The notes beneath the pieces are model-generated. The model was given only the letters and a program-made list of their open reading frames with translations. It had not been told where the DNA came from and searched no databases. Of a stretch of DNA of 64,000 bases, positions 1 to 64,000 are shown piece after piece (position 1 is the stretch's first letter; every line of letters starts with the position of its first letter). The DNA lies in contig CANCYR010000014.1 of the NCBI GenBank assembly GCA_947382355.1, positions 1 to 64,000 on the forward strand, read 5' to 3'. A program made the position numbers and the translations under genes. The DNA comes from an uncultured Lachnospiraceae bacterium. GTDB lineage: Bacteria; Bacillota; Clostridia; Lachnospirales; Lachnospiraceae.

Positions 1-119
1 CTGGCTATTTTAAATGCCATGCGGACTTTATGCACAAAGCAGATAAAAAGGACTTAAAGCAGCTTTTATATAAGTTTTGTAATATAAATAATGGGAAAAG
101 AGAACGAACCGGAGCATGA
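1..119 (+). CDS. 3' end of an unidentified protein (partial)
   Basis: An open frame enters from the left edge (first full codon at base 3) and stops with TGA at 117-119, giving about 38 residues with one Cys-x3-His and a Lys-rich end. I do not recognise the family. The stop overlaps the ATG of the next gene as ATGA, the usual sign of translational coupling, so it is probably the last part of an upstream operon member rather than a chance frame. Confidence 0.5.
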   Translation, partial: GYFKCHADFMHKADKKDLKQLLYKFCNINNGKRERTGA

Positions 120-799
120 AACAGGTAAAGTTTATTTTGAATTTATCACAACAAGAGTTAGAGGGAACGTTGGAACGTTACCATTTTTCAAAAAGCGACC
201 TGCCTGTTTTATGCTCTTTTTTTCTTGCTTTAAAACCGCTGATAAATTGTCAGGTGTTTTATGAAGTCATAGGCTCCAATCAAAAAAGACCAAGGCAGCT
301 TGAATTTTCAGAGGAAAAGGATTTCCTGGTGGCAATCGTGACTTTGGGAAAATCAGTGGACAGGCTTCAGGAGATGTATTTAGAGGCTCAGGATGTAATG
401 GCTGCCTATATGGTGGAATGCTTAAGCCTTGATTTGCTGAATCAGGCTTATGAAAAGCTGGCAAAGCGGATAGAAGAGGAAGAGGAAATGTACATTGGCA
501 GATATGAGTTTTTAGGCGGAAAGTATCCTTTGGAAAAAACAAAGGACATTTTCGATTACTTTTCCCAAAGTGAGGTAACCTATAATGAAGCATATATGCT
601 CATGCCCCAAAAGAGCGTGGTGTTTTTGGGAAATCTCATAAAGGAGCCCAAAGAAGCATGCAGAAATATTTGTGAAAGCTGCCCGAATAAAAACTGTAAA
701 AACAGAATTATTGTGAAAAAGCCGGAAGAAAAGCGGGAGTTCAGAAATTATGGTTATCAAAGGATTCTGGGAAAGGGATGGGGATGGAAAGAGGACTGA
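116..799 (+). CDS. B12-dependent methionine synthase activation-domain-like protein
   Basis: 227 residues. The C-terminal half resembles the reactivation (SAM-binding) domain of cobalamin-dependent methionine synthase as found in clostridial stand-alone proteins: a GGKYPLE segment near residue 134, an 'NEAYMLMPQKSV' segment at 157-168, then four cysteines (C182, C186, C189, C194) in a C-x3-C-x2-C-x4-C cluster that could bind metal or an Fe-S centre. In the family this domain reductively remethylates inactive cob(II)alamin. The gene starts with ATGA overlap on the gene upstream and runs into the corrinoid adenosyltransferase gene downstream, which supports a corrinoid role. The N-terminal 120 residues are helical and unassigned. 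Family assignment rests on motif recognition only. Confidence 0.7.
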   Translation: MKQVKFILNLSQQELEGTLERYHFSKSDLPVLCSFFLALKPLINCQVFYEVIGSNQKRPRQLEFSEEKDFLVAIVTLGKSVDRLQEMYLEAQDVMAAYMVECLSLDLLNQAYEKLAKRIEEEEEMYIGRYEFLGGKYPLEKTKDIFDYFSQSEVTYNEAYMLMPQKSVVFLGNLIKEPKEACRNICESCPNKNCKNRIIVKKPEEKREFRNYGYQRILGKGWGWKED

Positions 800-1311
800 T
801 ACATGTTTATTGCGGAGATGGGAAAGGAAAGACAACTGCTGCCATCGGTCTCGCAGTAAGAGCGGCAGGAGCGGGAAAACAGGTTATCTTTGCCCAATTT
901 TTTAAGGGAGGTTCTACTGGAGAACTGAAAAGCCTTGAAAAGCTTCCGGGTATTCGTATATTCCGAAATCCGGAGGACCTGGGATTTTTTAAGAATATGA
1001 CTAAGCAGCAAAAAGAGAAGGCTGCATGTATGCATACACATACTTTGGAAAAAATTTTTCTCACCATGGAAAAAGAACCGATTGACATGGTGATTCTGGA
1101 TGAAATCACTTATCCTTACGAATATGGCATAATTGACAAGGGGCTTGTGGAACGGCTTGTTTTCCAAAAGCCGGAGTTTCTTGAACTGGTATTGACCGGA
1201 AGAAACCCGGCGTCATTATTTTTGGAGGCGGCAGATTATATTACGGAGATGAAGAAAATAAGACATCCTTTTGATGAAAATATTGGGGCGAGGGAAGGGG
1301 TTGAATATTAA
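784..1311 (+). CDS. cobO: Cob(I)yrinic acid a,c-diamide adenosyltransferase (CobO/BtuR-type)
   Basis: About 175 residues. The protein opens with the family signature MERGLIHVYCGDGKGKTTAA, containing the P-loop GDGKGKTT, followed by 'GAGKQVIFAQFFKGG'. The later acidic segment 'VILDEITYPYEYG' and the 'ELVLTGRNP' strand are also typical. These enzymes transfer the adenosyl group of ATP to the cobalt of a reduced corrinoid in the cytoplasm. I prefer the ATG at 784 over 778 because GGGAAAGGG then lies about 6 bp upstream and because homologues begin at this Met. The gene overlaps the preceding corrinoid-activation-like gene by 16 bases, so the two are probably co-translated. Confidence 0.85.
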   Translation: MERGLIHVYCGDGKGKTTAAIGLAVRAAGAGKQVIFAQFFKGGSTGELKSLEKLPGIRIFRNPEDLGFFKNMTKQQKEKAACMHTHTLEKIFLTMEKEPIDMVILDEITYPYEYGIIDKGLVERLVFQKPEFLELVLTGRNPASLFLEAADYITEMKKIRHPFDENIGAREGVEY

Positions 1312-1470
1312 GAAAAAAAATATTATCGAAGCAAGAAGCAATATATTTAAACTCTTCATACAAGTATTTCTAAGTGCATAAAAATTTGTATGACAATGTT
1401 TCAAAGCAATATTTTGATGATAAAATGTATAAATGAGATTTTTGCAAGGGAAATGGCTATCCAATACACA

Positions 1471-1523
1471 GCGGGAGATGACGGGACATGGATGAGTCTT
1501 CTCCTACAATCCCGCAATCCATG
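1471..1523 (+). other. Interleaved inverted repeats (possible pseudoknot RNA)
   Basis: GCGGGA (1471-1476) can pair with TCCCGC (1510-1515), while CATGGAT (1488-1494) can pair with ATCCATG (1517-1523). The two helices interleave, which is an H-type pseudoknot layout. A possible promoter lies upstream (TTTCAA 1399, TAAAAT 1421-1426). The rest of the 1312-1640 gap is A+T-rich with no gene visible. Function unknown. Confidence 0.3.
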
Positions 1524-1541
1524 CGAATCCACACAAAAAAG

Positions 1542-1570
1542 TTCCAAAATCATCAATTCTCTGCTATAAT
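1542..1570 (+). promoter_or_regulatory. galE promoter
   Basis: TTCCAA (1542-1547), 17-bp spacer, perfect TATAAT (1565-1570). It lies about 70 bp before the galE start. The leader contains the small palindrome CACAATTTTGTG. Confidence 0.6.
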
Positions 1571-1640
1571 ATACCATTAGAAAGAAATACTATAACCATA
1601 AATCACAATTTTGTGTAATAGATATGAAAGGAGAAGGTAT

Positions 1641-2657
1641 ATGGCAATTTTAGTGACAGGCGGTGCAGGTTTTATCGGAAGTCATACTGTTGTAGAACTG
1701 CAAAATGCAGGTTATGAAGTAGTAGTGGTTGATAATCTGTCAAATTCCAGCGAGAAGTCTTTAAAAAGGGTAGAAGAGATTACCGGAAAGCCGGTGAAAT
1801 TCTATAGGGCGGATATTTTAGATAAGCCTGCTTTAGAAGAGGTGTTTCAAAAGGAATCCATTGATTCCTGTATCCATTTTGCAGGATTAAAGGCTGTAGG
1901 AGAATCCGTTCAGAAGCCATGGGAATATTATTATAACAATATAACGGGAACTTTGATTTTGTTAGATGTAATGAGAAAACACAATGTAAAAAATATTGTG
2001 TTTTCTTCCTCTGCTACAGTTTATGGAGCACCGGAAGTAGTTCCGATTACAGAGGAATGCCCCAAGGGAGAAATCACCAATCCTTATGGGCAGACAAAGG
2101 GAATGCTGGAGCAGGTGCTTACGGATATTTACAAGGCGGATAATGAGTGGAATGTAATCCTGCTTCGGTATTTTAATCCCATAGGAGCGCATAAAAGCGG
2201 TAAAATCGGAGAAAATCCAAACGGTATACCAAATAATTTAATGCCCTATATTACTCAGGTAGCGGTAGGAAAACTGGAAAAGCTTGGAGTATTCGGAAAT
2301 GATTATGACACACCGGACGGAACAGGGGTAAGGGATTATATTCATGTGGTTGACCTTGCAAAAGGTCATGTAAAGGCAATTGAGAAGGTAAAAGAGAATC
2401 CGGGACTGAAAATATACAATCTGGGCACAGGCATCGGATATAGTGTGTTGGATATAGTGAAAAATTTTGAAGAGGCTACCGGAATTAGTATTCCTTATGA
2501 AATTAAACCAAGACGTGCAGGAGATATTGCAACTAATTATGCAGATGCTTCTCTTGCCAAAAAGGAACTTGGATGGATAGCTGAAAACGGTATAAAAGAA
2601 ATGTGTCAGGATGCGTGGAGATGGCAGAGCCAGAATCCTAATGGATTTGAAGAATAA
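1641..2657 (+). CDS. galE: UDP-glucose 4-epimerase
   Basis: 338 residues, the usual GalE length. It interconverts UDP-glucose and UDP-galactose in the Leloir pathway and supplies UDP-galactose for surface polysaccharides. The NAD-binding Rossmann motif GGAGFIG is at residues 7-13. The extended short-chain dehydrogenase triad is present: S124 in 'FSSSATVYG', Y149 and K153 in 'NPYGQTK'. The start at 1641 is preferred to an upstream ATG at 1611 because AAAGGAGAAGG stands just upstream and the glycine motif then sits at its normal place. The gene has its own promoter and terminator, so it looks monocistronic. Confidence 0.97.
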
Positions 2658-2683
2658 ATAGAAATCAGAAATATGGAATAAAA

Positions 2684-2735
2684 GCACCTTTTGAACCTTA
2701 GTGATAAACATTAAGGCTTCAAAAGGTGTTTTTTT
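2684..2735 (+). terminator. Intrinsic terminator of galE
   Basis: GCACCTTTTGAA-x-CCTTA pairs with TTAAGG-x-TTCAAAAGGTG around a short loop, followed directly by a run of seven or more T. It separates galE from the agr-like locus. Confidence 0.85.
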
Positions 2736-2786
2736 GCAAAAATTCAGGAAAAATGGAATAAAATGTAAAATATTTTTAAAAAAGAA

Positions 2787-2815
2787 TTGAGGTGAAATGA
2801 TAGTTACCATATAAT
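2787..2815 (+). promoter_or_regulatory. Promoter of the agr-like regulator genes
   Basis: TTGAGG (2787-2792), exactly 17 bp, then perfect TATAAT (2810-2815), about 33 bp before the response-regulator start. No tandem repeat of the agrB-promoter type is visible upstream, so this promoter may be constitutive. Confidence 0.7.
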
Positions 2816-2847
2816 GAATGTATAAGGGAAAGGAAGGAGGAAAAAGT

Positions 2848-3579
2848 ATGGCATTAAAAATGGCGGTTTGTGATGATGACCAGACAATGCTTTCTGTTAT
2901 TTCGAGTCAACTGAACGAGATTTTCGTGGAAAAGGGAATTCAGGCGAATATAGAATTATTTTCAGAGGGGAAAAGCTTGTTGGAGTGCCATAAAAAGGCG
3001 CCTTTCCAGGTTGTTTTCCTTGACATTTCCATGCCGGATATAGATGGATTTCAGGCGGCAGCGGAGTTAAAAACATGTAATAGGGAGATTGTGATAATAT
3101 TTGTAACATCCAAAGAAGAACTGGTTTATGAAAGCTTTGACTATCAGCCTTTTCATTTTATAAGAAAACAAAATAGTGAGTGTCTGAAAGCACAGCTTTT
3201 GCATGTAGTAGAGAAATTGGAGGAATATAAGAAAAGCTTTGGTAAAATCAGCATCATATTACCATATGGAACGGTACAGGAAATAGAAGTAAGCAAGATT
3301 GTAGTAGTTCAGAGTGAAAAAAATTATCTGGAATATGAGTTGGCAGGAGAGGAATCCTTAAGGGTAAGGGAAAGCCTGAATGCCGCAGAAGAAAAGCTGA
3401 AGGGATATGACTTTATTCGAATCAGCAGCAGAACTTTGGTAAATTTAAGCTATGTTGGCAGGATTCGGGAGAAAGAAGGGGCAGTAATCCTAAAAGATGG
3501 CTATTCCTATTCTTTAAGCAGAAATTATAAAAAAATCGTGGTATCTGCCTATATGAAATATTTAAGGAGCAAAAAATGA
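2848..3579 (+). CDS. LytTR-family response regulator (AgrA-like)
   Basis: 243 residues. A receiver domain (about 1-125) shows the acidic pocket 'CDDD' at 8-11 and the phospho-acceptor D59 in 'VVFLDISMPDIDG'. A LytTR DNA-binding domain (about 140-240) contains 'IVVVQSEKNYLEYEL' and 'RISSRTLVNLSYV', typical of AgrA/ComE/FsrA regulators, which bind tandem direct repeats next to promoters. The start at 2848 is chosen because GGAAGGAGG lies 7 bp upstream; the longer frame from 2818 has no ribosome site. The stop overlaps the kinase start as ATGA, so sensor and regulator are made together. Likely targets are the repeats at 4898-4928 and 10518-10546 (inference). Confidence 0.92.
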   Translation: MALKMAVCDDDQTMLSVISSQLNEIFVEKGIQANIELFSEGKSLLECHKKAPFQVVFLDISMPDIDGFQAAAELKTCNREIVIIFVTSKEELVYESFDYQPFHFIRKQNSECLKAQLLHVVEKLEEYKKSFGKISIILPYGTVQEIEVSKIVVVQSEKNYLEYELAGEESLRVRESLNAAEEKLKGYDFIRISSRTLVNLSYVGRIREKEGAVILKDGYSYSLSRNYKKIVVSAYMKYLRSKK

Positions 3580-4895
3580 AAGAAGTGGTTTGGAGTTGCT
3601 ATGAAAATCTAATAAATATTATTCAGGCGTTTGTTTTAATAGATTTTATGATTCGTTTGTATAAAGTAAAATATTGGAAGGACAAGCCCGTTATTACCAG
3701 AATAATCGGAACCGCTATATATGCAAGCGGTATTATCCTGTCAAATTACTTTGTGGAATTTGAAGGGTTGGGAATGGTAGGATTTGTTTTTTTATTGTGG
3801 CTTTGGGCAGTAGTGTTGCTGGAAGGAAAATGGTATACCATGCTTCCTGTTGTAATGATTGAAGAGTTGGCAGTGATTTTTGTATCAACGATGGTTATTT
3901 TACTTATTTGTTTGTTCACAGGTATTGATGGAGCAACATTGGCATTTGCAATCTGTCCGGAACGATTTTTAGGTTTGCTTCTGACCCAGATTTTGCTGGC
4001 AGCTTGTTTAAGGGTACTTGCCAATGCAATAAAGAAACAATGGAAACCCTTAAATAGAAGTGAAGGAAAAATTTTTGCGCTTGTGTTTCTGATTTCCCTG
4101 CTTGCTCTTTTTTGTATTACCCAAGTTGTTTTAACACAGGAATTGTCGAGATCAAATGAAATCAGACTTTTGTGTGCCTGCAGTGCACTAATATTTCTGA
4201 ATGTAATTTGTTCTCAAATGCTGAATGATCTGGCAAAAAAGAGAAAAATAGAAACGGAAAATCTGTTATTAAAGGAGCAGGCAGCATATCAGAAAAGGTA
4301 TGCAAAGGTAGTAAAACAGCAGTATGATGAAATGAAACAGATACGGCATGATATGAAACAGCATTATAGTGTGTTGGAAAATCTGCTGGCACAGGAAAAG
4401 TATCTGCCCATGAAGAAATATTTGCTAAAATGCATCGATTCCATAAACAACCGGGAAAATTTAATCTACATAAATAATGAGTATATAAATGCTATATTAA
4501 ATCGAAAAATTAATTATGCCCGGGATAAACAGATAGACGTCAGCCTGATTTCGGTACAGGAATTTTCAGGAGTGGATGAAATGGAGCTGTGCAACCTGAT
4601 TGGAAATCTTATGGACAATGCGGTGGAGGCATGCGAAAAGGTAAAAGGACAGCGGGAAATTGAATTGTCCATGTCCCAGGATGAGGAAAAGATTTATGTG
4701 GAAATAAAAAATACAATAAAAAAATCTGTATTGACAGGGAACAAGGAGCTGAAAACAAGTAAACTTGACAGAAATATGCATGGATATGGAATGAAGACTA
4801 TTAAGGAAATTGTTAAAAAATATGAAGGGCATATGGATATATGGGAGGAAATGGGGAAATTTTGTATCAGTCTTGTACTATATTTAGGTAAATAA
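3576..4895 (+). CDS. GHKL-family sensor histidine kinase (AgrC-like)
   Basis: 439 residues. The first about 215 residues are very hydrophobic and should form six or seven membrane helices, as in AgrC-type peptide receptors. A coiled-coil linker (about 218-250) leads to the HPK10-type phospho-acceptor H258 in 'IRHDMKQHY'. The GHKL ATPase domain follows with N-box 'NLIGNLMDNAVEAC' (340-353) and G-box 'HGYGMKTI'. The protein should sense the processed AgrD peptide from outside and phosphorylate the LytTR regulator. It overlaps the regulator gene by 4 bp and is followed by the AgrB/AgrD genes, which is the standard agr set in a different order from staphylococci. Confidence 0.93.
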   Translation: MKEVVWSCYENLINIIQAFVLIDFMIRLYKVKYWKDKPVITRIIGTAIYASGIILSNYFVEFEGLGMVGFVFLLWLWAVVLLEGKWYTMLPVVMIEELAVIFVSTMVILLICLFTGIDGATLAFAICPERFLGLLLTQILLAACLRVLANAIKKQWKPLNRSEGKIFALVFLISLLALFCITQVVLTQELSRSNEIRLLCACSALIFLNVICSQMLNDLAKKRKIETENLLLKEQAAYQKRYAKVVKQQYDEMKQIRHDMKQHYSVLENLLAQEKYLPMKKYLLKCIDSINNRENLIYINNEYINAILNRKINYARDKQIDVSLISVQEFSGVDEMELCNLIGNLMDNAVEACEKVKGQREIELSMSQDEEKIYVEIKNTIKKSVLTGNKELKTSKLDRNMHGYGMKTIKEIVKKYEGHMDIWEEMGKFCISLVLYLGK

Positions 4896-4897
4896 TG

Positions 4898-4928
4898 CCA
4901 AACTTCCCTAAAATTTACCAAACTTCCC
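4898..4928 (+). promoter_or_regulatory. Tandem direct repeat, likely LytTR regulator site before agrB
   Basis: CCAAACTTCCC occurs at 4898-4908 and again at 4918-4928, a period of exactly 20 bp, so both copies face the same side of the helix two turns apart. It ends 7 bp before a -35-like element. LytTR regulators of the AgrA/ComE type are known to bind such repeats just upstream of the -35. A repeat with the same period but a different core is found at 10518-10546. Confidence 0.55.
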
Positions 4929-4935
4929 AGAAGTC

Positions 4936-4964
4936 TTGTAAAAAAAGAAAAAATGGTATAGCAT
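4936..4964 (+). promoter_or_regulatory. agrB-agrD promoter (weak match)
   Basis: TTGTAA (4936-4941) with a 17-bp spacer to TAGCAT (4959-4964); TATAGC two bases earlier is an alternative -10. The poor -10 fits a promoter that needs the activator bound at the adjacent tandem repeat. Confidence 0.42.
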
Positions 4965-4968
4965 AAAT

Positions 4969-5093
4969 ACAGTTCTAATCGGTGTTCCAACGATTAGTAA
5001 CTGTTCAATAGGGGCTGAAGCACAGAATTTTGAAAGAGACGACTTCTTTCATCCGCCATATATAACTTCCGGTTTCAGTCCCTGAACTATTAG
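4969..5093 (+). other. Structured 5' leader of agrB
   Basis: Three nested or adjacent helices can form. First: ACAGTTCTAATCG (4969-4981) with CGATTAG-T-AACTGT (4991-5004). Second, an outer stem: GTTCA..AGGGGCTGAA (from 5003) with TTCAGTCCCTGAAC (5075-5088). Third, an inner hairpin: GAAAGA with TCTTTC around 5033-5050. No T-run follows, so this is a leader structure rather than a terminator. The tips (GTAACTGTTCA and TGAACTATTAG) resemble the ends of the palindromic elements at 44073 and 49539, so it could also be a worn insertion of that family. The first two helices compete for 5003-5004. Confidence 0.4.
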
Positions 5094-5109
5094 AAAGAGG
5101 AAATAGGGC

Positions 5110-5709
5110 ATGATAAAGAGAACCGCCGAATTTTTCTTAAAACGCTTTCACATAGCTGAAAAGCTGGAAAAGGAGCAGTTGGAAATCTGCCAGTATGGTA
5201 TGGAGATTATATTGGCCACATTGGTGAACATAGGGTCGGTGCTTTTAATAGGGATTTTATGGGGCAGATTGATGGAGAGCATTGTATTTCTTACAGGATT
5301 TATAGTCATCAGGCAACAGACAGGAGGATATCATGCGGGAAGTTATTTTACGTGCAATCTATCTTTGATATTGTGTTATAGCATATTGTTATCCATATAT
5401 CATACTACGGTTAGTGACTTTAGCTGGATGGGCCTTTTAGTTGTCTTTGCGATACATTTCCTGGTATGGTATTTTTTTATGCCTGTAGAAAATGCAAACA
5501 AGCCTCTGACAGCCATACAAAAGGGAAAAGCAAAAAGGTATGGGTTTTATATATCTGCTGTTTATGCCATGTTATCAGCCTTGTGCATTAAGATACAGTA
5601 CCGGAATGGACTCATGCTGGTCTATACGGTGGCATTGGTGGATGTGCTTGCCCTTATTTCAGTCATAAAAAGGAGGAATAGAATTTTATGCAGAAGAAAA
5701 GTAAGGTAG
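5110..5709 (+). CDS. agrB: AgrB-type accessory gene regulator peptidase
   Basis: 199 residues with several hydrophobic helices. The diagnostic segment 'RQQTGGYHAGSYFTCNLSL' contains the catalytic H75 and C82, in the same spacing as His77/Cys84 of staphylococcal AgrB. The enzyme is an integral membrane cysteine endopeptidase that removes the C-terminal tail of AgrD and closes the (thio)lactone ring. The gene starts at 5110 after GAAAGAGGAAAT and its 3' end overlaps agrD by 22 bp in another frame, the expected coupling. The only agrB in the window. Confidence 0.95.
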   Translation: MIKRTAEFFLKRFHIAEKLEKEQLEICQYGMEIILATLVNIGSVLLIGILWGRLMESIVFLTGFIVIRQQTGGYHAGSYFTCNLSLILCYSILLSIYHTTVSDFSWMGLLVVFAIHFLVWYFFMPVENANKPLTAIQKGKAKRYGFYISAVYAMLSALCIKIQYRNGLMLVYTVALVDVLALISVIKRRNRILCRRKVR

Positions 5710-5837
5710 GAAAGCTTATTGTCAATGTGACTACTAAAGTTGCGGCAGCAAGCGCAGGAGAAGCTTCACATTGGTGTATGTATCAGCCAAAGGAGCCGGA
5801 AGCTTTAAAGAAGTATGTAGAACAGAATAAGAAGTAG
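5688..5837 (+). CDS. agrD: Cyclic (thio)lactone autoinducer precursor AgrD
   Basis: A 49-residue gene too short for routine ORF calling. It has AGGAGG about 10 bp upstream, inside agrB. The peptide has an amphipathic basic N-terminus (MQKKSKVGKLIVNVTTKVAA), a core 'ASAGEASHWCMY', and the conserved acidic recognition tail 'QPKEPEALKKY' that AgrB cuts in this family. The only cysteine is C30. If cleavage is before the Gln, as in the YQP-type clostridial peptides, a C30 ring would contain only C-M-Y, whereas a ring from S27 would have six members (S-H-W-C-M-Y). Ring chemistry is therefore uncertain. The signal should be exported and sensed by the kinase at 3576. Confidence 0.9.
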   Translation: MQKKSKVGKLIVNVTTKVAAASAGEASHWCMYQPKEPEALKKYVEQNKK

Positions 5838-5901
5838 AAGTTAAAAGGAGCCGGATGAATTAGAATTTCAGGTTATAATCCGGTTTTACAAAAGAGGAAT
5901 A

Positions 5902-5947
5902 AACTCTCCGATACTTACTGGATAAGAGGTATTGGGGAGTTTTTGTG
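5902..5947 (+). terminator. Terminator between agrD and the first secreted-protein gene
   Basis: AACTC-x-CC-x-ATAC pairs with GTAT-x-GG-x-GAGTT with a loop of about 14 nt, followed by TTTTTGTG. A weaker CCGGAT/ATCCGG hairpin with TTTT lies just before it (5851-5887). Partial read-through into 5988 is possible. A TATAAT at 5956-5961 with a TTGGGG 18 bp upstream could give the next gene its own start. Confidence 0.7.
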
Positions 5948-5987
5948 TTATAAAATATAATATATTGAAAACGAAAGGATATGAATT

Positions 5988-6386
5988 ATGAAAGAGAAAA
6001 AAAGAAATAGAAAGATTGCAGCGATTTTTTTAACAGGAATTTTTGCATTTCTCATGTTGATAAGAGTAGAGGCATATAATAGTTCAACTGCATTTAATGG
6101 AGGCACGATGACTTATACATGTACAGTTGCAGGAACGTTAGGAAAAGCCGGTAAAAGCTCAGCAGTTGCAAGTACTGGTTATGATGTAGGTGGATACATA
6201 CAAACGATTGGAGTATTTGGATATGATAGTGGCAGTTCTGCAATATCTAGCGGATATCAGGAAAGTGTTGCAACCGCAAGCACTGCTACTAGTATAAAAA
6301 CTGGAGTTACAAGCTACAAGGCAGTACATTCCATTTTAGACAGCAGCCGTTCCGTATTAAAAACTGTGAAAAAGACGGTGCAGTAA
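5988..6386 (+). CDS. Small secreted Gly/Ser/Thr-rich protein A (cassette 1)
   Basis: 132 residues. A classic Sec signal peptide (KEKKRNRK, hydrophobic core, cleavage after 'VEA' near residue 29) leaves a mature protein of about 103 residues rich in Gly, Ser, Thr, Ala and Tyr with a single cysteine ('MTYTCTVAG') and a basic tail ending 'KTVKKTVQ'. I do not recognise the family. It does not align clearly with proteins B (10648) and C (15878), yet it has the same size, signal peptide and position ahead of the same partner genes. GAAAGGA lies 8 bp upstream. It could be a bacteriocin-like, matrix or signal protein exported by this cluster; none of these is shown by the sequence. Confidence 0.7.
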   Translation: MKEKKRNRKIAAIFLTGIFAFLMLIRVEAYNSSTAFNGGTMTYTCTVAGTLGKAGKSSAVASTGYDVGGYIQTIGVFGYDSGSSAISSGYQESVATASTATSIKTGVTSYKAVHSILDSSRSVLKTVKKTVQ

Positions 6387-6414
6387 AACGGAAGTGTGTT
6401 TACAAGGAGGTTAT

Positions 6415-8625
6415 ATGAAAATCAGAGCGTTATTTAACAGTTTATCTTTAATTTTTCTTGCATTATGCTTGTCAGGCTGCACAGCTAAGGAAACGGTTAA
6501 GCTTCGTGATGAAAATAAAGAAGCCATTTTTCAAAGCGAAAGCCTTGATATAGACTGGGAGGATGAGGAAGGCAATAATTCTATGAATACAGGTGTGGAT
6601 TTGATTGCTGCCGGAAAAGGCAAAGCAGTAATGCATGCATTTGCGGTAGAAAAGGACCATTCTGCATATGAGCAAAAATTATACTTGAAAGATGAAAATA
6701 CAGACAGCATAAAAGAAATTCCTTTTCTATTTGAAGAGGATAGATGTTTATTGCTTGCAGTGGGCGAGGATGGGGTGATTACTATGCTCTTAACAAGTAA
6801 AAAGGATGATGCTTCTGTTACATATACGTTGACTCAAATAGATGATAATGGAAACGAAAAAAACAGGACAGATATATCGCGTCAGATAGAGGAGGTGGCA
6901 GGAGTTGATAATCTTTTGAAAATGGTGCCTGATAAAGAAGGCAATGTATATTTTTGGGGAGGTTCGCTTAAGGTTTATCGTTTGAATGTGGCAGATGGCA
7001 GAATGGTAGAAAGTGACGAAAATATACAAATACTTAATATGGCAAGAAACAAAGCCGGGGAAATGATATATGCGGTTTATGATAAGGATATGAATATAGT
7101 AATAAGGACAGGAAATCTGATGGATGGAAAGCTAAACGATATAGCCAGACTGCCTGCTAATGAAGATGGAGTTGGCATTTCAGAGCTGTTCCAAAGTAGC
7201 GTTTATGATTTTTGTTATAGAGATAAAGAAGCTGTTTATGGTTATGATGGAAATAAAAAAAGGTTCTACAAAATTCTGGACTTTGAACAATCCAATATTA
7301 ATAGTGAAAAATTATCGCAGCTGTGTGAAATATCAGCCTATACATTTATAGGCACCAGCACGGATACAAAAACTGCCGACAGGCTGTCGGGAGCCATGGT
7401 GTTTTCAGAGGAAACAGAACAGAAAGACAGAGCAGTACTTAAAATGGGAGGGATAAATATCCCTCCCATTATTCAAACAGCAGTTTCCAGATATAATCAG
7501 GCAAATCAGGAGTTCAGAATCGATATGCTCGATTATGGCAGCTATGAAAATCCTCAGGCAAAAATCAATGCGGAAATCATGGCAGGAGAAGGATTTGATT
7601 TATTATGCTTTAATGGCCTGTACAAAAAAGATTATGCGGACAAAAAATTATTAGAGGACTTATATGTTTATATGGATAAGGAGCAGGATATTGCTAAAAC
7701 GGATTTTATTGATTCTGTACTGGAGGTTTTGGAACAAGACGGAAAACTTTATGATATCACGCCGGGATTTGGTATTTCAACAGCTATAGGAAGGGCTTCT
7801 TTATTGAAGGATAAAGGCAGCATAGGATTTGGGGATATGGAAGAGCTGCTGCAAAGGAAGGAAAAACAAGGGAAAATGCAGATGTTTTACCGGGAGACGA
7901 GAGAGGGGATGCTGCGACATTTTTGTAAGGAAATTGACAGGAATTTTGAAAGACTGTCTCATGAAGATTTAATGAACTGGCTGGAAACAGCCGGACAGCT
8001 TCCAAAAGAAACAGAACAGACAAGCCTTTTGGAAGCCGTGAAAAACAAGGAATTTTTATTGATGACGGATATTTGCGCGGAATTTAATGATATATTGATT
8101 TATGAAAGGATGTTTGGAGAGGAAGCGGTATTTACAGGTTATCCCTTTCAGGAAGGAGATGGCACTGAGCTAAACTGCATGGGAATGAATGTGGGAATCT
8201 GTAAAAGCAGCGCCCATAAAGAAGCTGCATGGGAATTTATAAAAATACTGTTAGATGAAGAATTTCAATATTATGTCTGTTATCCAAACTGTTTTCCGGT
8301 CAGGAAAGACTGCATGGAAAGAGTTATCAGGATGGTATCGGCAGTAGAAGAATATACAGACCGGGATGGAAATAACGTAAAACCATACTGCTGTGAAATG
8401 ACTTATGATGATGTGGATGTGGTCATAGAAGCCATGAATGAGGAAGAAGAAAAGAGGTTTTGGAGTCTGGTGGATTCCATGAAATATGAGGATATGTGGG
8501 ATGAGAATATAATGAGTATTGTAAATGAGGAAGCAGAAAAATATTTTTCAGGACAAAAATCTCTGGAAAAAGCGGTGGACAGCATGGAAGAAAGAATAAA
8601 ATTACATTTTAATGAGATGAATTGA
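6415..8625 (+). CDS. Lipoprotein: beta-propeller-like plus solute-binding domain (SBP1)
   Basis: 736 residues. A lipoprotein signal with lipobox LSGC (Cys about residue 22) anchors it to the outer face of the membrane. Residues about 40-340 hold repeated strand-rich units of the 'D-x-x-G-N' kind ('DKEGNVYFWGG', 'YDKDMNIVIRTG'), suggesting a beta-propeller. From about 350 a family-1 extracellular solute-binding fold follows ('AVSRYNQANQEFRIDMLDYG', 'GEGFDLLCFNG', 'DGKLYDITPGFG', 'HKEAAWEFIKILLDEE'). AAGGAGG sits 5 bp before the ATG at 6415; the frame upstream of it has no ribosome site. One of five paralogues here. In cassette 1 it precedes the membrane protein, the reverse of cassettes 2 and 3. 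The ligand is unknown; the secreted protein upstream is a candidate partner. Confidence 0.8.
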   Translation: MKIRALFNSLSLIFLALCLSGCTAKETVKLRDENKEAIFQSESLDIDWEDEEGNNSMNTGVDLIAAGKGKAVMHAFAVEKDHSAYEQKLYLKDENTDSIKEIPFLFEEDRCLLLAVGEDGVITMLLTSKKDDASVTYTLTQIDDNGNEKNRTDISRQIEEVAGVDNLLKMVPDKEGNVYFWGGSLKVYRLNVADGRMVESDENIQILNMARNKAGEMIYAVYDKDMNIVIRTGNLMDGKLNDIARLPANEDGVGISELFQSSVYDFCYRDKEAVYGYDGNKKRFYKILDFEQSNINSEKLSQLCEISAYTFIGTSTDTKTADRLSGAMVFSEETEQKDRAVLKMGGINIPPIIQTAVSRYNQANQEFRIDMLDYGSYENPQAKINAEIMAGEGFDLLCFNGLYKKDYADKKLLEDLYVYMDKEQDIAKTDFIDSVLEVLEQDGKLYDITPGFGISTAIGRASLLKDKGSIGFGDMEELLQRKEKQGKMQMFYRETREGMLRHFCKEIDRNFERLSHEDLMNWLETAGQLPKETEQTSLLEAVKNKEFLLMTDICAEFNDILIYERMFGEEAVFTGYPFQEGDGTELNCMGMNVGICKSSAHKEAAWEFIKILLDEEFQYYVCYPNCFPVRKDCMERVIRMVSAVEEYTDRDGNNVKPYCCEMTYDDVDVVIEAMNEEEEKRFWSLVDSMKYEDMWDENIMSIVNEEAEKYFSGQKSLEKAVDSMEERIKLHFNEMN

Positions 8626-8739
8626 TATTGATATGCGAGGGGAATTAGCATATGAGGGGAAGGCAGGATATGATAATAGGACTATGTGGGTATATGGTTA
8701 AGTTTACAAAGAAGGTAGAAGGGATGTGCAGAAAATATT

Positions 8740-10449
8740 TTGAAGATAAAATACCACTTGAAGCTTTTGCGTAAAAATAAAATATTCCGCCTCAGCTTTT
8801 TTATCTTTTGTCTTTTTTTTATTGTAGAATTTTTAAAGGTATTTTATATGTCGGCAGTAGAAGAGGGCACAGGCTATCCTGTGGATGTGGCATATGGCAT
8901 GTTACAGGAAAATGTAAGCATGGTGCATTACTTCATTCCTGTTATTCTGTTCATGGCGTTGTATGCATTTCGTATAAACAAATTTGAACACATGGAAGAA
9001 ATAGTCTGTTCTATAGACAAAAGCAGAGAGCTTAGGGCGGAAAGATGGGCATTGAATATTTATAATCTGGCAATTACGGGGATAATTTTGCTCATTAATG
9101 TGACAGCTTTTTTTCAGAGCCATTATAAGCATGATATGGAACTTCTTTGCCAGATGCTTTTGTATGTTTTGGCAAATTATCTGGCTGTAGGAATGATGAT
9201 GATATCGGCAGCAGAAGCCGTATCACTTGTGCCAAAAGTAAAATATCAGGTGCTTTTGGCAGTTTTTATTACAATTTTGTTTGGCGGATATTACAAAGAG
9301 CAGCTTTATTATCAGATAGAAAACAAAGAACTGTTTTATAAGCTTTATGCACCGTTGCAGGTGATTACCCCCGGAGGCGGTAAATGGGGAATACAACAGC
9401 ACCTTGGGCTGCCAATACAGATACATCAGGTGGGTGCCATCCTGTTTTGGGGGATGCTGTTTGGCATGGCTGCAGCGATTGTGTTGAAAAGGAAAAAGAA
9501 ATGCCTGACAGGCTTTTTGCTTCTGTCAGTTTTTATTTTAATGCTGCCTTATGAAGAACTGGCGCAGTCCTATTATGGAGGCGGCGGTACGTGGTATCCG
9601 GTATACCATTATTATGATTACAATGGGAATGAAGAGCGGATAGTGGAGGAAAAGGAAAAACAGCCGGAATTTGCAGTAACGGATTATGAGATGGAATTTC
9701 ATGTTTTTACCTGTCTGTATGCGGAAGTGACTATGCACATACGGGAAAATGACTTGGAACAATACCGGTTTACCTTATATCACCCTTACCGGATAATGGA
9801 TGTGTGCAGTCAGGATGGGGAAAAGCTTACATATGAAAGAGACGGGGATTATCTGACAGTCTATCCCTTGGAGGGAAAAAGGCTGGAGCAGATAAAGATT
9901 ACTTATTATGGCAACGGAAAAGAACTATACAGCCAGATGGAAGGAATCAATCTGATGCCCGGAACCTGTTTTTATCCAATGGCTGGTTTTCAAAAAATAT
10001 ATGGGAAAAGTGAGTATGGTTATGGTTTCTATCCCTCTTATCTGCAGGAAAAAGCACATTTTCAAGTAAAGGTAATGACGCCTCGCAAGGTCTATTCTAC
10101 TTTAAAGGAAAATGGGAAAAACAGCTTTGAAGGGGAAGGCGATACCTTTGGTCTGTTTGCCGGATTATTGGAAAAAACAGTAGTGGGTGACACTGTCTTT
10201 ATTCATCCAAGATTGGAATGGATGGAACAGGGAGGATTTTTTGATTATGAAGATGTGGTGGAATATGCGGCACTTCTCTATGAGAAATCGGGACAGGAAG
10301 CATTTTCCCTGTCTGGTAAGACGATAATTGTATTGCCAGGTTCCGTTTCCGTGCAGTGTCCTATAGCTCATGACAGTTATTTATTGTTTTCGGATAGTTT
10401 ACGAATCGGTGAAATGGACTATTTGAAGGAAAAATTGGAGATAAGATGA
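8740..10449 (+). CDS. ABC-2-like membrane protein with M1-type extracellular sandwich (cassette 1)
   Basis: 569 residues starting with TTG, supported by alignment with the paralogue at 11049 ('KLLxKNKIF'). About 280 residues form six or so membrane helices, like ABC-2 permeases. A large outside domain follows (from about 320). Its order 'VTDYEMEF..FTCLxAxVTMxI..FTLYHPYR..YLTVYP..IKITYYGNGKELYS' is reminiscent of the N-terminal beta-sandwich of M1 aminopeptidases, which is known fused to ABC-2 permeases. There is no HExxH zinc motif, so it should bind rather than cut. By eye roughly three-quarters identical to the cassette 2 copy, indicating recent duplication. The upstream 8626-8739 gap holds no clear gene. 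No strong ribosome site is seen; AGAAGGGA is far (about 17 bp). Confidence 0.72.
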   Translation: MKIKYHLKLLRKNKIFRLSFFIFCLFFIVEFLKVFYMSAVEEGTGYPVDVAYGMLQENVSMVHYFIPVILFMALYAFRINKFEHMEEIVCSIDKSRELRAERWALNIYNLAITGIILLINVTAFFQSHYKHDMELLCQMLLYVLANYLAVGMMMISAAEAVSLVPKVKYQVLLAVFITILFGGYYKEQLYYQIENKELFYKLYAPLQVITPGGGKWGIQQHLGLPIQIHQVGAILFWGMLFGMAAAIVLKRKKKCLTGFLLLSVFILMLPYEELAQSYYGGGGTWYPVYHYYDYNGNEERIVEEKEKQPEFAVTDYEMEFHVFTCLYAEVTMHIRENDLEQYRFTLYHPYRIMDVCSQDGEKLTYERDGDYLTVYPLEGKRLEQIKITYYGNGKELYSQMEGINLMPGTCFYPMAGFQKIYGKSEYGYGFYPSYLQEKAHFQVKVMTPRKVYSTLKENGKNSFEGEGDTFGLFAGLLEKTVVGDTVFIHPRLEWMEQGGFFDYEDVVEYAALLYEKSGQEAFSLSGKTIIVLPGSVSVQCPIAHDSYLLFSDSLRIGEMDYLKEKLEIR

Positions 10450-10517
10450 AGAAATCCTTTAAGGAGCGTTTAAAAATATATAGGAAAAATATTTGGTAGG
10501 ATGTGGTAAATTGACAG

Positions 10518-10546
10518 TTACAACAAAAAACGAACGCTTACAACAA
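10518..10546 (+). promoter_or_regulatory. Tandem direct repeat before secreted protein B, likely LytTR site
   Basis: TTACAACAA at 10518-10526 and 10538-10546: exact copies with a 20-bp period, ending 5 bp before the -35 element. Geometry matches the agrB repeat at 4898-4928 (20-bp period, 7 bp before the -35). This is the best sequence evidence that the agr-like regulator controls the cassette. Confidence 0.55.
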
Positions 10547-10551
10547 GAAGA

Positions 10552-10580
10552 TTGATTTATTACTTAGGCTGTTTTAAAAT
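10552..10580 (+). promoter_or_regulatory. Promoter of secreted protein B
   Basis: TTGATT (10552-10557), 17-bp spacer, TAAAAT (10575-10580), leaving a leader of about 60 nt before the ATG at 10648. The tandem repeat lies immediately upstream. Confidence 0.6.
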
Positions 10581-10647
10581 TGAATTACATTAATGTACTT
10601 ACGTTTGAAAATTGCATGCAATCAAATATTCGAAAGGAGAAAAAGCG

Positions 10648-11001
10648 ATGAAGAGGTTAATTAGAACAGTGGCGCTTGTAAGCGCTATGTCCATGCTGGT
10701 GGGAGGAACAGTGTTTGCTACGTCTAGTAAGATGGTGACGAGTTTTGGTTCTGCGGTGACAAGTGAAGCTGCTTTTGCAAGTAGTACTGGCGCTACAGGG
10801 AGCTATGAGTTTAAACCTAATACAAATAAAACACTGACGGGTTCTATCAGAGAATATTATGCAACAGGTCTTAAGGGAGATGTGGTAGCTTCCAAGAAAT
10901 ATTCAACCAAAACGACTGGCTCATTCTATCAAAAAGAGAATTATAGTTATAAAGTGCGCTTGAGTGGCGGAGAAGGTTACGGAGTGGTAACTGTTCAATA
11001 A
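10648..11001 (+). CDS. Small secreted protein B (cassette 2)
   Basis: 117 residues; GAAAGGAGAAA lies upstream of ATG 10648. A Sec signal peptide ('MKRLIRTVALVSAMSMLVGG', cleavage after 'TVFA') leaves about 93 residues without cysteine. It is homologous to protein C (15878): shared features are 'SKMVT..GS' right after the cleavage site, 'P-x-T-x-K-x-LTG' in the middle, 'TGL', and a C-terminal 'Y-x-x-RL-x-x-x-GxGYGxxxV'. This pattern suggests an all-beta secreted domain. Not a match to the lactococcin 972 pattern as I know it. Controlled by a tandem-repeat promoter and separated from the membrane gene downstream by a perfect hairpin, so the small protein is probably made in excess over the membrane protein. 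Confidence 0.78.
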   Translation: MKRLIRTVALVSAMSMLVGGTVFATSSKMVTSFGSAVTSEAAFASSTGATGSYEFKPNTNKTLTGSIREYYATGLKGDVVASKKYSTKTTGSFYQKENYSYKVRLSGGEGYGVVTVQ

Positions 11002-11012
11002 TCAAGGAGAAA

Positions 11013-11036
11013 GGTGCGGTCAGTATTGACCGCACC
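11013..11036 (+). promoter_or_regulatory. Perfect hairpin between secreted protein B and its membrane partner
   Basis: GGTGCGGTCA (11013-11022) pairs perfectly with TGACCGCACC (11027-11036) around a GTAT loop. No T-run follows. The only Shine-Dalgarno-like sequence (AAGGAGA, 11004-11010) lies before it, and the ATG at 11049 follows 12 nt after it, so folding would bring the two to a usable distance. It may also protect the upstream mRNA from 3' decay. Confidence 0.65.
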
Positions 11037-11048
11037 AATTAAAAAAGT

Positions 11049-12755
11049 ATGATAAAACATAACCTAAAACTTTTGTGCAAAAATAAAATATTTTTATTCA
11101 GCTATTTATCTTTCAGTTTTTTTCTAATAGCAGACTTCATAAAAGTATTTTACTTATCGGAAATGACTAAAAGTGCCATATATTCATTGAAAGTGGCATA
11201 TTATATATTGCAGGAAAATGCGCTTCTGGCATGTTATTTTATCCCGGTTATCTTGTTCATGTCACTGTACATATTTAATCTTAATAAATTAGAACATATG
11301 GAGGAAATCGTATGCGCTGTAGACAAAAGCAGGGAACTTCGGGCAAAGAGATGGGCACTGTTCATCTGGAATCTGGCAATTACAGGGATAATTCTGCCCA
11401 TGAATGTGGCAGCCTTTTTTCAGAGCCATTTTAAAAATAATACAGAGTTTCTCTGGCAGATGATTTTGTTCGTTTTGGCAAACTATCTGGCAGTGGGCAT
11501 GGTGATGATACTGGCGGCAGAAGCCATTTCCCTTGTGCCGAAGATAAGATATCAGATTCTTCTGGCTGTTTTTGTGGTAGTGTTGCTGGGCGGTTTTTAC
11601 AAGGAGCGCCTTTATGTCCAGATAGAAAACAAAGAGCTGTTTTATAAGTTTTATGCACCCTTTCAAATTATCACTCCCGGAGGAGGGGAATGGGCAATAC
11701 AGCAGCACATCGGTTTGCCAATACAAATACATCAGATAGGAGTAATTCTGTTCTGGGGCACACTGTTTGGCATGATGGCAGCTTTTGTGCTGAAAAGGAA
11801 AAAGAAATATCTGACAGGGCTGCTGTTTTTGTCGGTTTTTATTTTACTGCTGCCCTATGAAGAACTGGGACAGTCTTTTTACCATGGTGTGGGCACATGG
11901 TATCCGCCATATCATTATTATGATTATAACGACAATACAAAACGGATAGTGGAGGAAAAGGAAGAACAGCCTGAATTTGCAGTAACGGACTATGAGATGG
12001 AATTTACGGTTTTTACCTGTCTGAGTGCGAAAGTGACCATGTATATACGGGAAAAGGATTTAGAACAATACAAGTTTACCTTGTATCACCCTTATCGGAT
12101 TAAAGATGTGCGAAGTCAGGATGGGGAAAAGCTTAATTTTGAAAGAGATGGGGATTACCTGACGGTTTATCCGCCAAAGGGGAAACCGGTGGAGCAGATA
12201 AAGCTTTCCTATTATGGAAATGGGAAAGAACTATACAGCCAGATGGAGGGCATCAATCTGCTTCCGGGAACCTGTTTTTATCCAATGCCGGGCTTTCAAA
12301 AGGTGTATGGAGAAGGTGAATTTGGTTATGGTTTCTATCCGTCTTATCTGCAGGAAAAAGCTCATTTTCAGGTAAAAGTGAATACACTGCGCAGGGTATA
12401 TTCTACCTTAAAAGAAAACGGAAGAAACAGCTTTGAAGGGGAAGGAGACACCCTGGGGCTTTTTGCCGGTTTATTGGAAAAAACCGTAGTTGATGATACG
12501 GTATTCATTCATGCAAGGCTGGAACGGCTGGAGATGGGAGGCTTTTCCTCTTACGAGGATGTGGTGGAATATGCGGGACTGATTTATGAAAAGTCAGGGC
12601 AGGAAGCATTTTCCCTGTCTGGCAAGACGATAATTACGATTCCAAATCCTACATCCATGCATTGCCCGGTGGCTCATGACAGTTACTTGTTGTTTTCGGA
12701 TAGTGTACGAATCAGTGATATGGACTATTTGAAGGAAAAATTGGAGGCAAGATGA
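11049..12755 (+). CDS. ABC-2-like membrane protein with M1-type extracellular sandwich (cassette 2)
   Basis: 568 residues, close paralogue of the protein at 8740 (same helices, same 'GGGxWxIQQHxGLPIQIHQ' membrane loop, same outside domain). About six membrane helices in residues 1-280, then the outside domain with 'FTLYHPYRIKDV', 'FERDGDYLTVYPP', 'SYYGNGKELYSQMEGINL', 'PGTCFYPMPGF'. No metal-binding HExxH is present. The start has no adjacent ribosome site; translation may depend on the hairpin described at 11013. The stop overlaps the next ATG (ATGA). A likely role, by analogy with ABC-2/M1 fusions, is membrane-embedded handling or sensing of the secreted protein encoded just before it (inference). 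Confidence 0.75.
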   Translation: MIKHNLKLLCKNKIFLFSYLSFSFFLIADFIKVFYLSEMTKSAIYSLKVAYYILQENALLACYFIPVILFMSLYIFNLNKLEHMEEIVCAVDKSRELRAKRWALFIWNLAITGIILPMNVAAFFQSHFKNNTEFLWQMILFVLANYLAVGMVMILAAEAISLVPKIRYQILLAVFVVVLLGGFYKERLYVQIENKELFYKFYAPFQIITPGGGEWAIQQHIGLPIQIHQIGVILFWGTLFGMMAAFVLKRKKKYLTGLLFLSVFILLLPYEELGQSFYHGVGTWYPPYHYYDYNDNTKRIVEEKEEQPEFAVTDYEMEFTVFTCLSAKVTMYIREKDLEQYKFTLYHPYRIKDVRSQDGEKLNFERDGDYLTVYPPKGKPVEQIKLSYYGNGKELYSQMEGINLLPGTCFYPMPGFQKVYGEGEFGYGFYPSYLQEKAHFQVKVNTLRRVYSTLKENGRNSFEGEGDTLGLFAGLLEKTVVDDTVFIHARLERLEMGGFSSYEDVVEYAGLIYEKSGQEAFSLSGKTIITIPNPTSMHCPVAHDSYLLFSDSVRISDMDYLKEKLEAR

Positions 12756-14956
12756 AAAGAACATACATAGTAAAAAAAGCAGGTATTTTTCTTATTGCAG
12801 CTTTGATTGCGTTGACAGTATTTTTTTGTATAAAAGCTATAGTGGGAGCAGGACAGCAGGCGGTATTGGAAAAGCAGGAAGCGGGCATTACATTGATTGA
12901 ATCAAAGAATTTGCAGTCGGCAAGTCGGCTTTGTGTCATAAATGAAAGAGCGGCAGCTTATACATATCCTGCCTATGAACAGTATTTTGGCAGCTTTTGC
13001 TATATTGATAAGGAAGGAAATGTGGAAAGCGCTCCTTATAAGCTGGAAAAATTTGAAAAGGTACTGGACCTGTGCTCTGACGGACAGGGCGGGCTTCTTG
13101 TGTTGATTTCTCAGGCGACGGATATTTATATGAAGGAATATGATTTATCCGGCAATTGCATTCAGACATGGAATCTATCAGAAGACGTTGGGAATAAGCG
13201 GATAGAATCCGTGCGCATGGATGAAACGGGAGCGCTTTATGTGCTCATGGAGGAAGAAGGAGAGCGCTTTATTTCTGTATACAGCAGTCAGGGAAAGCTT
13301 CAGGAACAGATAAAGGGACTGCTGTCCGTGGGCTGCCTGAGAAATATAAAAAATGGAAGGATTGCCTATATTTATATGGAGGAAGAGGAGAGCGGCGCCG
13401 GCACAAGGCTTGCAGTGCAGACGTTTCAGGAAGCAAAGGCGGATGAGAAATACACACTTCCCGTCAAAAGCGTAGGGGATTTTGAAGCAATTCAGGATGG
13501 CGGCGCTTATGATTTGTATTACATGGATGCCAATTATCTGCTATATGGCTATGACTTAGGGAAGAAGCAGGGCACTGTTCTTGTAAATTTATACGAGGCA
13601 GGGCTTCCTGTCAATGAGATAAACAGATATGGCGTGACAGAAAATCTGGACATTTTTTTATCCGTTAATGCTTATGATGATAAGGAATTTTATGCGGGAA
13701 ATGATTTGTATTATGTGAAGCCGGGAGCAACCGTCAGTGACAGGCAGGAGCTGGTGCTGGCTGTGATTGATCCGGATGGGCTTATGACGGAAAATGTGGA
13801 AGAATTTAACGGAAGCAGTCAGGAGTATTTCATAAGACTTGAGGATTATTCCCAATATGAAGAGCCCAAAAAACAACTGGTGTTAGATATGATGTCGGGG
13901 AAGAACCCGGATATTATTTGTCTTTCAGGCGTAAATTCCTATCAGCTTATAAACCGGCAGCTGTTAGAAGAGCTTACCCCTTATCTGGAAAACAGCGAAT
14001 TACAGGGAAAGCTGGACGGCAATATCCTAAATATGCTTTCACAAAATGACGGGCTGTATCAAATCTGCACCCATTATACTATTGATGGAATGATTGCGGC
14101 AAAAGACACCCTGGCAGATGAAAAAATGCTTTTGCATAACATAGTGAAAACCGGGGAAGAAGAGAAACGTTTCATTATTGATTTAAACAGGGAAGAGCTG
14201 TTAGAGAAAATCATATCCAATAATTTTAACAGGCTGGTGGATTATAAGGAAAAGAGATGTCAGTTTGATACAGAGCAGTTTGTCTCTATGCTGGAATGTG
14301 CAAATGTCCTGTGGGATAAACGGTTAGAACACACGGACAGTTACGTGATTTTGGATTTTATTCTGGAGGGAATTGAAACAGGCAGGTCCATGGGGGCAAG
14401 ATGGGATAACAGCTCCTATGATATATGCAATTATCAGTTGTTTTCCAATTTATACCAGGGGGAAATTACCGTTGTCCCATATCCTGTTTTAGAGGAAAGC
14501 GGCGTTGGCTTTCTGGCAGGACGCAGCTATGGAATCTGCAGCCTGTCAGAGCATAAGGAGGCGGCATGGAGCTTTTTGGAAATGCAGCTGAAAAAGGAAA
14601 AACAGTTACGAGAGGCAGGCGGAGGGCTGATTCCTGTCAATGTGGAAGCATTGGAAGAATATATAAAAAGGCAGACTACGGTAGACGGATATATGGATGA
14701 CAGGCAGCAGTTTATAGAGCCGTTAGAGCAGGAAATCACTTTTTCGGATATGGTCATTTCATTAAAGCCCGTGTCAAAGGAAGAGGCGGGACAATTTCGG
14801 AAACTGATTGCTTCCATAGACCATCAATCTATAGGGGACGAAATGATTTTTGATATCATAAGGGAAGAGGCAGGAGCTTATTTTAACGGTGAAAAGAGCG
14901 CTAAAGAAACAGCGGATAAAATTCAGAGCAGGGTCAGTACCTATTTACAGGAATAA
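12752..14956 (+). CDS. Membrane-anchored propeller plus solute-binding protein (SBP2)
   Basis: 734 residues, start overlapping the preceding stop by 4 bp. The N-terminus is an uncleaved-looking hydrophobic anchor ('AGIFLIAALIALTVFF') without a lipobox, unlike SBP1. Residues about 45-330 are strand repeats resembling a propeller ('DGQGGLLVLIS', 'MDETGALYVLMEE'). From about 345 a solute-binding domain follows ('EEFNGSSQEYFIRLEDYSQY', 'GKNPDIICLSG', 'HKEAAWSFLEMQLK'). Residues 'EEPKKQLVLDMMSG' are nearly identical to SBP3, so cassettes 2 and 3 are more closely related in this gene than either is to SBP1. Membrane attachment suggests it works with the neighbouring membrane protein rather than as a scavenging binding protein. 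Confidence 0.78.
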   Translation: MKRTYIVKKAGIFLIAALIALTVFFCIKAIVGAGQQAVLEKQEAGITLIESKNLQSASRLCVINERAAAYTYPAYEQYFGSFCYIDKEGNVESAPYKLEKFEKVLDLCSDGQGGLLVLISQATDIYMKEYDLSGNCIQTWNLSEDVGNKRIESVRMDETGALYVLMEEEGERFISVYSSQGKLQEQIKGLLSVGCLRNIKNGRIAYIYMEEEESGAGTRLAVQTFQEAKADEKYTLPVKSVGDFEAIQDGGAYDLYYMDANYLLYGYDLGKKQGTVLVNLYEAGLPVNEINRYGVTENLDIFLSVNAYDDKEFYAGNDLYYVKPGATVSDRQELVLAVIDPDGLMTENVEEFNGSSQEYFIRLEDYSQYEEPKKQLVLDMMSGKNPDIICLSGVNSYQLINRQLLEELTPYLENSELQGKLDGNILNMLSQNDGLYQICTHYTIDGMIAAKDTLADEKMLLHNIVKTGEEEKRFIIDLNREELLEKIISNNFNRLVDYKEKRCQFDTEQFVSMLECANVLWDKRLEHTDSYVILDFILEGIETGRSMGARWDNSSYDICNYQLFSNLYQGEITVVPYPVLEESGVGFLAGRSYGICSLSEHKEAAWSFLEMQLKKEKQLREAGGGLIPVNVEALEEYIKRQTTVDGYMDDRQQFIEPLEQEITFSDMVISLKPVSKEEAGQFRKLIASIDHQSIGDEMIFDIIREEAGAYFNGEKSAKETADKIQSRVSTYLQE

Positions 14957-14972
14957 ATGAGAAGGTGCATTT

Positions 14973-15620
14973 ATGTGGATAAAAAGAGGATATCGAATTT
15001 ATAGATTAAAGCAAAAGCAGATGGGATTGGTTTACTATATTCCAATAGGGGCAGCACTGGTTGTTCTGCCTCTGCTTTTTTTCGTTTTTCTTCGCAGGGA
15101 AGCAGGATTCCTTATATCGGAAACTTACAAAAAGCTGCTTGGAATCACCCAGACGGTTATTCCCTTTTTATCCGTATTTTGGCTTTTGTTTCAACTGGAG
15201 GAATGGCTGGAGGGCAGAAAGAGGGAATTGTATTGTTTTGTATGGAGAAAGCCAATTCTGGCAGGTGTTTTTTATTCCGTATATTTTAATTTGCTGCTAT
15301 TACCGGTGTACCTGTTTTATCATTTTTATTTGCGGGGATTTTTTTACGAATATTTTAGGATGATATGTATCTGTATCTTTTTTCAGGGAGCCGTTCTGCT
15401 ATTGCTGTTTCTGACGAAAAGTAACATTATAACGGTGCTTTGGGTGATTTTTTATATCTTGTTTTGTACAGGAACGAAAAAAAGCGGGGCGCTTTCCTAT
15501 GTTGTGGGCTTACCGGCAGGCATTGTTCGGGATTATTGTCGTAGCGGGATGTTTCTGCTTCTCGGAATGGGGCTGTTCTTTCTGGCAAATCTGGCAGGGA
15601 AAGGGGGGAATGATGGCTGA
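14973..15620 (+). CDS. ABC-2-like membrane subunit (cassette 2)
   Basis: 215 residues, about six predicted membrane helices, no cysteine-rich or catalytic motif. It is a paralogue of the protein at 20932 (shared 'KxxQMGLVxxxP' start, 'FLSVFW', 'GFFYEYFRI', 'VFFQG', 'DYFRAG/DYCRSG'). In cassette 3 that gene directly follows an ABC ATPase and overlaps it; here no ATPase precedes it, so it probably shares the ATPase encoded at 20120. GAGAAGGTG lies upstream of the ATG. Role inferred: membrane half of an exporter for the secreted protein or its immunity partner. Confidence 0.65.
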   Translation: MWIKRGYRIYRLKQKQMGLVYYIPIGAALVVLPLLFFVFLRREAGFLISETYKKLLGITQTVIPFLSVFWLLFQLEEWLEGRKRELYCFVWRKPILAGVFYSVYFNLLLLPVYLFYHFYLRGFFYEYFRMICICIFFQGAVLLLLFLTKSNIITVLWVIFYILFCTGTKKSGALSYVVGLPAGIVRDYCRSGMFLLLGMGLFFLANLAGKGGNDG

Positions 15621-15747
15621 GCAGCCGTTTGAACAGTAGAGTTTTTATAAGGGAAGACTTTGGAAACCATTTTAACTGTAATTGTTATAGAATTTTTAAA
15701 ATATATATAAATATGAGGAAGAAATATAAGATATGTTAAAAAAACGA

Positions 15748-15776
15748 TTGACACGAGGATAAATGTAGGATAAAAT
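15748..15776 (+). promoter_or_regulatory. Promoter of secreted protein C
   Basis: Consensus TTGACA (15748-15753), 17 bp, TAAAAT (15771-15776). No 20-bp-period repeat is visible upstream, so unlike protein B this promoter looks strong and independent of the tandem-repeat regulator. A long leader of about 95 nt follows. Confidence 0.72.
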
Positions 15777-15877
15777 TTAATTACAACATTATATAGGAAA
15801 ATAATTAAAGTTGCATGAAACAAAACAGGTAATCAAAAAAACACTTGTAAAACGAAAAAAGAAAGGAGAAAGGAAAA

Positions 15878-16231
15878 ATGAGAAAAGGATTTATGAAAGC
15901 TGCAGTAATTGCATGTGCTATGTCAATGGTGATTGGCGGAACGGTTCTTGCATCTACATCAAAAATGGTTACGAAATCAGGAAGTGAGAAGGTATATTCG
16001 GGGATAGTATCGGCAAGCACGAAGGGATTTCAATATACATTGCATCCCTATACAAAGAAGTCTCTAACAGGACTTGTACAGCAAGGAGATACTGGTCTTT
16101 GGATTGAAGTTGAGAATACGAAAAAAAATGTCAGTTCAGAACAGACCTTTAAGAATACAACTGCCGGATATACAACGTATAGGCTGGCATTAACAAACGG
16201 AAATGGATATGGAACAATAAAAGTGGATTAG
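15878..16231 (+). CDS. Small secreted protein C (cassette 3)
   Basis: 117 residues with AAAGGAGAAAGG just upstream. Sec signal peptide ('RKGFMKAAVIACAMSMVIGG', cleavage after 'TVLA') and about 93 mature residues with no cysteine. Homologous over its length to protein B: 'SKMVTKSGS' after cleavage, 'HPYTKKSLTG', 'TGLW', and C-terminal 'YRLALTNGNGYGTIKVD'. The mature parts share only these blocks, while the signal peptides are closely similar, the pattern of a family whose secreted part diversifies. Followed after 18 bp by its membrane partner without an intervening hairpin, unlike cassette 2. Function unknown; a secreted effector, bacteriocin-like or adhesive protein are all possible. Confidence 0.78.
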   Translation: MRKGFMKAAVIACAMSMVIGGTVLASTSKMVTKSGSEKVYSGIVSASTKGFQYTLHPYTKKSLTGLVQQGDTGLWIEVENTKKNVSSEQTFKNTTAGYTTYRLALTNGNGYGTIKVD

Positions 16232-16249
16232 TAAATTGGGAAAAGGGAC

Positions 16250-17953
16250 ATGAAAAGTTATATCCAAAATCTAAAATTATTTATAAAAAGTCCTTTGATT
16301 TTTATGCCCTGCCTATTATTAAACGGCATGATAGTGGCAAAGATTTTGCAGGTGTTTCATTATACTTTGGCAGGAGCTTATACATATCATAATTATTCTG
16401 TCTACTTTATAACATGTTATCTGGCGGTTTATTATTTTATTGCATTGCTTATGATTTCATTTCTTTTTTTTAAGAAGACGCAAAGTTCAAAAATAGATGA
16501 GCTTGTGTATGCAATTCATCGGATTAGGATGGAAAGAAGCCAGTTTGCCGTGCTGCTTACCATCCATGGATGGTTCAGTATAGTGATATATGTGATTAAT
16601 CTTGCAGCCTTTTGGGCAGGAGGCTATAAGGACTATGTTCCTTATATGATTCATATATCTGTGGGAACAGCTGTAAACTATTTTCTGGATGGCATTCTGG
16701 CAATTATGATTGGAAGGTGCCTTACCTATCTTCCGGGACTTACCTTTCAGCTGGCAGGGGGACTGCTGGCTTCCTGTATGGTAAGCTGTTCGGAGTGGGT
16801 GTATATGAAAACCACTTCCGATATTTTTTACTATTTATTTGAACCTTTTGCAGTGCTTCCCCGGGGATGCGGCTATGTATTCGACCCGTATCTGGGTAAT
16901 CCGGTGCAATTGCACAGAATAGGATTGATTTTATTCTGGCTTGGAGCCTTAATGATTATTTGTGCCTGTATGGGTAAGAAGAAGGCGGTTTTGGGAACAA
17001 TCATTACCATTGCCTCTTTCTGTATGCTTCTCCTTCCTTATGAAGACCTGATGCCGTCAGGTTCTTTGCATGGGGCAAATCAGTGGGATAACAGGTACTA
17101 TGTGTTTAAGGAAAAGGCAATGGAGCAGGCAAAGGAAAAGAAAGCGGAGTTTCAGGTAACGGAATATGATTTGGATTTTTCGGTGCTGACCTGTTTAAAA
17201 GCAAAAGCGGTTCTGTCTTTAGCGGGAGAGGTGCAGAAGGAATATTGCTTTACGTTATATCACCCGTACAAGGTCAGCAGGATTCTGGATCAGGATGGGA
17301 AAAAGCTGAAATTTACCCAAAAGGGAGACTATATTACGGTGAAAAATCCCGATGGCAGAAACATTACGGAGCTGACTTTTTCCTATTCCGGAAATGGAAA
17401 GCAGTTTTACAGCCAAAGTCAGGGTATCTATTTGAATTACGGTGTGGCATTTTACCCCATTGCGGGCTTCCATCCACTGTATAGGGAGGAGTTTATTGAG
17501 TTTTTTCCCGGAGAAATGCAAGTCAGCAATTATATGCCGGATGTGTTTCCGGAAGGAAAGCCGTATTTTAAGGTCAGGGTCCATACAGGAAAGCAGGTAT
17601 ATTCTTCTCTGCCGGAAGTGGAGAGAAATTATTTTGAAGGCAGTGCAGAAGGCTTTTGCCTGTTAAGCGGATTTGTATCAAGCCGCAGGGTGGGAGATGT
17701 GACCTTTATCTATCCGGCATTGAGAGGTGTTCAGGATACGGATTTGCCTGCCTTTGAGGATGCGGTGGATTACGGGGATTTACTGGAACAGGAATATGGA
17801 AGCACAGATTTTACCATTCATAATAAGAAAGTGCTTATTATGCCGGCAAACGGTTCCCAAAGGTGCCAGGCGGTGGCAGAGGATGATTATGTAATTATAT
17901 ATGAATCCATCTGGCAGAGCGATATGGAACAATTATATGGGGAGAAAAAATAG
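16250..17953 (+). CDS. ABC-2-like membrane protein with M1-type extracellular sandwich (cassette 3)
   Basis: 567 residues. Same two-part build as the genes at 8740 and 11049: six or so membrane helices (1-270), then an outside domain with 'VTEYDLDFSVLTCLKAKAVL', 'FTLYHPYKVSRI', 'FTQKGDYITVKNP', 'FSYSGNGKQFYSQ'. It is much more diverged from the other two than they are from each other. No HExxH, so the M1-like part lacks a protease site; in true M1 enzymes this N-terminal domain caps the substrate pocket. It is 11 bp from the next gene, SBP3, and 18 bp after secreted protein C, so peptide, membrane and binding proteins form one transcript. Confidence 0.72.
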   Translation: MKSYIQNLKLFIKSPLIFMPCLLLNGMIVAKILQVFHYTLAGAYTYHNYSVYFITCYLAVYYFIALLMISFLFFKKTQSSKIDELVYAIHRIRMERSQFAVLLTIHGWFSIVIYVINLAAFWAGGYKDYVPYMIHISVGTAVNYFLDGILAIMIGRCLTYLPGLTFQLAGGLLASCMVSCSEWVYMKTTSDIFYYLFEPFAVLPRGCGYVFDPYLGNPVQLHRIGLILFWLGALMIICACMGKKKAVLGTIITIASFCMLLLPYEDLMPSGSLHGANQWDNRYYVFKEKAMEQAKEKKAEFQVTEYDLDFSVLTCLKAKAVLSLAGEVQKEYCFTLYHPYKVSRILDQDGKKLKFTQKGDYITVKNPDGRNITELTFSYSGNGKQFYSQSQGIYLNYGVAFYPIAGFHPLYREEFIEFFPGEMQVSNYMPDVFPEGKPYFKVRVHTGKQVYSSLPEVERNYFEGSAEGFCLLSGFVSSRRVGDVTFIYPALRGVQDTDLPAFEDAVDYGDLLEQEYGSTDFTIHNKKVLIMPANGSQRCQAVAEDDYVIIYESIWQSDMEQLYGEKK

Positions 17954-17964
17954 GAGCGGGGAGC

Positions 17965-20094
17965 ATGAAAATAAGAAAAGCATTCATCCTGTTATTATCC
18001 TGTCTGCTGGCAGCAGGGCTTTTTTGGGCAATGACAGCGGTTTATGAAAATATCATAAAAATAGAACCGGCATTATCGGAAGGGGCTTTTGTGAAGGAAC
18101 AAGTGGCCATAGGGGAAGGCAGCAATATTTATGCCATGTGCAGGATAGAAAAAGGGTTCTTTTTGTACCGGACAGAATTCAGGGCGGCTGGCGCCGGCAG
18201 CTTTTACAAAATAGATGATGAGGCTGTGGTTACGCAGATTCCTTATGAAGCGGATAAGTTTGAAAAAGTGCTGGGAGTTTTTTCAGACTCAAAGGGTCGG
18301 CCGGCAATGGCAATAAAAAGAGCGTCAGACTATCGGGTAAAGGTGCTTTCCGAAAAGGGGGAGGTGCTTTCTGATATGGACATTACGGAAGCGCTGCATT
18401 CTCTGGAAGCATTTGAGGGCAGTGTAACAGATATGCGGATGGATGCAGAGGGCTTTCTTTACGTGAATACAGGAAATGCAGTTCTTTGCTTGGATGAGAA
18501 TGGAAATAAAAAAGAGATGCTTCCCGGGAAAAATTTTGGATTTTTAAGAAAGCTTGGAAACGGGACGGTGGCTTATGTATACAATAACCATGACGGACAT
18601 GTATATGTACAGTGCCTGAAAAACGGGGAAATGGGAGAAAAATACGAGCTTCCCATTTCCGGCTTTGATGCGGACTGGAAAATTATAGACGGTTTGGAAT
18701 ATGATATTTACTATTGTGATGCGGCAAATATTATATGGGGCTATGATTTTTTGGGAAAAAATATGGTTTCCCTTGGGAGCCTTGCTGAATCCGGCATTAA
18801 TGAGGAATTTGTGGGGGAAATCTGTCCATCACCGGCTTCCGGCTTTTATGCAAGCTTATGGGATTACGGGGAACTGGCAAGACCGGAGCAGAAGCTGTAT
18901 GCGCTGGGCAGGACGCCGGAAAAGGAAGAAAAGACATCCGTTATTCTGGCGGGAATAAACGTGGATTCAAGAATAGAAGGACTGGCTTCTGCTTTTAACG
19001 AGAGCAATGAAGAATATCGGGTTATCATAAAGGATTATAAAGAGTATGAAGAACCAAAGAAGCAGTTGGTTTTGGACGTGATGTCAGGGTATGGACCGGA
19101 TATCTTGTGTCTGGAAGGGTTAGAACTTCATTCTTTAATTGCAAAAGGGTTGTTAGAGGACTTGTACCCTTATTTGAAATCAGATTTTAAATGTTCGGAT
19201 TTCCATGAAAATGTCCTGTCGTTATTGGAAACAGACGGAAAGCTGTATCAACTCCCTTCCGGTTTTGATATAGGAGGCTGGATTGGAAAGGAAGCTTCTG
19301 TATCGGGAGAAGAAACCGCAGGTTATGTGGAAGGCTGTACAGAATATGAGCTGCTTTCAGCTTTGGTGGGAAATTCTTTTTCTGAATTTGTGGATTACGA
19401 CACAGGCAGCTGTCATTTTGATTCCGAAAAGTTTGAAAAGCTTCTGGTGCTGGCAGAAAAGAGAAAAGACCCGGAACCTGCAAAGGATACGGAGCGGATT
19501 ATAGATGAAATCCGGGGCGGCAGGATATCGGCAGTGGATGTATCGAAGGAAGGGGACGTGCTGGGGCTTTTACAAAGATATCGGCAGCTCTTTGGCGGGG
19601 AGGTGTCCATTGTGCCCTATCCTTCCGGCAAAAAAAACGGTTTTGGGTTTCTGCCGAGACAGAAAATGGCAATCACTTCCATGTCCGGGCAGAAAGAGGC
19701 TGCATGGAAATTCTTAAGCACGCTGTATGCTCCGGATTACCAGTATCAGGAATCCTTTACGATGATTTCCTTAAGAAGGGACTGCACGGAAGAATATATC
19801 CGGATAAATGCCGCCACGGAAGCTTATGATAATGACCGGGGCTATCGGATAGAGCCCTTTTTAGGGGAGGACTTGTATGGTGATGTTTCTTTGAAGAGAA
19901 AGCCTTCTTCCAAAGAGGATATCCGACAGTTTCAGGCAATAGTAGAGGGAATCGACCATGAAATAATATATGACAGCCCTGTTTTGGATATTGTATCAGA
20001 GGAAGCAGAGGCTTACTTTCATAAGGAAAAAACAAGCAGGGAAGTCAGTGAGAATATTCAGAACCGGGTGACAATTTATTTACAGGAACAGTAA
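17965..20094 (+). CDS. Membrane-anchored propeller plus solute-binding protein (SBP3)
   Basis: 709 residues; GGAGCGGGGAGC lies before the ATG. N-terminal hydrophobic segment 'AFILLLSCLLAAGLFWAM' has a Cys but no proper lipobox (residues after it are LLA), so it is more likely an uncleaved anchor. Propeller-like N-half ('DAEGFLYVNTGNAVLCLDENG', split here by a turn) and solute-binding C-half ('AFNESNEEYRVIIKDYKEYE', 'GYGPDILCLEG', 'DGKLYQLPSGFD', 'QKEAAWKFLS'). Closest to SBP2. Lies between the M1-like membrane protein and the ABC ATPase, the fullest version of the cassette. Confidence 0.78.
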   Translation: MKIRKAFILLLSCLLAAGLFWAMTAVYENIIKIEPALSEGAFVKEQVAIGEGSNIYAMCRIEKGFFLYRTEFRAAGAGSFYKIDDEAVVTQIPYEADKFEKVLGVFSDSKGRPAMAIKRASDYRVKVLSEKGEVLSDMDITEALHSLEAFEGSVTDMRMDAEGFLYVNTGNAVLCLDENGNKKEMLPGKNFGFLRKLGNGTVAYVYNNHDGHVYVQCLKNGEMGEKYELPISGFDADWKIIDGLEYDIYYCDAANIIWGYDFLGKNMVSLGSLAESGINEEFVGEICPSPASGFYASLWDYGELARPEQKLYALGRTPEKEEKTSVILAGINVDSRIEGLASAFNESNEEYRVIIKDYKEYEEPKKQLVLDVMSGYGPDILCLEGLELHSLIAKGLLEDLYPYLKSDFKCSDFHENVLSLLETDGKLYQLPSGFDIGGWIGKEASVSGEETAGYVEGCTEYELLSALVGNSFSEFVDYDTGSCHFDSEKFEKLLVLAEKRKDPEPAKDTERIIDEIRGGRISAVDVSKEGDVLGLLQRYRQLFGGEVSIVPYPSGKKNGFGFLPRQKMAITSMSGQKEAAWKFLSTLYAPDYQYQESFTMISLRRDCTEEYIRINAATEAYDNDRGYRIEPFLGEDLYGDVSLKRKPSSKEDIRQFQAIVEGIDHEIIYDSPVLDIVSEEAEAYFHKEKTSREVSENIQNRVTIYLQEQ

Positions 20095-20119
20095 AAGACG
20101 GATAGGATGGGAGAATAAA

Positions 20120-20953
20120 ATGGGAATCGAGTTTCAAAATGTATGCAAGTCTTTCAAAAAGAAAGAAGTTTTACATGAGATAAGCTTAGAACTGAATCAG
20201 GGAATTTACGGTCTGTTAGGACCCAATGGGGCAGGAAAGACCACGTTGATGCGTTGTCTTGTAGGTTTACATAAGGTGAGTTCGGGAGAAATATGTATAG
20301 ATGAAGAAATGAAAAAAAGGGGAATCGGCTATCTGCCCCAAAGCTTCGGGCTGCATGGAAATCTGACGGTATATGAAAATCTGGAATATCTGGCAGCGCT
20401 GAAGAAGCTGCCGGATAAGGGGCTTGCAGAGCATATTTTAAACTGTATAGAAACGGTAAATTTAACGGAGCAGAAGCAGATGAAATGTAAGAAGCTGTCC
20501 GGAGGAATGTTAAGAAGGCTTGGAATCGCCCAGGCGCTGTTAGGGGAACCGGGAATCCTTGTACTGGATGAGCCCACAGCGGGGCTGGACCCGGAAGAGC
20601 GTCTTCGGATGAAGCAGCTTATGCGGCAGGTGGGGAAAAAGAGCATGCTGCTGATTTCCACCCATATCGTGGAGGACATGGAGAGCCTTTGCGACCAGGT
20701 CATCATAATGAATCAGGGCAGAATTTTGAAACAGGACAGCCAGCCGGAAATTTTAAAATATGCGGAGCATAAAATCTATATCGTTCCTGTAAAGGAAGCA
20801 GAACAGATAGAGGGGGAATATTCCGTATTGAAATCCTTTCAAAAGGAAGGGAAAGAGTATTACCGGATTGTATGTGAAAAAGAACAGGACATGGAATGGG
20901 AAAAGGAAGTTACCCTTGAGGATGCATATATATGTCTGTTAAAAGGCTTTTAA
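20120..20953 (+). CDS. ABC transporter ATP-binding protein
   Basis: 277 residues, a single nucleotide-binding domain: Walker A 'GPNGAGKTT' (34-42), Q-loop Q74 in 'YLPQSFG', signature 'LSGGM' (126-130), Walker B 'ILVLDEP' (146-152) and switch H182 in 'STHIVEDME'. The first 220 residues match the ABC-2/DrrA-type exporters; the C-terminal tail is short and variable. It overlaps the downstream membrane-subunit gene by 22 bp, so the two form a pair. It is the only ATPase in the 22-kb cluster and may energise all three cassettes as well as, less likely, the MalF/G-type permeases (which normally use a CUT1 ATPase with a longer C-terminus). Confidence 0.9.
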   Translation: MGIEFQNVCKSFKKKEVLHEISLELNQGIYGLLGPNGAGKTTLMRCLVGLHKVSSGEICIDEEMKKRGIGYLPQSFGLHGNLTVYENLEYLAALKKLPDKGLAEHILNCIETVNLTEQKQMKCKKLSGGMLRRLGIAQALLGEPGILVLDEPTAGLDPEERLRMKQLMRQVGKKSMLLISTHIVEDMESLCDQVIIMNQGRILKQDSQPEILKYAEHKIYIVPVKEAEQIEGEYSVLKSFQKEGKEYYRIVCEKEQDMEWEKEVTLEDAYICLLKGF

Positions 20954-21582
20954 AGAAAAATGAAATGCGCAGGAAGGAAATGGGATTGGTCTTTTGGGTT
21001 CCCCTGCTGGTTCTATTGATTGTGCTTCCGGTGTGGCTCTATGCCATACTTGAAAATGATTTATTGGAAGCATATGAAAAATATGGAGTTTTTTTGTCTG
21101 TTACAGAAGGAATCCTTCCTTTCTTTTCCGTATTCTGGATTGTATTAAGCGCTTATGACTGGGTGGAATCGGATGGATGGGAGCTGTATTATTTATATGA
21201 AAAAAAGCCGGACAGGGCGGCAGGATTTTATGGGGAAGTGTTTCATGTGCTCTTGTTGGTGTCGTATTTGTTTTATGGAGTTTGTTTAGAGGGCTTTTTT
21301 TATGAGTATTTCAGGATTGCTTCTGTCTGTGTGTTTTTTCAGGGACTGGCGGTGTGCCTTTTATATTTGCTGCGTTCACAGGTGATTGCTTATTTTATGG
21401 TTTTTCTATATGTTTTGTATTCCGGCTTTGCCTATTTAAATGGCGATAAGGGGCTTTTCTGTTATCTGAATGATATGCCAAAGAGTATGGGAGAGGATTA
21501 TTTCAGGGCCGGATGTTTTGGGCTTTCGGGTATTTTTCTCTGGTTTGCGGGGGCGATGGCTGGAAGGAGGCTTTCGGGGTAG
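20932..21582 (+). CDS. ABC-2-like membrane subunit (cassette 3)
   Basis: 216 residues with about six hydrophobic helices. Paralogue of the protein at 14973. Start overlaps the ATPase gene. Conserved aromatic segment 'GFFYEYFRIASVCVFFQG' in the middle. Presumed partner of the ATPase; no family name can be given with confidence. Confidence 0.68.
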   Translation: MSVKRLLKKNEMRRKEMGLVFWVPLLVLLIVLPVWLYAILENDLLEAYEKYGVFLSVTEGILPFFSVFWIVLSAYDWVESDGWELYYLYEKKPDRAAGFYGEVFHVLLLVSYLFYGVCLEGFFYEYFRIASVCVFFQGLAVCLLYLLRSQVIAYFMVFLYVLYSGFAYLNGDKGLFCYLNDMPKSMGEDYFRAGCFGLSGIFLWFAGAMAGRRLSG

Positions 21583-21612
21583 ATTGGTGAGAGGAAAAGA
21601 GGAGAGGGCCTA

Positions 21613-23790
21613 ATGAAAAACTATAGGGGAAAGTTTCTGTGTGCTTTGGCAATACTGGCAGTTATCTTAGTATTGGCGGGCTGCAGTAAAGAAGTGAAAC
21701 TAAAAGAGCCGGACGTAAATGGTTATGAGGCAGTCGCATTGGAGCTTGATGGGCTGGAGGAAGAAGAGTACATCTGGAATCTTTGTTGTAGTGATAATGA
21801 AATCTTTTTTTCTGCTTTTAACCGGAATGACAGCATAGAAGAAGGAGTGCAAAAAACACATGTGTATCAATATGATTTAAAAAATCAGCGAGCAGATAAG
21901 CTTCCTATCCTGCTAGAATCGGACAAACATATCCTATGCCTGTCAGAAAATGCAAAGGGAGAGTTTGTGATGCTGCTGTCAAGCGAAGACAAGTATTATA
22001 TGGCAAAATATGATGAGACAGGAGCCTGTATACTGGAAAAGGAAATTACGGAATCATTAGGCGGCATGGAAATGCATCAAGTTATATTTGACAGGGAAAA
22101 TCGTTTATATTATCTGGCAATGAATCAGATAAATGTATTTGATGAAACCGGAATGCCTTTACATACCTTTGAAACGGATGGAATGTTTTTTAATCCCTAT
22201 TTAGGCAGAGACGGGAATATATATGTAAGTAATTTTAAGGTGGATGGGGAAGAGCATATATGCAGATTGAATCTGCAGGAAAAAAGCCTTGAACAGTATG
22301 GAAAAAGTATAGAGGAAGAGTGGAATAAGCATTATGCAGGCGGGCTTGCAGAAAGTAAATATTGGGATTATATAGCAAATAACGGGCAATCTATAATTGG
22401 CGTGGATATAAAGAAGAAAAAGGCACAAAGACTGGTGGATTTAAAAGAAGCGGGCTTAAATCCGGAAATGCTGCAGGAAATTACGGAAATTGAAGAAAAT
22501 ACATTCCTTGTGCTTAACATGGATGGAACAAATGGCGGCAGAGAGCTTGTTTTATTAAAACCCTCTTTAGAAGAAGATAATGCAGAAGAAAAAATACACA
22601 TCACCATGGCAGGACTGCAGATAAATTCTTTTTTAAAAGAAGCAGTCTACCGTTTTAACAGGGAAAATCAGGAATACAAAATAGAAATAAAAGACTATCA
22701 GGGGGATTTGTCCAGACTCAGCGCAGATTTAATGACGGAAGGAACCATAGATTTACTCTGTCTGGATGGACTTCCCAAGGAGCGCTATGTAAAACAGGGG
22801 CTTTTATGCAACTTAAATTCTTTTTTGGAACAGGATGAAGAAATAAAAAAAGAAGATTTTCTGGAGCCGGTATATGACCTGCTGTCCAATCAGCAGGGGA
22901 TGTATTCCTGGACGCCGGGTTTTGCTGTGGAAACAGTGTTTGGAAAAGCCTCCCTGCTTGGAGAGGAATACAGCCTGACGCCTCAAAAGGCAATGGGTTT
23001 GCAACAGGAGCTGGCAGAAGGGAAAAAACTGTATTATGCCATAAACAGAGAAGAAATGATGAAAAAACTCATGGAAGCAAACCTGAACAATTTTGTAAAC
23101 CCGGATAATGGCACTTGTTCCTTCCAAAATGAGAAACTTATGAACCTTTTGGAATTTGCGGAAAAGTTTCCGGAAGAAGAGGAGGAAGATATGACAATGC
23201 CTCAAAAGGTTCAGGCAGACCAGGTGGTTTTTGTAAGGGAAACCATAACGGATTTTACCAGCTTTCTGTTTTATGAAAAGATGTTTGGAGAGAAAATTTC
23301 CTTTACAGGTTATCCCGCATATGACAATCCGGGAAATCTATTTTCATCAGCAGGGATGGAAACAGCAATTTTAGAGCAGTCAAGGCATAAGGAGGGGGCA
23401 TGGGAATATTTAAAATATATTACCAGTAAGTCCTATTTAAAGCAGTATTGCGATATGCAGTTTCTTCCTGTAAGAAAGGACTGTATTAAAGATTATATAC
23501 AGATAATGTCCGCAACAGAACCATATGTGGATGAGCAGGGACAGGAAAACAAAGCCTATCACTGCACCATTGGATATGATGATTATACAATAGAGCTGGG
23601 AGCGTTGGAGGAAGAGCAGATTTCCGGTTTTTGGACATTGTTAGAGCATATGTATTTGCCGGTGCAGTTAGAGAACGGCATATGGGAGCTGATTACGGAG
23701 GAAACAGAAAGATATTTCCATGGGGAAATATCCAAAGAGGAATGTGCCGGGAATCTGGAGAAAAGGATTTCTTTGTATCTGGATGAATAA
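21613..23790 (+). CDS. Lipoprotein: propeller-like plus solute-binding domain (SBP4)
   Basis: 725 residues. True lipobox LAGC (Cys about residue 24), so lipid-anchored like SBP1. N-half with propeller-type repeats ('DRENRLYYLAMNQINVFDETG', read in two strands), C-half solute-binding ('YRFNRENQEYKIEIKDYQG', 'EGTIDLLCLDGL', 'QGMYSWTPGFA', 'HKEGAWEYLKYIT'). GGAGAGGG precedes the ATG. It begins a second sub-cluster (SBP4, SBP5 pseudogene, two CUT1-type permeases), which may be a derived importer built from the same binding-protein family. Confidence 0.78.
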   Translation: MKNYRGKFLCALAILAVILVLAGCSKEVKLKEPDVNGYEAVALELDGLEEEEYIWNLCCSDNEIFFSAFNRNDSIEEGVQKTHVYQYDLKNQRADKLPILLESDKHILCLSENAKGEFVMLLSSEDKYYMAKYDETGACILEKEITESLGGMEMHQVIFDRENRLYYLAMNQINVFDETGMPLHTFETDGMFFNPYLGRDGNIYVSNFKVDGEEHICRLNLQEKSLEQYGKSIEEEWNKHYAGGLAESKYWDYIANNGQSIIGVDIKKKKAQRLVDLKEAGLNPEMLQEITEIEENTFLVLNMDGTNGGRELVLLKPSLEEDNAEEKIHITMAGLQINSFLKEAVYRFNRENQEYKIEIKDYQGDLSRLSADLMTEGTIDLLCLDGLPKERYVKQGLLCNLNSFLEQDEEIKKEDFLEPVYDLLSNQQGMYSWTPGFAVETVFGKASLLGEEYSLTPQKAMGLQQELAEGKKLYYAINREEMMKKLMEANLNNFVNPDNGTCSFQNEKLMNLLEFAEKFPEEEEEDMTMPQKVQADQVVFVRETITDFTSFLFYEKMFGEKISFTGYPAYDNPGNLFSSAGMETAILEQSRHKEGAWEYLKYITSKSYLKQYCDMQFLPVRKDCIKDYIQIMSATEPYVDEQGQENKAYHCTIGYDDYTIELGALEEEQISGFWTLLEHMYLPVQLENGIWELITEETERYFHGEISKEECAGNLEKRISLYLDE

Positions 23791-23872
23791 AGGGTTAGAA
23801 GTTATGGAATGAGTAAAATGCAATGTTTACATAATCAGCAAAAGGGAAGAAAGGGAATGGGAAAATATAAAT

Positions 23873-25976
23873 ATGAAATATCAGAATCGCTTTTTTACAA
23901 AACTTATATTTTTCATCTTTGAATTCCTTTTCCTTACCGGATGTGGGCATGAAAAAAGCATAATCACCACAATAGAAGACAATCCACAATCTGTTTATCA
24001 GATTTATCCGCTGAATCATTCTTTTACGGAAAATGAAATGATAGCGCTCGCCTTTGTTGCAAAGCAGCAGATATATGCCGTTACTGTACAGATGAAAACA
24101 GAACAAAATCCGGATATTCCATCTTCTTATAAATTTTACTCTTTGAATATGGATGGGGAAAATGCTGCGGAAATTCCTTTTGCCGTGGAAGCAAACCAGA
24201 GATTGCGTTCCTTTGCCCCGGATGGATTGGGAAATATGTTGATACTGTTGTCAGATAGAGAAAATTCAAAATACGATTTGTATCAAGTTGATAAAAATGG
24301 AGTTGTATTAAATCAATATGATGTTACAAATGCCGTAGCTGCCTTTACAGACATGCCTCCGGTTAAAACTATCATGGATGACAATCATATCTATTTTCTA
24401 AGTCCCGTTAAATTTTTGGTAACCAATAAGCTGGGAGAAATACTATATCAGTTTGAAGGCGCTTTTTCAGATATGGCAATGCTTTCCTCCGGCGAGATTG
24501 TTCTTTCCGCTTATGAAGAAAAGGACGGAAGCATTATTGAAAAATTTCATGTAGAAAATGGAAAGCTGAGCACACTTTATAAAATGCCGGAAGCAAGCCA
24601 GTCACAGGTCAATTATCTTTTGGCAAGTGAAGAATATGCATTTTATTATTATAACAAACAAGGGCTGCATGCTTATGATTGGGAAAGAGGTAAAACAATT
24701 CAACTGATTGACTGGAACAACTCAAATCTTAGCAGCGAATGGCTTTCCAATATATACGAGACTGCCAAAGGAGAATTTTTCTGCGTCAATTCAGAAACAA
24801 CCGGTAATCAGGAATATGAGATGATAAAGTTAAGTCCCGGAAAAGAGGAGGCAGGAGAAAAAACAACTGTTTATATTGCAGCCCCTTGCAAAAATAAATA
24901 CAGAACTGGCGGCCAAAGAAGACTTTGATGTAATCTGCCTGAAGAATATGCCGGAGCAAATATTGATAAACAGAGGAATGCTTACAGATTTACATACTTA
25001 TTTGGAGCAGGACAAGGATATAGGTGCGGATGATTTGGTAACCTCCGTTTTAGAAGCATTCAGCAGGAAGGGACATTTATACAGCATTGCCCCCGGATTT
25101 GGAATTTCAACCGTGATTGGAGCCGCAGGGCAGGTGGGAGACAAAACAGGATGGACAGTAGAAGAATTTCAGAAGCTGACCGGAGAAATAAAAGAAGAAA
25201 TGGACATTTTTTATGCACCTGCCAATGGAGAAATATTAAAACGTCTTACGGCTGTCAATTTGGATTCCTTTGTGGATTGGAAAAAGAGAAGCTGTTCCTT
25301 TGACAATGCTGCATTTATAGAATTTTTGGAATTTGCCGGACAGTATCCGGAAAGCAGTGACGTGAACGGAGCCAGCATGCCTTCCATGGTCCAAAATAAG
25401 GAATTGCTGTTAGTCCAAAATACAATTGTGGATTTTACGGATATTATGCTCTATAGCAGGCTGTTTGGAGAAAAAGCGGCTTTTATAGGCTATCCGGCTG
25501 TGGAAGGGACAGGAAATGCTTTTGACTGCCAGGGGATGAATATGGGAATCTTTTCAAATAGTAAAAATCCGGAAGGGGCATGGGAATTTATCAAATACCT
25601 ATTGTCGGAAGAATATCAGAAAAAATACTGTTATCCGGATTATTTTCCCGTAAGGCTGGAATGCCTGCAATATTACATGGACATTACTTCAGCGGATAAA
25701 CAGTTTATCACAGAGGAGGGTATTACCATTGAACCCTATACCTGTGAAATCACATATGATGATTACCAGGTAAAGCTGGGAGCAATGACAGAGGAAGAAA
25801 GGGAGATATTCTGGGAGCTTGTAAATTCTACCACAAAAACAAACACATATGAGGAAGAGCTTATGAATATTGTACTGGAAGAAGCCGGGGCTTACTTTCA
25901 GGCGCACAGGACGGCTAAAGATACGGCACAGATTATTGAGAAAAGGATAACTCTTTATTTAAGCGAACAACAGTAA
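23873..25976 (+). pseudogene. Lipoprotein SBP5, broken by an internal deletion and frameshift
   Basis: The first frame (23873-24928) has lipobox LTGC and the propeller-like half, then runs into a false tail after 'TTVYIA'. The second frame, from about 24879, resumes the family sequence at 'PLAKINTELAAKEDFDVICL' and continues to a normal C-terminus at 25976. Compared with SBP1 and SBP4, about 32 residues of the solute-binding domain ('..YNQANQEFRIDMLDYG..' region) are missing at the junction, and the loss is not a multiple of three. The gene is therefore inactivated by a deletion of roughly 95-100 bp rather than by a single-base error. Both halves are otherwise well preserved, so the event looks recent. 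A separate C-terminal product from an internal start is unlikely to be exported. Confidence 0.8.
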
Positions 25977-26005
25977 GTACTGGACGGGAAGGAATTGCCA
26001 GAAAG

Positions 26006-26857
26006 ATGAAACGATTAAAACAATACAGCTTCCTTTCAGTCAGCCTTTTGGGAGTGGCTATATTTTATCTGATTCCCTTTGGAGGTCTGATTTATTACTC
26101 CCTTGTGGACAATCCGGTGAGAGGAAGCTTTGCGGGGCTTGACAATTACATAGCGATTTTACACAATCAGGCATTTTTAAAGGCATTAAAAAATACGGTG
26201 CTTTTTTCTGCCCTGTCAGTGCCTCTGGCAGTTGGGCTGTCCTTGCTGATGGCACTGGCGCTTGAGGAAAATATTCCGGGAAGAAGTCTGTTTCGGACCA
26301 TTTTCCTAAGCCCCTTAATGGTTCCAAGCGCTTCGGTCATGCTGGTGTGGCAGGTGCTGTTTTGCTATAACGGAACCATCAACCGGTTTCTGGCACATTT
26401 AGGCCATGGAAAGACGGACTTTTTAAAATCAGATTATGGGCTTCTGGTAGTGCTGTTATTGTTTTTATGGAAAAATCTTGGCTACTATATGATTATTTAT
26501 ATGGCGGCTTTAAACGAGATTCCCGGGGAACTGCTGGAGGCGGCAAGAATGGATGGGGGAAGCGGTTTTCAAAGCTTTTGGTATATCAAGCTTCCGTATT
26601 TGTCGCCTTCCATATTATTTGTGGGACTGATGGCAATAGTGGGCTCCTTTAAAATCTTTAAAGAGGTTTATCTGCTGGCAGGCGCCCATCCCAATGACAC
26701 CATGTATTTACTGCAGCACTTTATGAACAATACCTTTCTGGCATTTGATTATCAGAAGCTTGCTACAGCCGCAGTCCTTATGTGCATTGGACTGACACTT
26801 ATCATCAGCCTGTTGTTTTTTCTGGAAAACAGGGTGGGAAGGAATCTGGAAGGGTAG
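26006..26857 (+). CDS. CUT1-type ABC sugar permease, MalF/UgpA-like
   Basis: 283 residues with about six membrane helices. The EAA loop 'ELLEAARMDGGSGFQSFWYI' that contacts the ATPase is intact, and 'IKLPYLSPS' follows as in CUT1 permeases. Together with the next gene it would form the membrane channel of a carbohydrate or oligomer importer. The matching binding protein would be the broken SBP5 just upstream or SBP4. No CUT1-type ATPase is nearby; in Gram-positives such permeases often share a distant MsmK-like ATPase. Confidence 0.88.
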   Translation: MKRLKQYSFLSVSLLGVAIFYLIPFGGLIYYSLVDNPVRGSFAGLDNYIAILHNQAFLKALKNTVLFSALSVPLAVGLSLLMALALEENIPGRSLFRTIFLSPLMVPSASVMLVWQVLFCYNGTINRFLAHLGHGKTDFLKSDYGLLVVLLLFLWKNLGYYMIIYMAALNEIPGELLEAARMDGGSGFQSFWYIKLPYLSPSILFVGLMAIVGSFKIFKEVYLLAGAHPNDTMYLLQHFMNNTFLAFDYQKLATAAVLMCIGLTLIISLLFFLENRVGRNLEG

Positions 26858-26867
26858 TATCACGGAA

Positions 26868-27773
26868 ATGAAAAGAATAAAAGGAAAAAAGAAAAAACGC
26901 AATTTTATACAAAAAGCTGTGCTGTTTCTGATTGTGGCGCTGTTTGCCACGTCCTTTGCCATGCCTATCCTGTTAACCATAACTAACTCCTTTATGAAGG
27001 AGGAAGAAGTGCTCATTCATTATGGGAATGTATATGGAAGCTATGGCTATGGGCAGGGGGACGGGTATGTTTCCAAAGAAGCGGACTTAAAGCTGATTCC
27101 CGACATGGTGAGCATAAAGCAGTATGAAACAGTCCTGCTTTTAAGCCCTGAGTACCTGCTCAAGTTTTGGAATTCAGTGATTCTGACAGTGCCCATCGTC
27201 CTATTTCAGATAGCGGTATCATTGGGAGCAGCATATGGATTTACAAGAATCCGCAATAAAAAAGGGGAAATCCTGTTCTTTATATATACACTGCTTATGC
27301 TTCTGCCCTTTCAGGTGACTCTTGTGCCCAACTATCTGGTGTCGGGAAAGCTTGGAATATTAAATACCTATTGGTCAATTATCCTGCCCGGCATCTTTTC
27401 CACCTTCAGCACCTATCTGCTGACTAAATTCATGCGGAGGATTCCGGTTTCGCTGATTGAGGCGGCAAGGCTGGATGGAGCCGGGGAGTGGAGCGTTTTT
27501 ACGAAAATCTGCATTCCCTTATGTAAAAGCGCAATTGTATCCGTGGCGATTTTGCTGTTTATTGATTATTGGAGCATGGTGGAGCAGCCTTTGATTATGT
27601 TGTCTGAGGAAGCGGCTTATCCGCTTTCCGTATATCTTTCCACCATCAATCAGGGAGAAATCACCCTGGCATTTGCAGTTGCGGTTATTTATATGGTGCC
27701 TGCCATATTTGTAATTTTGTATGGGGAAGATTATTTGATAGACGGTATTTCCTGTTATGGGGGAACAAAGTAA
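26868..27773 (+). CDS. CUT1-type ABC sugar permease, MalG/UgpE-like
   Basis: 301 residues, six or so membrane helices, EAA loop 'SLIEAARLDGAGEWSVFTKI' followed by 'CIPLCKS'. An unusually long outside loop after helix 1 (residues about 45-85, with Gly/Tyr-rich 'YGNVYGSYGYGQGDGYV') is not typical of MalG. It starts 10 bp after its partner. With SBP5 broken, the importer may depend on SBP4. Confidence 0.87.
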   Translation: MKRIKGKKKKRNFIQKAVLFLIVALFATSFAMPILLTITNSFMKEEEVLIHYGNVYGSYGYGQGDGYVSKEADLKLIPDMVSIKQYETVLLLSPEYLLKFWNSVILTVPIVLFQIAVSLGAAYGFTRIRNKKGEILFFIYTLLMLLPFQVTLVPNYLVSGKLGILNTYWSIILPGIFSTFSTYLLTKFMRRIPVSLIEAARLDGAGEWSVFTKICIPLCKSAIVSVAILLFIDYWSMVEQPLIMLSEEAAYPLSVYLSTINQGEITLAFAVAVIYMVPAIFVILYGEDYLIDGISCYGGTK

Positions 27774-28024
27774 AAAACATGTTTATCTATTGGAAAGAAA
27801 GATAGTTGTAGGACATCCTGCTGTCACAATTCCATCCTGAAAGACAGACAAATCACCACAGGTCGCGTTTTTGCTATATGCGGCTCACAACAGTACATAA
27901 GGTGTCAAAAGTACAGCAGATAAATACTTACAGCCATAGAATAGTAACAAAATGGATAATAGCCTAACGGGCTGTTAGGTATATCGACTATAAAAACATT
28001 GTAGCAGATATAGGAGAAAAGAAA
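27774..28024 (+). other. Intergenic region before the HlyD-like gene
   Basis: 251 bp without a gene. It contains the small palindrome CCTAAC-GGGCT-GTTAGG (27963-27979) without a T-run, and a near repeat CAGTACAT/AAGTACAG (27892-27917) with an 18-bp period, not the 20 bp of the LytTR-like sites. No convincing promoter is visible. Confidence 0.35.
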
Positions 28025-29701
28025 ATGGAAGAACAAAATAATAAGAGGAAAAAATATATACGGAATGTGGCGGCAGTATTTTTTGCGGCTTTGCTTATAC
28101 TGACATTTTGTTCCAATACCATTATGAACCTTACGCTGCCCCAGGTAACCGTCACAAAGCTGAAAAGCGGAACTATATATAACAGGGTGCGGGGAAACGG
28201 AAAAGTGGAAGCCGTTCATCATTATGAAATAAAAGCGGAGACAGAGAAAAAGATTGCCCGCATGTCCGTTTCCGAAGGGGACACAGTTTCTAAAAACCAG
28301 TTGCTGTTTTTGTACGAGGACGGGGAAAATCAGGAGCTGGAGGCGGAAAAAGAAGCATTAGCAGCCCTTGAGCTGGAATATCAAAAATCCATTCTGGAAA
28401 TGGGAAATGAATATGGCACCTCGAATCTGGTCATTCAAAATGCAAGGGACGAGCTGTTAGCAGCTATGGAAAAAAAGGAACGCTCTGCAAATGCCCAGGG
28501 AGAAATAGCCGGCTTAAAGCAGAGCATACAGCAGAAAACAGAGGAAATAAAAGCACTGGAAAGCGCTGCCGCAGAGGCGCAAAAAAAACTGGAGGATGAA
28601 GGTGCAGGGGAAAACGGCGATGCTGTAAAAGAGGAAATTCAGATGATGAAAAGGGAATTGGAAGGGCTTTATACAGCTCTGGGAGATTTACAGGCGGATC
28701 TTAAGTCTGCCATGGAAAGCGGAAACGGACAGGAAGAGATAAGGCTTACTAGGGAGATTCGGGATAAGGAAAAGGAAATTACATATAAGGAACAGGATTT
28801 GGAGAAAAAAAGAGAAGCATACAAGGAAGCAAGGAAAAATAATAAAACAAGGGAAAAGCTGGAAGAAAAGGCGGCAGAGGCAAAGAGAGACTATGAAAGC
28901 ATGGCTTCTAAGCTGGAGGAAGAAAAGGAAAGGCTGACACAGCTGGAAGCGGATATTATGCCGCTGGAAGAAGCGGAGGCTTTAGTAAAGGATAAAGAGG
29001 TGGCGTTAAAAAATTTACTGTTGGATGCCAGAAAGAATAATCTGGATTTTCAGAGCTTAGGTGAGAAAGTAAGCAGACAGGAGGCAGAAGTAGGGAAGCT
29101 TGAGGAAAATCAGGGGGGAAGGGAAGTGCGTTCTCCTGTCTCGGGAGTTATCAGCCGGATTGCTCATAATGCAGGAGATACGGTTCTGGCAAATGAAACC
29201 GTAGTTACCATCAATATGATAGAAGAAGGGTATACAGTCACATTTCCTGTAACCTTAGAGCAAAGTCAGTATGTAGCAGTGGGAAATGAAGCTTCTGTAT
29301 TAAATGTATGGGATGAGAGCGCAAATGCAAAGCTTATAAATATCAAAGCAAATCCGGAGGACCCTGACAGGAGCAGGCTTTTAACTTTCCGGGTATGGGG
29401 AGAGGAAATTGCACCGGGGCAGACATTGGCAGTTTCAGTAGGAGAACAAAAGAATGAATATGATACAATTGTGCCCAGAAATGCTGTATATGAGGATAAT
29501 CAGGGAAAATTTGTGTATGCCCTCCGTATCAGGTCTACGCCTCTTGGCAACCGGTATCTGGCGGAAAGAAAAACGGTGGAGGTCCTGGCTTCGGATGATT
29601 CTTATGCGGCTGTTCTGGCAGATTTAAGTCCGGATGATTACATTATTACGGAATCCATTGAGCCATTGGGAGATGGAATGAAGGTAAGGCTGGTGGATTA
29701 A
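28025..29701 (+). CDS. HlyD-like membrane fusion (adaptor) protein
   Basis: 558 residues. One N-terminal membrane helix (about 15-35), a lipoyl half ('YEIKAETEKKIARMSVSEGD', about 65-85), a very long Glu/Lys-rich coiled coil (about 105-345), the second lipoyl half ('VRSPVSGVISRIAHNAGD') and beta-barrel segments. In Gram-positives such proteins link an inner-membrane MacB-type exporter to the cell wall space. The hairpin is longer than in most Firmicute adaptors. AGGAGAAAAGAAA sits before the ATG. The next gene starts 3 bp later and is MacB-like, so the pair is one unit. Confidence 0.85.
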   Translation: MEEQNNKRKKYIRNVAAVFFAALLILTFCSNTIMNLTLPQVTVTKLKSGTIYNRVRGNGKVEAVHHYEIKAETEKKIARMSVSEGDTVSKNQLLFLYEDGENQELEAEKEALAALELEYQKSILEMGNEYGTSNLVIQNARDELLAAMEKKERSANAQGEIAGLKQSIQQKTEEIKALESAAAEAQKKLEDEGAGENGDAVKEEIQMMKRELEGLYTALGDLQADLKSAMESGNGQEEIRLTREIRDKEKEITYKEQDLEKKREAYKEARKNNKTREKLEEKAAEAKRDYESMASKLEEEKERLTQLEADIMPLEEAEALVKDKEVALKNLLLDARKNNLDFQSLGEKVSRQEAEVGKLEENQGGREVRSPVSGVISRIAHNAGDTVLANETVVTINMIEEGYTVTFPVTLEQSQYVAVGNEASVLNVWDESANAKLINIKANPEDPDRSRLLTFRVWGEEIAPGQTLAVSVGEQKNEYDTIVPRNAVYEDNQGKFVYALRIRSTPLGNRYLAERKTVEVLASDDSYAAVLADLSPDDYIITESIEPLGDGMKVRLVD

Positions 29702-29704
29702 AGC

Positions 29705-30712
29705 ATGAGGATGAATATTGTGAAGGAAAGACTTAAGAAAATATGTTTGTACAGCTTCCTGTTTCTTCTTTTTGTATGCTCATTTCCGGCAGAACATTGG
29801 TTGCTAAGCGCAGCAGACAACTGGCAGTTGGAAAAAGCTTTCAGCCGGGACGGAAGCAGCTATAAGAGAATCAGTGTTTTTTTCAGCCCAAAGTCCCAAA
29901 TGGACCGAAGCGGCATTATGCAGCTGAGAAATAATCTTTCGGAGCAGCTGTTTAACAGTCCTTCTTTAGATGCAGGGGATAAAGAACAGATTTTTATAGA
30001 TGCATATGAAGGCACGGAACAGATAGAGGTAAGCTACCAAAACAGCTTTCAGCGAGTAAAGGGATATTTTGTAGGCGGGCATTATTTTGAATTTCACAGC
30101 ATGTCTTTTTTAAACGGAAATAAATTTAGTGAAGAGGATTTGATGAGGGATAAGGCGGTTATTAGCGAATCCCTTTCCTTTGCTCTGTTTGGTTCGGCTG
30201 ATTCCGTAGGAAAAACCATTTGGGTCAATGAAAAGGGAATTGTGGTATGCGGTGTCATAAAAGAGAAAGGAGGATGGATTTCCGGACTGGCAAATTCCAA
30301 TACGAAAAAAATATATCTGCCCTATGACCTGACAGATCAGCTGGACTGCAATCTTTCCCTGACTTCCTACGAAATACTGCTGCCGGAGCCTTTGGAGGGG
30401 TTTGCTGCAAAAACAATGGAAGAGGCCCTTTCCATCAATCGTTACAACAGGCAGGCATCCATGGAAGAAAAAGAAATCAGTATGATAGAGGAAACAAATC
30501 GTTTTCATATAAAATCACTGCTTCAAACAGCAGTCAGGCTTCATGAAAGAACAATGAAAAAAATTCCCATTGTATTTCCGGATTGGCAAAACGAAAGGGT
30601 CATTGTGGAGAATCAATTAATTTTAGTTTACATAATACGGATCATAACCGGTGTCCGGCTGATAATAAGTCTGTTTACCTGCGTATGGAAAAACAGTAAG
30701 AAAAAACAGTAA
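29705..30712 (+). CDS. MacB-like periplasmic-core protein lacking the FtsX membrane half
   Basis: 335 residues. After an N-terminal membrane helix (about 10-28) comes a MacB_PCD-like outside domain: 'GYFVGGHYFEFHSMSFLNG', 'KAVISESLSFALFGSADSVG', 'GIVVCGVIKEKGG'. Normal MacB/FtsX permeases continue with three more helices; here there is at most one (about 306-325) and then 'KNSKKKQ' and a stop. No ATPase follows. Either it is a truncated exporter or a minimal partner that works with HlyD and another ATPase such as the one at 20120. The frame is clean, which argues against recent decay. Confidence 0.65.
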   Translation: MRMNIVKERLKKICLYSFLFLLFVCSFPAEHWLLSAADNWQLEKAFSRDGSSYKRISVFFSPKSQMDRSGIMQLRNNLSEQLFNSPSLDAGDKEQIFIDAYEGTEQIEVSYQNSFQRVKGYFVGGHYFEFHSMSFLNGNKFSEEDLMRDKAVISESLSFALFGSADSVGKTIWVNEKGIVVCGVIKEKGGWISGLANSNTKKIYLPYDLTDQLDCNLSLTSYEILLPEPLEGFAAKTMEEALSINRYNRQASMEEKEISMIEETNRFHIKSLLQTAVRLHERTMKKIPIVFPDWQNERVIVENQLILVYIIRIITGVRLIISLFTCVWKNSKKKQ

Positions 30713-30770
30713 GTAAAAGATAATTTAGACTGCAAAAGAAATAAAAATTCTATAAACTTTCATTTTCATA

Positions 30771-30837
30771 TTGCTTTTTCAAAAATACGTGTTATATTGT
30801 TAGTATAACACTAGCACTCGACAAGTGAGAGTGCTAA
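30771..30837 (+). promoter_or_regulatory. clpB promoter with CIRCE operator (HrcA site)
   Basis: TTGCTT (30771-30776), 16 bp, TATATT (30793-30798), then the inverted repeat CTAGCACTC-N9-GAGTGCTAA (30811-30819 and 30829-30837). It differs from the CIRCE consensus TTAGCACTC-N9-GAGTGCTAA at one base. HrcA should repress clpB here and release it on heat shock. Confidence 0.92.
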
Positions 30838-30996
30838 TAACATAAACCTTATGGCGGCTGCCAAATGAAGAAAAAGTTTTTTTATTTTTACAGAAAAAGG
30901 TCTATGAACTTCTCTCATTTGGATAAAATAAGTCAAAAACAGCCATTTGCCTGCAAGCTATGGCATTTATCAGGGCATAAGATAGGAGGAAGCAGC

Positions 30997-33585
30997 ATGA
31001 ACATTTCAAAATTCACACAAAAATCAATAGAAGCCGTTCAGGATTGTGAAAAACTGGCATATGAATACGGCAATCAGGAAATCGAGCAGGAGCATCTGCT
31101 TTTAAGCCTTTTGGATTTGGAAGACAGCCTGATTAAAAAACTGATAGAAAAAATGGAAATCAATGTGGAGCATTTTCATGACAGAGCTGTCAGTGCGGTG
31201 GAAAAAAGGGTGAAAGTTCAGGGAGGGCAGATATACCTTGGGCAGCAATTAAATAAAGCATTGCTGTCATCTGAGGACGAGGCAAAGCTTATGGGGGATG
31301 AATATGTATCCGTAGAGCATTTGTTTTTAAGCATGCTGAAATACCCCAATCAGGAATTGAAAAAGCTGTTTTCTGAATACGGGCTTACGAGAGAGCGGTT
31401 CCTGCAGGCGCTTTCCACTGTCAGGGGCAATCAGAGAGTTACAAGCGACAATCCGGAAGCCACATATGATACATTGGAAAAATATGGAAAGGACCTGGTA
31501 GAAGAAGCAAAAGGCCAGAAGCTGGATCCGGTTATCGGAAGGGATCAGGAAATCCGGAATGTAATCCGGATTTTATCCAGAAAGACCAAAAACAACCCGG
31601 TACTGATTGGGGAACCGGGCGTAGGAAAAACTGCGGTAGTGGAAGGTCTTGCACAGCGTATCGTGCGGGGGGACGTGCCCCAGTCCTTAAAGGATAAAAA
31701 GGTATTTGCACTGGATATGGGCGCCCTTGTGGCAGGAGCCAAATACCGGGGAGAATTTGAAGAGCGCTTAAAGGCGGTATTGGATGAGGTAAAGCATAGC
31801 AACGGGCAGATTCTTTTGTTTATTGACGAGCTTCACACTATTGTAGGGGCTGGAAAGACAGACGGCGCATTGGATGCGGGAAATATGTTAAAGCCCATGC
31901 TGGCAAGGGGAGAGCTCCATTGTATCGGCGCAACCACTCTGGATGAATATAGAAAATATATTGAAAAAGACCCGGCGCTGGAAAGAAGGTTCCAGCCGGT
32001 TATGGTGGAGGAGCCTACTGTGGAAGATACCATTTCCATCCTGCGGGGATTAAAGGAACGGTACGAGGTCTTTCACGGGGTAAAAATACTGGATAATGCC
32101 TTAGTCAGCTCTGCCATATTGTCCCACCGCTATATTTCCGACAGGTTTCTGCCGGATAAAGCGATTGATTTAGTGGATGAGGCATGTGCTCTTATTAAGA
32201 CAGAGCTTGATTCCATGCCTACGGAATTAGACGAACTAAATCGCAAGGTAACGCAAATGGAGATTGAAGAGGCAGCCTTAAAAAAGGAGGACGACCAGAT
32301 TTCCGCAGAGCGTCTTGCTGATTTGCAAAAGGAGCTGGCAGAGTGCAGGGAAGAACTGGAATCCCAAAAGGCAACCTGGGAAAATGAGAAAAATTCCGTG
32401 GAAAGGCTACAAAAGCTTCGGGAAGAAATTGAGGCAATGAATAATGAAATACAGATTGCCAGCAGGGAAGGGGATTTGGAAAAGGCTGCAGAGCTAAGCT
32501 ATGGAAAACTTCCCGCTTTAAAAAAGCAGCTTGAAATGGAAGAGGAAAAGACCAAAAATACAGAAAGGCATTTATTGCATGAATATGTGGACGAGGAGGA
32601 AATCGCCAAAATCATATCCCGCTGGACCGGAATCCCGGTTGCAAAGCTGACGGAAAGCGAACGAAATAAAACACTTCATCTGGACGAAACCTTGCATAAA
32701 CGTGTTATAGGGCAGGATGAGGGTGTGACAAAGGTGTCAGAAGCAATTATCCGTTCCAAGGCAGGCATTAAAGACCCCACAAAGCCTATTGGCTCCTTCC
32801 TGTTCTTAGGTCCTACCGGCGTGGGAAAAACCGAGCTTGCCAAAACGCTGGCACAAAGTTTGTTTGATGATGAAGCCAATATGATTCGCATTGACATGAG
32901 TGAATACATGGAGAAATTCTCGGTATCAAGGCTGATTGGAGCGCCTCCCGGATATGTGGGATATGATGAGGGCGGACAGTTGACCGAAGCAGTCAGAAGA
33001 AAGCCCTATGCAGTCGTATTGTTTGATGAAATTGAAAAGGCTCATCCGGATGTATTCAATGTGCTCCTGCAGGTATTGGATGACGGACGGATTACCGACT
33101 CTCAGGGCAGGACGGTAGATTTTAAAAATACGATTCTGATTATGACCTCCAATATCGGGGCGCAGTATCTCTTAGACGGCATCAACGAGCAGGGAGAAAT
33201 CAGTGAAGAAGCGGAAAGCCTTGTAATGAGTGACCTGCGCAGCCATTTCAGACCGGAATTTTTAAACAGGCTGGATGAAACCATTTTATTCAAGCCTCTT
33301 ACAAAAAATAATATCGGCGGTATTATCAAGCTGATTTTAGATGATTTAAATGAAAGGCTTTCGGATAAAGAGCTTAGTCTTGTATTGACAAAGGAGGCGG
33401 AAGACTTTATTGTAGAAAACGGATATGATCCTGTATATGGTGCAAGGCCCTTGAAGCGGTTTATGCAGAAATATGTGGAGACACTGGCTGCAAAGCTGAT
33501 TTTAGCGGATAAGGCATCGCCAAAGGATGTGATTGAAATTGCCGTAAAGGATGGGGATTTGGTTGCGGGAATACAGGGAAAATAA
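30997..33585 (+). CDS. clpB: ATP-dependent disaggregase ClpB
   Basis: 862 residues from the ATG at 30997, which has AGGAGGAAGC upstream and gives the standard '[15 protein letters not shown]' start; a longer frame from 30865 is unsupported. Clp N-domain (1-145), first AAA module with Walker A 'GEPGVGKT' and '[13 protein letters not shown]', a coiled-coil middle domain (about 400-520) that marks ClpB rather than ClpA/C, and second AAA module with 'GPTGVGKTE' and '[14 protein letters not shown]'. With DnaK it rescues aggregated proteins. The CIRCE box upstream places it in the HrcA regulon, in line with its clostridial relatives. Confidence 0.97.
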
Positions 33586-33605
33586 AAGAAAAGAGGGAAA
33601 ATTTC

Positions 33606-33779
33606 ATGATACCAAAGGATCCTGCCATGTTGCTTGGCTTTGTGAATCTGAAGCTCCGGGATTTTTATAAAAGTCTGGATGAACTTTGTGAGGATTTGGA
33701 TGTTGAGAAAGAGGAGATTGTTGCAAAATTGAAGACTTTGGATTATGCTTATGATGAAGAAAAGAATCAATTTGTGTAA
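33606..33779 (+). CDS. DUF4250 family small protein
   Basis: 57 residues, 20 bp after clpB, with GAGGGAAAATTTC upstream. The sequence 'MIPKDPAMLLGFVNLKLRD' and the acidic stretch 'LDELCEDLDVEKEEI' match DUF4250 proteins, which are widespread short cytosolic helical proteins in Clostridia with no known function. Probably co-transcribed with clpB. Confidence 0.85.
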   Translation: MIPKDPAMLLGFVNLKLRDFYKSLDELCEDLDVEKEEIVAKLKTLDYAYDEEKNQFV

Positions 33780-33801
33780 TTGACGGAAAAGGAAACAGAC
33801 A

Positions 33802-35178
33802 ATGAAACCAAGCAAAGCAGACAATAACAGCATTTTAGTAAAAATACAGCATAATATCACATATGGAAGGATGATTGTCATTGGATATCTTTTGGTAATC
33901 ATAGTGGGAGCATTGTTGCTAATGCTTCCCTTGGCAACGAAAGCTGGCAATGAAACCGGCTTTCTTACTGCCCTTTTCACATCGGTAAGCGCCACATGCG
34001 TGACAGGACTGGTAGTAGTGGATACAAGCCTTCACTGGACTTTATTTGGGAAACTGGTCATTCTTCTTTTGATCCAGATAGGCGGACTTGGCTTTATCAC
34101 TATGGGAGTGCTGACGGCGCTTCTTCTTAAGAAGAAAATCAATCTTACTACCAGAGGACTTTTAAAGGAAAGCATAAACGTGAATCAGGTGGGAGGAATC
34201 GTGAAGCTTGTAAGGACAATCTGTATCGGCACGGCTTTCATAGAAGGGAGCGGCGCTTTTTTGCTGTTGTTCCGTTTTATACCGGAATATGGTTTTTTCA
34301 AGGGAGTTTTTTTTAGTATATTTCATTCGATATCAGCTTTTTGCAATGCGGGCTTTGACTTAATGGGAGAGATTTATGGGAGCTATTCCTCTTTTATCGC
34401 ATATAAAGGGGATATACTGGTAAATACGGTGCTTATGCTTTTGATTATACTTGGAGGACTCGGATTTTCTGTCTGGAATGAGTGCAAGGATTATAAATTT
34501 CATATTAAAAAATATTCCCTTCATTCCAAAATAGTATTAAGCGCAACGGGCATCTTGCTGTTGGCAGGAGGTTTTCTTTTTTTCCTGTTTGAAAAAGAAA
34601 ATTTAATGGCAGGCATGAGTGCAAAGGATATGTTTCTTACATCCGCATTCAGCTCTGTGACTCCAAGGACAGCGGGCTTTAATACAATAGATACAGCAGG
34701 TCTGTCACAAAGTTCAAAGCTGCTTACCATAGTGCTCATGTTCATTGGCGGAAGTCCCGGCTCTACAGCGGGAGGTATTAAAACCGTGACGCTCGTAGTA
34801 TTACTTTTCCATATGTGGTATAATCTAAAGGGCGAAAGGGACGGCAGAATTTTTGGCAGGAGATTTGAAGAGGAAGCGGTAAAGAAAGCAAGTATTGTTC
34901 TGTTCTTAAGCCTGATTATGGCTACCAGCGCCACCCTTGCCATCTGCTATATACAGCCCCTGCCTTTAGAGGATGTGCTGTTTGAGGTTGTTTCGGCAAT
35001 CAGCACGGTAGGAATGTCAACGGGCATTACAAGAGATTTGACCGTGGTTTCCAGAATTATTATCATTGTACTTATGTACTGCGGAAGAATCGGAAGCATG
35101 TCATTTGTCCTGTTTTTTATGGAAAAAAAGAAGACGGCCAATATTCAGGTGCCTGCCGAGCAGGTTATGATTGGATAA
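33802..35178 (+). CDS. ktrB: Potassium uptake membrane subunit KtrB/TrkH
   Basis: 458 residues with the four selectivity-filter loops of the TrkH/KtrB family visible in order: 'CVTGL', 'NAGFD', 'TAGFN' and 'GMSTG'. It forms a Na+- or H+-linked K+ channel-like uptake path in the membrane, gated by the RCK protein encoded next. No strong ribosome site, but GGAAAAGGAAAC precedes the ATG. The closeness to ktrA (11 bp) supports a KtrAB pair. Confidence 0.93.
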   Translation: MKPSKADNNSILVKIQHNITYGRMIVIGYLLVIIVGALLLMLPLATKAGNETGFLTALFTSVSATCVTGLVVVDTSLHWTLFGKLVILLLIQIGGLGFITMGVLTALLLKKKINLTTRGLLKESINVNQVGGIVKLVRTICIGTAFIEGSGAFLLLFRFIPEYGFFKGVFFSIFHSISAFCNAGFDLMGEIYGSYSSFIAYKGDILVNTVLMLLIILGGLGFSVWNECKDYKFHIKKYSLHSKIVLSATGILLLAGGFLFFLFEKENLMAGMSAKDMFLTSAFSSVTPRTAGFNTIDTAGLSQSSKLLTIVLMFIGGSPGSTAGGIKTVTLVVLLFHMWYNLKGERDGRIFGRRFEEEAVKKASIVLFLSLIMATSATLAICYIQPLPLEDVLFEVVSAISTVGMSTGITRDLTVVSRIIIIVLMYCGRIGSMSFVLFFMEKKKTANIQVPAEQVMIG

Positions 35179-35189
35179 GGAGAAAAAAG

Positions 35190-35840
35190 ATGAAATCAAT
35201 ATTAGTAATTGGAATGGGAAGATTTGGGCATCATTTATCCCAGAAGCTTTTGGAGCTTGGAAATGAAGTGATGGTAGTGGACAATATGGAGGAAAAGCTT
35301 ACGGATATGCTCCCCTATGTGACCAATGCCAAAATTGCGGATTGTACCGATGTGGACGTGTTAAAAAGCATTGGAATCAGGAACTTCGATATCTGTTTTG
35401 TGTGCATTGGAACCAATTTTCAAAGCAGTCTGGAAATTACCAGTCTGTTAAAGGAAAACGGCGCAAAGCTGGTAATCAGCAAGGCAACCAGGGACATTCA
35501 GGCAAAATTCCTGTTAAGAAACGGAGCGGACCAGGTTATTTATCCTGACCGGGATATGGCGGAAAAGATGGCAGTGCGTTATAGCACCAGCCATATTTTC
35601 GATTATATTGAATTGAATGATGAGTATTCCATATATGAGATACCCACTGCAAAAGACTGGGTAGGAAAGACCATTGGGGAAGTGGATTTCAGGGCAAAAT
35701 TTAAAGTGAGCATTTTAGGCTTTAAGGAGGGGGAAGAAACGAAGCTCCTTCCTATGGCGGACCATGTTTTTTCTAAGGAGGAGCACCTTATGGTGATTGG
35801 AAAGCGGGAAGATGTGGACAGACTGCTTAAAAAATTGTAA
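35190..35840 (+). CDS. ktrA: Potassium uptake regulatory subunit KtrA/TrkA
   Basis: 216 residues: an RCK N-domain with nucleotide motif GMGRFG (8-13) and the acidic end of strand 2 ('MVVDN'), then a TrkA_C domain (about 135-216). A single RCK unit of this length is typical of KtrA, which forms an octameric ring on the cytosolic face of KtrB and opens it on ATP binding. AAGGAGAAAA precedes the start. A bidirectional terminator follows. Confidence 0.93.
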   Translation: MKSILVIGMGRFGHHLSQKLLELGNEVMVVDNMEEKLTDMLPYVTNAKIADCTDVDVLKSIGIRNFDICFVCIGTNFQSSLEITSLLKENGAKLVISKATRDIQAKFLLRNGADQVIYPDRDMAEKMAVRYSTSHIFDYIELNDEYSIYEIPTAKDWVGKTIGEVDFRAKFKVSILGFKEGEETKLLPMADHVFSKEEHLMVIGKREDVDRLLKKL

Positions 35841-35853
35841 GAGGAAAGAAAAA

Positions 35854-35884
35854 AATTGCAGAATATCAGGTTCTGCAATTTTCT
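35854..35884. terminator. Bidirectional terminator between ktrA and sodA
   Basis: AATTGCAGAA (35854-35863) pairs with TTCTGCAATT (35871-35880) and has A-runs on the left and T-rich sequence on the right, so it can stop both convergent transcripts. Confidence 0.85.
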
Positions 35885-35899
35885 TACTTAAGGACATTT

Positions 35900-36520
35900 T
35901 TAACAGCTTTGTAAATATAATTCGCTTACATATGGCCAGTTTACAAGGCTGAACCAGTTTTGTACATATTCGGCCCTGCGGTTCTGGTATTGGAGATAGT
36001 AGGCATGTTCCCATACATCCAGATTCAGAATCGGTTTAATGCCTTTGGCAATAGGGGTGTTCTGATTTGGCAGATTGATAATCTGCAGGGAACCGTTTTT
36101 ACTGATGAGCCATGCGTAGCCGGAGCCGAATTGTCCCATGGCGGCTGCAGTGAATTTCGTAACGAATTCTTCATAGGAGCCGATGTCCCTGTTCATGGCA
36201 GTCAAAAGCTCTCCTTCCGGTTTCAGGTTCTTTTCCGGAGTCATGCAGGCAAAATAAAGATTGTGGTTGTAGACTCCGCCGCCGTTATTCTGCACGCCTG
36301 TCTGAAGAGCCTTTGGAAGACTGTCTAACTGCATTAAAAGGTCTTCTAGAGAAAGGTTCTGCAAATCTGGATATCCGGCAAGGAGATTGTTAAGATTATC
36401 CACATAGGTTTTCAAATGCTTGTCATGGTGAAAGGTTAAAATTTCTTTAGAAAGCTCCGGTGTCAATCCGTCATAAGGATATGGAAGCGGCACCAGAGGA
36501 AATGGATAATGTTGTTTCAT
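35900..36520 (-). CDS. sodA: Superoxide dismutase, Fe/Mn type
   Basis: 206 residues. Metal ligands of the Fe/Mn family are recognisable: the His in 'TFHHDKH', the His in 'GGGVYNHNLYF', and Asp and His in 'LDVWEHAYYLQYQNRRAEYV'. It turns superoxide into oxygen and peroxide in the cytosol. AAAGGAGCACAG lies before the start. Many strict anaerobes in this family lack SOD or use superoxide reductase, so its presence suggests exposure to oxygen. Transcribed toward ktrA, away from the 2Fe-2S protein gene. Confidence 0.95.
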   Translation of the reverse strand: MKQHYPFPLVPLPYPYDGLTPELSKEILTFHHDKHLKTYVDNLNNLLAGYPDLQNLSLEDLLMQLDSLPKALQTGVQNNGGGVYNHNLYFACMTPEKNLKPEGELLTAMNRDIGSYEEFVTKFTAAAMGQFGSGYAWLISKNGSLQIINLPNQNTPIAKGIKPILNLDVWEHAYYLQYQNRRAEYVQNWFSLVNWPYVSELYLQSC

Positions 36521-36562
36521 AAACTGTGCTCCTTTCTATTGCTTTTTTTAGTATATGCAAAA

Positions 36563-36609
36563 ACCCATAAAAAATTATAAAGAAGATGAAAGAAATATTT
36601 TTTATGGGT
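36563..36609. promoter_or_regulatory. 13-bp perfect inverted repeat between sodA and the 2Fe-2S protein gene
   Basis: ACCCATAAAAAAT (36563-36575) and ATTTTTTATGGGT (36597-36609) are perfect inverted copies 21 bp apart in the divergent intergenic region. It could be a shared operator or an attenuating hairpin. It lies about 43 bp upstream of the sodA start and 31 bp upstream of the other start. Confidence 0.5.
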
Positions 36610-36640
36610 ATGGGTTAATTATAAAAAAAATGGGGGAAAA

Positions 36641-38218
36641 ATGAAAGAAACAGAAAAAATTCAGGTAGCGGTGCTTGATGGGGGAAGCAAAAAAGTATAT
36701 TGGCACTTGAAGGGGAAAAGCATTTTGGAATTATTGGGCGAAGAGGAGGAAATTCTTTTCTCCAATTGCGGCGGAAAAGGTCTGTGTGGCAATTGCCGGG
36801 TGCGATTTTTAAAAGGAGCAGTGCTGCCGGGACCGGGTGACAGGGCAGTCTTTACCCCGGAGGAACTGCGAAAGGGATTTCGCCTTGCCTGCCTTTCTAA
36901 GCCGATTAGGGATTGTGAAATAGAGCTTTATTTTCAAAAGGAAAAAAAGATAAGTGTTGTGACAGAAGCGTCATCAAAAAAAGGACATAAGCAGAATCGG
37001 GAAGGATTTGAAAATAACAAGGAAGAAACAATAATTGCAATAGATTTGGGAACCACAACAATTGCCATGGAATTAAGAGGGATAACGACCCTAAAGAGCT
37101 ATGATACTTTTTGTTTTATTAATCCCCAGAGAAGATATGGCGCTGATGTCATATCCAGAATCCAGGCTTCCAATCATAGTCGGGAAGAAAAAGAGAATTT
37201 AGAAAGGATTGTGCGGACTGTTTTAGAAAAGGGTATGCTCCAGTTTTCCAAGACGGTGGAGAAAATGAAATTATGTAAGCCTAAGGCTGCATATCTTTCA
37301 GGAAATACGGTTATGGGACAGTTGTTTATGGGGCATTCCGTTGAAAAGCTTGGAAGCTATCCTTTTTTGCCTGAAAACATAAGCAGGCAGGAAACAAGTC
37401 TTTTAGGAATAAAGACCATTGTTATGCCGGGGATTTCCGCATTTGTAGGAGGTGATGTTGCTTCGGGGTTATATTATGTCCGGAAGCAGGGAGGTTTTGT
37501 GGGGGAAAAGGCCTCACTTTTTATTGACCTTGGAACCAATGGGGAAATGGCAATAGGCAACGGCAAAAGCATACTGGTGACGGCAACGGCAGCAGGACCC
37601 GCTTTTGAAGGGGGAAGCGGGGAGACGATTATGGGAGCCGATTTGATAGCATGTCTGGCAAAGTTAAGGGAACAGGGGCTTTTGGATGAGACGGGACTTT
37701 TAAAGGAACCATGGTTTGAAACAGGAGTGCGTCTTGGAGAGGCGGTGCTGAACGGAAAGGATGTGCGGGCACTGCAGATGGCAAAGGCGGCAGTGTTTGC
37801 AGGAATCTGCATTTTGATTGACCGATATGGACTGGAGATAGAGGATATTGACCGGGTATATCTGGCAGGGGGCTTTGGGTATTTCCTGAATGTGAAAAGT
37901 GCGGCAATTATCGGGCTGATACCCATAGAGCTTTCCGAAAAGGTGACTGCTGTCGGCAATACATCCCTGGCAGGGGCATTTCTTTATGGGAAGGACTGCA
38001 TTGCTCATGAAAAGGAAGGAAAAGAGGAGCAGGATTTTGCCGGAATGGAAGGAAAAAATCGGCTGGATGGGCTGGATGAGCTCATTGAAACATGCAGGAC
38101 TTTGAATCTGGCAGAAGAAGAGCAGTTTCAGACACTTTATATAAAGGCAATGGCATTAAAGCCATTGAGCTGTCGGGAAATAAAAAAAGAACTGGAGCAG
38201 GAAAGAGAAGGAAAATGA
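36641..38218 (+). CDS. Ferredoxin-ASKHA protein (DUF4445, RACo-like reductive activator)
   Basis: 525 residues. N-terminal 2Fe-2S ferredoxin domain with C43, C49, C52 and C84 ('SNCGGKGLCGNC' and 'LACLS'). From about 125 an actin-like ATPase follows ('IIAIDLGTTTIAMEL', 'INPQRRYGADVISRI', 'LFIDLGTNGEMAIG', 'YLAGGFGYF'). This arrangement matches DUF4445 reductive activators such as RACo and RamA, which use ATP to push an electron onto an inactive Co(II) corrinoid protein. No corrinoid methyltransferase is adjacent; the corrinoid genes at the window's left end are 36 kb away. The start follows GGGGGAAAA. It is coupled by ATGA overlap to a beta-lactamase-fold gene. Confidence 0.85.
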   Translation: MKETEKIQVAVLDGGSKKVYWHLKGKSILELLGEEEEILFSNCGGKGLCGNCRVRFLKGAVLPGPGDRAVFTPEELRKGFRLACLSKPIRDCEIELYFQKEKKISVVTEASSKKGHKQNREGFENNKEETIIAIDLGTTTIAMELRGITTLKSYDTFCFINPQRRYGADVISRIQASNHSREEKENLERIVRTVLEKGMLQFSKTVEKMKLCKPKAAYLSGNTVMGQLFMGHSVEKLGSYPFLPENISRQETSLLGIKTIVMPGISAFVGGDVASGLYYVRKQGGFVGEKASLFIDLGTNGEMAIGNGKSILVTATAAGPAFEGGSGETIMGADLIACLAKLREQGLLDETGLLKEPWFETGVRLGEAVLNGKDVRALQMAKAAVFAGICILIDRYGLEIEDIDRVYLAGGFGYFLNVKSAAIIGLIPIELSEKVTAVGNTSLAGAFLYGKDCIAHEKEGKEEQDFAGMEGKNRLDGLDELIETCRTLNLAEEEQFQTLYIKAMALKPLSCREIKKELEQEREGK

Positions 38219-38934
38219 AGGTAACATATTTATATCACAGCGGATTTTTGGTGGAATTAGAAAAGCATATTTTACTGTTTGACTACTTTAAAGGAGAACT
38301 GCCGGAATTTTCAAAAGAAAAGGAAATTTATGTATTTGCCAGCCATAAGCATCAGGACCATTTTGACTTTTCCGTTTTTGAGCTTTTCTGCAAATATGAA
38401 AATATTCATTATATTTTAGGAAGCGATATACGCCTTAGCGACAAATATCTGGAGCGAAAGGGTGTTTCCGTAAAAGTAAAGGAAAAGCTTATCCATATGG
38501 GAGCGGACAAGAGCCTGAAGCTTCCGGATATAGAGATAAAGACTTTAAGGTCCACGGATGCGGGAGTGGCTTTTTGCGTTTTGTGTGAGGGGAAGTCCCT
38601 TTACCATGCAGGGGATTTAAATAACTGGCATTGGGAAGGAGAAACGGAAGAATATAACAGCAGGATGAAAGCCGCCTATGAAAAAGAAATTGACAAAATT
38701 GCCGGGATTCATTTCCATGCAGCTTTTGTACCCTTAGACCCGAGACTGGAAAAAGCCTGTGGCTATGGCATGGATTATTTCCTTGCCCGTGCGGGCAGTG
38801 AGTGCGACTATGTATTTCCCATGCATATGTGGGAAAAGTATGAATATATCCATGTTTATCTGGAAACAGAAACGGGAAGAAGGTTTGCTGATAAAATCAT
38901 GGATATCGGGGGAAAACGAGAATTTATTATTTAA
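38215..38934 (+). CDS. Metallo-beta-lactamase-fold hydrolase
   Basis: 239 residues from ATG 38215, whose bases overlap the previous TGA. The metal motif is 'SHKHQDHFD' (HxHxDH), with later ligands probably 'YHAGDLNNWHW' (Asp) and the His in 'PMHMW'. The short, cap-free form resembles the YycJ/UlaG-like hydrolases of unknown substrate. Coupling to the ferredoxin-ASKHA gene suggests a shared task, but this is not known for the family. Confidence 0.85.
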   Translation: MKVTYLYHSGFLVELEKHILLFDYFKGELPEFSKEKEIYVFASHKHQDHFDFSVFELFCKYENIHYILGSDIRLSDKYLERKGVSVKVKEKLIHMGADKSLKLPDIEIKTLRSTDAGVAFCVLCEGKSLYHAGDLNNWHWEGETEEYNSRMKAAYEKEIDKIAGIHFHAAFVPLDPRLEKACGYGMDYFLARAGSECDYVFPMHMWEKYEYIHVYLETETGRRFADKIMDIGGKREFII

Positions 38935-38960
38935 AAAATATTTTCTGTTGTTTTTTCGTC

Positions 38961-38990
38961 TGCATAATTTCAGGAAAAATCCTCATACTA
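38961..38990 (+). promoter_or_regulatory. Sigma-G-type (forespore) promoter
   Basis: TGCATA (38961-38966), 17 bp, CATACTA (38984-38990), a full match to the known SigG consensus. It stands about 30 bp before the first of two coat-like genes, which indicates expression in the forespore and therefore a spore-forming organism. Confidence 0.75.
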
Positions 38991-39020
38991 ACATTGTAAA
39001 AAAACGTAGGAGGTGCCAGA

Positions 39021-39206
39021 ATGGCTAATATTTCTGAATTGGAACTTCAAAATCTCCGTCATTTAATCGGCGGCTATGATACTACCAGCTGCAAAATGGA
39101 AGAGTATGCAAAATGCTGTCAGGACGGACAAATCAAACAATTTTTTGAAAAAGGTGCTCAGACTGCAAAGCAGAATAAGCAGGCACTTATGAAATTTTTG
39201 CAGTAG
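39021..39206 (+). CDS. Small CotF-like spore protein
   Basis: 61 residues, helical, with two cysteines close together ('SCKMEEYAKCC'). AGGAGGTGCC upstream is a strong ribosome site. The 'LGGYDTTSCKMEEYA' type of sequence and the partner gene 15 bp downstream are usual for the short CotF-related coat proteins of Clostridia. Expression from the SigG-type promoter upstream supports a spore role; the exact location in the spore is not shown. Confidence 0.7.
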   Translation: MANISELELQNLRHLIGGYDTTSCKMEEYAKCCQDGQIKQFFEKGAQTAKQNKQALMKFLQ

Positions 39207-39221
39207 GAGGGAGGAAGAACA

Positions 39222-39482
39222 ATGCAAATGCAGGAAAAAACAATGGTAGCTGATACTTTAACAGGAATCAACGGAGAACTTGTACGTTTTGCGGAGATGA
39301 TTCCACAGACTGAAAACAAGGAATTAAAGGATACACTGAAACAGTTCCGTACTGCATGTGAATCCTCTCAGGAGCAGCTTTATCAAATGGCAAGGGAAAA
39401 ATCCTATTATGTGCCTGCAGCTAAAGCTACTCAGGAAGAAATCAGTCATGTAAAATCCTTATTTACTCAGAGTACACTGTAA
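39222..39482 (+). CDS. CotF-family spore coat protein
   Basis: 86 residues, all helical, no cysteine-rich region apart from one Cys. 'EKTMVADTLTGINGELVRFA' and a C-terminal 'ARKSYYVPAAKATQEEI'-like segment match CotF-type coat proteins. GGAGGGAGGAAG precedes the ATG. Same transcript as the gene before it. Confidence 0.75.
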   Translation: MQMQEKTMVADTLTGINGELVRFAEMIPQTENKELKDTLKQFRTACESSQEQLYQMAREKSYYVPAAKATQEEISHVKSLFTQSTL

Positions 39483-39485
39483 GTC

Positions 39486-39603
39486 AAAAACCCCGCCACA
39501 AGCAGCGGGGCATCAAACTTGAAACGCCCCAAGGGGCAGTGTATTTGACCCTTGCGGCAGTCGCCAAATGCTTGCGCGCAATCACTTGGCTCGTTGCTCG
39601 CAG
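39486..39603 (-). repeat. Structured intergenic element, possible minus-strand small RNA
   Basis: Read on the minus strand, GCGGGG... the hairpin CCCCGC (39491-39496)/GCGGGG (39505-39510) is followed by TTTTTG, a good terminator. A second hairpin GCCCC-TT-GGGGC lies at 39526-39537, and the 39545-39603 part is rich in short GC palindromes. No minus-strand gene lies to the right, so the element may be a transcribed RNA or a dispersed palindromic repeat of this family of bacteria. Confidence 0.4.
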
Positions 39604-39621
39604 GAATAAAAGAAAAAATGG

Positions 39622-39662
39622 ACTGCATGAAGCCTTGATGGTACATGCAGTTTATTTTTTTA
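39622..39662 (+). terminator. Terminator after the coat genes
   Basis: ACTGCATG (39622-39629) pairs with CATGCAGT (39644-39651), followed by TTATTTTTTT. The rest of the gap up to 39891 has a TATAAT at 39749-39754 that may serve the next gene, without a good -35. Confidence 0.75.
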
Positions 39663-39891
39663 TAAAAAACCATTGGAATATATTATCTTAATATGATACT
39701 ATTTTGATGATTGGGAGGCATGATATTTTCTGAATAAGGAAAACTTTGTATAATATGTCTGAATATTTTATACAGTATAAAGCATGGCTATTGTAAAAAT
39801 GTGCTTATATTCTAGTAAAAGCTGCATTAGTAAAAGCCGCAGGGTGTGGTCTGCTCATTACATTAGCTGTTATGCATGGAAGGAAAAGAAT

Positions 39892-40509
39892 ATGGATAAG
39901 AAATGGAAGCGAATCATTATGACGGTAATCGGTATTGTATTTACGGGCGTTGCCGTGGGAATTTTGAAAAAGGCGGCTCTTGGAACAGACCCCTTTACTG
40001 CTTTTGTAACAGGCTGTGCCAATGCTGTCCATTCTACGTATGGAGTCATGTATCCTATCGTAATCGGCATTTTATTAGTAGCCGTATTTTTTATAGACAA
40101 GCATTATATTGGTATCGGAACTATTTTAAACCTGTTTATTATCGGTATAGTGGCAGATTATTCTTTAAGGCTTTTAGATTTTCTTTATGAGGCGGATACA
40201 TTGTTGATTCGGGGAATCACGCTGATTGTTGCCATATTTGTGCTGTGCTTTGCTTCTTCCCTGTATATTGCAGCGGACTTAGGGGTGTCCTCCTATGATG
40301 CGGTTGCCCTGATTATGGCGGATAAGAAGGTGGCACAGTACCGCTTCTGCCGTATTATTACAGATGTCATATGCGTTATCATCGGCTATTTGCTGCATGC
40401 TACAGACTGTGTAGGAATCGGGACGATTATCACAGCCTTTGGAATGGGGCCTATTGTACAGTTTTTTATCAAGCATGCAGCCGGAAAGATTCTTTCTGAA
40501 AGGAGGTAG
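39892..40509 (+). CDS. YitT/YczE-family membrane protein
   Basis: 205 residues from the ATG at 39892 (GGAAGGAAAAG upstream). Five or six membrane helices; family features 'GVAVGILKKAALGTDPF' and 'YIAADLGVSSYDAVALIMA' are a repeated small-residue motif typical of YczE. In Bacilli YczE influences surfactin-type secondary metabolite production; a transport role is unproven. The gene ends 6 bp before a small gene and is not linked to the coat genes because a terminator intervenes. Confidence 0.85.
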   Translation: MDKKWKRIIMTVIGIVFTGVAVGILKKAALGTDPFTAFVTGCANAVHSTYGVMYPIVIGILLVAVFFIDKHYIGIGTILNLFIIGIVADYSLRLLDFLYEADTLLIRGITLIVAIFVLCFASSLYIAADLGVSSYDAVALIMADKKVAQYRFCRIITDVICVIIGYLLHATDCVGIGTIITAFGMGPIVQFFIKHAAGKILSERR

Positions 40510-40515
40510 GAAAGC

Positions 40516-40704
40516 ATGACAGCAGAAGAATGGATTAAAAATACAAAGCAGAAGGCATATAATGAAGGCTGTTTGAGGGGACTGTCTCTGGCAATCCGTA
40601 TGCTGAATGACCAAAAGACCATGGAAGACCTGGAATATGCAAGGAAGGATGAATTCTATTTCAGGGCTATGATGGCAGATTATTTTCCGGAAGATTATGA
40701 ATGA
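40516..40704 (+). CDS. Small hypothetical protein
   Basis: 62 residues, acidic and helical ('TAEEWIKNTKQKAYNEG', C-terminal 'MMADYFPEDYE'). AGGAGG stands 10 bp before the ATG, and it directly follows the YczE-like gene, which supports expression. Family not recognised. Confidence 0.65.
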   Translation: MTAEEWIKNTKQKAYNEGCLRGLSLAIRMLNDQKTMEDLEYARKDEFYFRAMMADYFPEDYE

Positions 40705-40723
40705 TAAGGAAAATAAAGGGTTG

Positions 40724-41299
40724 TCATCCCTTTGTGGAAAAGCCATACAGCAGGGATTTGGGAAGCTGTGTGGAAAAGATATCTTCCAATAGGGCAAAGT
40801 CAAAGGAGCGCAGAGTCCCTACATAACCATTGATTAAAAAGGTCACGTTGATACGGTGATTCATTACTTCCCGTTCTGTGGCAGCAGGATAAGAGCTTTG
40901 ATATTTTCCTACGATTACATCTATTATGGAGGTCTCCAAATCCTGCAGGAGTGAACCAAAGCTGTTTGACTTAATAAAAGGCAGATATATGCCGTCAAAG
41001 GAAAGATAGGCCTTCATAATCTGCCCCCAGATTTCACCGGAACGCTCTAATAAATCCCGATATTCATATTTGGATATGATAGAGCAGATATGGTCGGTAA
41101 GCTTTTTTTGAAATTCTTCAGCACAATGATGGATATCATGGTAGTGCAGGTAGAAGGTGCTCTTGTGAATATCTGCCATCTGACATAGTTCTGTTACCGT
41201 AATGGAATTTAACGGCTTTTCTGAAGCCAATGCGGAGAGCGCTTTAAATATTGCATTTTCCGTTCGTTTTATTCTTCGGTCTGTTTTCTTTGTGTCCAT
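40724..41299 (-). CDS. TetR/AcrR-family transcriptional regulator
   Basis: 191 residues from the ATG at 41299 (AGGGGAA upstream); a longer frame to 41371 is not supported. The HTH is in 'LNSITVTELCQMADIHKSTF' (about 29-48) with the usual following 'YLHYHDIHHCAEEF'. The C-terminal 140 residues form the ligand domain with the 'YVGTLRSFDFALLEDIFSTQ' end seen in TetR_C_7/DhaS-type regulators. It lies divergent from glgB, and two palindromes between them are candidate operators. Confidence 0.88.
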   Translation of the reverse strand: MDTKKTDRRIKRTENAIFKALSALASEKPLNSITVTELCQMADIHKSTFYLHYHDIHHCAEEFQKKLTDHICSIISKYEYRDLLERSGEIWGQIMKAYLSFDGIYLPFIKSNSFGSLLQDLETSIIDVIVGKYQSSYPAATEREVMNHRINVTFLINGYVGTLRSFDFALLEDIFSTQLPKSLLYGFSTKG

Positions 41300-41366
41300 A
41301 AAATTCCCCTTTTGAAAATAAGTGTATGAATATTTCCATTGTTTTCGTATCTCTTTCAAGATATTT

Positions 41367-41468
41367 GACAATATTATATCATGTGACGGTTACTAGTCAA
41401 ATGTTTCCTTTTTGTCGGTTGCAAATTTGGGTTATCCATATTAACATGATAATAGACGGTTGTCTATT
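41367..41468. promoter_or_regulatory. glgB promoter and candidate TetR operators
   Basis: glgB promoter: TTGCAA (41419-41424), 17 bp, TAACAT (41442-41447). The palindrome AATAGAC-GGTT-GTCTATT (41451-41457/41462-41468) covers the expected transcription start. A second spaced palindrome TTTGAC/GTCAAA lies near 41366-41403. Either could bind the divergently encoded TetR-type protein. Confidence 0.5.
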
Positions 41469-41493
41469 AAAATGGATAAAGGAGAGGGACAGC

Positions 41494-43314
41494 ATGAATT
41501 TAGATGAATTTTATCGGGGTGAAGCCTTTGACTCTTATACCTATTTTGGAGCTCATCCGGAGGGGGACGGGGTGGTTTTCCGTGTGTATGCTCCAAATGC
41601 TGCCGGTGTGTGCGTCATAGGAGAATTCAGCAATTGGGAAAATATAGAGATGACGCAGAAATGGCACCAGAATGTGTACGAATGCTATGTAGAGCATGCA
41701 GGCAAGGGAATGCTTTATAAGTACCGCATTTACGGAAGAGACGGAGGAATGACGGAACACTGCGACCCCTATGGTTTTTCCATGGAGTTAAGGCCTAATT
41801 TTGCTTCCGTAATTGTAGATCCGGAAGAATATACGTTTACCGATGAAAAATGGATTGAAAAAAGAGATAAGAACTATAATAAGCCCATGAATATTTATGA
41901 GGTGCATTTAGGCTCCTGGCATACAAATCCCCGGGACAAAAACGGGTATTACCGATATGAGGAAATTGCAGACAGGCTGATTGCCTATGTGAAGGAAAAC
42001 CACTTTAATTATATTGAATTTCTTCCTTTAAGCGAACATCCTTTTGACGGTTCCTGGGGATATCAGAATACCGGTTTTTTTGCGCCTACTTCCAGATATG
42101 GAGAGCCAAAAGGCTTAAAGGAGCTGGTGGATAAATGCCACAAGAACAACATCGGAGTGATTATGGATTTTGTTTCGGTGCATTTTGCAAGGGATGGCTA
42201 TGGACTTTCCCGTTTCGACGGAACTTATCTTTATGAATATGATAACCGGGATGTAGGGGAAAGCGAATGGGGAAGCTATAACTTTCTCCATGCAAGAGGG
42301 GAAGTGCGCAGCTTTTTGCAGTCAGCCGCCAATTACTGGCTCAGTGAATTTCATTTTGACGGCATTCGCATGGATGCCATCAGTCGGGCAATTTACTGGC
42401 AGGGAGACCCTAAGAGGGGTGTGAACGAAAAAAGCGTGGAATTTATCAAAAATATGAATGAGGGACTGCATAAGCGTCATCCCGAAGCTATTCTGATTGC
42501 GGAGGATTCCACGGACTTTTTAAAGGTTACAGCTCCCGTTTCCTATGGGGGACTGGGTTTTGATTATAAATGGGATATGGGCTTTATGAACGATACTCTG
42601 GAATATTTTAAGCTGGAACCGGTACATCGTCCGGCAAATTATCATAAGCTTACATTTTCCATGCAGTATTTTTATAATGAGTTGTTCCTGCTGGCATTTT
42701 CCCATGATGAAGTAGTTCATGGAAAGGCTACCATTATCCAGAAAATGTGGGGGCAGTATGAGGATAAATTTCCCCAGGCAAAGGCTTTTTATGCCTATGT
42801 ATACACACATCCGGGCAAAAAGCTGAACTTTATGGGCAACGAATTCGGACAGTTTCGGGAATGGGATGAAACAAGAGAACAGGACTGGGATATGCTTCAG
42901 TATCCGGCTCATGATGCATTCCATCATTTCTATAAGGATTTGTGCAAATTGTATCAGCAGGAGCCTGCTTTATATGACGGTGAATACAATCATCTTTGTT
43001 TTCGATGGCTGGAGGTTCATGCAGAGCAGTTTTCCACCTATGTATATGAAAGATGCGGGAATGGCGAAAGAATTATAGTCATTTTGAATTTCTCGGACCA
43101 GTTCTGGAAGGATTTTACTTTCCAGGTGGAAACGGAGGACGGAGTCAAGGAGCTTTTAAACAGTGATTGGGAATGCTATGGGGGAAAGACAAAACCTCAG
43201 GATAAAAACTATCAGGTGAAGGAAGGCTCCATGAAGGTGGATATGCCGCCATTTTCAGCAAGGATATTTAAGATTGTGAAAAAAAGGAGTCAGAGGAAAA
43301 AATCCCGCATATAA
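41494..43314 (+). CDS. glgB: 1,4-alpha-glucan branching enzyme (GH13)
   Basis: 606 residues from ATG 41494 (GGAGAGG upstream). N-terminal CBM48/early-set domain (about 20-115), then the GH13 barrel with nucleophile Asp in 'FDGIRMDAIS', acid Glu in 'LIAEDST' and third Asp in 'AFSHDEVVHGK', and a C-terminal beta domain ending in basic 'KKRSQRKKSRI'. It makes the alpha-1,6 branches of glycogen. No glgC/A/P genes lie next to it, so it may be a second branching enzyme under TetR control. Upstream in-frame codons to 41326 are not part of the protein. Confidence 0.93.
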   Translation: MNLDEFYRGEAFDSYTYFGAHPEGDGVVFRVYAPNAAGVCVIGEFSNWENIEMTQKWHQNVYECYVEHAGKGMLYKYRIYGRDGGMTEHCDPYGFSMELRPNFASVIVDPEEYTFTDEKWIEKRDKNYNKPMNIYEVHLGSWHTNPRDKNGYYRYEEIADRLIAYVKENHFNYIEFLPLSEHPFDGSWGYQNTGFFAPTSRYGEPKGLKELVDKCHKNNIGVIMDFVSVHFARDGYGLSRFDGTYLYEYDNRDVGESEWGSYNFLHARGEVRSFLQSAANYWLSEFHFDGIRMDAISRAIYWQGDPKRGVNEKSVEFIKNMNEGLHKRHPEAILIAEDSTDFLKVTAPVSYGGLGFDYKWDMGFMNDTLEYFKLEPVHRPANYHKLTFSMQYFYNELFLLAFSHDEVVHGKATIIQKMWGQYEDKFPQAKAFYAYVYTHPGKKLNFMGNEFGQFREWDETREQDWDMLQYPAHDAFHHFYKDLCKLYQQEPALYDGEYNHLCFRWLEVHAEQFSTYVYERCGNGERIIVILNFSDQFWKDFTFQVETEDGVKELLNSDWECYGGKTKPQDKNYQVKEGSMKVDMPPFSARIFKIVKKRSQRKKSRI

Positions 43315-43350
43315 TGAAAGAAAGGTCTTGAAATTATAAAGGAGTATGCC

Positions 43351-44067
43351 ATGAACAAAAAGAAGGGCTGTGTATGGATGCTGGCGCTGGATTGGTTGTT
43401 GTGCGGTATGCTTCTTTTTTCAGGAATTTTTTACCGGGAAAGTCCTGAAAAAGAAAAGAAAGTTATGTCAACTAATGCGAAAGCGGTGCAGGAGAAAAAG
43501 CAGACAAAGGAAAAAGGGAAAATCGCCCTTACCTTTGATGACGGTCCATATCCCAATTATACAAGGCAGCTTTTGGCGGGCCTGAAGGAAAGGAATGTAA
43601 AGGCAACTTTTTTTATACTGGGGGCAAGTGCAGAGGAGTATCCGGATGTGATAGAAACCATGTATGAAGATGGGCATCTTATAGGAAACCATACCTATCA
43701 TCATGTGGAACTGACAACGGTAGGGAGAGAAGAATTTAAGGAAGAAATCGTGTCCACCAATAAGCTTTTGTATGAATTAAACGGGGAATATCCCCAGTTT
43801 ATCAGGCCGCCTTTTGGAGCTTGGGAAAAGGGACTTGAGACGGAGCTTGGCATGATTCCTGTTTTATGGACGGTAGACCCTCTGGACTGGTGTACGGAAA
43901 ATTCCGGGGCGGTAGTAGAAAGGGTAGTGACGAAAGTCAAAGAAAATGATATTATTTTAATGCATGACTGCTATAAGTCATCTGTGACGGCTGCCCTTGA
44001 AATTGTGGACATATTGCAGGAAGAGGGATATGAGTTTGTTACAGTGGATGAGATACTGCTGGACTAG
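43351..44067 (+). CDS. Polysaccharide deacetylase (NodB homology, CE4)
   Basis: 238 residues. N-terminal signal anchor (about 8-27), a Lys-rich linker, then the NodB domain: 'LTFDDGPYPNY' (catalytic Asp and metal Asp), 'GNHTYHHVELT' (HxxxH metal pair), 'RPPFGAW' and 'LMHDCYKSS'. Such enzymes remove acetyl groups from peptidoglycan or other cell-surface glycans outside the membrane; the PdaA/B-type acts in sporulation. AAAGGAG lies before the ATG. Its stop is just before a strong palindrome. Confidence 0.9.
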   Translation: MNKKKGCVWMLALDWLLCGMLLFSGIFYRESPEKEKKVMSTNAKAVQEKKQTKEKGKIALTFDDGPYPNYTRQLLAGLKERNVKATFFILGASAEEYPDVIETMYEDGHLIGNHTYHHVELTTVGREEFKEEIVSTNKLLYELNGEYPQFIRPPFGAWEKGLETELGMIPVLWTVDPLDWCTENSGAVVERVVTKVKENDIILMHDCYKSSVTAALEIVDILQEEGYEFVTVDEILLD

Positions 44068-44072
44068 GGGGC

Positions 44073-44139
44073 GCAACAGTTCAGACAACGGCTTCCCCGT
44101 TCCGGTGTCTGCCGGGAAAGCCGTTGTCTGAACTGTTAC
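44073..44139. repeat. 67-bp palindromic element with GTAAC-type tips
   Basis: AACAGTTCAGACAACGGCTT (44075-44094) pairs perfectly with its inverted copy at 44118-44137 around a GC-rich 23-base loop. The right tip is GTTAC and the left tip GCAAC (one mismatch), the same first ten bases AACAGTTCAG as the element at 49539-49766. No T-run, so it is not a standard terminator. No matching flanking duplication was seen. Confidence 0.7.
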
Positions 44140-44202
44140 TGGTGTATGTATCTTGGCATTCAGAAGGAATGAAGGAAAAAAGTAGGAAAAGAGAAAGAAA
44201 AA

Positions 44203-45546
44203 ATGGATATATTTGACTATATGCGGCAGAACAAGCTGGAGAAGGAATCTCCCCTTGCCGCCAAGCTGCGTCCGACCACATTGGAAGAGGTGGTGGGGCA
44301 GAAGCATATACTGGATAAGGACAAGCTGCTTTACCGGGCAATCAAGGCGGATAAAATAAGCTCCATTATATTTTACGGGCCTCCCGGCACAGGGAAAACC
44401 ACTCTGGCAAAGGTGATTGCCAATACTACAAGCGGAGAATTTAAGCAGATTAATGCCACTGTTGCCGGCAAAAAGGACATGGAGGAAATCATTAAAACCG
44501 CCAAAGAAACCTTGGGCATGTATGGAAAGAAGACCATTCTTTTCATCGATGAGATTCATCGTTTTAATAAAGGGCAGCAGGATTATCTGCTTCCTTTTGT
44601 GGAGGATGGCACAATTATTCTGATTGGCGCCACTACGGAAAATCCCTATTTTGAAGTGAATGGAGCTTTGATTTCCAGGTCCATTATATTTGAATTGAAG
44701 CCTCTGTCCAAAGAAGATATTAAAGAACTGCTGTTTCGTGCGGTAAATGATAAGGAAAAGGGCATGGGCGCCTATGATGCGGTCATAGAGGAGGAAGCCC
44801 TGGAATTTCTGGCAGATATTGCAGGAGGAGATGCAAGGCATGCTTTAAATGCCATAGAATTGGGAATCATAACAACAGAAAGGGCGGAGGATGGAAAAAT
44901 TCACATTACGCTGCCGGTTGCCAGTGAATGTATACAAAAGCGGACTGTCCGTTACGATAAAAGTGGGGACAGCCATTATGATACCATATCTGCATTTATA
45001 AAAAGCATGAGGGGCTCTGACCCGGATGCTGCGCTTTACTATCTGGCAAAAATGCTCTATGCAGGAGAAAGCGTTACGTTTATCTCAAGAAGAATTATGA
45101 TTTGTGCGGCAGAGGATGTAGGCAATGCGGACCCAAATGCATTAAATGTAGCGGTAAGCGCTGCTTTGGCGGTAGAAAGAGTGGGTATGCCGGAGGCACA
45201 GATTATTTTATCCCAGGCAGTTTCCTATGTGGCATGTGCCCCTAAGAGCAATGCGGCATGTCAGGCAATTTTTGAGGCCATGTCAGTAGTAAAGGAAACG
45301 GGAAGCCTTCCCGTTCCCACTCATTTGCAGGACGCCCATTATAAAGGGGCTGCAAAGCTTGGACACGGGACCGGGTATAAGTATGCCCATGATTATGAGA
45401 ATCATTATGTAAACCAACAGTATCTGCCCTATGAACTGACAGGAAAGGAATTCTATAAGCCCAGCGGAAACGGGTATGAAAAGAAAATAAAGGAACATAT
45501 GCGCTGGCTGAAGGAAAGCGGAAGAAATGAATCGAAATCGGAATAG
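44203..45546 (+). CDS. rarA: Replication-associated recombination protein RarA/MgsA
   Basis: 447 residues. AAA+ core with Walker A 'GPPGTGKTT' (about 51-59), Walker B 'ILFIDEIHRF' and sensor 'GATTENP', then the MgsA C-terminal domain ('AEDVGNADPNALNVAVSA', 'LPVPTHLQDAHY'). It acts at stalled replication forks together with SSB. AGAGAAAGAAAA precedes the start. The stop lies inside the next gene (20-bp overlap). Confidence 0.95.
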   Translation: MDIFDYMRQNKLEKESPLAAKLRPTTLEEVVGQKHILDKDKLLYRAIKADKISSIIFYGPPGTGKTTLAKVIANTTSGEFKQINATVAGKKDMEEIIKTAKETLGMYGKKTILFIDEIHRFNKGQQDYLLPFVEDGTIILIGATTENPYFEVNGALISRSIIFELKPLSKEDIKELLFRAVNDKEKGMGAYDAVIEEEALEFLADIAGGDARHALNAIELGIITTERAEDGKIHITLPVASECIQKRTVRYDKSGDSHYDTISAFIKSMRGSDPDAALYYLAKMLYAGESVTFISRRIMICAAEDVGNADPNALNVAVSAALAVERVGMPEAQIILSQAVSYVACAPKSNAACQAIFEAMSVVKETGSLPVPTHLQDAHYKGAAKLGHGTGYKYAHDYENHYVNQQYLPYELTGKEFYKPSGNGYEKKIKEHMRWLKESGRNESKSE

Positions 45547-46855
45547 GAACAGGGAAAAGAAAATAGAGAAAGACCACCGCCTTATTATTTTGTCTCTGGA
45601 TGCGGTAGGAAGTGAAGACCTTGGGTTTTTAAAAACACTTCCTAATTTTAAGCTGCTATTTGAAAATGCGGCTGTCTGTGAAAAGGTGGAAAGCGTCTAT
45701 CCCTCCATTACTTACCCGGCACACACCTCCATTATTACGGGAAAGAAGCCGGTAAACCATGGAGTGGTGAATAACACGCTGATACAGCCTGAGAGGGAAA
45801 AGCCGGACTGGATGTGGCAGAGAAAGTATGTAAAGGGCACTACCCTTTATGACGAGGCAATGAAAAAAGGCTATAAAACGGCTGCGTTGCTGTGGCCGGT
45901 TACAGCAAAAAGCAAAATACATTATAATCTTCCGGAAGTGCTTGCCAACCGCCCGTGGCAGAATCAAGTCATTGTTTCAGCCCTGAACGGAACCATGTTC
46001 TATGAACTGGCGCTTCAAAAAAGGTTCGGACATTTGCGGGATGGGGTGAGACAGCCGGCACTGGATAATTTCGTGCATCAGTCCGCCCTATATACAATAG
46101 AGACCTACAGGCCGGACATGATGCTCATTCATTATACGGACGTGGATACGAACCGGCATATTTACGGAGTTCATCACGAAAAGGTCATCCAGGCTCTGAG
46201 GCGTCATGATGAAAGGCTGGGAGAAATAATACATGCATTGGAAAAGACCGGAGATATGGAAAAGACCACTCTGGTAGTATTGGGAGACCACTATCAGAAG
46301 GATGTGGAAAGGGTGGTTTATTGGAATTATCTGTTGCTTGAACAGGGATTTTTAAAGACAAAAGGAAAGAAAATTGTAGATTATCAATTTCTGGCAAAGA
46401 ATTGTGACGGCTCCTGCTATATTTATGCAAATGCCAGAAAAAAACCGGATAAAGAGACTTATGAAAAACTGACAGCATTGTTGGAAAAATGCAAAAAAGA
46501 AGAGATATACGGAATTGAACGAATTTTTACCGGCAGGGAGGCTGGAAAAAAAGGCGCAGATAAGAGCTGTGTCTATTTAATAGAAGCAAAACAGGGAGTC
46601 TATTATCTGGATGAGTTTGAGGTATTGACTGCAAAAGTCAAAGACGTAAAGAAAGGAAGAATGAAAGGAACCCATGGGTATCTTCCGGATGGGGAAGGAT
46701 ACCAGACTTTTTTTCTGGCAAAGGGCTATGGAATCAAAGAAGGGGCCAGAGTTCCCCACATGTGTTTATGGGATGAAGGAGTGACTCTGGCAAAGCTGTT
46801 AGGGGTGAACCTGGGAAAAGTGGATGGCAGGGTTATAGAGGAGTTTTTAAAATAA
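45527..46855 (+). CDS. Alkaline-phosphatase-superfamily phosphodiesterase (NPP-like)
   Basis: 442 residues without a signal peptide. Metal and nucleophile sites of nucleotide pyrophosphatase/phosphodiesterases are visible: 'LSLDAVGSED' (Asp), 'YPSITYPAHTSIITG' (nucleophile Thr), 'IHYTDVDTNRHIYG' (Asp, His) and 'VLGDHYQ' (Asp-His). The substrate is unknown. Starts inside the 3' end of rarA, so probably co-translated. The N-terminus 'NRNRNRNREKK' is an odd basic repeat, possibly a relic of the overlap; a start further in is possible. Confidence 0.82.
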   Translation: MNRNRNRNREKKIEKDHRLIILSLDAVGSEDLGFLKTLPNFKLLFENAAVCEKVESVYPSITYPAHTSIITGKKPVNHGVVNNTLIQPEREKPDWMWQRKYVKGTTLYDEAMKKGYKTAALLWPVTAKSKIHYNLPEVLANRPWQNQVIVSALNGTMFYELALQKRFGHLRDGVRQPALDNFVHQSALYTIETYRPDMMLIHYTDVDTNRHIYGVHHEKVIQALRRHDERLGEIIHALEKTGDMEKTTLVVLGDHYQKDVERVVYWNYLLLEQGFLKTKGKKIVDYQFLAKNCDGSCYIYANARKKPDKETYEKLTALLEKCKKEEIYGIERIFTGREAGKKGADKSCVYLIEAKQGVYYLDEFEVLTAKVKDVKKGRMKGTHGYLPDGEGYQTFFLAKGYGIKEGARVPHMCLWDEGVTLAKLLGVNLGKVDGRVIEEFLK

Positions 46856-47362
46856 CTGCTCCGTTAAATATTTGTAGATTTCCTGATTTTTTTTCTGCCA
46901 GTTGTTGCAGATGGAAGATGCCATTTCCTCAAAAGGCACAGACAATGTTATGCTGACAAGGTCTGCGTCTTTTTCTTTTGCAGACAGATGGGCGGCATAT
47001 TCCCCGTTTGGAGAGCGGAAGTATTGGGAGGTAATGGACACTTCATTGCGTAACTGGGGATTTTTTTCCTTTAAGTAGCTTCGGATTTCTTCTTTAATAC
47101 TGTTTGAAATCCGGTTTTGGAAAAAAGACAGGGTGCTTTTGCCCTCTTCCGTAATATGGAGCTGGGTGCGGTTTCCTATAGTAACGGCAGTAACCATTCC
47201 GGAATCCGTCAATTCAGAAATAGCCTGCTGAAGGGTAAGAAAATTTGTATACTCTTTTTCTAATATAAAATCGCTGATTTGTGCTTTGGTAAGGGGGAAA
47301 TTCACCCAATCCAGCATATAAAGCACAATGAGCTTGTATAAGGTTAATGGCTCTTGTGTCAA
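46847..47362 (-). CDS. DUF4364 family protein
   Basis: 171 residues beginning with TTG at 47362, which overlaps the TGA of the previous gene as TTGA and has AAAGGAG 8 bp upstream. The family start 'TQEPLTLYKLIVLYMLDWV' then falls in place; an upstream ATG would overlap the radical SAM gene by 91 bases. The fold seems to be a winged helix followed by a small alpha-beta domain ('LTKAQISDFILEKEYTNFL', 'SGMVTAVTIGNRTQLHITEEG'). A DNA-binding regulatory role is likely but untested. Confidence 0.85.
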   Translation of the reverse strand: MTQEPLTLYKLIVLYMLDWVNFPLTKAQISDFILEKEYTNFLTLQQAISELTDSGMVTAVTIGNRTQLHITEEGKSTLSFFQNRISNSIKEEIRSYLKEKNPQLRNEVSITSQYFRSPNGEYAAHLSAKEKDADLVSITLSVPFEEMASSICNNWQKKNQEIYKYLTEQLF

Positions 47363-48285
47363 GCAAAAAACTCCTTTCCCTGATAAACCTGTTCCAGTTT
47401 CATTTTTCTGTGAAGAGAGTTTAGCACCTCTCTTTTGTTCAGGCTCCATAAAGGAGCCAGTAAAAGCTTTTTTGGTCCGTCTCCCGTTACCCGGTGTATG
47501 GTAATGGCGGGAGATAAATGGGCAATGGCGCAGGTGAGCATATCCAGATATTCCTCTCTGGAAAGCGCCTTGAAACGGCCTAGTTCATAGTCTGTTGCCA
47601 AATCCGTATTTTTTAAAATGTGCAGAAGCTGTAATTTTATGCCAAAGACAGCATATTGGTTGGCATAATGAATGCTTTCCAGTACCTGCGCCATGCCTTC
47701 TCCGGGCAGCCCGATAATAATATGAAGAATGACCGGAATGGATAAAGCTTTAAGACTGGCAATTGCCTCGGTACAAACCGAAAGAGGGTAGCCTCTTCGG
47801 ATATAGGAGGCTGTTTTTTCGGAAACTGTCTGCAGCCCCAGCTCCACCCAGATAAATTTATCAGGAAATTCCTTTTTTAGCTCTTTAAAAAGGGAAAGCA
47901 CCTGCCCGCCCAGACAATCCGGTCTTGTGGCAATGGAAATTCCGGCTATGGAAGGGTGCAGCAACGCTTCCCGATAAAGCTTATTCAGTCTGGAAACAGG
48001 GCCATAAGTATTTGTATAGGCCTGAAAATATGCAATGAATCTGTTGCCGGTTTTCTTTTCATGAAAAAGAGACAGTCCGGCCTTTATCTGTTCATCAATT
48101 GTAAGCCCTTTAGTGTGAATGGCAAATTCACCGCTGCCTCCTTTGCTGCAGAAAATACAGCCTCTGGTGTCTAAAGTGCCGTCACGATTGGGACAGCTAA
48201 AGCCGCCGTCCAAAGCAATCTTATATATTTTTTCTTCATAAGTATTCTTTAAATATTCGGAAATACTGTAATAATAAGGCTTCAT
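47359..48285 (-). CDS. Radical SAM protein, TIGR01212/YhcC family
   Basis: 308 residues. Three Fe-S cysteines C31, C43 and C46 in 'CPNRDGTLDTRGCIFC', the spacing of the TIGR01212 group. Further family marks: 'FIAYFQAYTNTYGP', 'ISIATRPDCLGG', 'VELGLQTVSEKTASYIRRGY'. Function of YhcC-type proteins is not firmly known; a tRNA or RNA-modification role has been proposed. It is coupled to DUF4364 and begins 1 base after the malic enzyme stop, giving a three-gene operon. Confidence 0.9.
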   Translation of the reverse strand: MKPYYYSISEYLKNTYEEKIYKIALDGGFSCPNRDGTLDTRGCIFCSKGGSGEFAIHTKGLTIDEQIKAGLSLFHEKKTGNRFIAYFQAYTNTYGPVSRLNKLYREALLHPSIAGISIATRPDCLGGQVLSLFKELKKEFPDKFIWVELGLQTVSEKTASYIRRGYPLSVCTEAIASLKALSIPVILHIIIGLPGEGMAQVLESIHYANQYAVFGIKLQLLHILKNTDLATDYELGRFKALSREEYLDMLTCAIAHLSPAITIHRVTGDGPKKLLLAPLWSLNKREVLNSLHRKMKLEQVYQGKEFFA

Positions 48286-48286
48286 G

Positions 48287-49438
48287 CTAATGAATATGGC
48301 TTTTTACGGCCTCTGCCACAACCTCTGCAACCTTGGGATTGAAAGCCTCCGGCATAATATTATCTTCATTTAACTCATCTTCCGGCACCAGCCCGGCAAT
48401 GGCAAGGGCGGCAGCCAGCTTCATTTCTTCGGTAATCTGGGAAGCACGTCCTTCTAAAGCACCTTTGAAAATACCCGGAAAAGCTACCACGTTGTTTACC
48501 TGATTGGGAAAATCGGAACGTCCCGTTCCCACTACCTTTGCACCGGCAGCCTTTGCCGCATCCGGCATGATTTCAGGAACCGGGTTTGCCATGGCAAATA
48601 AAATGGAATCCTTTGCCATGGAAGCAACCATTTGGGGAGTAACGATATTGGGAGCCGATACTCCTATAAAAATATCTGCATTTTTTAAGGCATCCGCTAA
48701 GGAACCGGTTTCGTTATCCGGATTTGTGACCTCTGTCATTTTTTGCTGCATCCAGTTCAGGCCTTCTGTTTCCTTTGAGACGATTCCTACCTTATCGCAT
48801 AAAATCACATTTTGAAAGCCATAGGTGAGCAGCAGCTTTGTAATGGCGATTCCGGCACTGCCCGCCCCGTTGACCACTACCTTGCAGCTTTCCTTTTCTT
48901 TGCCTGTAACCTTTAAGGCATTGATGATACCGGCTAATACCACAATGGCAGTTCCGTGTTGGTCGTCATGAAATACGGGGATATCCAGCATTTCCTTTAA
49001 ACGCTCTTCGATTTCAAAGCATCTGGGGGCGCTGATATCTTCCAAATTAATGCCGCCGTAAGCAGGAGCCAGATAGGACACTGTTTTAATGATTTCTTCC
49101 GTGTCCTGGGTGTCCAGGCAGATAGGAACCGCATTGATGCCGCCAAATTCCTTGAATAATACTGCTTTTCCTTCCATAACCGGCATGGCTGCCAAAGGTC
49201 CGATGTTGCCAAGTCCCAGTACGGCGCTGCCATCTGAAATTACGGCAACGGTATTTGCCTTCATGGTATATGTATAGGCGGCTTCCGGATTCTCAGCAAT
49301 CACCTTGCAGGGCTCCGCTACGCCGGGAGTATATGCCAGTGACAGAGCCTCCCGTGATTTTACGGGAGTTTTGGAAACGGTTTCTAATTTGCCGTTCCAT
49401 TCCTCATGGAGCTTTAAGGCTTTTTCATTTATTGTCAT
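48287..49438 (-). CDS. NAD(P)-dependent malic enzyme
   Basis: 383 residues from the ATG at 49438 (AGAAGGTAC upstream). The malic domain shows 'YTPGVAEPCKVIAENP' with catalytic Tyr and the metal-binding 'FHDDQHGTAIVVLAG'; the NAD(P) domain has 'VVNGAGSAGIAI' and later 'ANPVPEI'. It decarboxylates malate to pyruvate. The short form (about 390 residues) is the usual one in Firmicutes. First gene of the operon, transcribed away from the MITE at 49539. Confidence 0.95.
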   Translation of the reverse strand: MTINEKALKLHEEWNGKLETVSKTPVKSREALSLAYTPGVAEPCKVIAENPEAAYTYTMKANTVAVISDGSAVLGLGNIGPLAAMPVMEGKAVLFKEFGGINAVPICLDTQDTEEIIKTVSYLAPAYGGINLEDISAPRCFEIEERLKEMLDIPVFHDDQHGTAIVVLAGIINALKVTGKEKESCKVVVNGAGSAGIAITKLLLTYGFQNVILCDKVGIVSKETEGLNWMQQKMTEVTNPDNETGSLADALKNADIFIGVSAPNIVTPQMVASMAKDSILFAMANPVPEIMPDAAKAAGAKVVGTGRSDFPNQVNNVVAFPGIFKGALEGRASQITEEMKLAAALAIAGLVPEDELNEDNIMPEAFNPKVAEVVAEAVKSHIH

Positions 49439-49530
49439 TGTGTAAGTACCTTCTTTCCTCAAATTTCTATTTCGTTTAACATCTTATAATATTTAGCCTT
49501 TGATTGCAAGGACTGTTCTTGGGGAAATTT

Positions 49531-49774
49531 GTCAGATTGTAACAGTTCAGCCTGCAAGTTTTGGATTTGGGGACGCAGGAGGGGCAAGGTAGATAGAAGT
49601 CTTAGGGGCACGCTCCCGCTCTGATAAAAACGCAGCAGTGCTAAGCTCGAAAATACCTCGCTAAGCGCTGGCGTTTTTATCAGAGCGGGAGCGTGCCCCG
49701 AAGACTATTATATGTTCTGCCAGTTCCTACGTCCTCAAATCCAAAACCCGCAGGCTGAACTGTTACGTCAGATT
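49531..49774. mobile_element. 228-bp MITE with IS66-type tips and 8-bp target duplication
   Basis: GTAACAGTTCAGCCTGC at 49539-49555 is matched by an inverted copy ending GCTGAACTGTTAC at 49766. Inner arms also pair (TTTTGGATTTG with CAAATCCAAAA; GGGGCACGCTCCCGCTCTGA with its inverse). The element is flanked by GTCAGATT at 49531-49538 and again at 49767-49774. GTAA tips and 8-bp duplications are the known hallmarks of IS66-family transposition. It has no gene, so it must have been moved by a transposase elsewhere. It fills the 432-bp gap between the malic enzyme and 49871. Confidence 0.85.
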
Positions 49775-49870
49775 TTGTATTGCCATGATATGGGATTTGG
49801 TGTTATACTTGTTGCGCTAAAGCATGAATTGTATGGTACTTATCTTGAATACTAAGGAGGTTTCCGGAAC

Positions 49871-50461
49871 TTGAAATATCGTATTTATGAGCTTGGAATT
49901 ATGGTGATTGTCATTTCTTTTTTGGGTTTTGTAGTGGAAAATATCTGGCTGCTTATAACAAAGGGCTATATCAATAACCGGAACATGAATCTTCCGTTTC
50001 TTCTGGGATATGGTCTGCTTGTTCTTATGATGTATATCTGTATTGGAACCCCTGAAAATCTTGTGTTTACTAAAAAAATCAGAAAAAAATTATCAAAAGC
50101 GGCGCGATATCTGATTTATTTTTTGTGCGCAATGCTTATTGTCAGTCTGGCAGAAATTATACTTGGCAAAATTGTGGAGCGGCTGTGCGGAATTGAGTAT
50201 TGGAATTATTCCAATATCCCCCTACATATTACAAAGTATACTTCGGTGCCCACAAGCTCGGCATTTGCGATGCTGATTACATTTTTTATGGGTGTCTGCT
50301 TTGACCCTATGATGACATTGATTCTAAAAATAGATGCGGGATGGATTCGTATAATCAGCATTATATTATTGTTTTTATTGCTTGTGGATTTTCTGGCAAG
50401 CTTTGGTATTATGATAAAAAAACGTGATTTTTATTTGAAGTGGAAAGTCTTTTTCCGGTAG
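49871..50461 (+). CDS. Membrane protein, putative ABC-transporter type IV (CmpB family)
   Basis: 196 residues with a TTG start and AAGGAGGTTTCC upstream. Five or so hydrophobic helices. 'ERLCGIEYWNYSNIPLHIT' followed by 'YTSVPTSSAFAMLITFFM' matches the pattern of the CmpB-type family PF06541, which is named as an ABC transporter but has no shown activity and is common in Clostridia. A hairpin terminator follows. Confidence 0.72.
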   Translation: MKYRIYELGIMVIVISFLGFVVENIWLLITKGYINNRNMNLPFLLGYGLLVLMMYICIGTPENLVFTKKIRKKLSKAARYLIYFLCAMLIVSLAEIILGKIVERLCGIEYWNYSNIPLHITKYTSVPTSSAFAMLITFFMGVCFDPMMTLILKIDAGWIRIISIILLFLLLVDFLASFGIMIKKRDFYLKWKVFFR

Positions 50462-50483
50462 CATTTCAGCCGGCCGCTTTTCT

Positions 50484-50512
50484 ATAGCAAATAAAAAATC
50501 TTTGCTATTTTC
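50484..50512 (+). terminator. Terminator before rho
   Basis: ATAGCAAA (50484-50491) pairs with TTTGCTAT (50501-50508), followed by TTTTCC. The remaining 220 bp up to the rho start is A+T-rich and carries no visible gene; it is presumably the rho promoter and leader. Confidence 0.6.
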
Positions 50513-50731
50513 CAAGCCATGCTGTATACTAATAACTGTATCTTGACCAATCGAGAACTGTCTACAAGAGATTCCCAAAATTATTTCAATGATGAAAAAG
50601 AAACTTTGCATTATTTATATACATATGAAAATTCTGTTAAATTAAGTGAATGTATTTTACAGAAAACATGATAAATCTATGGACGAAAAGGTTACTGGCA
50701 CCAAAAGACAGGAGTATGGAGAGGAGAAAGT

Positions 50732-52078
50732 ATGAGAGAAAAGTATGAATCACTGGCTTTGGCAGATTTGAAGGAAATTGCAAAAAGCCGGGGAATCAAG
50801 GGGATTTCCGGAATGAAGAAGGCGGATGTTGTGGAGGCAATGCTGGCGGAGGATGAAAGGGAGAAGGAAGCGGAAAAAGGAAAAGCCGTGGAAAAGCAGC
50901 CGGAGAAGGCGCCGGCTAAAAGCAGTTCCGACGCTGTGAATACGGATTTGGACAGCGGTATTACGGTAAAGGGAATTTTAGAGGTTATGCCGGACGGCTT
51001 TGGCTTCATCCGGTCGGCAAATTATCTTCCGGGAGACAGCGATGTATATGTGGCTCCAAGCCAGATACGCAGATTCGGCATGAAAACAGGAGATATTATT
51101 GAAGGAAATACAAGGATAAAGACCCAGGCGGAGAAGTTCAGCGCTCTTTTGTATGTAAAGTCTATTAATGATTATCATCCTTCCGTAATAGAGAAAAGAC
51201 ACAATTTTGAGGATATGACACCGATTTTTCCCAATGAGCGCTTAAAGCTGGAAAGACCGGGAGCTTCTGTGGCCATGCGTATTGTGGATTTAATCAGTCC
51301 TGTAGGAAAGGGACAGCGCGGTATGATTGTATCGCCGCCGAAAGCAGGAAAGACCACTTTGTTAAAGGAGGTGGCAAAGTCTATTAAGGCAAACAATCCC
51401 AATATGCACATGATTATTCTTTTAATTGATGAACGTCCCGAGGAAGTAACGGATATCAGGGAAGCCATTGAAGGACCTAATGTGGAAGTGATTTATTCTA
51501 CCTTTGACGAATTGCCGGAGCATCATAAAAGAGTATCGGAAATGGTAATTGAACGGGCAAAACGTCTTGTAGAGCATAATAAGGATGTTATGATTCTCTT
51601 GGACAGCATCACTCGTCTGACAAGAGCTTATAATCAGGTGGTTCCGCCAAGCGGCAGGACGCTTTCCGGCGGTCTTGACCCTTCTGCGCTTCATATGCCG
51701 AAACGGATTTTCGGTGCGGCAAGGAATATGAGAGAGGGCGGCAGCCTGACCATTCTGGCAACGGCGCTGGTAGATACCGGTTCCAAGATGGATGATGTAG
51801 TATATGAAGAGTTTAAGGGAACCGGCAATATGGAACTGGTTCTGGACAGAAAGCTTTCTGAAAAGCGGGTATTTCCGGCTCTTGACATCCCCAAATCCGG
51901 TACAAGAAGAGAAGACCTTTTGCTGATGCCGGAAGAAATGGAAGCCGTGAATATTATGCGAAAAGCTTTAAACGGCATGAAATCCGATGAGGCGGTGGAA
52001 AAGATTCTGGATATGTTTGTTCGGACAAGGAACAATGGCGAACTGGTGCAGATGGTAAAAAAAATAAAATTTATTTAA
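50732..52078 (+). CDS. rho: Transcription termination factor Rho
   Basis: 448 residues. Rho N-terminal helical domain (1-42: 'LADLKEIAKSRGIKGISGMK'), a short charged linker, cold-shock RNA-binding domain ('LEVMPDGFGFIRSANYLPGD', split by the FGFIR RNP motif), and the RecA-like motor with 'SPPKAGKTTLLKE' and 'LLIDERPEEVTD'. The insert after the N-domain is only about 40 residues, shorter than in Actinobacteria. GGAGAGGAGAAAG precedes the ATG. It heads the conserved rho-rpmE-DUF1385-prmC-prfA order. Confidence 0.97.
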   Translation: MREKYESLALADLKEIAKSRGIKGISGMKKADVVEAMLAEDEREKEAEKGKAVEKQPEKAPAKSSSDAVNTDLDSGITVKGILEVMPDGFGFIRSANYLPGDSDVYVAPSQIRRFGMKTGDIIEGNTRIKTQAEKFSALLYVKSINDYHPSVIEKRHNFEDMTPIFPNERLKLERPGASVAMRIVDLISPVGKGQRGMIVSPPKAGKTTLLKEVAKSIKANNPNMHMIILLIDERPEEVTDIREAIEGPNVEVIYSTFDELPEHHKRVSEMVIERAKRLVEHNKDVMILLDSITRLTRAYNQVVPPSGRTLSGGLDPSALHMPKRIFGAARNMREGGSLTILATALVDTGSKMDDVVYEEFKGTGNMELVLDRKLSEKRVFPALDIPKSGTRREDLLLMPEEMEAVNIMRKALNGMKSDEAVEKILDMFVRTRNNGELVQMVKKIKFI

Positions 52079-52091
52079 TAAAAATTAGCTA

Positions 52092-52120
52092 TTGCACAAC
52101 CGGAAAAGCTATGATATACT
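52092..52120 (+). promoter_or_regulatory. rpmE promoter
   Basis: TTGCAC (52092-52097), 17 bp, TATACT (52115-52120), giving a leader of about 90 nt. Confidence 0.72.
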
Positions 52121-52150
52121 AAGAAAGCTGTTTATGTAAAACGAAGAAAG

Positions 52151-52196
52151 AGCTTCATTGTAAATCGGTGTGGATAGGGATTTACAGCTGGAAGCT
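52151..52196 (+). promoter_or_regulatory. Structured rpmE leader, possible L31 autoregulatory RNA
   Basis: AGCTTC (52151-52156) pairs with GAAGCT (52191-52196), and TGTAAATC (52159-52166) with GATTTACA (52179-52186), giving one stem with an internal loop and a 12-base loop. It ends about 10 bp before the ribosome site. L31 leaders binding the protein itself are a known class; whether this is one needs a covariance search. Confidence 0.5.
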
Positions 52197-52216
52197 GGCA
52201 TAGAGAGGTGAAAGAA

Positions 52217-52423
52217 ATGAAAGAAGGAATCCATCCAGAGTATTATCAAGCAACTGTAACCTGCAACTGTGGCAACACATTTGTAACCGGTTCTACAAAG
52301 GAAGATATTCACGTTGAAATCTGTTCAAAATGTCATCCATTCTACACAGGTCAACAGAAGTCTGCCAGAGCTGACGGTCGTATTGATAAGTTCAATAAAA
52401 AATACGGTGTTACAAGCAAATAG
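52217..52423 (+). CDS. rpmE: 50S ribosomal protein L31 (zinc-binding form)
   Basis: 68 residues. '[20 protein letters not shown]' is the classic start, so ATG 52217 is preferred to the GTG at 52208. CxC ('CNCG') and CxxC ('[10 protein letters not shown]') make the zinc-binding C+ form, which is replaced by a zinc-free copy under zinc starvation in many bacteria. Confidence 0.97.
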
Positions 52424-52435
52424 TTTGATTTTAAG

Positions 52436-52467
52436 AAGGTTGAGGCTTTTGTCTCAACCTTATTTTT
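52436..52467 (+). terminator. Terminator after rpmE
   Basis: AAGGTTGAG (52436-52444) pairs with CTCAACCTT (52453-52461), then ATTTTT. Confidence 0.9.
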
Positions 52468-52520
52468 CGTAGTGTAAGAGTTTGGGCATATAGGGGAACC
52501 ATAGAAAGGTTTAAATATTT

Positions 52521-53543
52521 ATGAGCGAAAAAAAGAACACAAGATATTCCGGAATCGGCGGTCAGGCGGTATTAGAAGGCGTCATGATGAAGAACAAAGA
52601 GAAATATGCTGTGGCAGTGAGGAAGCCTGACGGAAAGATTGAGGTGAAGGTGGAAGAGCATAAGGGATTCGGAGAGGGAGCCGGATGGAAGAAGCTTCCC
52701 TTTATCAGAGGGGTCTTTAATTTCATAGATTCTTTAATGCTTGGAACAAAGTGCCTGACCTACTCCGCTTCTTTTTATGAAGAAGAGGAAGATGTGAAGG
52801 AAGAGTCAAAATTTGATAAGGCTATGTATAAAGTATTTGGCGGCAGGGCGGAGGATGTTGTAATGGGAGCCACCGTATGCTTTTCCGTTATTATGGCAGT
52901 GCTGATTTTCATGGTGCTTCCTTATTTTCTTACGGAGCTGTTAGGGAGAGTGGTAGTAAACGGTACGCTGCTTGCCTTGTTTGAAGCCATTATACGGGTA
53001 CTTATCTTCCTTTTGTATGTAGTGCTGATTTCTCTTATGAAGGATATTCAGAGAGTTTATATGTACCACGGGGCAGAGCATAAATGCATCAACTGTGTGG
53101 AACGGGGCAGGGAATTGAATGTGGAAAATGTGATGAAAAGCTCCAGACAGCATAAACGCTGCGGCACCAGCTTTTTATTGTTTGTGATTGTAGTCAGCGC
53201 CGTGTTGTTTTTCTTTATCCGGGTGGATAATATGGCTCTGAAGCTGCTGCTCCGTCTTTTGCTTTTGCCGGTCATAGCAGGAATTTCCTATGAACTGATT
53301 CGCCTGGCAGGAAAATATGACAATGCGGTTACCGCCATTTTCTCATATCCGGGCATGCTTTTACAGAAGCTGACTACCAAAGAGCCGGATGAGCAGATGG
53401 TGGAGGTTGCCATTGCTTCCGTGGAAGCGGTCTTTGACTGGAAGGCATACTTTAAGGAGGCTTTCGATTATGATGTGGACAGCGCGGAGGAAGTCAGGGA
53501 AGCCTTGAAGGAAGCTGATGAGCAGGAGGCGGAAAAGGAGTAA
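52521..53543 (+). CDS. DUF1385 family membrane protein (YqhQ-like)
   Basis: 340 residues. 'GIGGQAVLEGVMMKNKEKYA' at the start and 'HGAEHKCINCVERGRELNVE' in the middle are diagnostic of DUF1385. Four or so membrane helices (about 115-250). It almost always lies between rpmE and prmC in Firmicutes; its function is unknown. The acidic tail ('EEVREALKEADEQEAEKE') is normal. It ends 3 bp before prmC. Confidence 0.92.
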   Translation: MSEKKNTRYSGIGGQAVLEGVMMKNKEKYAVAVRKPDGKIEVKVEEHKGFGEGAGWKKLPFIRGVFNFIDSLMLGTKCLTYSASFYEEEEDVKEESKFDKAMYKVFGGRAEDVVMGATVCFSVIMAVLIFMVLPYFLTELLGRVVVNGTLLALFEAIIRVLIFLLYVVLISLMKDIQRVYMYHGAEHKCINCVERGRELNVENVMKSSRQHKRCGTSFLLFVIVVSAVLFFFIRVDNMALKLLLRLLLLPVIAGISYELIRLAGKYDNAVTAIFSYPGMLLQKLTTKEPDEQMVEVAIASVEAVFDWKAYFKEAFDYDVDSAEEVREALKEADEQEAEKE

Positions 53544-53546
53544 TCC

Positions 53547-54416
53547 ATGACCTATAAGGAACTGTATGAAATGGGAAGAGCCGCACTGGAGCAGGCTGGA
53601 ATAGAAGAGGCTGTTTTGGATGCAAGGCTCCTGCTGGAATATGTGTGCGGCACAGATAGAAATTATTTGTTTGCCCATGGAGACGAGACTGTAAGTGATA
53701 GCTGGGAAGAACATTATGTAAACTATATTAACAAAAGAGCAGAACATATACCTCTGCAGCATATTACAGGCAGTCAGGAGTTTATGGGACTTTCCTTTTT
53801 TGTAAATGATAAGGTGCTGATACCAAGGCAGGATACGGAGCTTTTGGTGGAGGAAGTCATGCTTTATCTCCATGACGGCATGAGCATTCTGGATGTCTGC
53901 ACAGGCTCCGGCTGTATTCTGTTAAGTCTTTTGCATTATTCCAATGACTGTAAAGGCTTAGGATTGGATATTTCCGGAGAAGCGCTTTTGGTGGCGGAGC
54001 GGAATAAAAACAATCTGGGGCTCTTGGCAGAGTTTTTGGAAAGCAATCTGTTTTCTGCACTGGAAACGGATGAAGTCCCGGAAAAATGGGGAAAATTTGA
54101 TATTATCGTAAGCAACCCTCCGTATATAGAGACGGAAGTAGTGGGAACCCTGGCAGCAGAGGTAAAAGACCATGAGCCCATGATTGCTTTGGATGGGGGA
54201 AAAGACGGGCTGGATTTTTACAGGAAAATAGCAAAAGAAGCCGGGGCATATTTAAACAGGGGCGGCATGCTGTTTTTGGAAATCGGTTATAATCAGGGAG
54301 AAGCGGTAACGGGGCTTTTAAAGGAGTCCGGATTTAGGGATGTACAGTTAAAAAAGGACTATGCAGGTCTTGACAGGATAGTTTTTGGAACTTATTTGGA
54401 GGAGAAACATGTTTGA
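53547..54416 (+). CDS. prmC: Release-factor glutamine methyltransferase
   Basis: 289 residues. N-terminal helical substrate domain, then a class I methyltransferase with '[15 protein letters not shown]' and the catalytic 'SNPPYIET'. It methylates the Gln of the GGQ loop of RF1 and RF2, and its substrate gene prfA overlaps its end by 8 bp. GGCGGAAAAGGAG precedes the start. Confidence 0.95.
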
Positions 54417-55485
54417 CAGGTTAGAAGATTTATTGATTCGATTTGAAGAGCTGATGGGAGAGCTGAATGAGCCGGATGTGGCTAACAATCAGGAGAGATT
54501 CCGTAAGCTTATGAAGGAGCAGAGTGATTTGACTCCTATTGTAGAGGCATATAAGGAGTACAAAAAGTGCAAAGGGGATATTGAAGATTCCCTTTCCATG
54601 TTAGAGGAAGAGTCCGATGAAGACATGCGGGAGATGTTAAAGGACGAATTGAATGAAGCAAAGAAGCGGGTGGAGGAGTTAGAGCAGGAATTAAAAATCC
54701 TTCTTCTTCCAAAAGACCCTAATGATGATAAAAATGTTATCGTGGAAATCCGTGCCGGTGCAGGCGGGGATGAGGCAGCTTTATTTGCGGCGGAAATGTA
54801 TCGTCTGTATGTGCATTATGCGGAAAAGCAGCGGTGGAAGGTGGAAACCATGAACGTGGACGAAATCGGCATCGGAGGCATGAAGGAAGTAAACTTTATG
54901 ATTTCCGGAAACGGTGCCTATTCCAAACTGAAATATGAAAGCGGCGTTCATCGGGTGCAGAGGGTGCCGGAAACAGAAAGCGGCGGGCGCATTCATACTT
55001 CCACCATTACAGTTGCGGTTATGCCAGAGGTGGAGGATGTGGATGTTGTCATTGATGATAAGGATATCCGTATTGACGTTATGCGTGCTTCCGGAAACGG
55101 GGGTCAGTGTGTCAATACAACGGATTCCGCAGTGCGCCTTACTCATTATCCCACAGGAATCGTCGTGTACAGCCAGACAGAAAAATCTCAGCTTCAAAAT
55201 AAGGCAAAGGCGTTTGCCCTGCTTCGAGCAAAGCTTTATGATATCGAGCAGCAAAAGCAACATGATGCGGAGGCGGAGCTGAGAAGAAGCCAGATTGGTA
55301 CGGGAGACCGTTCGGAGAAGATTCGTACTTATAATTTCCCCCAGGGGCGGGTGACGGACCATAGGATTAAGCTTACGCTTTATAAGATTGATTCTATTAT
55401 GAACGGGGATATTGATGAGCTGTTAGACAGCCTGATTGCGGCGGACCAGGCGGCGAAGCTGAGCCGTATGCAAAACGAAGGCTAG
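54409..55485 (+). CDS. prfA: Peptide chain release factor 1
   Basis: 358 residues from ATG 54409 (GGAGGAGAAAC upstream); an earlier in-frame start at 54385 lies in prmC and is not needed. '[20 protein letters not shown]' carries the catalytic GGQ that triggers peptide release. Recognises UAA and UAG. Last gene of the conserved block; the region to the right is accessory. Confidence 0.97.
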
Positions 55486-55518
55486 GATTTTTGATTTTAC
55501 TGAAGTTTTGATGCACTG

Positions 55519-55543
55519 TACACCCCTGTTTGGGTGGTTTTAA
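55519..55543 (+). terminator. Terminator after prfA
   Basis: CACCC (55521-55525) pairs with GGGTG (55532-55536), followed by GTTTT. It marks the end of the conserved operon and the start of the accessory region. Confidence 0.6.
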
Positions 55544-55568
55544 TTATGTATAGCTCCTATAGTGAAAA

Positions 55569-56000
55569 GTGTGGCATTTAGGTGTTAATGAAAATGTAAG
55601 AATAAATTGGGATAAGTATGATTTGGTATCTGTAGATGGTATAATTGTCGAAGTCAAGTCATCGGGGGATATTCAAAGTTGGGAACAGGAGAAGTTATTG
55701 TCTTTGAGCTTTGAAATTCAACCCGCTTTTGATTGGGATAGTTCTTTCAACACATATGCAGAAAGGATGACTCGTCAGTCCGAAATTTATGTGTTTTGTG
55801 TTCACAAGCATACAGGCCAAGATACTACTAATCCATTAGATATTGCCCAATGAGATTTCTAGCTTTTACCAACAAAAGTTTTGAATGAGAAGGCAGGTGA
55901 GCAGAAGCGAACTTTGTTATCTTCATTGTTTAAAATGGGTGCAGAAAAGTGTGAGTTCAATAAGCTGCGAAAAAGGATTGTTGAGTTAGCCAGAGAATAG
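55569..56000 (+). pseudogene. Remnant of a PD-(D/E)xK-like protein with two in-frame stops
   Basis: The frame begins without a ribosome site, directly after a stop, and reads 'YDLVSVDGIIVEVKSSGD', a D...ExK nuclease-core pattern, followed by 'IYVFCVHKHTGQD'. At 55851 the frame meets TGA, and after two codons TAG, then continues in the same frame with normal protein sequence ('PTKVLNEKAGEQKRTLLSSL') to a stop at 56000. TGA probably replaces a Trp and TAG a Tyr. The gene is thus 5'-truncated and has two nonsense mutations. Family name not known. Confidence 0.7.
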
Positions 56001-56054
56001 ATTTTAGATAATGAAGATAACGATACGTCATAATTTGCTAATCAGGAGAGTTGT

Positions 56055-56489
56055 ATGCGAGAGATTACTATTGAATGGTCATATCCTATGGATATAAATA
56101 ACATTCTTGATGATGAAAGAATGTCTGATATTGGCCTATATTACATAACACGAAATTTTGGTGGACATATTTCCGATTTATATATTGGTAAGACAATATA
56201 CAGTTATAAAAGCAGATTGGAAAGCCATTGGTGGTACTGGCTTGATAATTATCGGGGAAAGAAGTTTGTGCGGCTTGGTACAATAGTCAAGCCACAGAAC
56301 ATTTCTGATGATGAAATGAAACAGCTTATTAATGATGCTGAAGCTACGTTGATTTTTTGCTTAAGAGACCAATTAATTCATAATACAATGTGTACTGTTT
56401 CATGCAATTCATCACAGCGGTTAAAAATCACGAGTATTGGCAGGCGAGGAAATATACCTGCAGAAATATTTATTTCTGATGAAGAATAG
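56055..56489 (+). CDS. GIY-YIG-like protein
   Basis: 144 residues; AGGAGAGTTG lies before the ATG. 'DIGLYYITRNFGG' followed by 'SDLYIGKTIYSYKSRLESH' resembles the GLY-YI..YIGKT strands of GIY-YIG nucleases, with a later Glu ('DAEATLIFCLRDQLIHNT') and Asn where the family has its metal-binding Glu and Asn. It is a stand-alone domain with no DNA-binding part, and the region has no obvious partner. A nuclease or a catalytically modified relative are both possible. Confidence 0.6.
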   Translation: MREITIEWSYPMDINNILDDERMSDIGLYYITRNFGGHISDLYIGKTIYSYKSRLESHWWYWLDNYRGKKFVRLGTIVKPQNISDDEMKQLINDAEATLIFCLRDQLIHNTMCTVSCNSSQRLKITSIGRRGNIPAEIFISDEE

Positions 56490-56533
56490 ATTGAGGTGAT
56501 GGATTATGCGAGACTGCAATTTTCAATTGAAAT

Positions 56534-56800
56534 ATGCTAATGAAATATGGAACAAAAAATATTCGACAGAGATTATATACCAATCATTTAATGGGGAATA
56601 AATTATCTGCCAGATTGAAAAAATATTTGGTAGATGATGAAAATCTTCCAGCTATTGTTGAGTATTCTGATGCGAAGCAGTATATAAAAGATAATTGCTG
56701 TTTTCAATTTATTCTGGTTGAAGATAATAATGAGCGAGGTCATATTGAAGGTCTGTTAGGATTTTTGACCGAGGCACGATATATGAAAATGGAACATTGA
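56534..56800 (+). pseudogene. N-terminally lost GIY-YIG-type fragment
   Basis: 88 residues in a frame with no good start. 'KNIRQRLYTNHLMGNKLSAR' and 'VEDNNERGHIEGLLGFLTEA' look like the second half of a GIY-YIG-type protein. A different frame (56506-56601, 31 residues, with TTGAGGTGATGG upstream) precedes it and overlaps its start, so a frameshift may have split the original gene. Terminator-like hairpin follows at 56808. Confidence 0.4.
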
Positions 56801-56807
56801 GTATGGT

Positions 56808-56836
56808 AAAAGTCCTGTTGTGATGCAGGGCTTTTT
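56808..56836 (+). terminator. Terminator
   Basis: AAAGTCCTG pairs with CAGGGCTTT around a TTGTGATG loop and is followed by TTTTT. Confidence 0.75.
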
Positions 56837-56865
56837 ATTGCTGATACAATAAAGTGGTTCTTTAG

Positions 56866-56964
56866 AGCCAGCCCGTGACTGCAGTATGGAAGGTGAACTA
56901 TTCAGAGCTTCTTTAGAGGCAGGCAGCGAATAGCGGATTATAGCCGCAGAGCAAGTCACTGGCT
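56866..56964. repeat. Imperfect inverted and direct repeats in a gene-free stretch
   Basis: AGCCAG (56866-56871) and CTGGCT (56959-56964) bracket the region, with GTGACTGC near the left and GCAAGTCAC near the right. 'TTCTTTAGAG-x-CAG' occurs twice (56859 and 56909). No gene is visible between 56837 and 57115, though a TATAAT-like box occurs at about 57069. Confidence 0.35.
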
Positions 56965-57115
56965 AAGCCGGTAGTAATGATTATATTGAGTTTAAGGGAT
57001 GAGTTTTTGGGAAAGGTAAGGATAATATGGACATCAAACAAATACTATTGTAAAATTGTTTAGGGTATAATATAATGAATTATATAAACTGGAATTTGCA
57101 GATAGGAGGAAAAAT

Positions 57116-57629
57116 ATGGTTATGCGATTGTAGGATATTTTGATAAAGAAACGGACGAGAAAATACAAGGATTATGGCAGTATTTGATGATAAATGGTGT
57201 AGATGATTATTTATATAATTTTGAAAATAATCCTCATATTAAATTTGCTATATATGAAGATTTTGGAGAGATTAATATATTAGATGAAATTAGAAATATT
57301 GCTAAACAAATAAAACCAATAGATATTATTTTTAAGTCATATAGTTTTTATCCAAATAAGTGGTCTTTTTAAATATAGATATGGCTGTTAGTATGAAACT
57401 ATTAAGAGTGCAAGCACATAAAAGAGAAAAATGCGATAAGTTTTCTGAGTCATTACCTATCGACTTTTTTCACATAGGAAAATGGAAGCCTGATTGCCAA
57501 TTAACAAGAGAAATTGATGAAAAGAAATCATTGAACGTAGTTAATTTATTGCGTGAAAGAAGATTGCCTTTTAAAGGAAAATTAGAGAGAATTGGTTTGA
57601 TTAAGTTTTGTTCAGCAAAAAGGTTGTGA
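57116..57629 (+). pseudogene. 2H phosphoesterase (2'-5' RNA ligase-like), frameshifted twice
   Basis: TAGGAGGAAAAAT precedes an ATG at 57116, but the family frame 'YAIVGYFDKETDEKIQGLWQ' lies one base off, consistent with loss of one G after the start. The 'PHIKFAIYED' motif is the first 2H-type site. At about 57366 the frame stops after 'FYPNKWSF' and continues one frame over as 'FLNIDMAVSMKLLRVQAHKR', which fits loss of one T in a T-run. The second site is 'WKPDCQLTREI' with Cys where the second His is expected. Frameshifts and the changed site make a working enzyme unlikely. Confidence 0.65.
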
Positions 57630-57726
57630 ATTTTCATTGTGAATTTTTATATTGATTAAGTCTTGAAATATTCTTTTAGAGAGTGTATTTTTGAAGAATT
57701 ACAAAGTGAAAGAGAAGGTGTCATAT

Positions 57727-58680
57727 ATGGCTAGAGTAGAGTTTGCATATAGTTTGGAGATAAATGATATAGTAGATGCTATGGAAGCGAATGAATTATG
57801 GATAGAGGGTATTTTAAATGACAAAAGAGCGTTTGAATGTATAGATGAAAATTGTGAGGCAAAAATTACATGCAAAAATATGGACACTTTTGCATATGAT
57901 AGAAAAGTGATTCCTCACTTTATCATGGCTAATCGGGAAAATATGCATAGTGCTTCGTGTGAATTATATAAGGAGTATGTGAAAAAGGAAAGTATAAGAG
58001 GAAAAAGTAAAAATGAAAGGAAAACATATAACATAGGAAGAAATGTGTGTTTTCATATGGAACGACCAGAAAATCATAGGATTATTAAGCATACATTTTC
58101 TGGCGAAGGAAGCAAAAATGAACAAGATATTAAAAGAAAAATGAAAAGAACCAGTGAAAGAAGAAAAAATCGCAATTCTAATTATTATTGGCTCAATTCA
58201 TTGATTGGATATTATATAGCTTCTTATAAGGAAGGGACAATTCATCAAAATACGGTTGATATTGATTTTGGAAAAAATAAAAAATACAACTATACATTGA
58301 ATAAGTTATTTAAACGAATTAAAAAAGAAATTGAGACGACAGATGCAGATAAGAGACATTATGTTTATTATGGAAAAGGAAAAGTTTTTTCTAGAAAGGA
58401 CGGAGGATATGACCTGGTCTTTTATGAACAATTTTTAGACTCTGATAAGAAAGTAAAATGTGTAATAAGTAAGAATTTGATAGAGAATTGTCAGTATGGA
58501 AGAATAAATAAAATAAATATATTAGAGACTGCAAAGGGAAAAGAGAGATTTATTTATGTTTTATCTTCTAAAAATATTAGTGAAACTTATGAGAAGATAT
58601 ATTTAAATGTTAATAATTTAGATTGCATTGCTATTTCGGAAATTGATTTAGATGCAATAGATGAAATAATTAAAGAGTGA
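57727..58680 (+). CDS. CoiA-like protein with a cysteine/histidine cluster
   Basis: 317 residues from ATG 57727 (GAGAAGGTG upstream). The N-terminal region 'FECIDENCEAKITCKN' with later 'IPHFIMANRENMHSASCELY' is a Cys/His pattern similar to the zinc-finger-like start of CoiA-type competence and DUF nuclease proteins. The middle is basic and charged (about 100-160), and the C-terminal 150 residues hold strand-rich sequence ('HYVYYGKGKVFSRKDGG'). The A+T content is clearly higher than in the chromosome to the left, suggesting transfer. No homologue can be named with certainty. Confidence 0.55.
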   Translation: MARVEFAYSLEINDIVDAMEANELWIEGILNDKRAFECIDENCEAKITCKNMDTFAYDRKVIPHFIMANRENMHSASCELYKEYVKKESIRGKSKNERKTYNIGRNVCFHMERPENHRIIKHTFSGEGSKNEQDIKRKMKRTSERRKNRNSNYYWLNSLIGYYIASYKEGTIHQNTVDIDFGKNKKYNYTLNKLFKRIKKEIETTDADKRHYVYYGKGKVFSRKDGGYDLVFYEQFLDSDKKVKCVISKNLIENCQYGRINKINILETAKGKERFIYVLSSKNISETYEKIYLNVNNLDCIAISEIDLDAIDEIIKE

Positions 58681-58812
58681 TACTGGTGCTGACAACAAGG
58701 TGGTGGATAAAGGAGTACTTTTATAGTAAAGAAAGTTTATCTTGTAAGAGTTTAGTGTCATGTTAACATTAAAGATAAAGAAGGTATTATATAAGATGGA
58801 AGTATACGATGA

Positions 58813-59302
58813 TGAATTTTTTCATTTCATTAAATTTATCTGCAGGAAGCAGCCGTTTCATGATGAGTAGGAAACCACAAAAATGTGCATTATCAATATT
58901 TTCGCTGCTGTCCCTTATCAGAAGTGCCTTTTCCCTTTTGTTGAGGGAGGCTTCTGCTCAAAAAGGCGGTTATAAATCCTGCTTATCTGGGCGCACACGT
59001 TGCGAATGATTGTCATGCTGTGCATATAACTTCCAAGGATGGAAGCCCCTTTGTTCATAGTCAGACCAAAGGTATGGGCAACGGCATCCTTAATGGGTTG
59101 CTCAGAAATAGAGTATAAAAATGAGATGTCGGATATGGTAAATAAATCGACGTATGCCCATAAAGGAATATCCTGCTGTAGCTCATTCACAAAGTGTTTC
59201 AGATAGGCTTCTGGGGGAGCCCGTGTGGAGCAGAAAATTTTTTGCCCGGGACTCATCGTTGATGGTGAGACTGCGGGAACGGAGGATTTCTAACTGTTCT
59301 TC
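58813..59302 (-). pseudogene. Abi_2-family abortive infection protein, decayed
   Basis: The order on the minus strand is: 'EEQLEILRSRSLTINDESRA' and 'KNFLL' (the N-terminal Abi_2 motif, 59302 down to about 59225), then a frame jump, then 'DIPLWAYVDLFTISDISFLY' and 'HSMTIIRNVCAQISRIYNRL' (the C-terminal RxxxxH-like motif region, down to 58918), then another frame jump into 'NAHFCGFLLIMKRLLPADKF'. The part that normally links the motifs is mostly missing. Abi_2 proteins (AbiD/AbiF) are phage defence RNases of the HEPN type; here the catalytic 'RNxCxH' has Gln for His. Clearly a dead gene. Confidence 0.7.
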
Positions 59303-59340
59303 TATTATTTAAAATCCGTATCGGCCATATTTTTACTTAT

Positions 59341-59388
59341 AAACAAAACGCCCTCAAGTGTGCGTGTGTTTCCACAGAGGCATGAGGG
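59341..59388 (-). terminator. Minus-strand terminator-like hairpin
   Basis: On the minus strand CCCTCA (59388-59383) pairs with TGAGGG (59356-59351), then CGTTTTGTTT. No intact minus-strand gene lies to its right for over 1 kb, so its gene may have been lost. Confidence 0.5.
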
Positions 59389-59515
59389 AGATGTTAAATA
59401 CATAATACTACAAAACAGAAAAATGTCAAGAAAGAAGGCGTTGTCTACAGCCTTGACAGGTAAAAATAATTCAGTCAAATAATTCGCACTAAATTATATA
59501 GAATTACTGCTTTTT

Positions 59516-59557
59516 CTCTGCGATAAAGTAAAATGAAAGAAGAACTTTATCGCAGAG
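59516..59557. repeat. 14-bp perfect inverted repeat
   Basis: CTCTGCGATAAAGT (59516-59529) and ACTTTATCGCAGAG (59544-59557) are perfect inverse copies around a 14-base loop. It lies in a gene-free stretch (59303-59808) and could be an end of a mobile element, a recombination site or an RNA hairpin. Nothing else was seen in the stretch. Confidence 0.5.
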
Positions 59558-59808
59558 GTATCACTATGATGAAATCGTTATAATATGATTAAGTTGTCCC
59601 CATCAGTATCTTGTCAGGTTATAAAATAAATTTACTTTTCAGAGCTGATATTAAAAGCACAAGATAAAAGATTCACAGCCGTATGTTAAAATGATACAGA
59701 AAACCACAAAAAGGTCTTCCCAACTAATGGTTGAATCTCTCCAATCCAACCGTTGGTTCGTGTGAAAAACATACAGTCAGATGTATCATTCAAGGCGAAA
59801 GGAGAAAA

Positions 59809-59949
59809 ATGATGAATCAGACAGAGACTGGAAAATTTATTGCCAAATGTCGTAAAGAGAAAAAGCTGACTCAAGCGCAGTTGGCAGAAAAACTGAACAT
59901 TACAGATAGGGCAGTATCTAAATGGGAAACAGGAGGTTTCCTCGGTTAA
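59809..59949 (+). pseudogene. XRE-family regulator cut off after its HTH
   Basis: AAAGGAGAAA precedes 'MMNQTETGKFIAKCRKEKKL', a typical XRE start. The HTH runs 'TQAQLAEKLNITDRAVSKWE' and normally continues with about 200 residues. Here the frame ends after 'TGGFLG'. Downstream (60030-60126) a frame with 'MLICIFGTMMDNRMTGYSIS' looks like a hydrophobic relic of the lost part. Confidence 0.65.
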
Positions 59950-60137
59950 AGATATTACATTAAAACTCACGCTTACAATATGCTTGAAAATAATATGGAT
60001 AAGGAATACAAATAGTCATTGTCTACATATGCTTTAAGGATGTGGATGATGCTAATTTGCATTTTCGGGACGATGATGGATAACCGCATGACAGGGTATA
60101 GCATCAGCAGAATCGAAAATGAATAGGGGGAATCCAA

Positions 60138-60331
60138 AGGGGGACACGCCCCATTTGGCACACAACTTTGCATGGCAAAGTGTAGTGTGTTATACCCTCT
60201 ATCTGTGCGTCTGCGAAAAATTGGTGTTTGTGAGTCGGGTGTTATTGCAACAGCAGACGAAAAGAGCTTGGTTTCTGTGTCAGTGTCAAGCACAGAAGTT
60301 AAGCTCTTTTATTCGCAGATAGAGGGTATAT
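60138..60331. repeat. Cluster of strong hairpins with 15-bp outer inverted repeat (possible oriT or MITE)
   Basis: ACTTTGC-ATG-GCAAAGT (60165-60171/60175-60181) with flanking CACA/TGTG makes one hairpin. TATACCCTCTATCTG (60191-60205) has a perfect inverse copy at 60316-60330. Between them AAAGAGCTT (60261-60269) pairs with AAGCTCTTT (60301-60309) and TTCTGTG with CACAGAA (60273-60279/60291-60297). The arrangement recalls transfer origins of mobilizable elements; TA at both outer tips would also fit a MITE. No relaxase is present. Confidence 0.4.
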
Positions 60332-60355
60332 AAATGCGCAATTAGTACCTTTCCT

Positions 60356-60687
60356 TTAAGCACTCAATTCTTTCAGTCTGATATTAACCATTTCCTTCAT
60401 AAATAATAAATCTTCTGAACATGGATTATCAATTCTAAAAGTACAGCCACATACATCATCAAAAATTTTTCCAAATATATTCTTATATCTCCCACAACGA
60501 CAAGAACCGAAAGAACCACGATGGTCAACATTTCTCCAAGCTATTTCTTTTAATTCTTGTCTTTCCAACACTCACATTCATCCTTATAAAACGTAAGTTT
60601 CTTTTCCCTTAAGAAGTCAATAAACTCTAACGCTATTTCTTGTGCATTAGAAGTTAATTCGCGAATTACATAATCTTCAATTTCCAT
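60356..60687 (-). pseudogene. Small Cys-rich protein with an internal deletion
   Basis: A good start (GGAGGGTCAA before ATG at 60687) gives 'MEIEDYVIRELTSNAQEIAL' for 45 residues and stops at 60550. The neighbouring frame from about 60571 reads 'ELKEIAWRNVDHRGSFGSCR' and 'IFDDVCGCTFRIDNPCSEDL', which I recognise as the C-terminal part of the same cysteine-rich clostridial family of about 140-150 residues. The middle is missing, so both parts belong to one broken gene. Function of the family unknown. Confidence 0.55.
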
Positions 60688-60724
60688 TTGACCCTCCGTA
60701 AGATTCTAATAATTCCACTATCAT

Positions 60725-61162
60725 TTACCAGTTAATTTTCATTTCTTCCATATTGTTCTCAATGAGACCGGTTTCTTTGAACCCAATAGAACTATATAGA
60801 CGTTTTGCTTTCTCATTTCCTAATGCTACGCCTGTACATATTTCACTAACTCCAAAATTATCTCTCAAATACATAATTCCTAGTTGTAGTGCTTCTTTAC
60901 CATATCCTTTGTTTTGATGATTCTTATCTATCAAAAATTTCCACAAGGTATACTGCTTTTTTGCTTCATAGTATCCCAGCATAATAAACCCTACTATTGT
61001 ACTATTAGCATATACTGCAAAAGGGAATGCTGTTTCACGATATACATATGCTTGCGCTAATGAACACGCAGTAGAAGACACAAATGGTTGTTGATATTCT
61101 AAAACATTCAAGTTCAAAACATCTTCAAGATTATCTTTGGTTATTGATTTTAACTCAATCAT
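60725..61162 (-). CDS. GNAT acetyltransferase (spermidine/spermine-type)
   Basis: 145 residues from the ATG at 61162 (GGGAGAA upstream); a longer frame to 61207 is not supported. The acetyl-CoA site 'IDKNHQNKGYGKEALQLGI' (V/I-x5-Q/N-x-x-G-x-G/A) and 'ALGNEKAKRLYSSIGFKETG' are intact. The 'TLWKFLIDKNHQNKGYG' form resembles the BltD-like polyamine acetyltransferases. It is the last of a minus-strand group with the methyltransferase gene. Confidence 0.85.
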   Translation of the reverse strand: MIELKSITKDNLEDVLNLNVLEYQQPFVSSTACSLAQAYVYRETAFPFAVYANSTIVGFIMLGYYEAKKQYTLWKFLIDKNHQNKGYGKEALQLGIMYLRDNFGVSEICTGVALGNEKAKRLYSSIGFKETGLIENNMEEMKINW

Positions 61163-61225
61163 TGTTTTCTCCCGCAACTTTAAATTCTTGCATGCTTTCA
61201 GTCTCATCAGAAAACTAAAAAATAT

Positions 61226-61987
61226 CTATTTTCGTATCACATAAATATATCTTGCCATTTTTTCTTTAAATTGTTCAAATGGTTCTGTGACACACTCGGT
61301 CTGTCCCATCAACATATTAAACCATTCCCCATGTCCCTCAGCTTCAAATTCATTTTTGTGATTTATTGCAGAAATTCGCTTTGTCTTAAGTAATTCATAC
61401 GTTTTTTCTGTTATATCTACTGCTTCATAGTTCATACCATTCACTAATAATGCCTTTGCCAGTGTAGTGTTATTTACGTTTTCTGTTTTGGGAATTACAT
61501 CACCTTCTTGATACCCTACAAAAAGTACTCCATTTTGCTTTAGCCACTTTTTTATTTGTGCTACAAAAACAGCTATATCTTTTGCGAAATACATTGTGTC
61601 CATAGAAATAACAACATCAAACATTTCTTCAGGATAATCTATTTCACCGATTATTCCCTCCCTAAATTGAGAATTATAGGGAAATAAAAATTTTGCCGTT
61701 TTGATTGCTTCCTCCGAATAATCAAATCCATGAATATATGCCTTTGTCTTTTCTTGCAAATATCCAAGCATTTTTCCGTTACCACAACCCACATCTAAAA
61801 TATTCACATTATCCTTCTGTGGTATGTATTGCAAAATCATATTTATCTGTTCTATATTGCTGAATCCGTCTTGTGAAAAGTCTTCCCCAAAAGCATCCTT
61901 GCAAAACGCACGGAACGCATTTGATTTTTCTGCCATAGTGTAAAATGCTTCATAAGCATCATAAAACAACAAATCTTTTCTATTCAT
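61226..61987 (-). CDS. Class I SAM-dependent methyltransferase
   Basis: 253 residues from the ATG at 61987 (AAGAGGTT upstream). Motif I 'NILDVGCGNGKMLGY', motif II-like 'YIHGFDYSEEAIKTAKFLF', 'FDVVISMDTMYFAKD' and 'KQNGVLFVGYQEGD'. The substrate is unknown; small-molecule methylation is likely from the fold type. Apparently intact, in contrast to the nearby pseudogenes. Confidence 0.82.
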   Translation of the reverse strand: MNRKDLLFYDAYEAFYTMAEKSNAFRAFCKDAFGEDFSQDGFSNIEQINMILQYIPQKDNVNILDVGCGNGKMLGYLQEKTKAYIHGFDYSEEAIKTAKFLFPYNSQFREGIIGEIDYPEEMFDVVISMDTMYFAKDIAVFVAQIKKWLKQNGVLFVGYQEGDVIPKTENVNNTTLAKALLVNGMNYEAVDITEKTYELLKTKRISAINHKNEFEAEGHGEWFNMLMGQTECVTEPFEQFKEKMARYIYVIRK

Positions 61988-62035
61988 ATAGTTTAACCTC
62001 TTAAAAATTATCAATAATCCCCAATTTTTCTATTG

Positions 62036-63097
62036 TTACATTCCCATTTCTTTCAATTCTTTCAGCATAAATTCTTCCAATTTCCGCTTGTCCGGCAAAT
62101 GGAGCATATATGTTGAAACAAACAGTTGGTTATCCATTCCTGACAATGCATATTCTACCATCTGCGAACCTTTATCGGTGCAAAGCAATATTCCAACCGG
62201 CGGATTATCACCCGGTAGCATTTCATTCTTTTTGTAGTATCCTACATACGCATTTAATTGTCCTAAATCCTCATGCTTAAACTCGTCATTTTTTAATTCG
62301 ATAATAACATTGCAGTGCAACAATCTGTTATAGAAAACCAAATCGATGAAATAATAGTTATCATCAATTATGATGCGCTTTTGCCTTGCTTCAAAGCAAA
62401 AGCCTTGTCCTAATTCAAGCATGAATTCCTGCAAATGGTCCATCAATGCCTGTTCTAAATCGGATTCGCTTACGGCTTCCTTGGCATTCAAGCCAAGAAA
62501 TTCGAAGGTAAACGGGTCTTTGATTGTTAACGCATTTGAACTTGCATTATCTACTGATTTTGTCAACAACAGTTCCGGATTTTTGCTAATTCCGGCTCTT
62601 ACAAACAGATTTGTTTTTATTTGCCTACGAAGTTCTCTTACGCTCCAATTGCATTTCATACATTCTGTTTCATAAAAAAATCTTTCAAAAGCATCCTCAA
62701 TAACCATAATTTCCCTTATATGGGAAAATGAGAGATTGCTTACCAAAACTTCCGGCTTTGTTTCAAATTGGTGCGACACTGTCGAACTTTTTTCAAAATC
62801 CGGTAATTCAAATTGGTTCGACACCGTCGCACCAATTTGAGGATACAATAAATAGAAATTACGGCAGAGCTTGAACAATGTAGAGTTCATTCCTTTTTGC
62901 GAAATTTCTTTTTCCAAATTTTTCAATAGCTGTGTTCCATATTCAGCTCTGTCACTTCCAGCCTGCTCATATTCTACAATGTAGTATCCAATCGCCCAAT
63001 TTCGTAAAGTCATAAGCTGATTCACGGCACTTTTGGCTGTAGAACCTGCTTTGTCATTTATGCTTTTTATAGAATTTGCTAATTTTTCAAACTTCAT
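62036..63097 (-). CDS. DUF1016/YhcG-family PD-(D/E)xK nuclease
   Basis: 353 residues from the ATG at 63097 (AGGGGA upstream); an ATG 36 bases earlier has a poorer ribosome site. N-terminal DUF1016 domain ('MTLRNWAIGYYIVEYEQAGS', 'YGTQLLKNLEKEI') and a C-terminal nuclease-type domain with 'YYFIDLVFYNRLLHCNVIIE' and 'LKNDEFKHEDLGQLNAYVGY'. The Asp, Glu and Lys of the nuclease site (D in FIDLVF; ELK) are present. YhcG-type proteins sit in defence and restriction regions. A short repeat, 'SNQFELPDFEKSSTVSHQFE', occurs inside it. Confidence 0.88.
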   Translation of the reverse strand: MKFEKLANSIKSINDKAGSTAKSAVNQLMTLRNWAIGYYIVEYEQAGSDRAEYGTQLLKNLEKEISQKGMNSTLFKLCRNFYLLYPQIGATVSNQFELPDFEKSSTVSHQFETKPEVLVSNLSFSHIREIMVIEDAFERFFYETECMKCNWSVRELRRQIKTNLFVRAGISKNPELLLTKSVDNASSNALTIKDPFTFEFLGLNAKEAVSESDLEQALMDHLQEFMLELGQGFCFEARQKRIIIDDNYYFIDLVFYNRLLHCNVIIELKNDEFKHEDLGQLNAYVGYYKKNEMLPGDNPPVGILLCTDKGSQMVEYALSGMDNQLFVSTYMLHLPDKRKLEEFMLKELKEMGM

Positions 63098-63186
63098 GGT
63101 ATTATCCCCTATTTGAAATGATTGTCCTGCCATTCATTATAGCAGTAGCTCCTGTTTATATCAATCCGGAAAGAATTTTCGATTAC

Positions 63187-63993
63187 CTACTTTTTCCCTT
63201 TCCCACGCTTGGAAACAACACTCTTTATCAGCTCTGATTTTTGCATAATGCGTATCAGCCATTGCTTTTCTTCTTCTGACAGCTTGTTATAGCGTAGCTT
63301 CGTCTGCTTACAAAATACCAATAAAAGCTGTTCTGTATAGCTACCCTCAAAATTAACCACTTCCTCTAAATCCCGTTTCAATTCTTCCGCAACAGTAGAT
63401 TTTGGTGCTCCGTCACTTCGTCCGATATGTAATTTTCGTAAATCTTCCAAGATACCATCCATATCCTTATGTACCCTGCTACTGAAATAATCGCCCTCAT
63501 CTACATGGGCAGACTGTAATAGATAAGCGGTTTTGTCATGTTCATCCGGCTGGTACTTTTCCATGATTTCAGCCCTTGCCACGTCCACCCAGGCATTCAG
63601 GTTCTGTATCTGCATGGATGCGATGCCTTCCACATAAATCTGTAAATCAGCAAGTAATTTTACAAAATCCAGATGTGTTGCCAGTTCGCACAGCAGTGCA
63701 GTATCAATCCGCTTATTCTTTAATAACTCTATCATTTCGTCACTCAGGCACAGGTCAGCAAGGTTTGCGTTTGGGTGACTTTTTGTTTCTGTCCGTGTCA
63801 GCAGATAATCTGTGGTTACACCGTAGAAATCTGCCAGTTTGTTGATGGCATGGTGGCTGATGTCTTTATAATCATCGGATTCATAGCTGCCAAGTGCAGA
63901 TTTGGATAGTCCGGTCTGCTCGGCTAACTGTTCCAGTGTTAGTTTGCGCTCTACACGGAGGTCTTTTAGTCGTTCCTGTATGCTTAATGACAT
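63187..63993 (-). CDS. XRE-family transcriptional regulator
   Basis: 268 residues. HTH at residues 6-60 ('LKDLRVERKLTLEQLAEQTG', 'LSKSALGSYESDDYKDISHH', 'AINKLADFYGVTTDYLL'). A long helical C-terminal part follows, with a charged stretch near 160-200, similar to the regulators of Tn916/ICE-type and phage-like elements in Lachnospiraceae. The ATG at 63991-63993 is only 7 bases from the window edge, so the ribosome site is not visible. Its tail 'VVSKRGKGKK' is basic. Confidence 0.88.
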   Translation of the reverse strand: MSLSIQERLKDLRVERKLTLEQLAEQTGLSKSALGSYESDDYKDISHHAINKLADFYGVTTDYLLTRTETKSHPNANLADLCLSDEMIELLKNKRIDTALLCELATHLDFVKLLADLQIYVEGIASMQIQNLNAWVDVARAEIMEKYQPDEHDKTAYLLQSAHVDEGDYFSSRVHKDMDGILEDLRKLHIGRSDGAPKSTVAEELKRDLEEVVNFEGSYTEQLLLVFCKQTKLRYNKLSEEEKQWLIRIMQKSELIKSVVSKRGKGKK

Positions 63994-64000
63994 GATGTAT

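What the first reader, a model, noticed from the sequence alone, without database searches (positions are those of the whole stretch)
5988..27773. Quorum-linked multi-cassette system of small secreted proteins, M1-like membrane proteins and propeller/solute-binding proteins
Directly after an intact agr-type locus come three cassettes with the same parts: a small Sec-dependent protein, an ABC-2-like membrane protein with an outside sandwich domain, and a surface-anchored two-domain binding protein, plus ABC ATPase and membrane subunits in cassette 3. The order is the same in cassettes 2 and 3 and shuffled in cassette 1. I know of no named system with this set. Inference: the cassettes export, hold or recognise the small proteins, with the binding proteins as partners, under cell-density control.
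Basis: partly seen in the sequence, partly recalled or inferred. Interest (0 to 1): 0.88.

Follow-up and report, generated by a model that had tools for sequence, protein, structure and literature searches.

The report
Secreted protein plus odd ABC transporter
Next to a quorum-sensing locus this gut-type bacterium carries repeated copies of an unnamed operon, found sparsely across Gram-positive bacteria, that pairs a small secreted protein with an ABC transporter bearing a dead peptidase-like domain outside the cell; it most resembles a secreted antibacterial protein with its own protection pump, but nothing about its function has been tested.

Summary
The parts are real, but the grouping needs correcting. 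The conserved unit is S-M-A-P: a small Sec-secreted protein (S), a ~570 aa membrane protein (M), an ABC ATPase (A) and a ~215 aa membrane subunit (P). M occurs in 20 of 396 other genomes sampled from the family, in 10 of 397 others sampled across the phylum, and on Bacillaceae plasmids. S lies directly upstream of 25 of 45 untruncated M genes, against 5 of 126 control genes. M is predicted to be a NosY-like ABC-2 permease carrying an outward M1-aminopeptidase-like domain without its catalytic motifs. S2 is predicted to be a jelly-roll. The propeller/solute-binding proteins with MalF-MalG-HlyD-MacB form a separate Lachnospiraceae operon that joined S-M-A-P in this genus and one relative. agr is next to S-M-A-P in 5 of 19 other genera, about 1e-9 by chance. 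However, the agr promoter box is absent upstream of S2 and S3, and a terminator separates agrD from S1. Best guess (0.42): a bacteriocin-like secreted protein with ABC self-protection. No named system matched.

The parts
2818..3579 (+). LytTR response regulator (AgrA-like)
   Evidence: Pfam Response_reg 1.3e-15, LytTR 1.6e-14
3576..4895 (+). GHKL sensor kinase (AgrC-like)
   Evidence: Pfam HATPase_c_5 1.1e-22
4898..4928 (+). agr promoter direct repeat CCAAACTTCCC x2, period 20 (LytTR-type operator)
   Evidence: conserved in the Robinsoniella MAG (L078); two further near-matches in the genome
5110..5709 (+). AgrB
   Evidence: PF04647 3.1e-32
5688..5837 (+). AgrD cyclic peptide precursor
   Evidence: TIGR04223 1.1e-11
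5901..5945 (+). intrinsic-terminator-like hairpin between agrD and S1
   Evidence: fold -23.7 kcal/mol for 5890-5962, z -6.0, stem followed by a T run
5988..6386 (+). S1, small Sec-secreted protein of a second type, paired with SBP1
   Evidence: ORF and signal peptide; 55% identical homologue also directly before an SBP in G147
6394..8625 (+). SBP1 lipoprotein: N-terminal repeat domain + solute-binding domain
   Evidence: SBP_bac_8 6.2e-11; lipobox LSGC
8740..10449 (+). M1: ABC-2 permease with outward M1-aminopeptidase-like domain
   Evidence: 76% identical to M2; fold of M3
10515..10580 (+). S2 promoter: direct repeat (C)GCTTACAACAA period 20 then TTGATT-17-TAAAAT
   Evidence: arrangement conserved in L056 and L078; unique in the genome
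10648..11001 (+). S2, small Sec-secreted protein, predicted jelly-roll
   Evidence: AF2 pLDDT 85 over 117 aa, mature part about 93
11049..12755 (+). M2: ABC-2 permease with M1-like outer domain
   Evidence: profile hit 5.5e-229
12752..14956 (+). SBP2, membrane-anchored binding protein (no lipobox)
   Evidence: SBP_bac_1 8.9e-5, just below cut-off; 33% identical to SBP3
14973..15620 (+). P2, ~215 aa membrane subunit
   Evidence: 37% identical to P3; P-type gene follows A at most S-M-A-P loci
15748..15776 (+). strong sigma-70-type promoter of S3 (TTGACA-17-TAAAAT)
   Evidence: no agr box
15878..16231 (+). S3, small Sec-secreted protein
   Evidence: gap 18 nt to M3
16250..17953 (+). M3: ABC-2 permease with M1-like outer domain
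   Evidence: AF2 pLDDT 81.6, pTM 0.82; NosY Z 16.4, ERAP1 Z 15.4
17965..20094 (+). SBP3, membrane-anchored binding protein
   Evidence: SBP_bac_1 1.8e-5, just below cut-off
20120..20953 (+). A3, ABC ATPase of the ABC-2/drug-export type, probably shared by all three cassettes
   Evidence: ABC_tran 3.9e-28; closest NCBIfam models GldA, DrrA, gallidermin protection, all below cut-off
20932..21582 (+). P3, ~215 aa membrane subunit
21613..23790 (+). SBP4 lipoprotein, first gene of the neighbouring SBP-MalFG-HlyD-MacB operon
   Evidence: SBP_bac_8 2e-6; operon in other genera
23873..25976 (+). SBP5 lipoprotein gene, split by a frameshift (23873-24928 and 24876-25976)
26006..27773 (+). MalF- and MalG-like importer permeases
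   Evidence: BPD_transp_1 4e-17 and 3e-11
28025..30712 (+). HlyD-like and MacB-ectodomain-like proteins completing that operon
   Evidence: HlyD_3 1.9e-8, MacB_PCD 2e-9; same order in L122, L123, L124, L126, L130

Best explanation
The core is an unnamed four-gene operon type, S-M-A-P, present here in three chromosomal copies (two complete S-M pairs, one M with a different small protein, two P, one shared ATPase), with a fourth S-M-A-P copy elsewhere in the genome. S leaves the cell by the Sec pathway and folds as a small jelly-roll. M and P form a mixed pair of ABC-2 permease subunits driven by the ATPase A; M adds a seventh membrane helix that places a catalytically dead M1-aminopeptidase-like domain outside. 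Proposed mechanism: S (or a secreted partner toxin) is an antibacterial protein, and M-A-P is the producer's protection pump; M's outer domain binds the protein at the cell surface and the ATPase cycle expels or releases it, as LanFEG-type pumps do for lantibiotics. agr or other local regulators (LytTR systems, ECF sigma factors) switch it on. In this genus the operon lies beside an independent SBP-MalFG-HlyD-MacB operon and has acquired SBP genes. Shown: the gene set, its recurrence and the predicted folds. Inferred: secretion, subunit pairing, S-M binding and antibacterial role.
For: S directly upstream of 25 of 45 untruncated M genes against 5 of 126 control genes in the same contigs, p about 3e-13. 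M followed by A and P in nearly all untruncated loci. Sparse spread, as for bacteriocin clusters: 20 of 396 family and 10 of 397 phylum genomes. Bacillaceae plasmids carry S-M-A-P, three of them with a phospholipase A2-like secreted protein (CCxxHDxC motif; Pfam PLA2 models 1e-3 to 4e-3, below cut-off), two of these also with an S8 peptidase, YvrJ-like protein, glutaredoxin and sigma factor. M-A-P without a recognisable S occurs, as orphan immunity would. agr next to S-M-A-P in 5 of 19 other Lachnospiraceae genera and in one genome outside the family, p about 1e-9. A3's better NCBIfam models include drug-resistance DrrA and lantibiotic-protection ATPases. M fold: NosY-like permease plus M1 domain; no GxMEN in any of 30 M proteins and one isolated HExxH.
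Against: No activity data. S is not hypervariable: mature S is 67-71% identical to its orthologues where M's outer domain is 82-85%, and 91% at the second locus. S matches no bacteriocin family above cut-off; the one lactococcin-972 hit (0.019) spans residues 1-59 and so includes the signal peptide. The jelly-roll matches are generic. Nothing tested shows S binding M. The S proteins on plasmids are too diverged to prove homology with the window's S.
Confidence: 0.42

Rival explanations
1. M-A-P is a maturation or release machine for S: after Sec export, M's outer domain grips S and the ATPase cycle folds, loads or releases it, as NosDFY is thought to act on a partner outside the membrane. S would be a surface, matrix or signalling protein and not a toxin.
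For: Tight S-M order; the closest solved permease to M is NosY (Z 16.4); S jelly-roll has weak matches to spore-appendage Ena and C1q/TNF-like oligomeric proteins; S is fairly conserved within the genus.
Against: About 44% of M loci show no recognisable S; plasmid copies lie with a PLA2-like secreted protein, which fits conflict better.
Confidence: 0.25
2. M-A-P is a general envelope-stress or antimicrobial-detoxification pump and S is an accessory decoy or sensor that captures foreign compounds.
For: ECF sigma/anti-sigma pairs or two-component systems lie beside it in many genomes; M-A-P without S; ATPase similar to DrrA and lantibiotic-protection ATPases.
Against: S is a very frequent neighbour for an optional accessory; agr control would be unusual for a stress pump.
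Confidence: 0.18
3. The whole 5988-27773 block is one nutrient-uptake and sensing system: small proteins and binding proteins collect a glycan or peptide and MalF-MalG import it under agr control.
For: SBP, MalF and MalG are importer parts; small Sec protein + SBP pairs occur elsewhere (L120 next to agr, L127).
Against: S-M-A-P lacks SBP and MalFG outside this genus and G147; the SBP family occurs without M in 20 of 22 genomes. No importer-type ATPase was identified in the cluster.
Confidence: 0.1

Closest known systems
LanFEG-type lantibiotic protection ABC transporters (gallidermin/nisin immunity)
   Same: Two different ABC-2-type permeases plus one ATPase beside a secreted antimicrobial gene (layout from memory); A3 scores with the gallidermin-protection ATPase model (7e-47, below cut-off)
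   Different: M has a ~270 aa outer M1-like domain; no lantibiotic precursor or modifying enzymes seen; S is Sec-secreted and unmodified as far as the genes show
Lactococcin 972 system (bacteriocin, large membrane protein, ABC ATPase)
   Same: Small Sec-secreted protein + large membrane protein + ATPase (layout from memory)
   Different: S does not reach the TIGR01653 cut-off and M matches no NCBIfam immunity model
NosDFY / GldAFG ABC-2 complexes that act on an extracytoplasmic partner
   Same: M permease fold closest to NosY; ATPase closest to the GldA model
   Different: Partner domain is M1-like and fused to the permease; unrelated gene context
M1 metallo-aminopeptidases (ERAP1, LTA4H)
   Same: Fold of M residues 290-567 (Foldseek E to 2.6e-9, Z about 15)
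   Different: Catalytic motifs HExxH and GxMEN missing
TMcin bacteriocin clusters (PMC12328743)
   Same: Secreted antimicrobial with ABC subunits, spread over Gram-positives
   Different: TMcin has a membrane helix and metalloprotease TmcP; S is a predicted jelly-roll without such a helix in its mature part

Membership tests
agr quorum-sensing locus | AgrB, AgrD, sensor kinase and LytTR regulator together | tested here: met
Lactococcin 972 family | secreted protein scores above TIGR01653 cut-off (32.1 bits) | tested here: not met
   1 of 20 S proteins, 15.3 bits, residues 1-59 including the signal peptide
Lactococcin 972 family | matches the fold of mature lactococcin 972 | tested here: inconclusive
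   not among the rows shown for S2
M1 aminopeptidase (active enzyme) | HExxH and GxMEN motifs | tested here: not met
   0 of 30 M proteins with GxMEN, 1 of 30 with an HExxH
M1-fold proteins | N-terminal M1 domain fold | tested here: met
   (predicted structure)
ABC-2 type exporter | ABC-2 permease fold and an ATPase of the ABC family | tested here: met
   (permease fold predicted)
LanFEG immunity transporter | scores above curated cut-off of the lantibiotic-protection model | tested here: not met
   A3 159.9 bits against 309.75
LanFEG immunity transporter | protects the producer against its own peptide | not testable with these tools
   needs a deletion and sensitivity assay
Anti-phage defence system | match to PADLOC models | tested here: not met
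   no hits at 1e-3 for six proteins
agr regulon (cassettes 2 and 3) | agr promoter direct repeat upstream | tested here: not met
   box found at agrB and at two other loci only

The most novel reading that the evidence does not exclude
S-M-A-P is an undescribed, phylum-wide class of Sec-secreted jelly-roll antibacterial proteins whose producers protect themselves with an ABC exporter that has turned a dead M1 aminopeptidase domain into an outside toxin-binding trap, in several lineages under agr quorum control.
Probability: 0.3. Interest if true: 0.82.

Novelty: new variant of a known kind. Interest (0 to 1): 0.6.

Why it matters
If right, it adds a class of secreted antagonism proteins and a new kind of self-protection pump to gut Lachnospiraceae and to plasmids of Bacillaceae, outside the reach of the Pfam and NCBIfam models searched here for S and M, and gives agr loci of gut commensals, whose targets are mostly unknown to my knowledge, a testable target. 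It also shows a peptidase fold reused as a presumed binding domain on an ABC permease.

Tried and rejected
One integrated S-M-SBP-MalFG system: rejected because the SBP operon and S-M-A-P are distributed independently. Lactococcin 972 membership: not met by sequence; no lactococcin 972 row in the structural lists shown. TMcin: different parts. Phage origin or defence system: no PHROG, PADLOC or phage-genome hits. Known RNA elements or tRNAs: none. Hypervariable S: not seen within the genus. Named genome scan with the broad M alignment: not accepted by the tool, so a close alignment was used and gave three loci. Order-level search found no M outside the own genome; because few candidates per genome were scored, frequencies are lower bounds. 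DUF6147 (2e-5 to a second small protein in L096): no papers and no plasmid relatives. Literature searches turned up no description of the gene set among the papers listed.
Full report
Observation. The agr locus is complete: LytTR regulator, GHKL kinase, AgrB and AgrD. Neither S nor M of the window has a convincing Pfam or NCBIfam match.

What the conserved unit is. A profile of M found it in 20 of 396 other family genomes and 10 of 397 others across the phylum; a fourth copy lies elsewhere in the own genome. The neighbourhoods show the same order again and again: S, M, ABC ATPase A, ~215 aa membrane protein P. A small Sec-type ORF lies directly upstream of 25 of 45 untruncated M genes, against 5 of 126 control genes (Fisher p 3e-13). 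The same unit sits on plasmids of Geobacillus, Halobacillus and Priestia megaterium, in all three with a phospholipase A2-like secreted protein, and in two of them also with an S8 peptidase, a YvrJ protein, a glutaredoxin and a sigma factor. The PLA2 matches are weak (Pfam 1e-3 to 4e-3) but carry the CCxxHDxC motif.

What the binding proteins are. The SBP family occurs in 22 of 150 family genomes, 20 of which showed no M, and forms its own operon SBP-MalF-MalG-HlyD-MacB(-SBP) in several genera. In this genus (window, L056, L078) and in G147 the two operon types have become interleaved. The named relatives are a Robinsoniella sp. MAG and two Lachnospiraceae MAGs; in L056 and L078 the cluster is flanked by the same genes as in the window where visible (ClpB-like in L056, galE-like in L078).

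Structures. S2: seven strands, mean pLDDT 85, mature part about 93. Matches are to jelly-roll and sandwich proteins in general: best Z 9.3, YomS; GOLD, C1q and TNF domains at about 7-8, no Foldseek hit counted below 1e-3. M3: residues 1-244 match NosY (Z 16.4) and ABCG1 (Z 15.2); residues 290-567 match M1 aminopeptidases (ERAP1 Z 15.4, and Foldseek 2.6e-9). A further hydrophobic helix after a KKK loop (residues ~247-263) would place this domain outside (inference from the sequence and the model). GxMEN is absent in all 30 M proteins and HExxH in 29 of 30, so it is probably a binding domain.

Regulation. The agr promoter carries CCAAACTTCCC twice with period 20, conserved in L078. In the whole genome only two other near-copies exist, at two loci encoding secreted or membrane-anchored proteins (one with RCC1-like repeats). 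S2 has a different direct repeat of the same period just upstream of a weak -35, conserved in arrangement in L056 and L078; in L078 a second LytTR regulator lies directly before S2. S3 has a strong promoter and no box. A terminator-like hairpin with z -6.0 separates agrD from S1. So direct agr control of the cassettes is unproven and for S2/S3 rather unlikely. Yet S-M-A-P lies beside agrB in 5 of 19 other genera (G053, G395, G255, G330, G248), where AgrB occurs about 0.7 times per genome, chance about 1e-9, and in L102 outside the family. AgrD-like peptides were found by pattern in L059 and L063, by eye in L065 and L068, and by match in L066.

Mechanism. The best single reading is secreted antagonism with ABC-type self-protection. 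Points in favour: sparse and plasmid-borne distribution, neighbouring quorum or ECF-sigma regulators, S exported by Sec so that no exporter is needed, an ATPase scoring with resistance and protection pumps (below cut-offs), M-A-P without S, and a PLA2-like partner on plasmids. Points against: S is moderately conserved, has a generic fold and matches no known bacteriocin. A release or maturation machine in the manner of NosDFY remains a serious rival.

Limits. The genome samples are partial and only a few candidates per genome were scored, so frequencies are lower bounds. S proteins are too diverged to prove common descent by sequence; 'S' is defined by position, signal peptide and size. Structures are predictions. 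The propeller part of SBP was not modelled.

Noticed in passing
L142, L143, L144 (Bacillaceae plasmids): S-M-A-P lies with a ~240 aa protein ending in a phospholipase A2-like CCxxHDxC domain; in L143 and L144 also with an S8 peptidase, YvrJ-like protein, glutaredoxin and sigma factor: possibly a plasmid-borne toxin cluster.
   Followed up: partly
L140 5945, L141 5502 (own genome contigs C37, C38): The only other near-copies of the agr promoter box lie upstream of a 266 aa membrane-anchored protein and of a secreted protein followed by an RCC1-repeat protein: candidate agr targets.
   Followed up: partly
L135 466-7280 (own genome contig C3): A second complete agr locus follows another small Sec protein, a lipoprotein, ABC-2-like permeases and an ATPase: a parallel arrangement with different parts.
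   Followed up: partly
window 23873-25976: SBP5 gene is split by a frameshift between 24876 and 24928; real decay or assembly error cannot be told.
   Followed up: no
L078 10676-11365: In the Robinsoniella MAG a second LytTR regulator gene lies directly upstream of S2, near the conserved S2 direct repeat.
   Followed up: partly
L096 7451-7918: A second small secreted protein upstream of S matches DUF6147 (2e-5), suggesting that this Pfam family may be related to S.
   Followed up: partly
L145 6391-7304: Two nearly identical tandem S-like genes diverge from M-A-P on a Priestia filamentosa plasmid.
   Followed up: no
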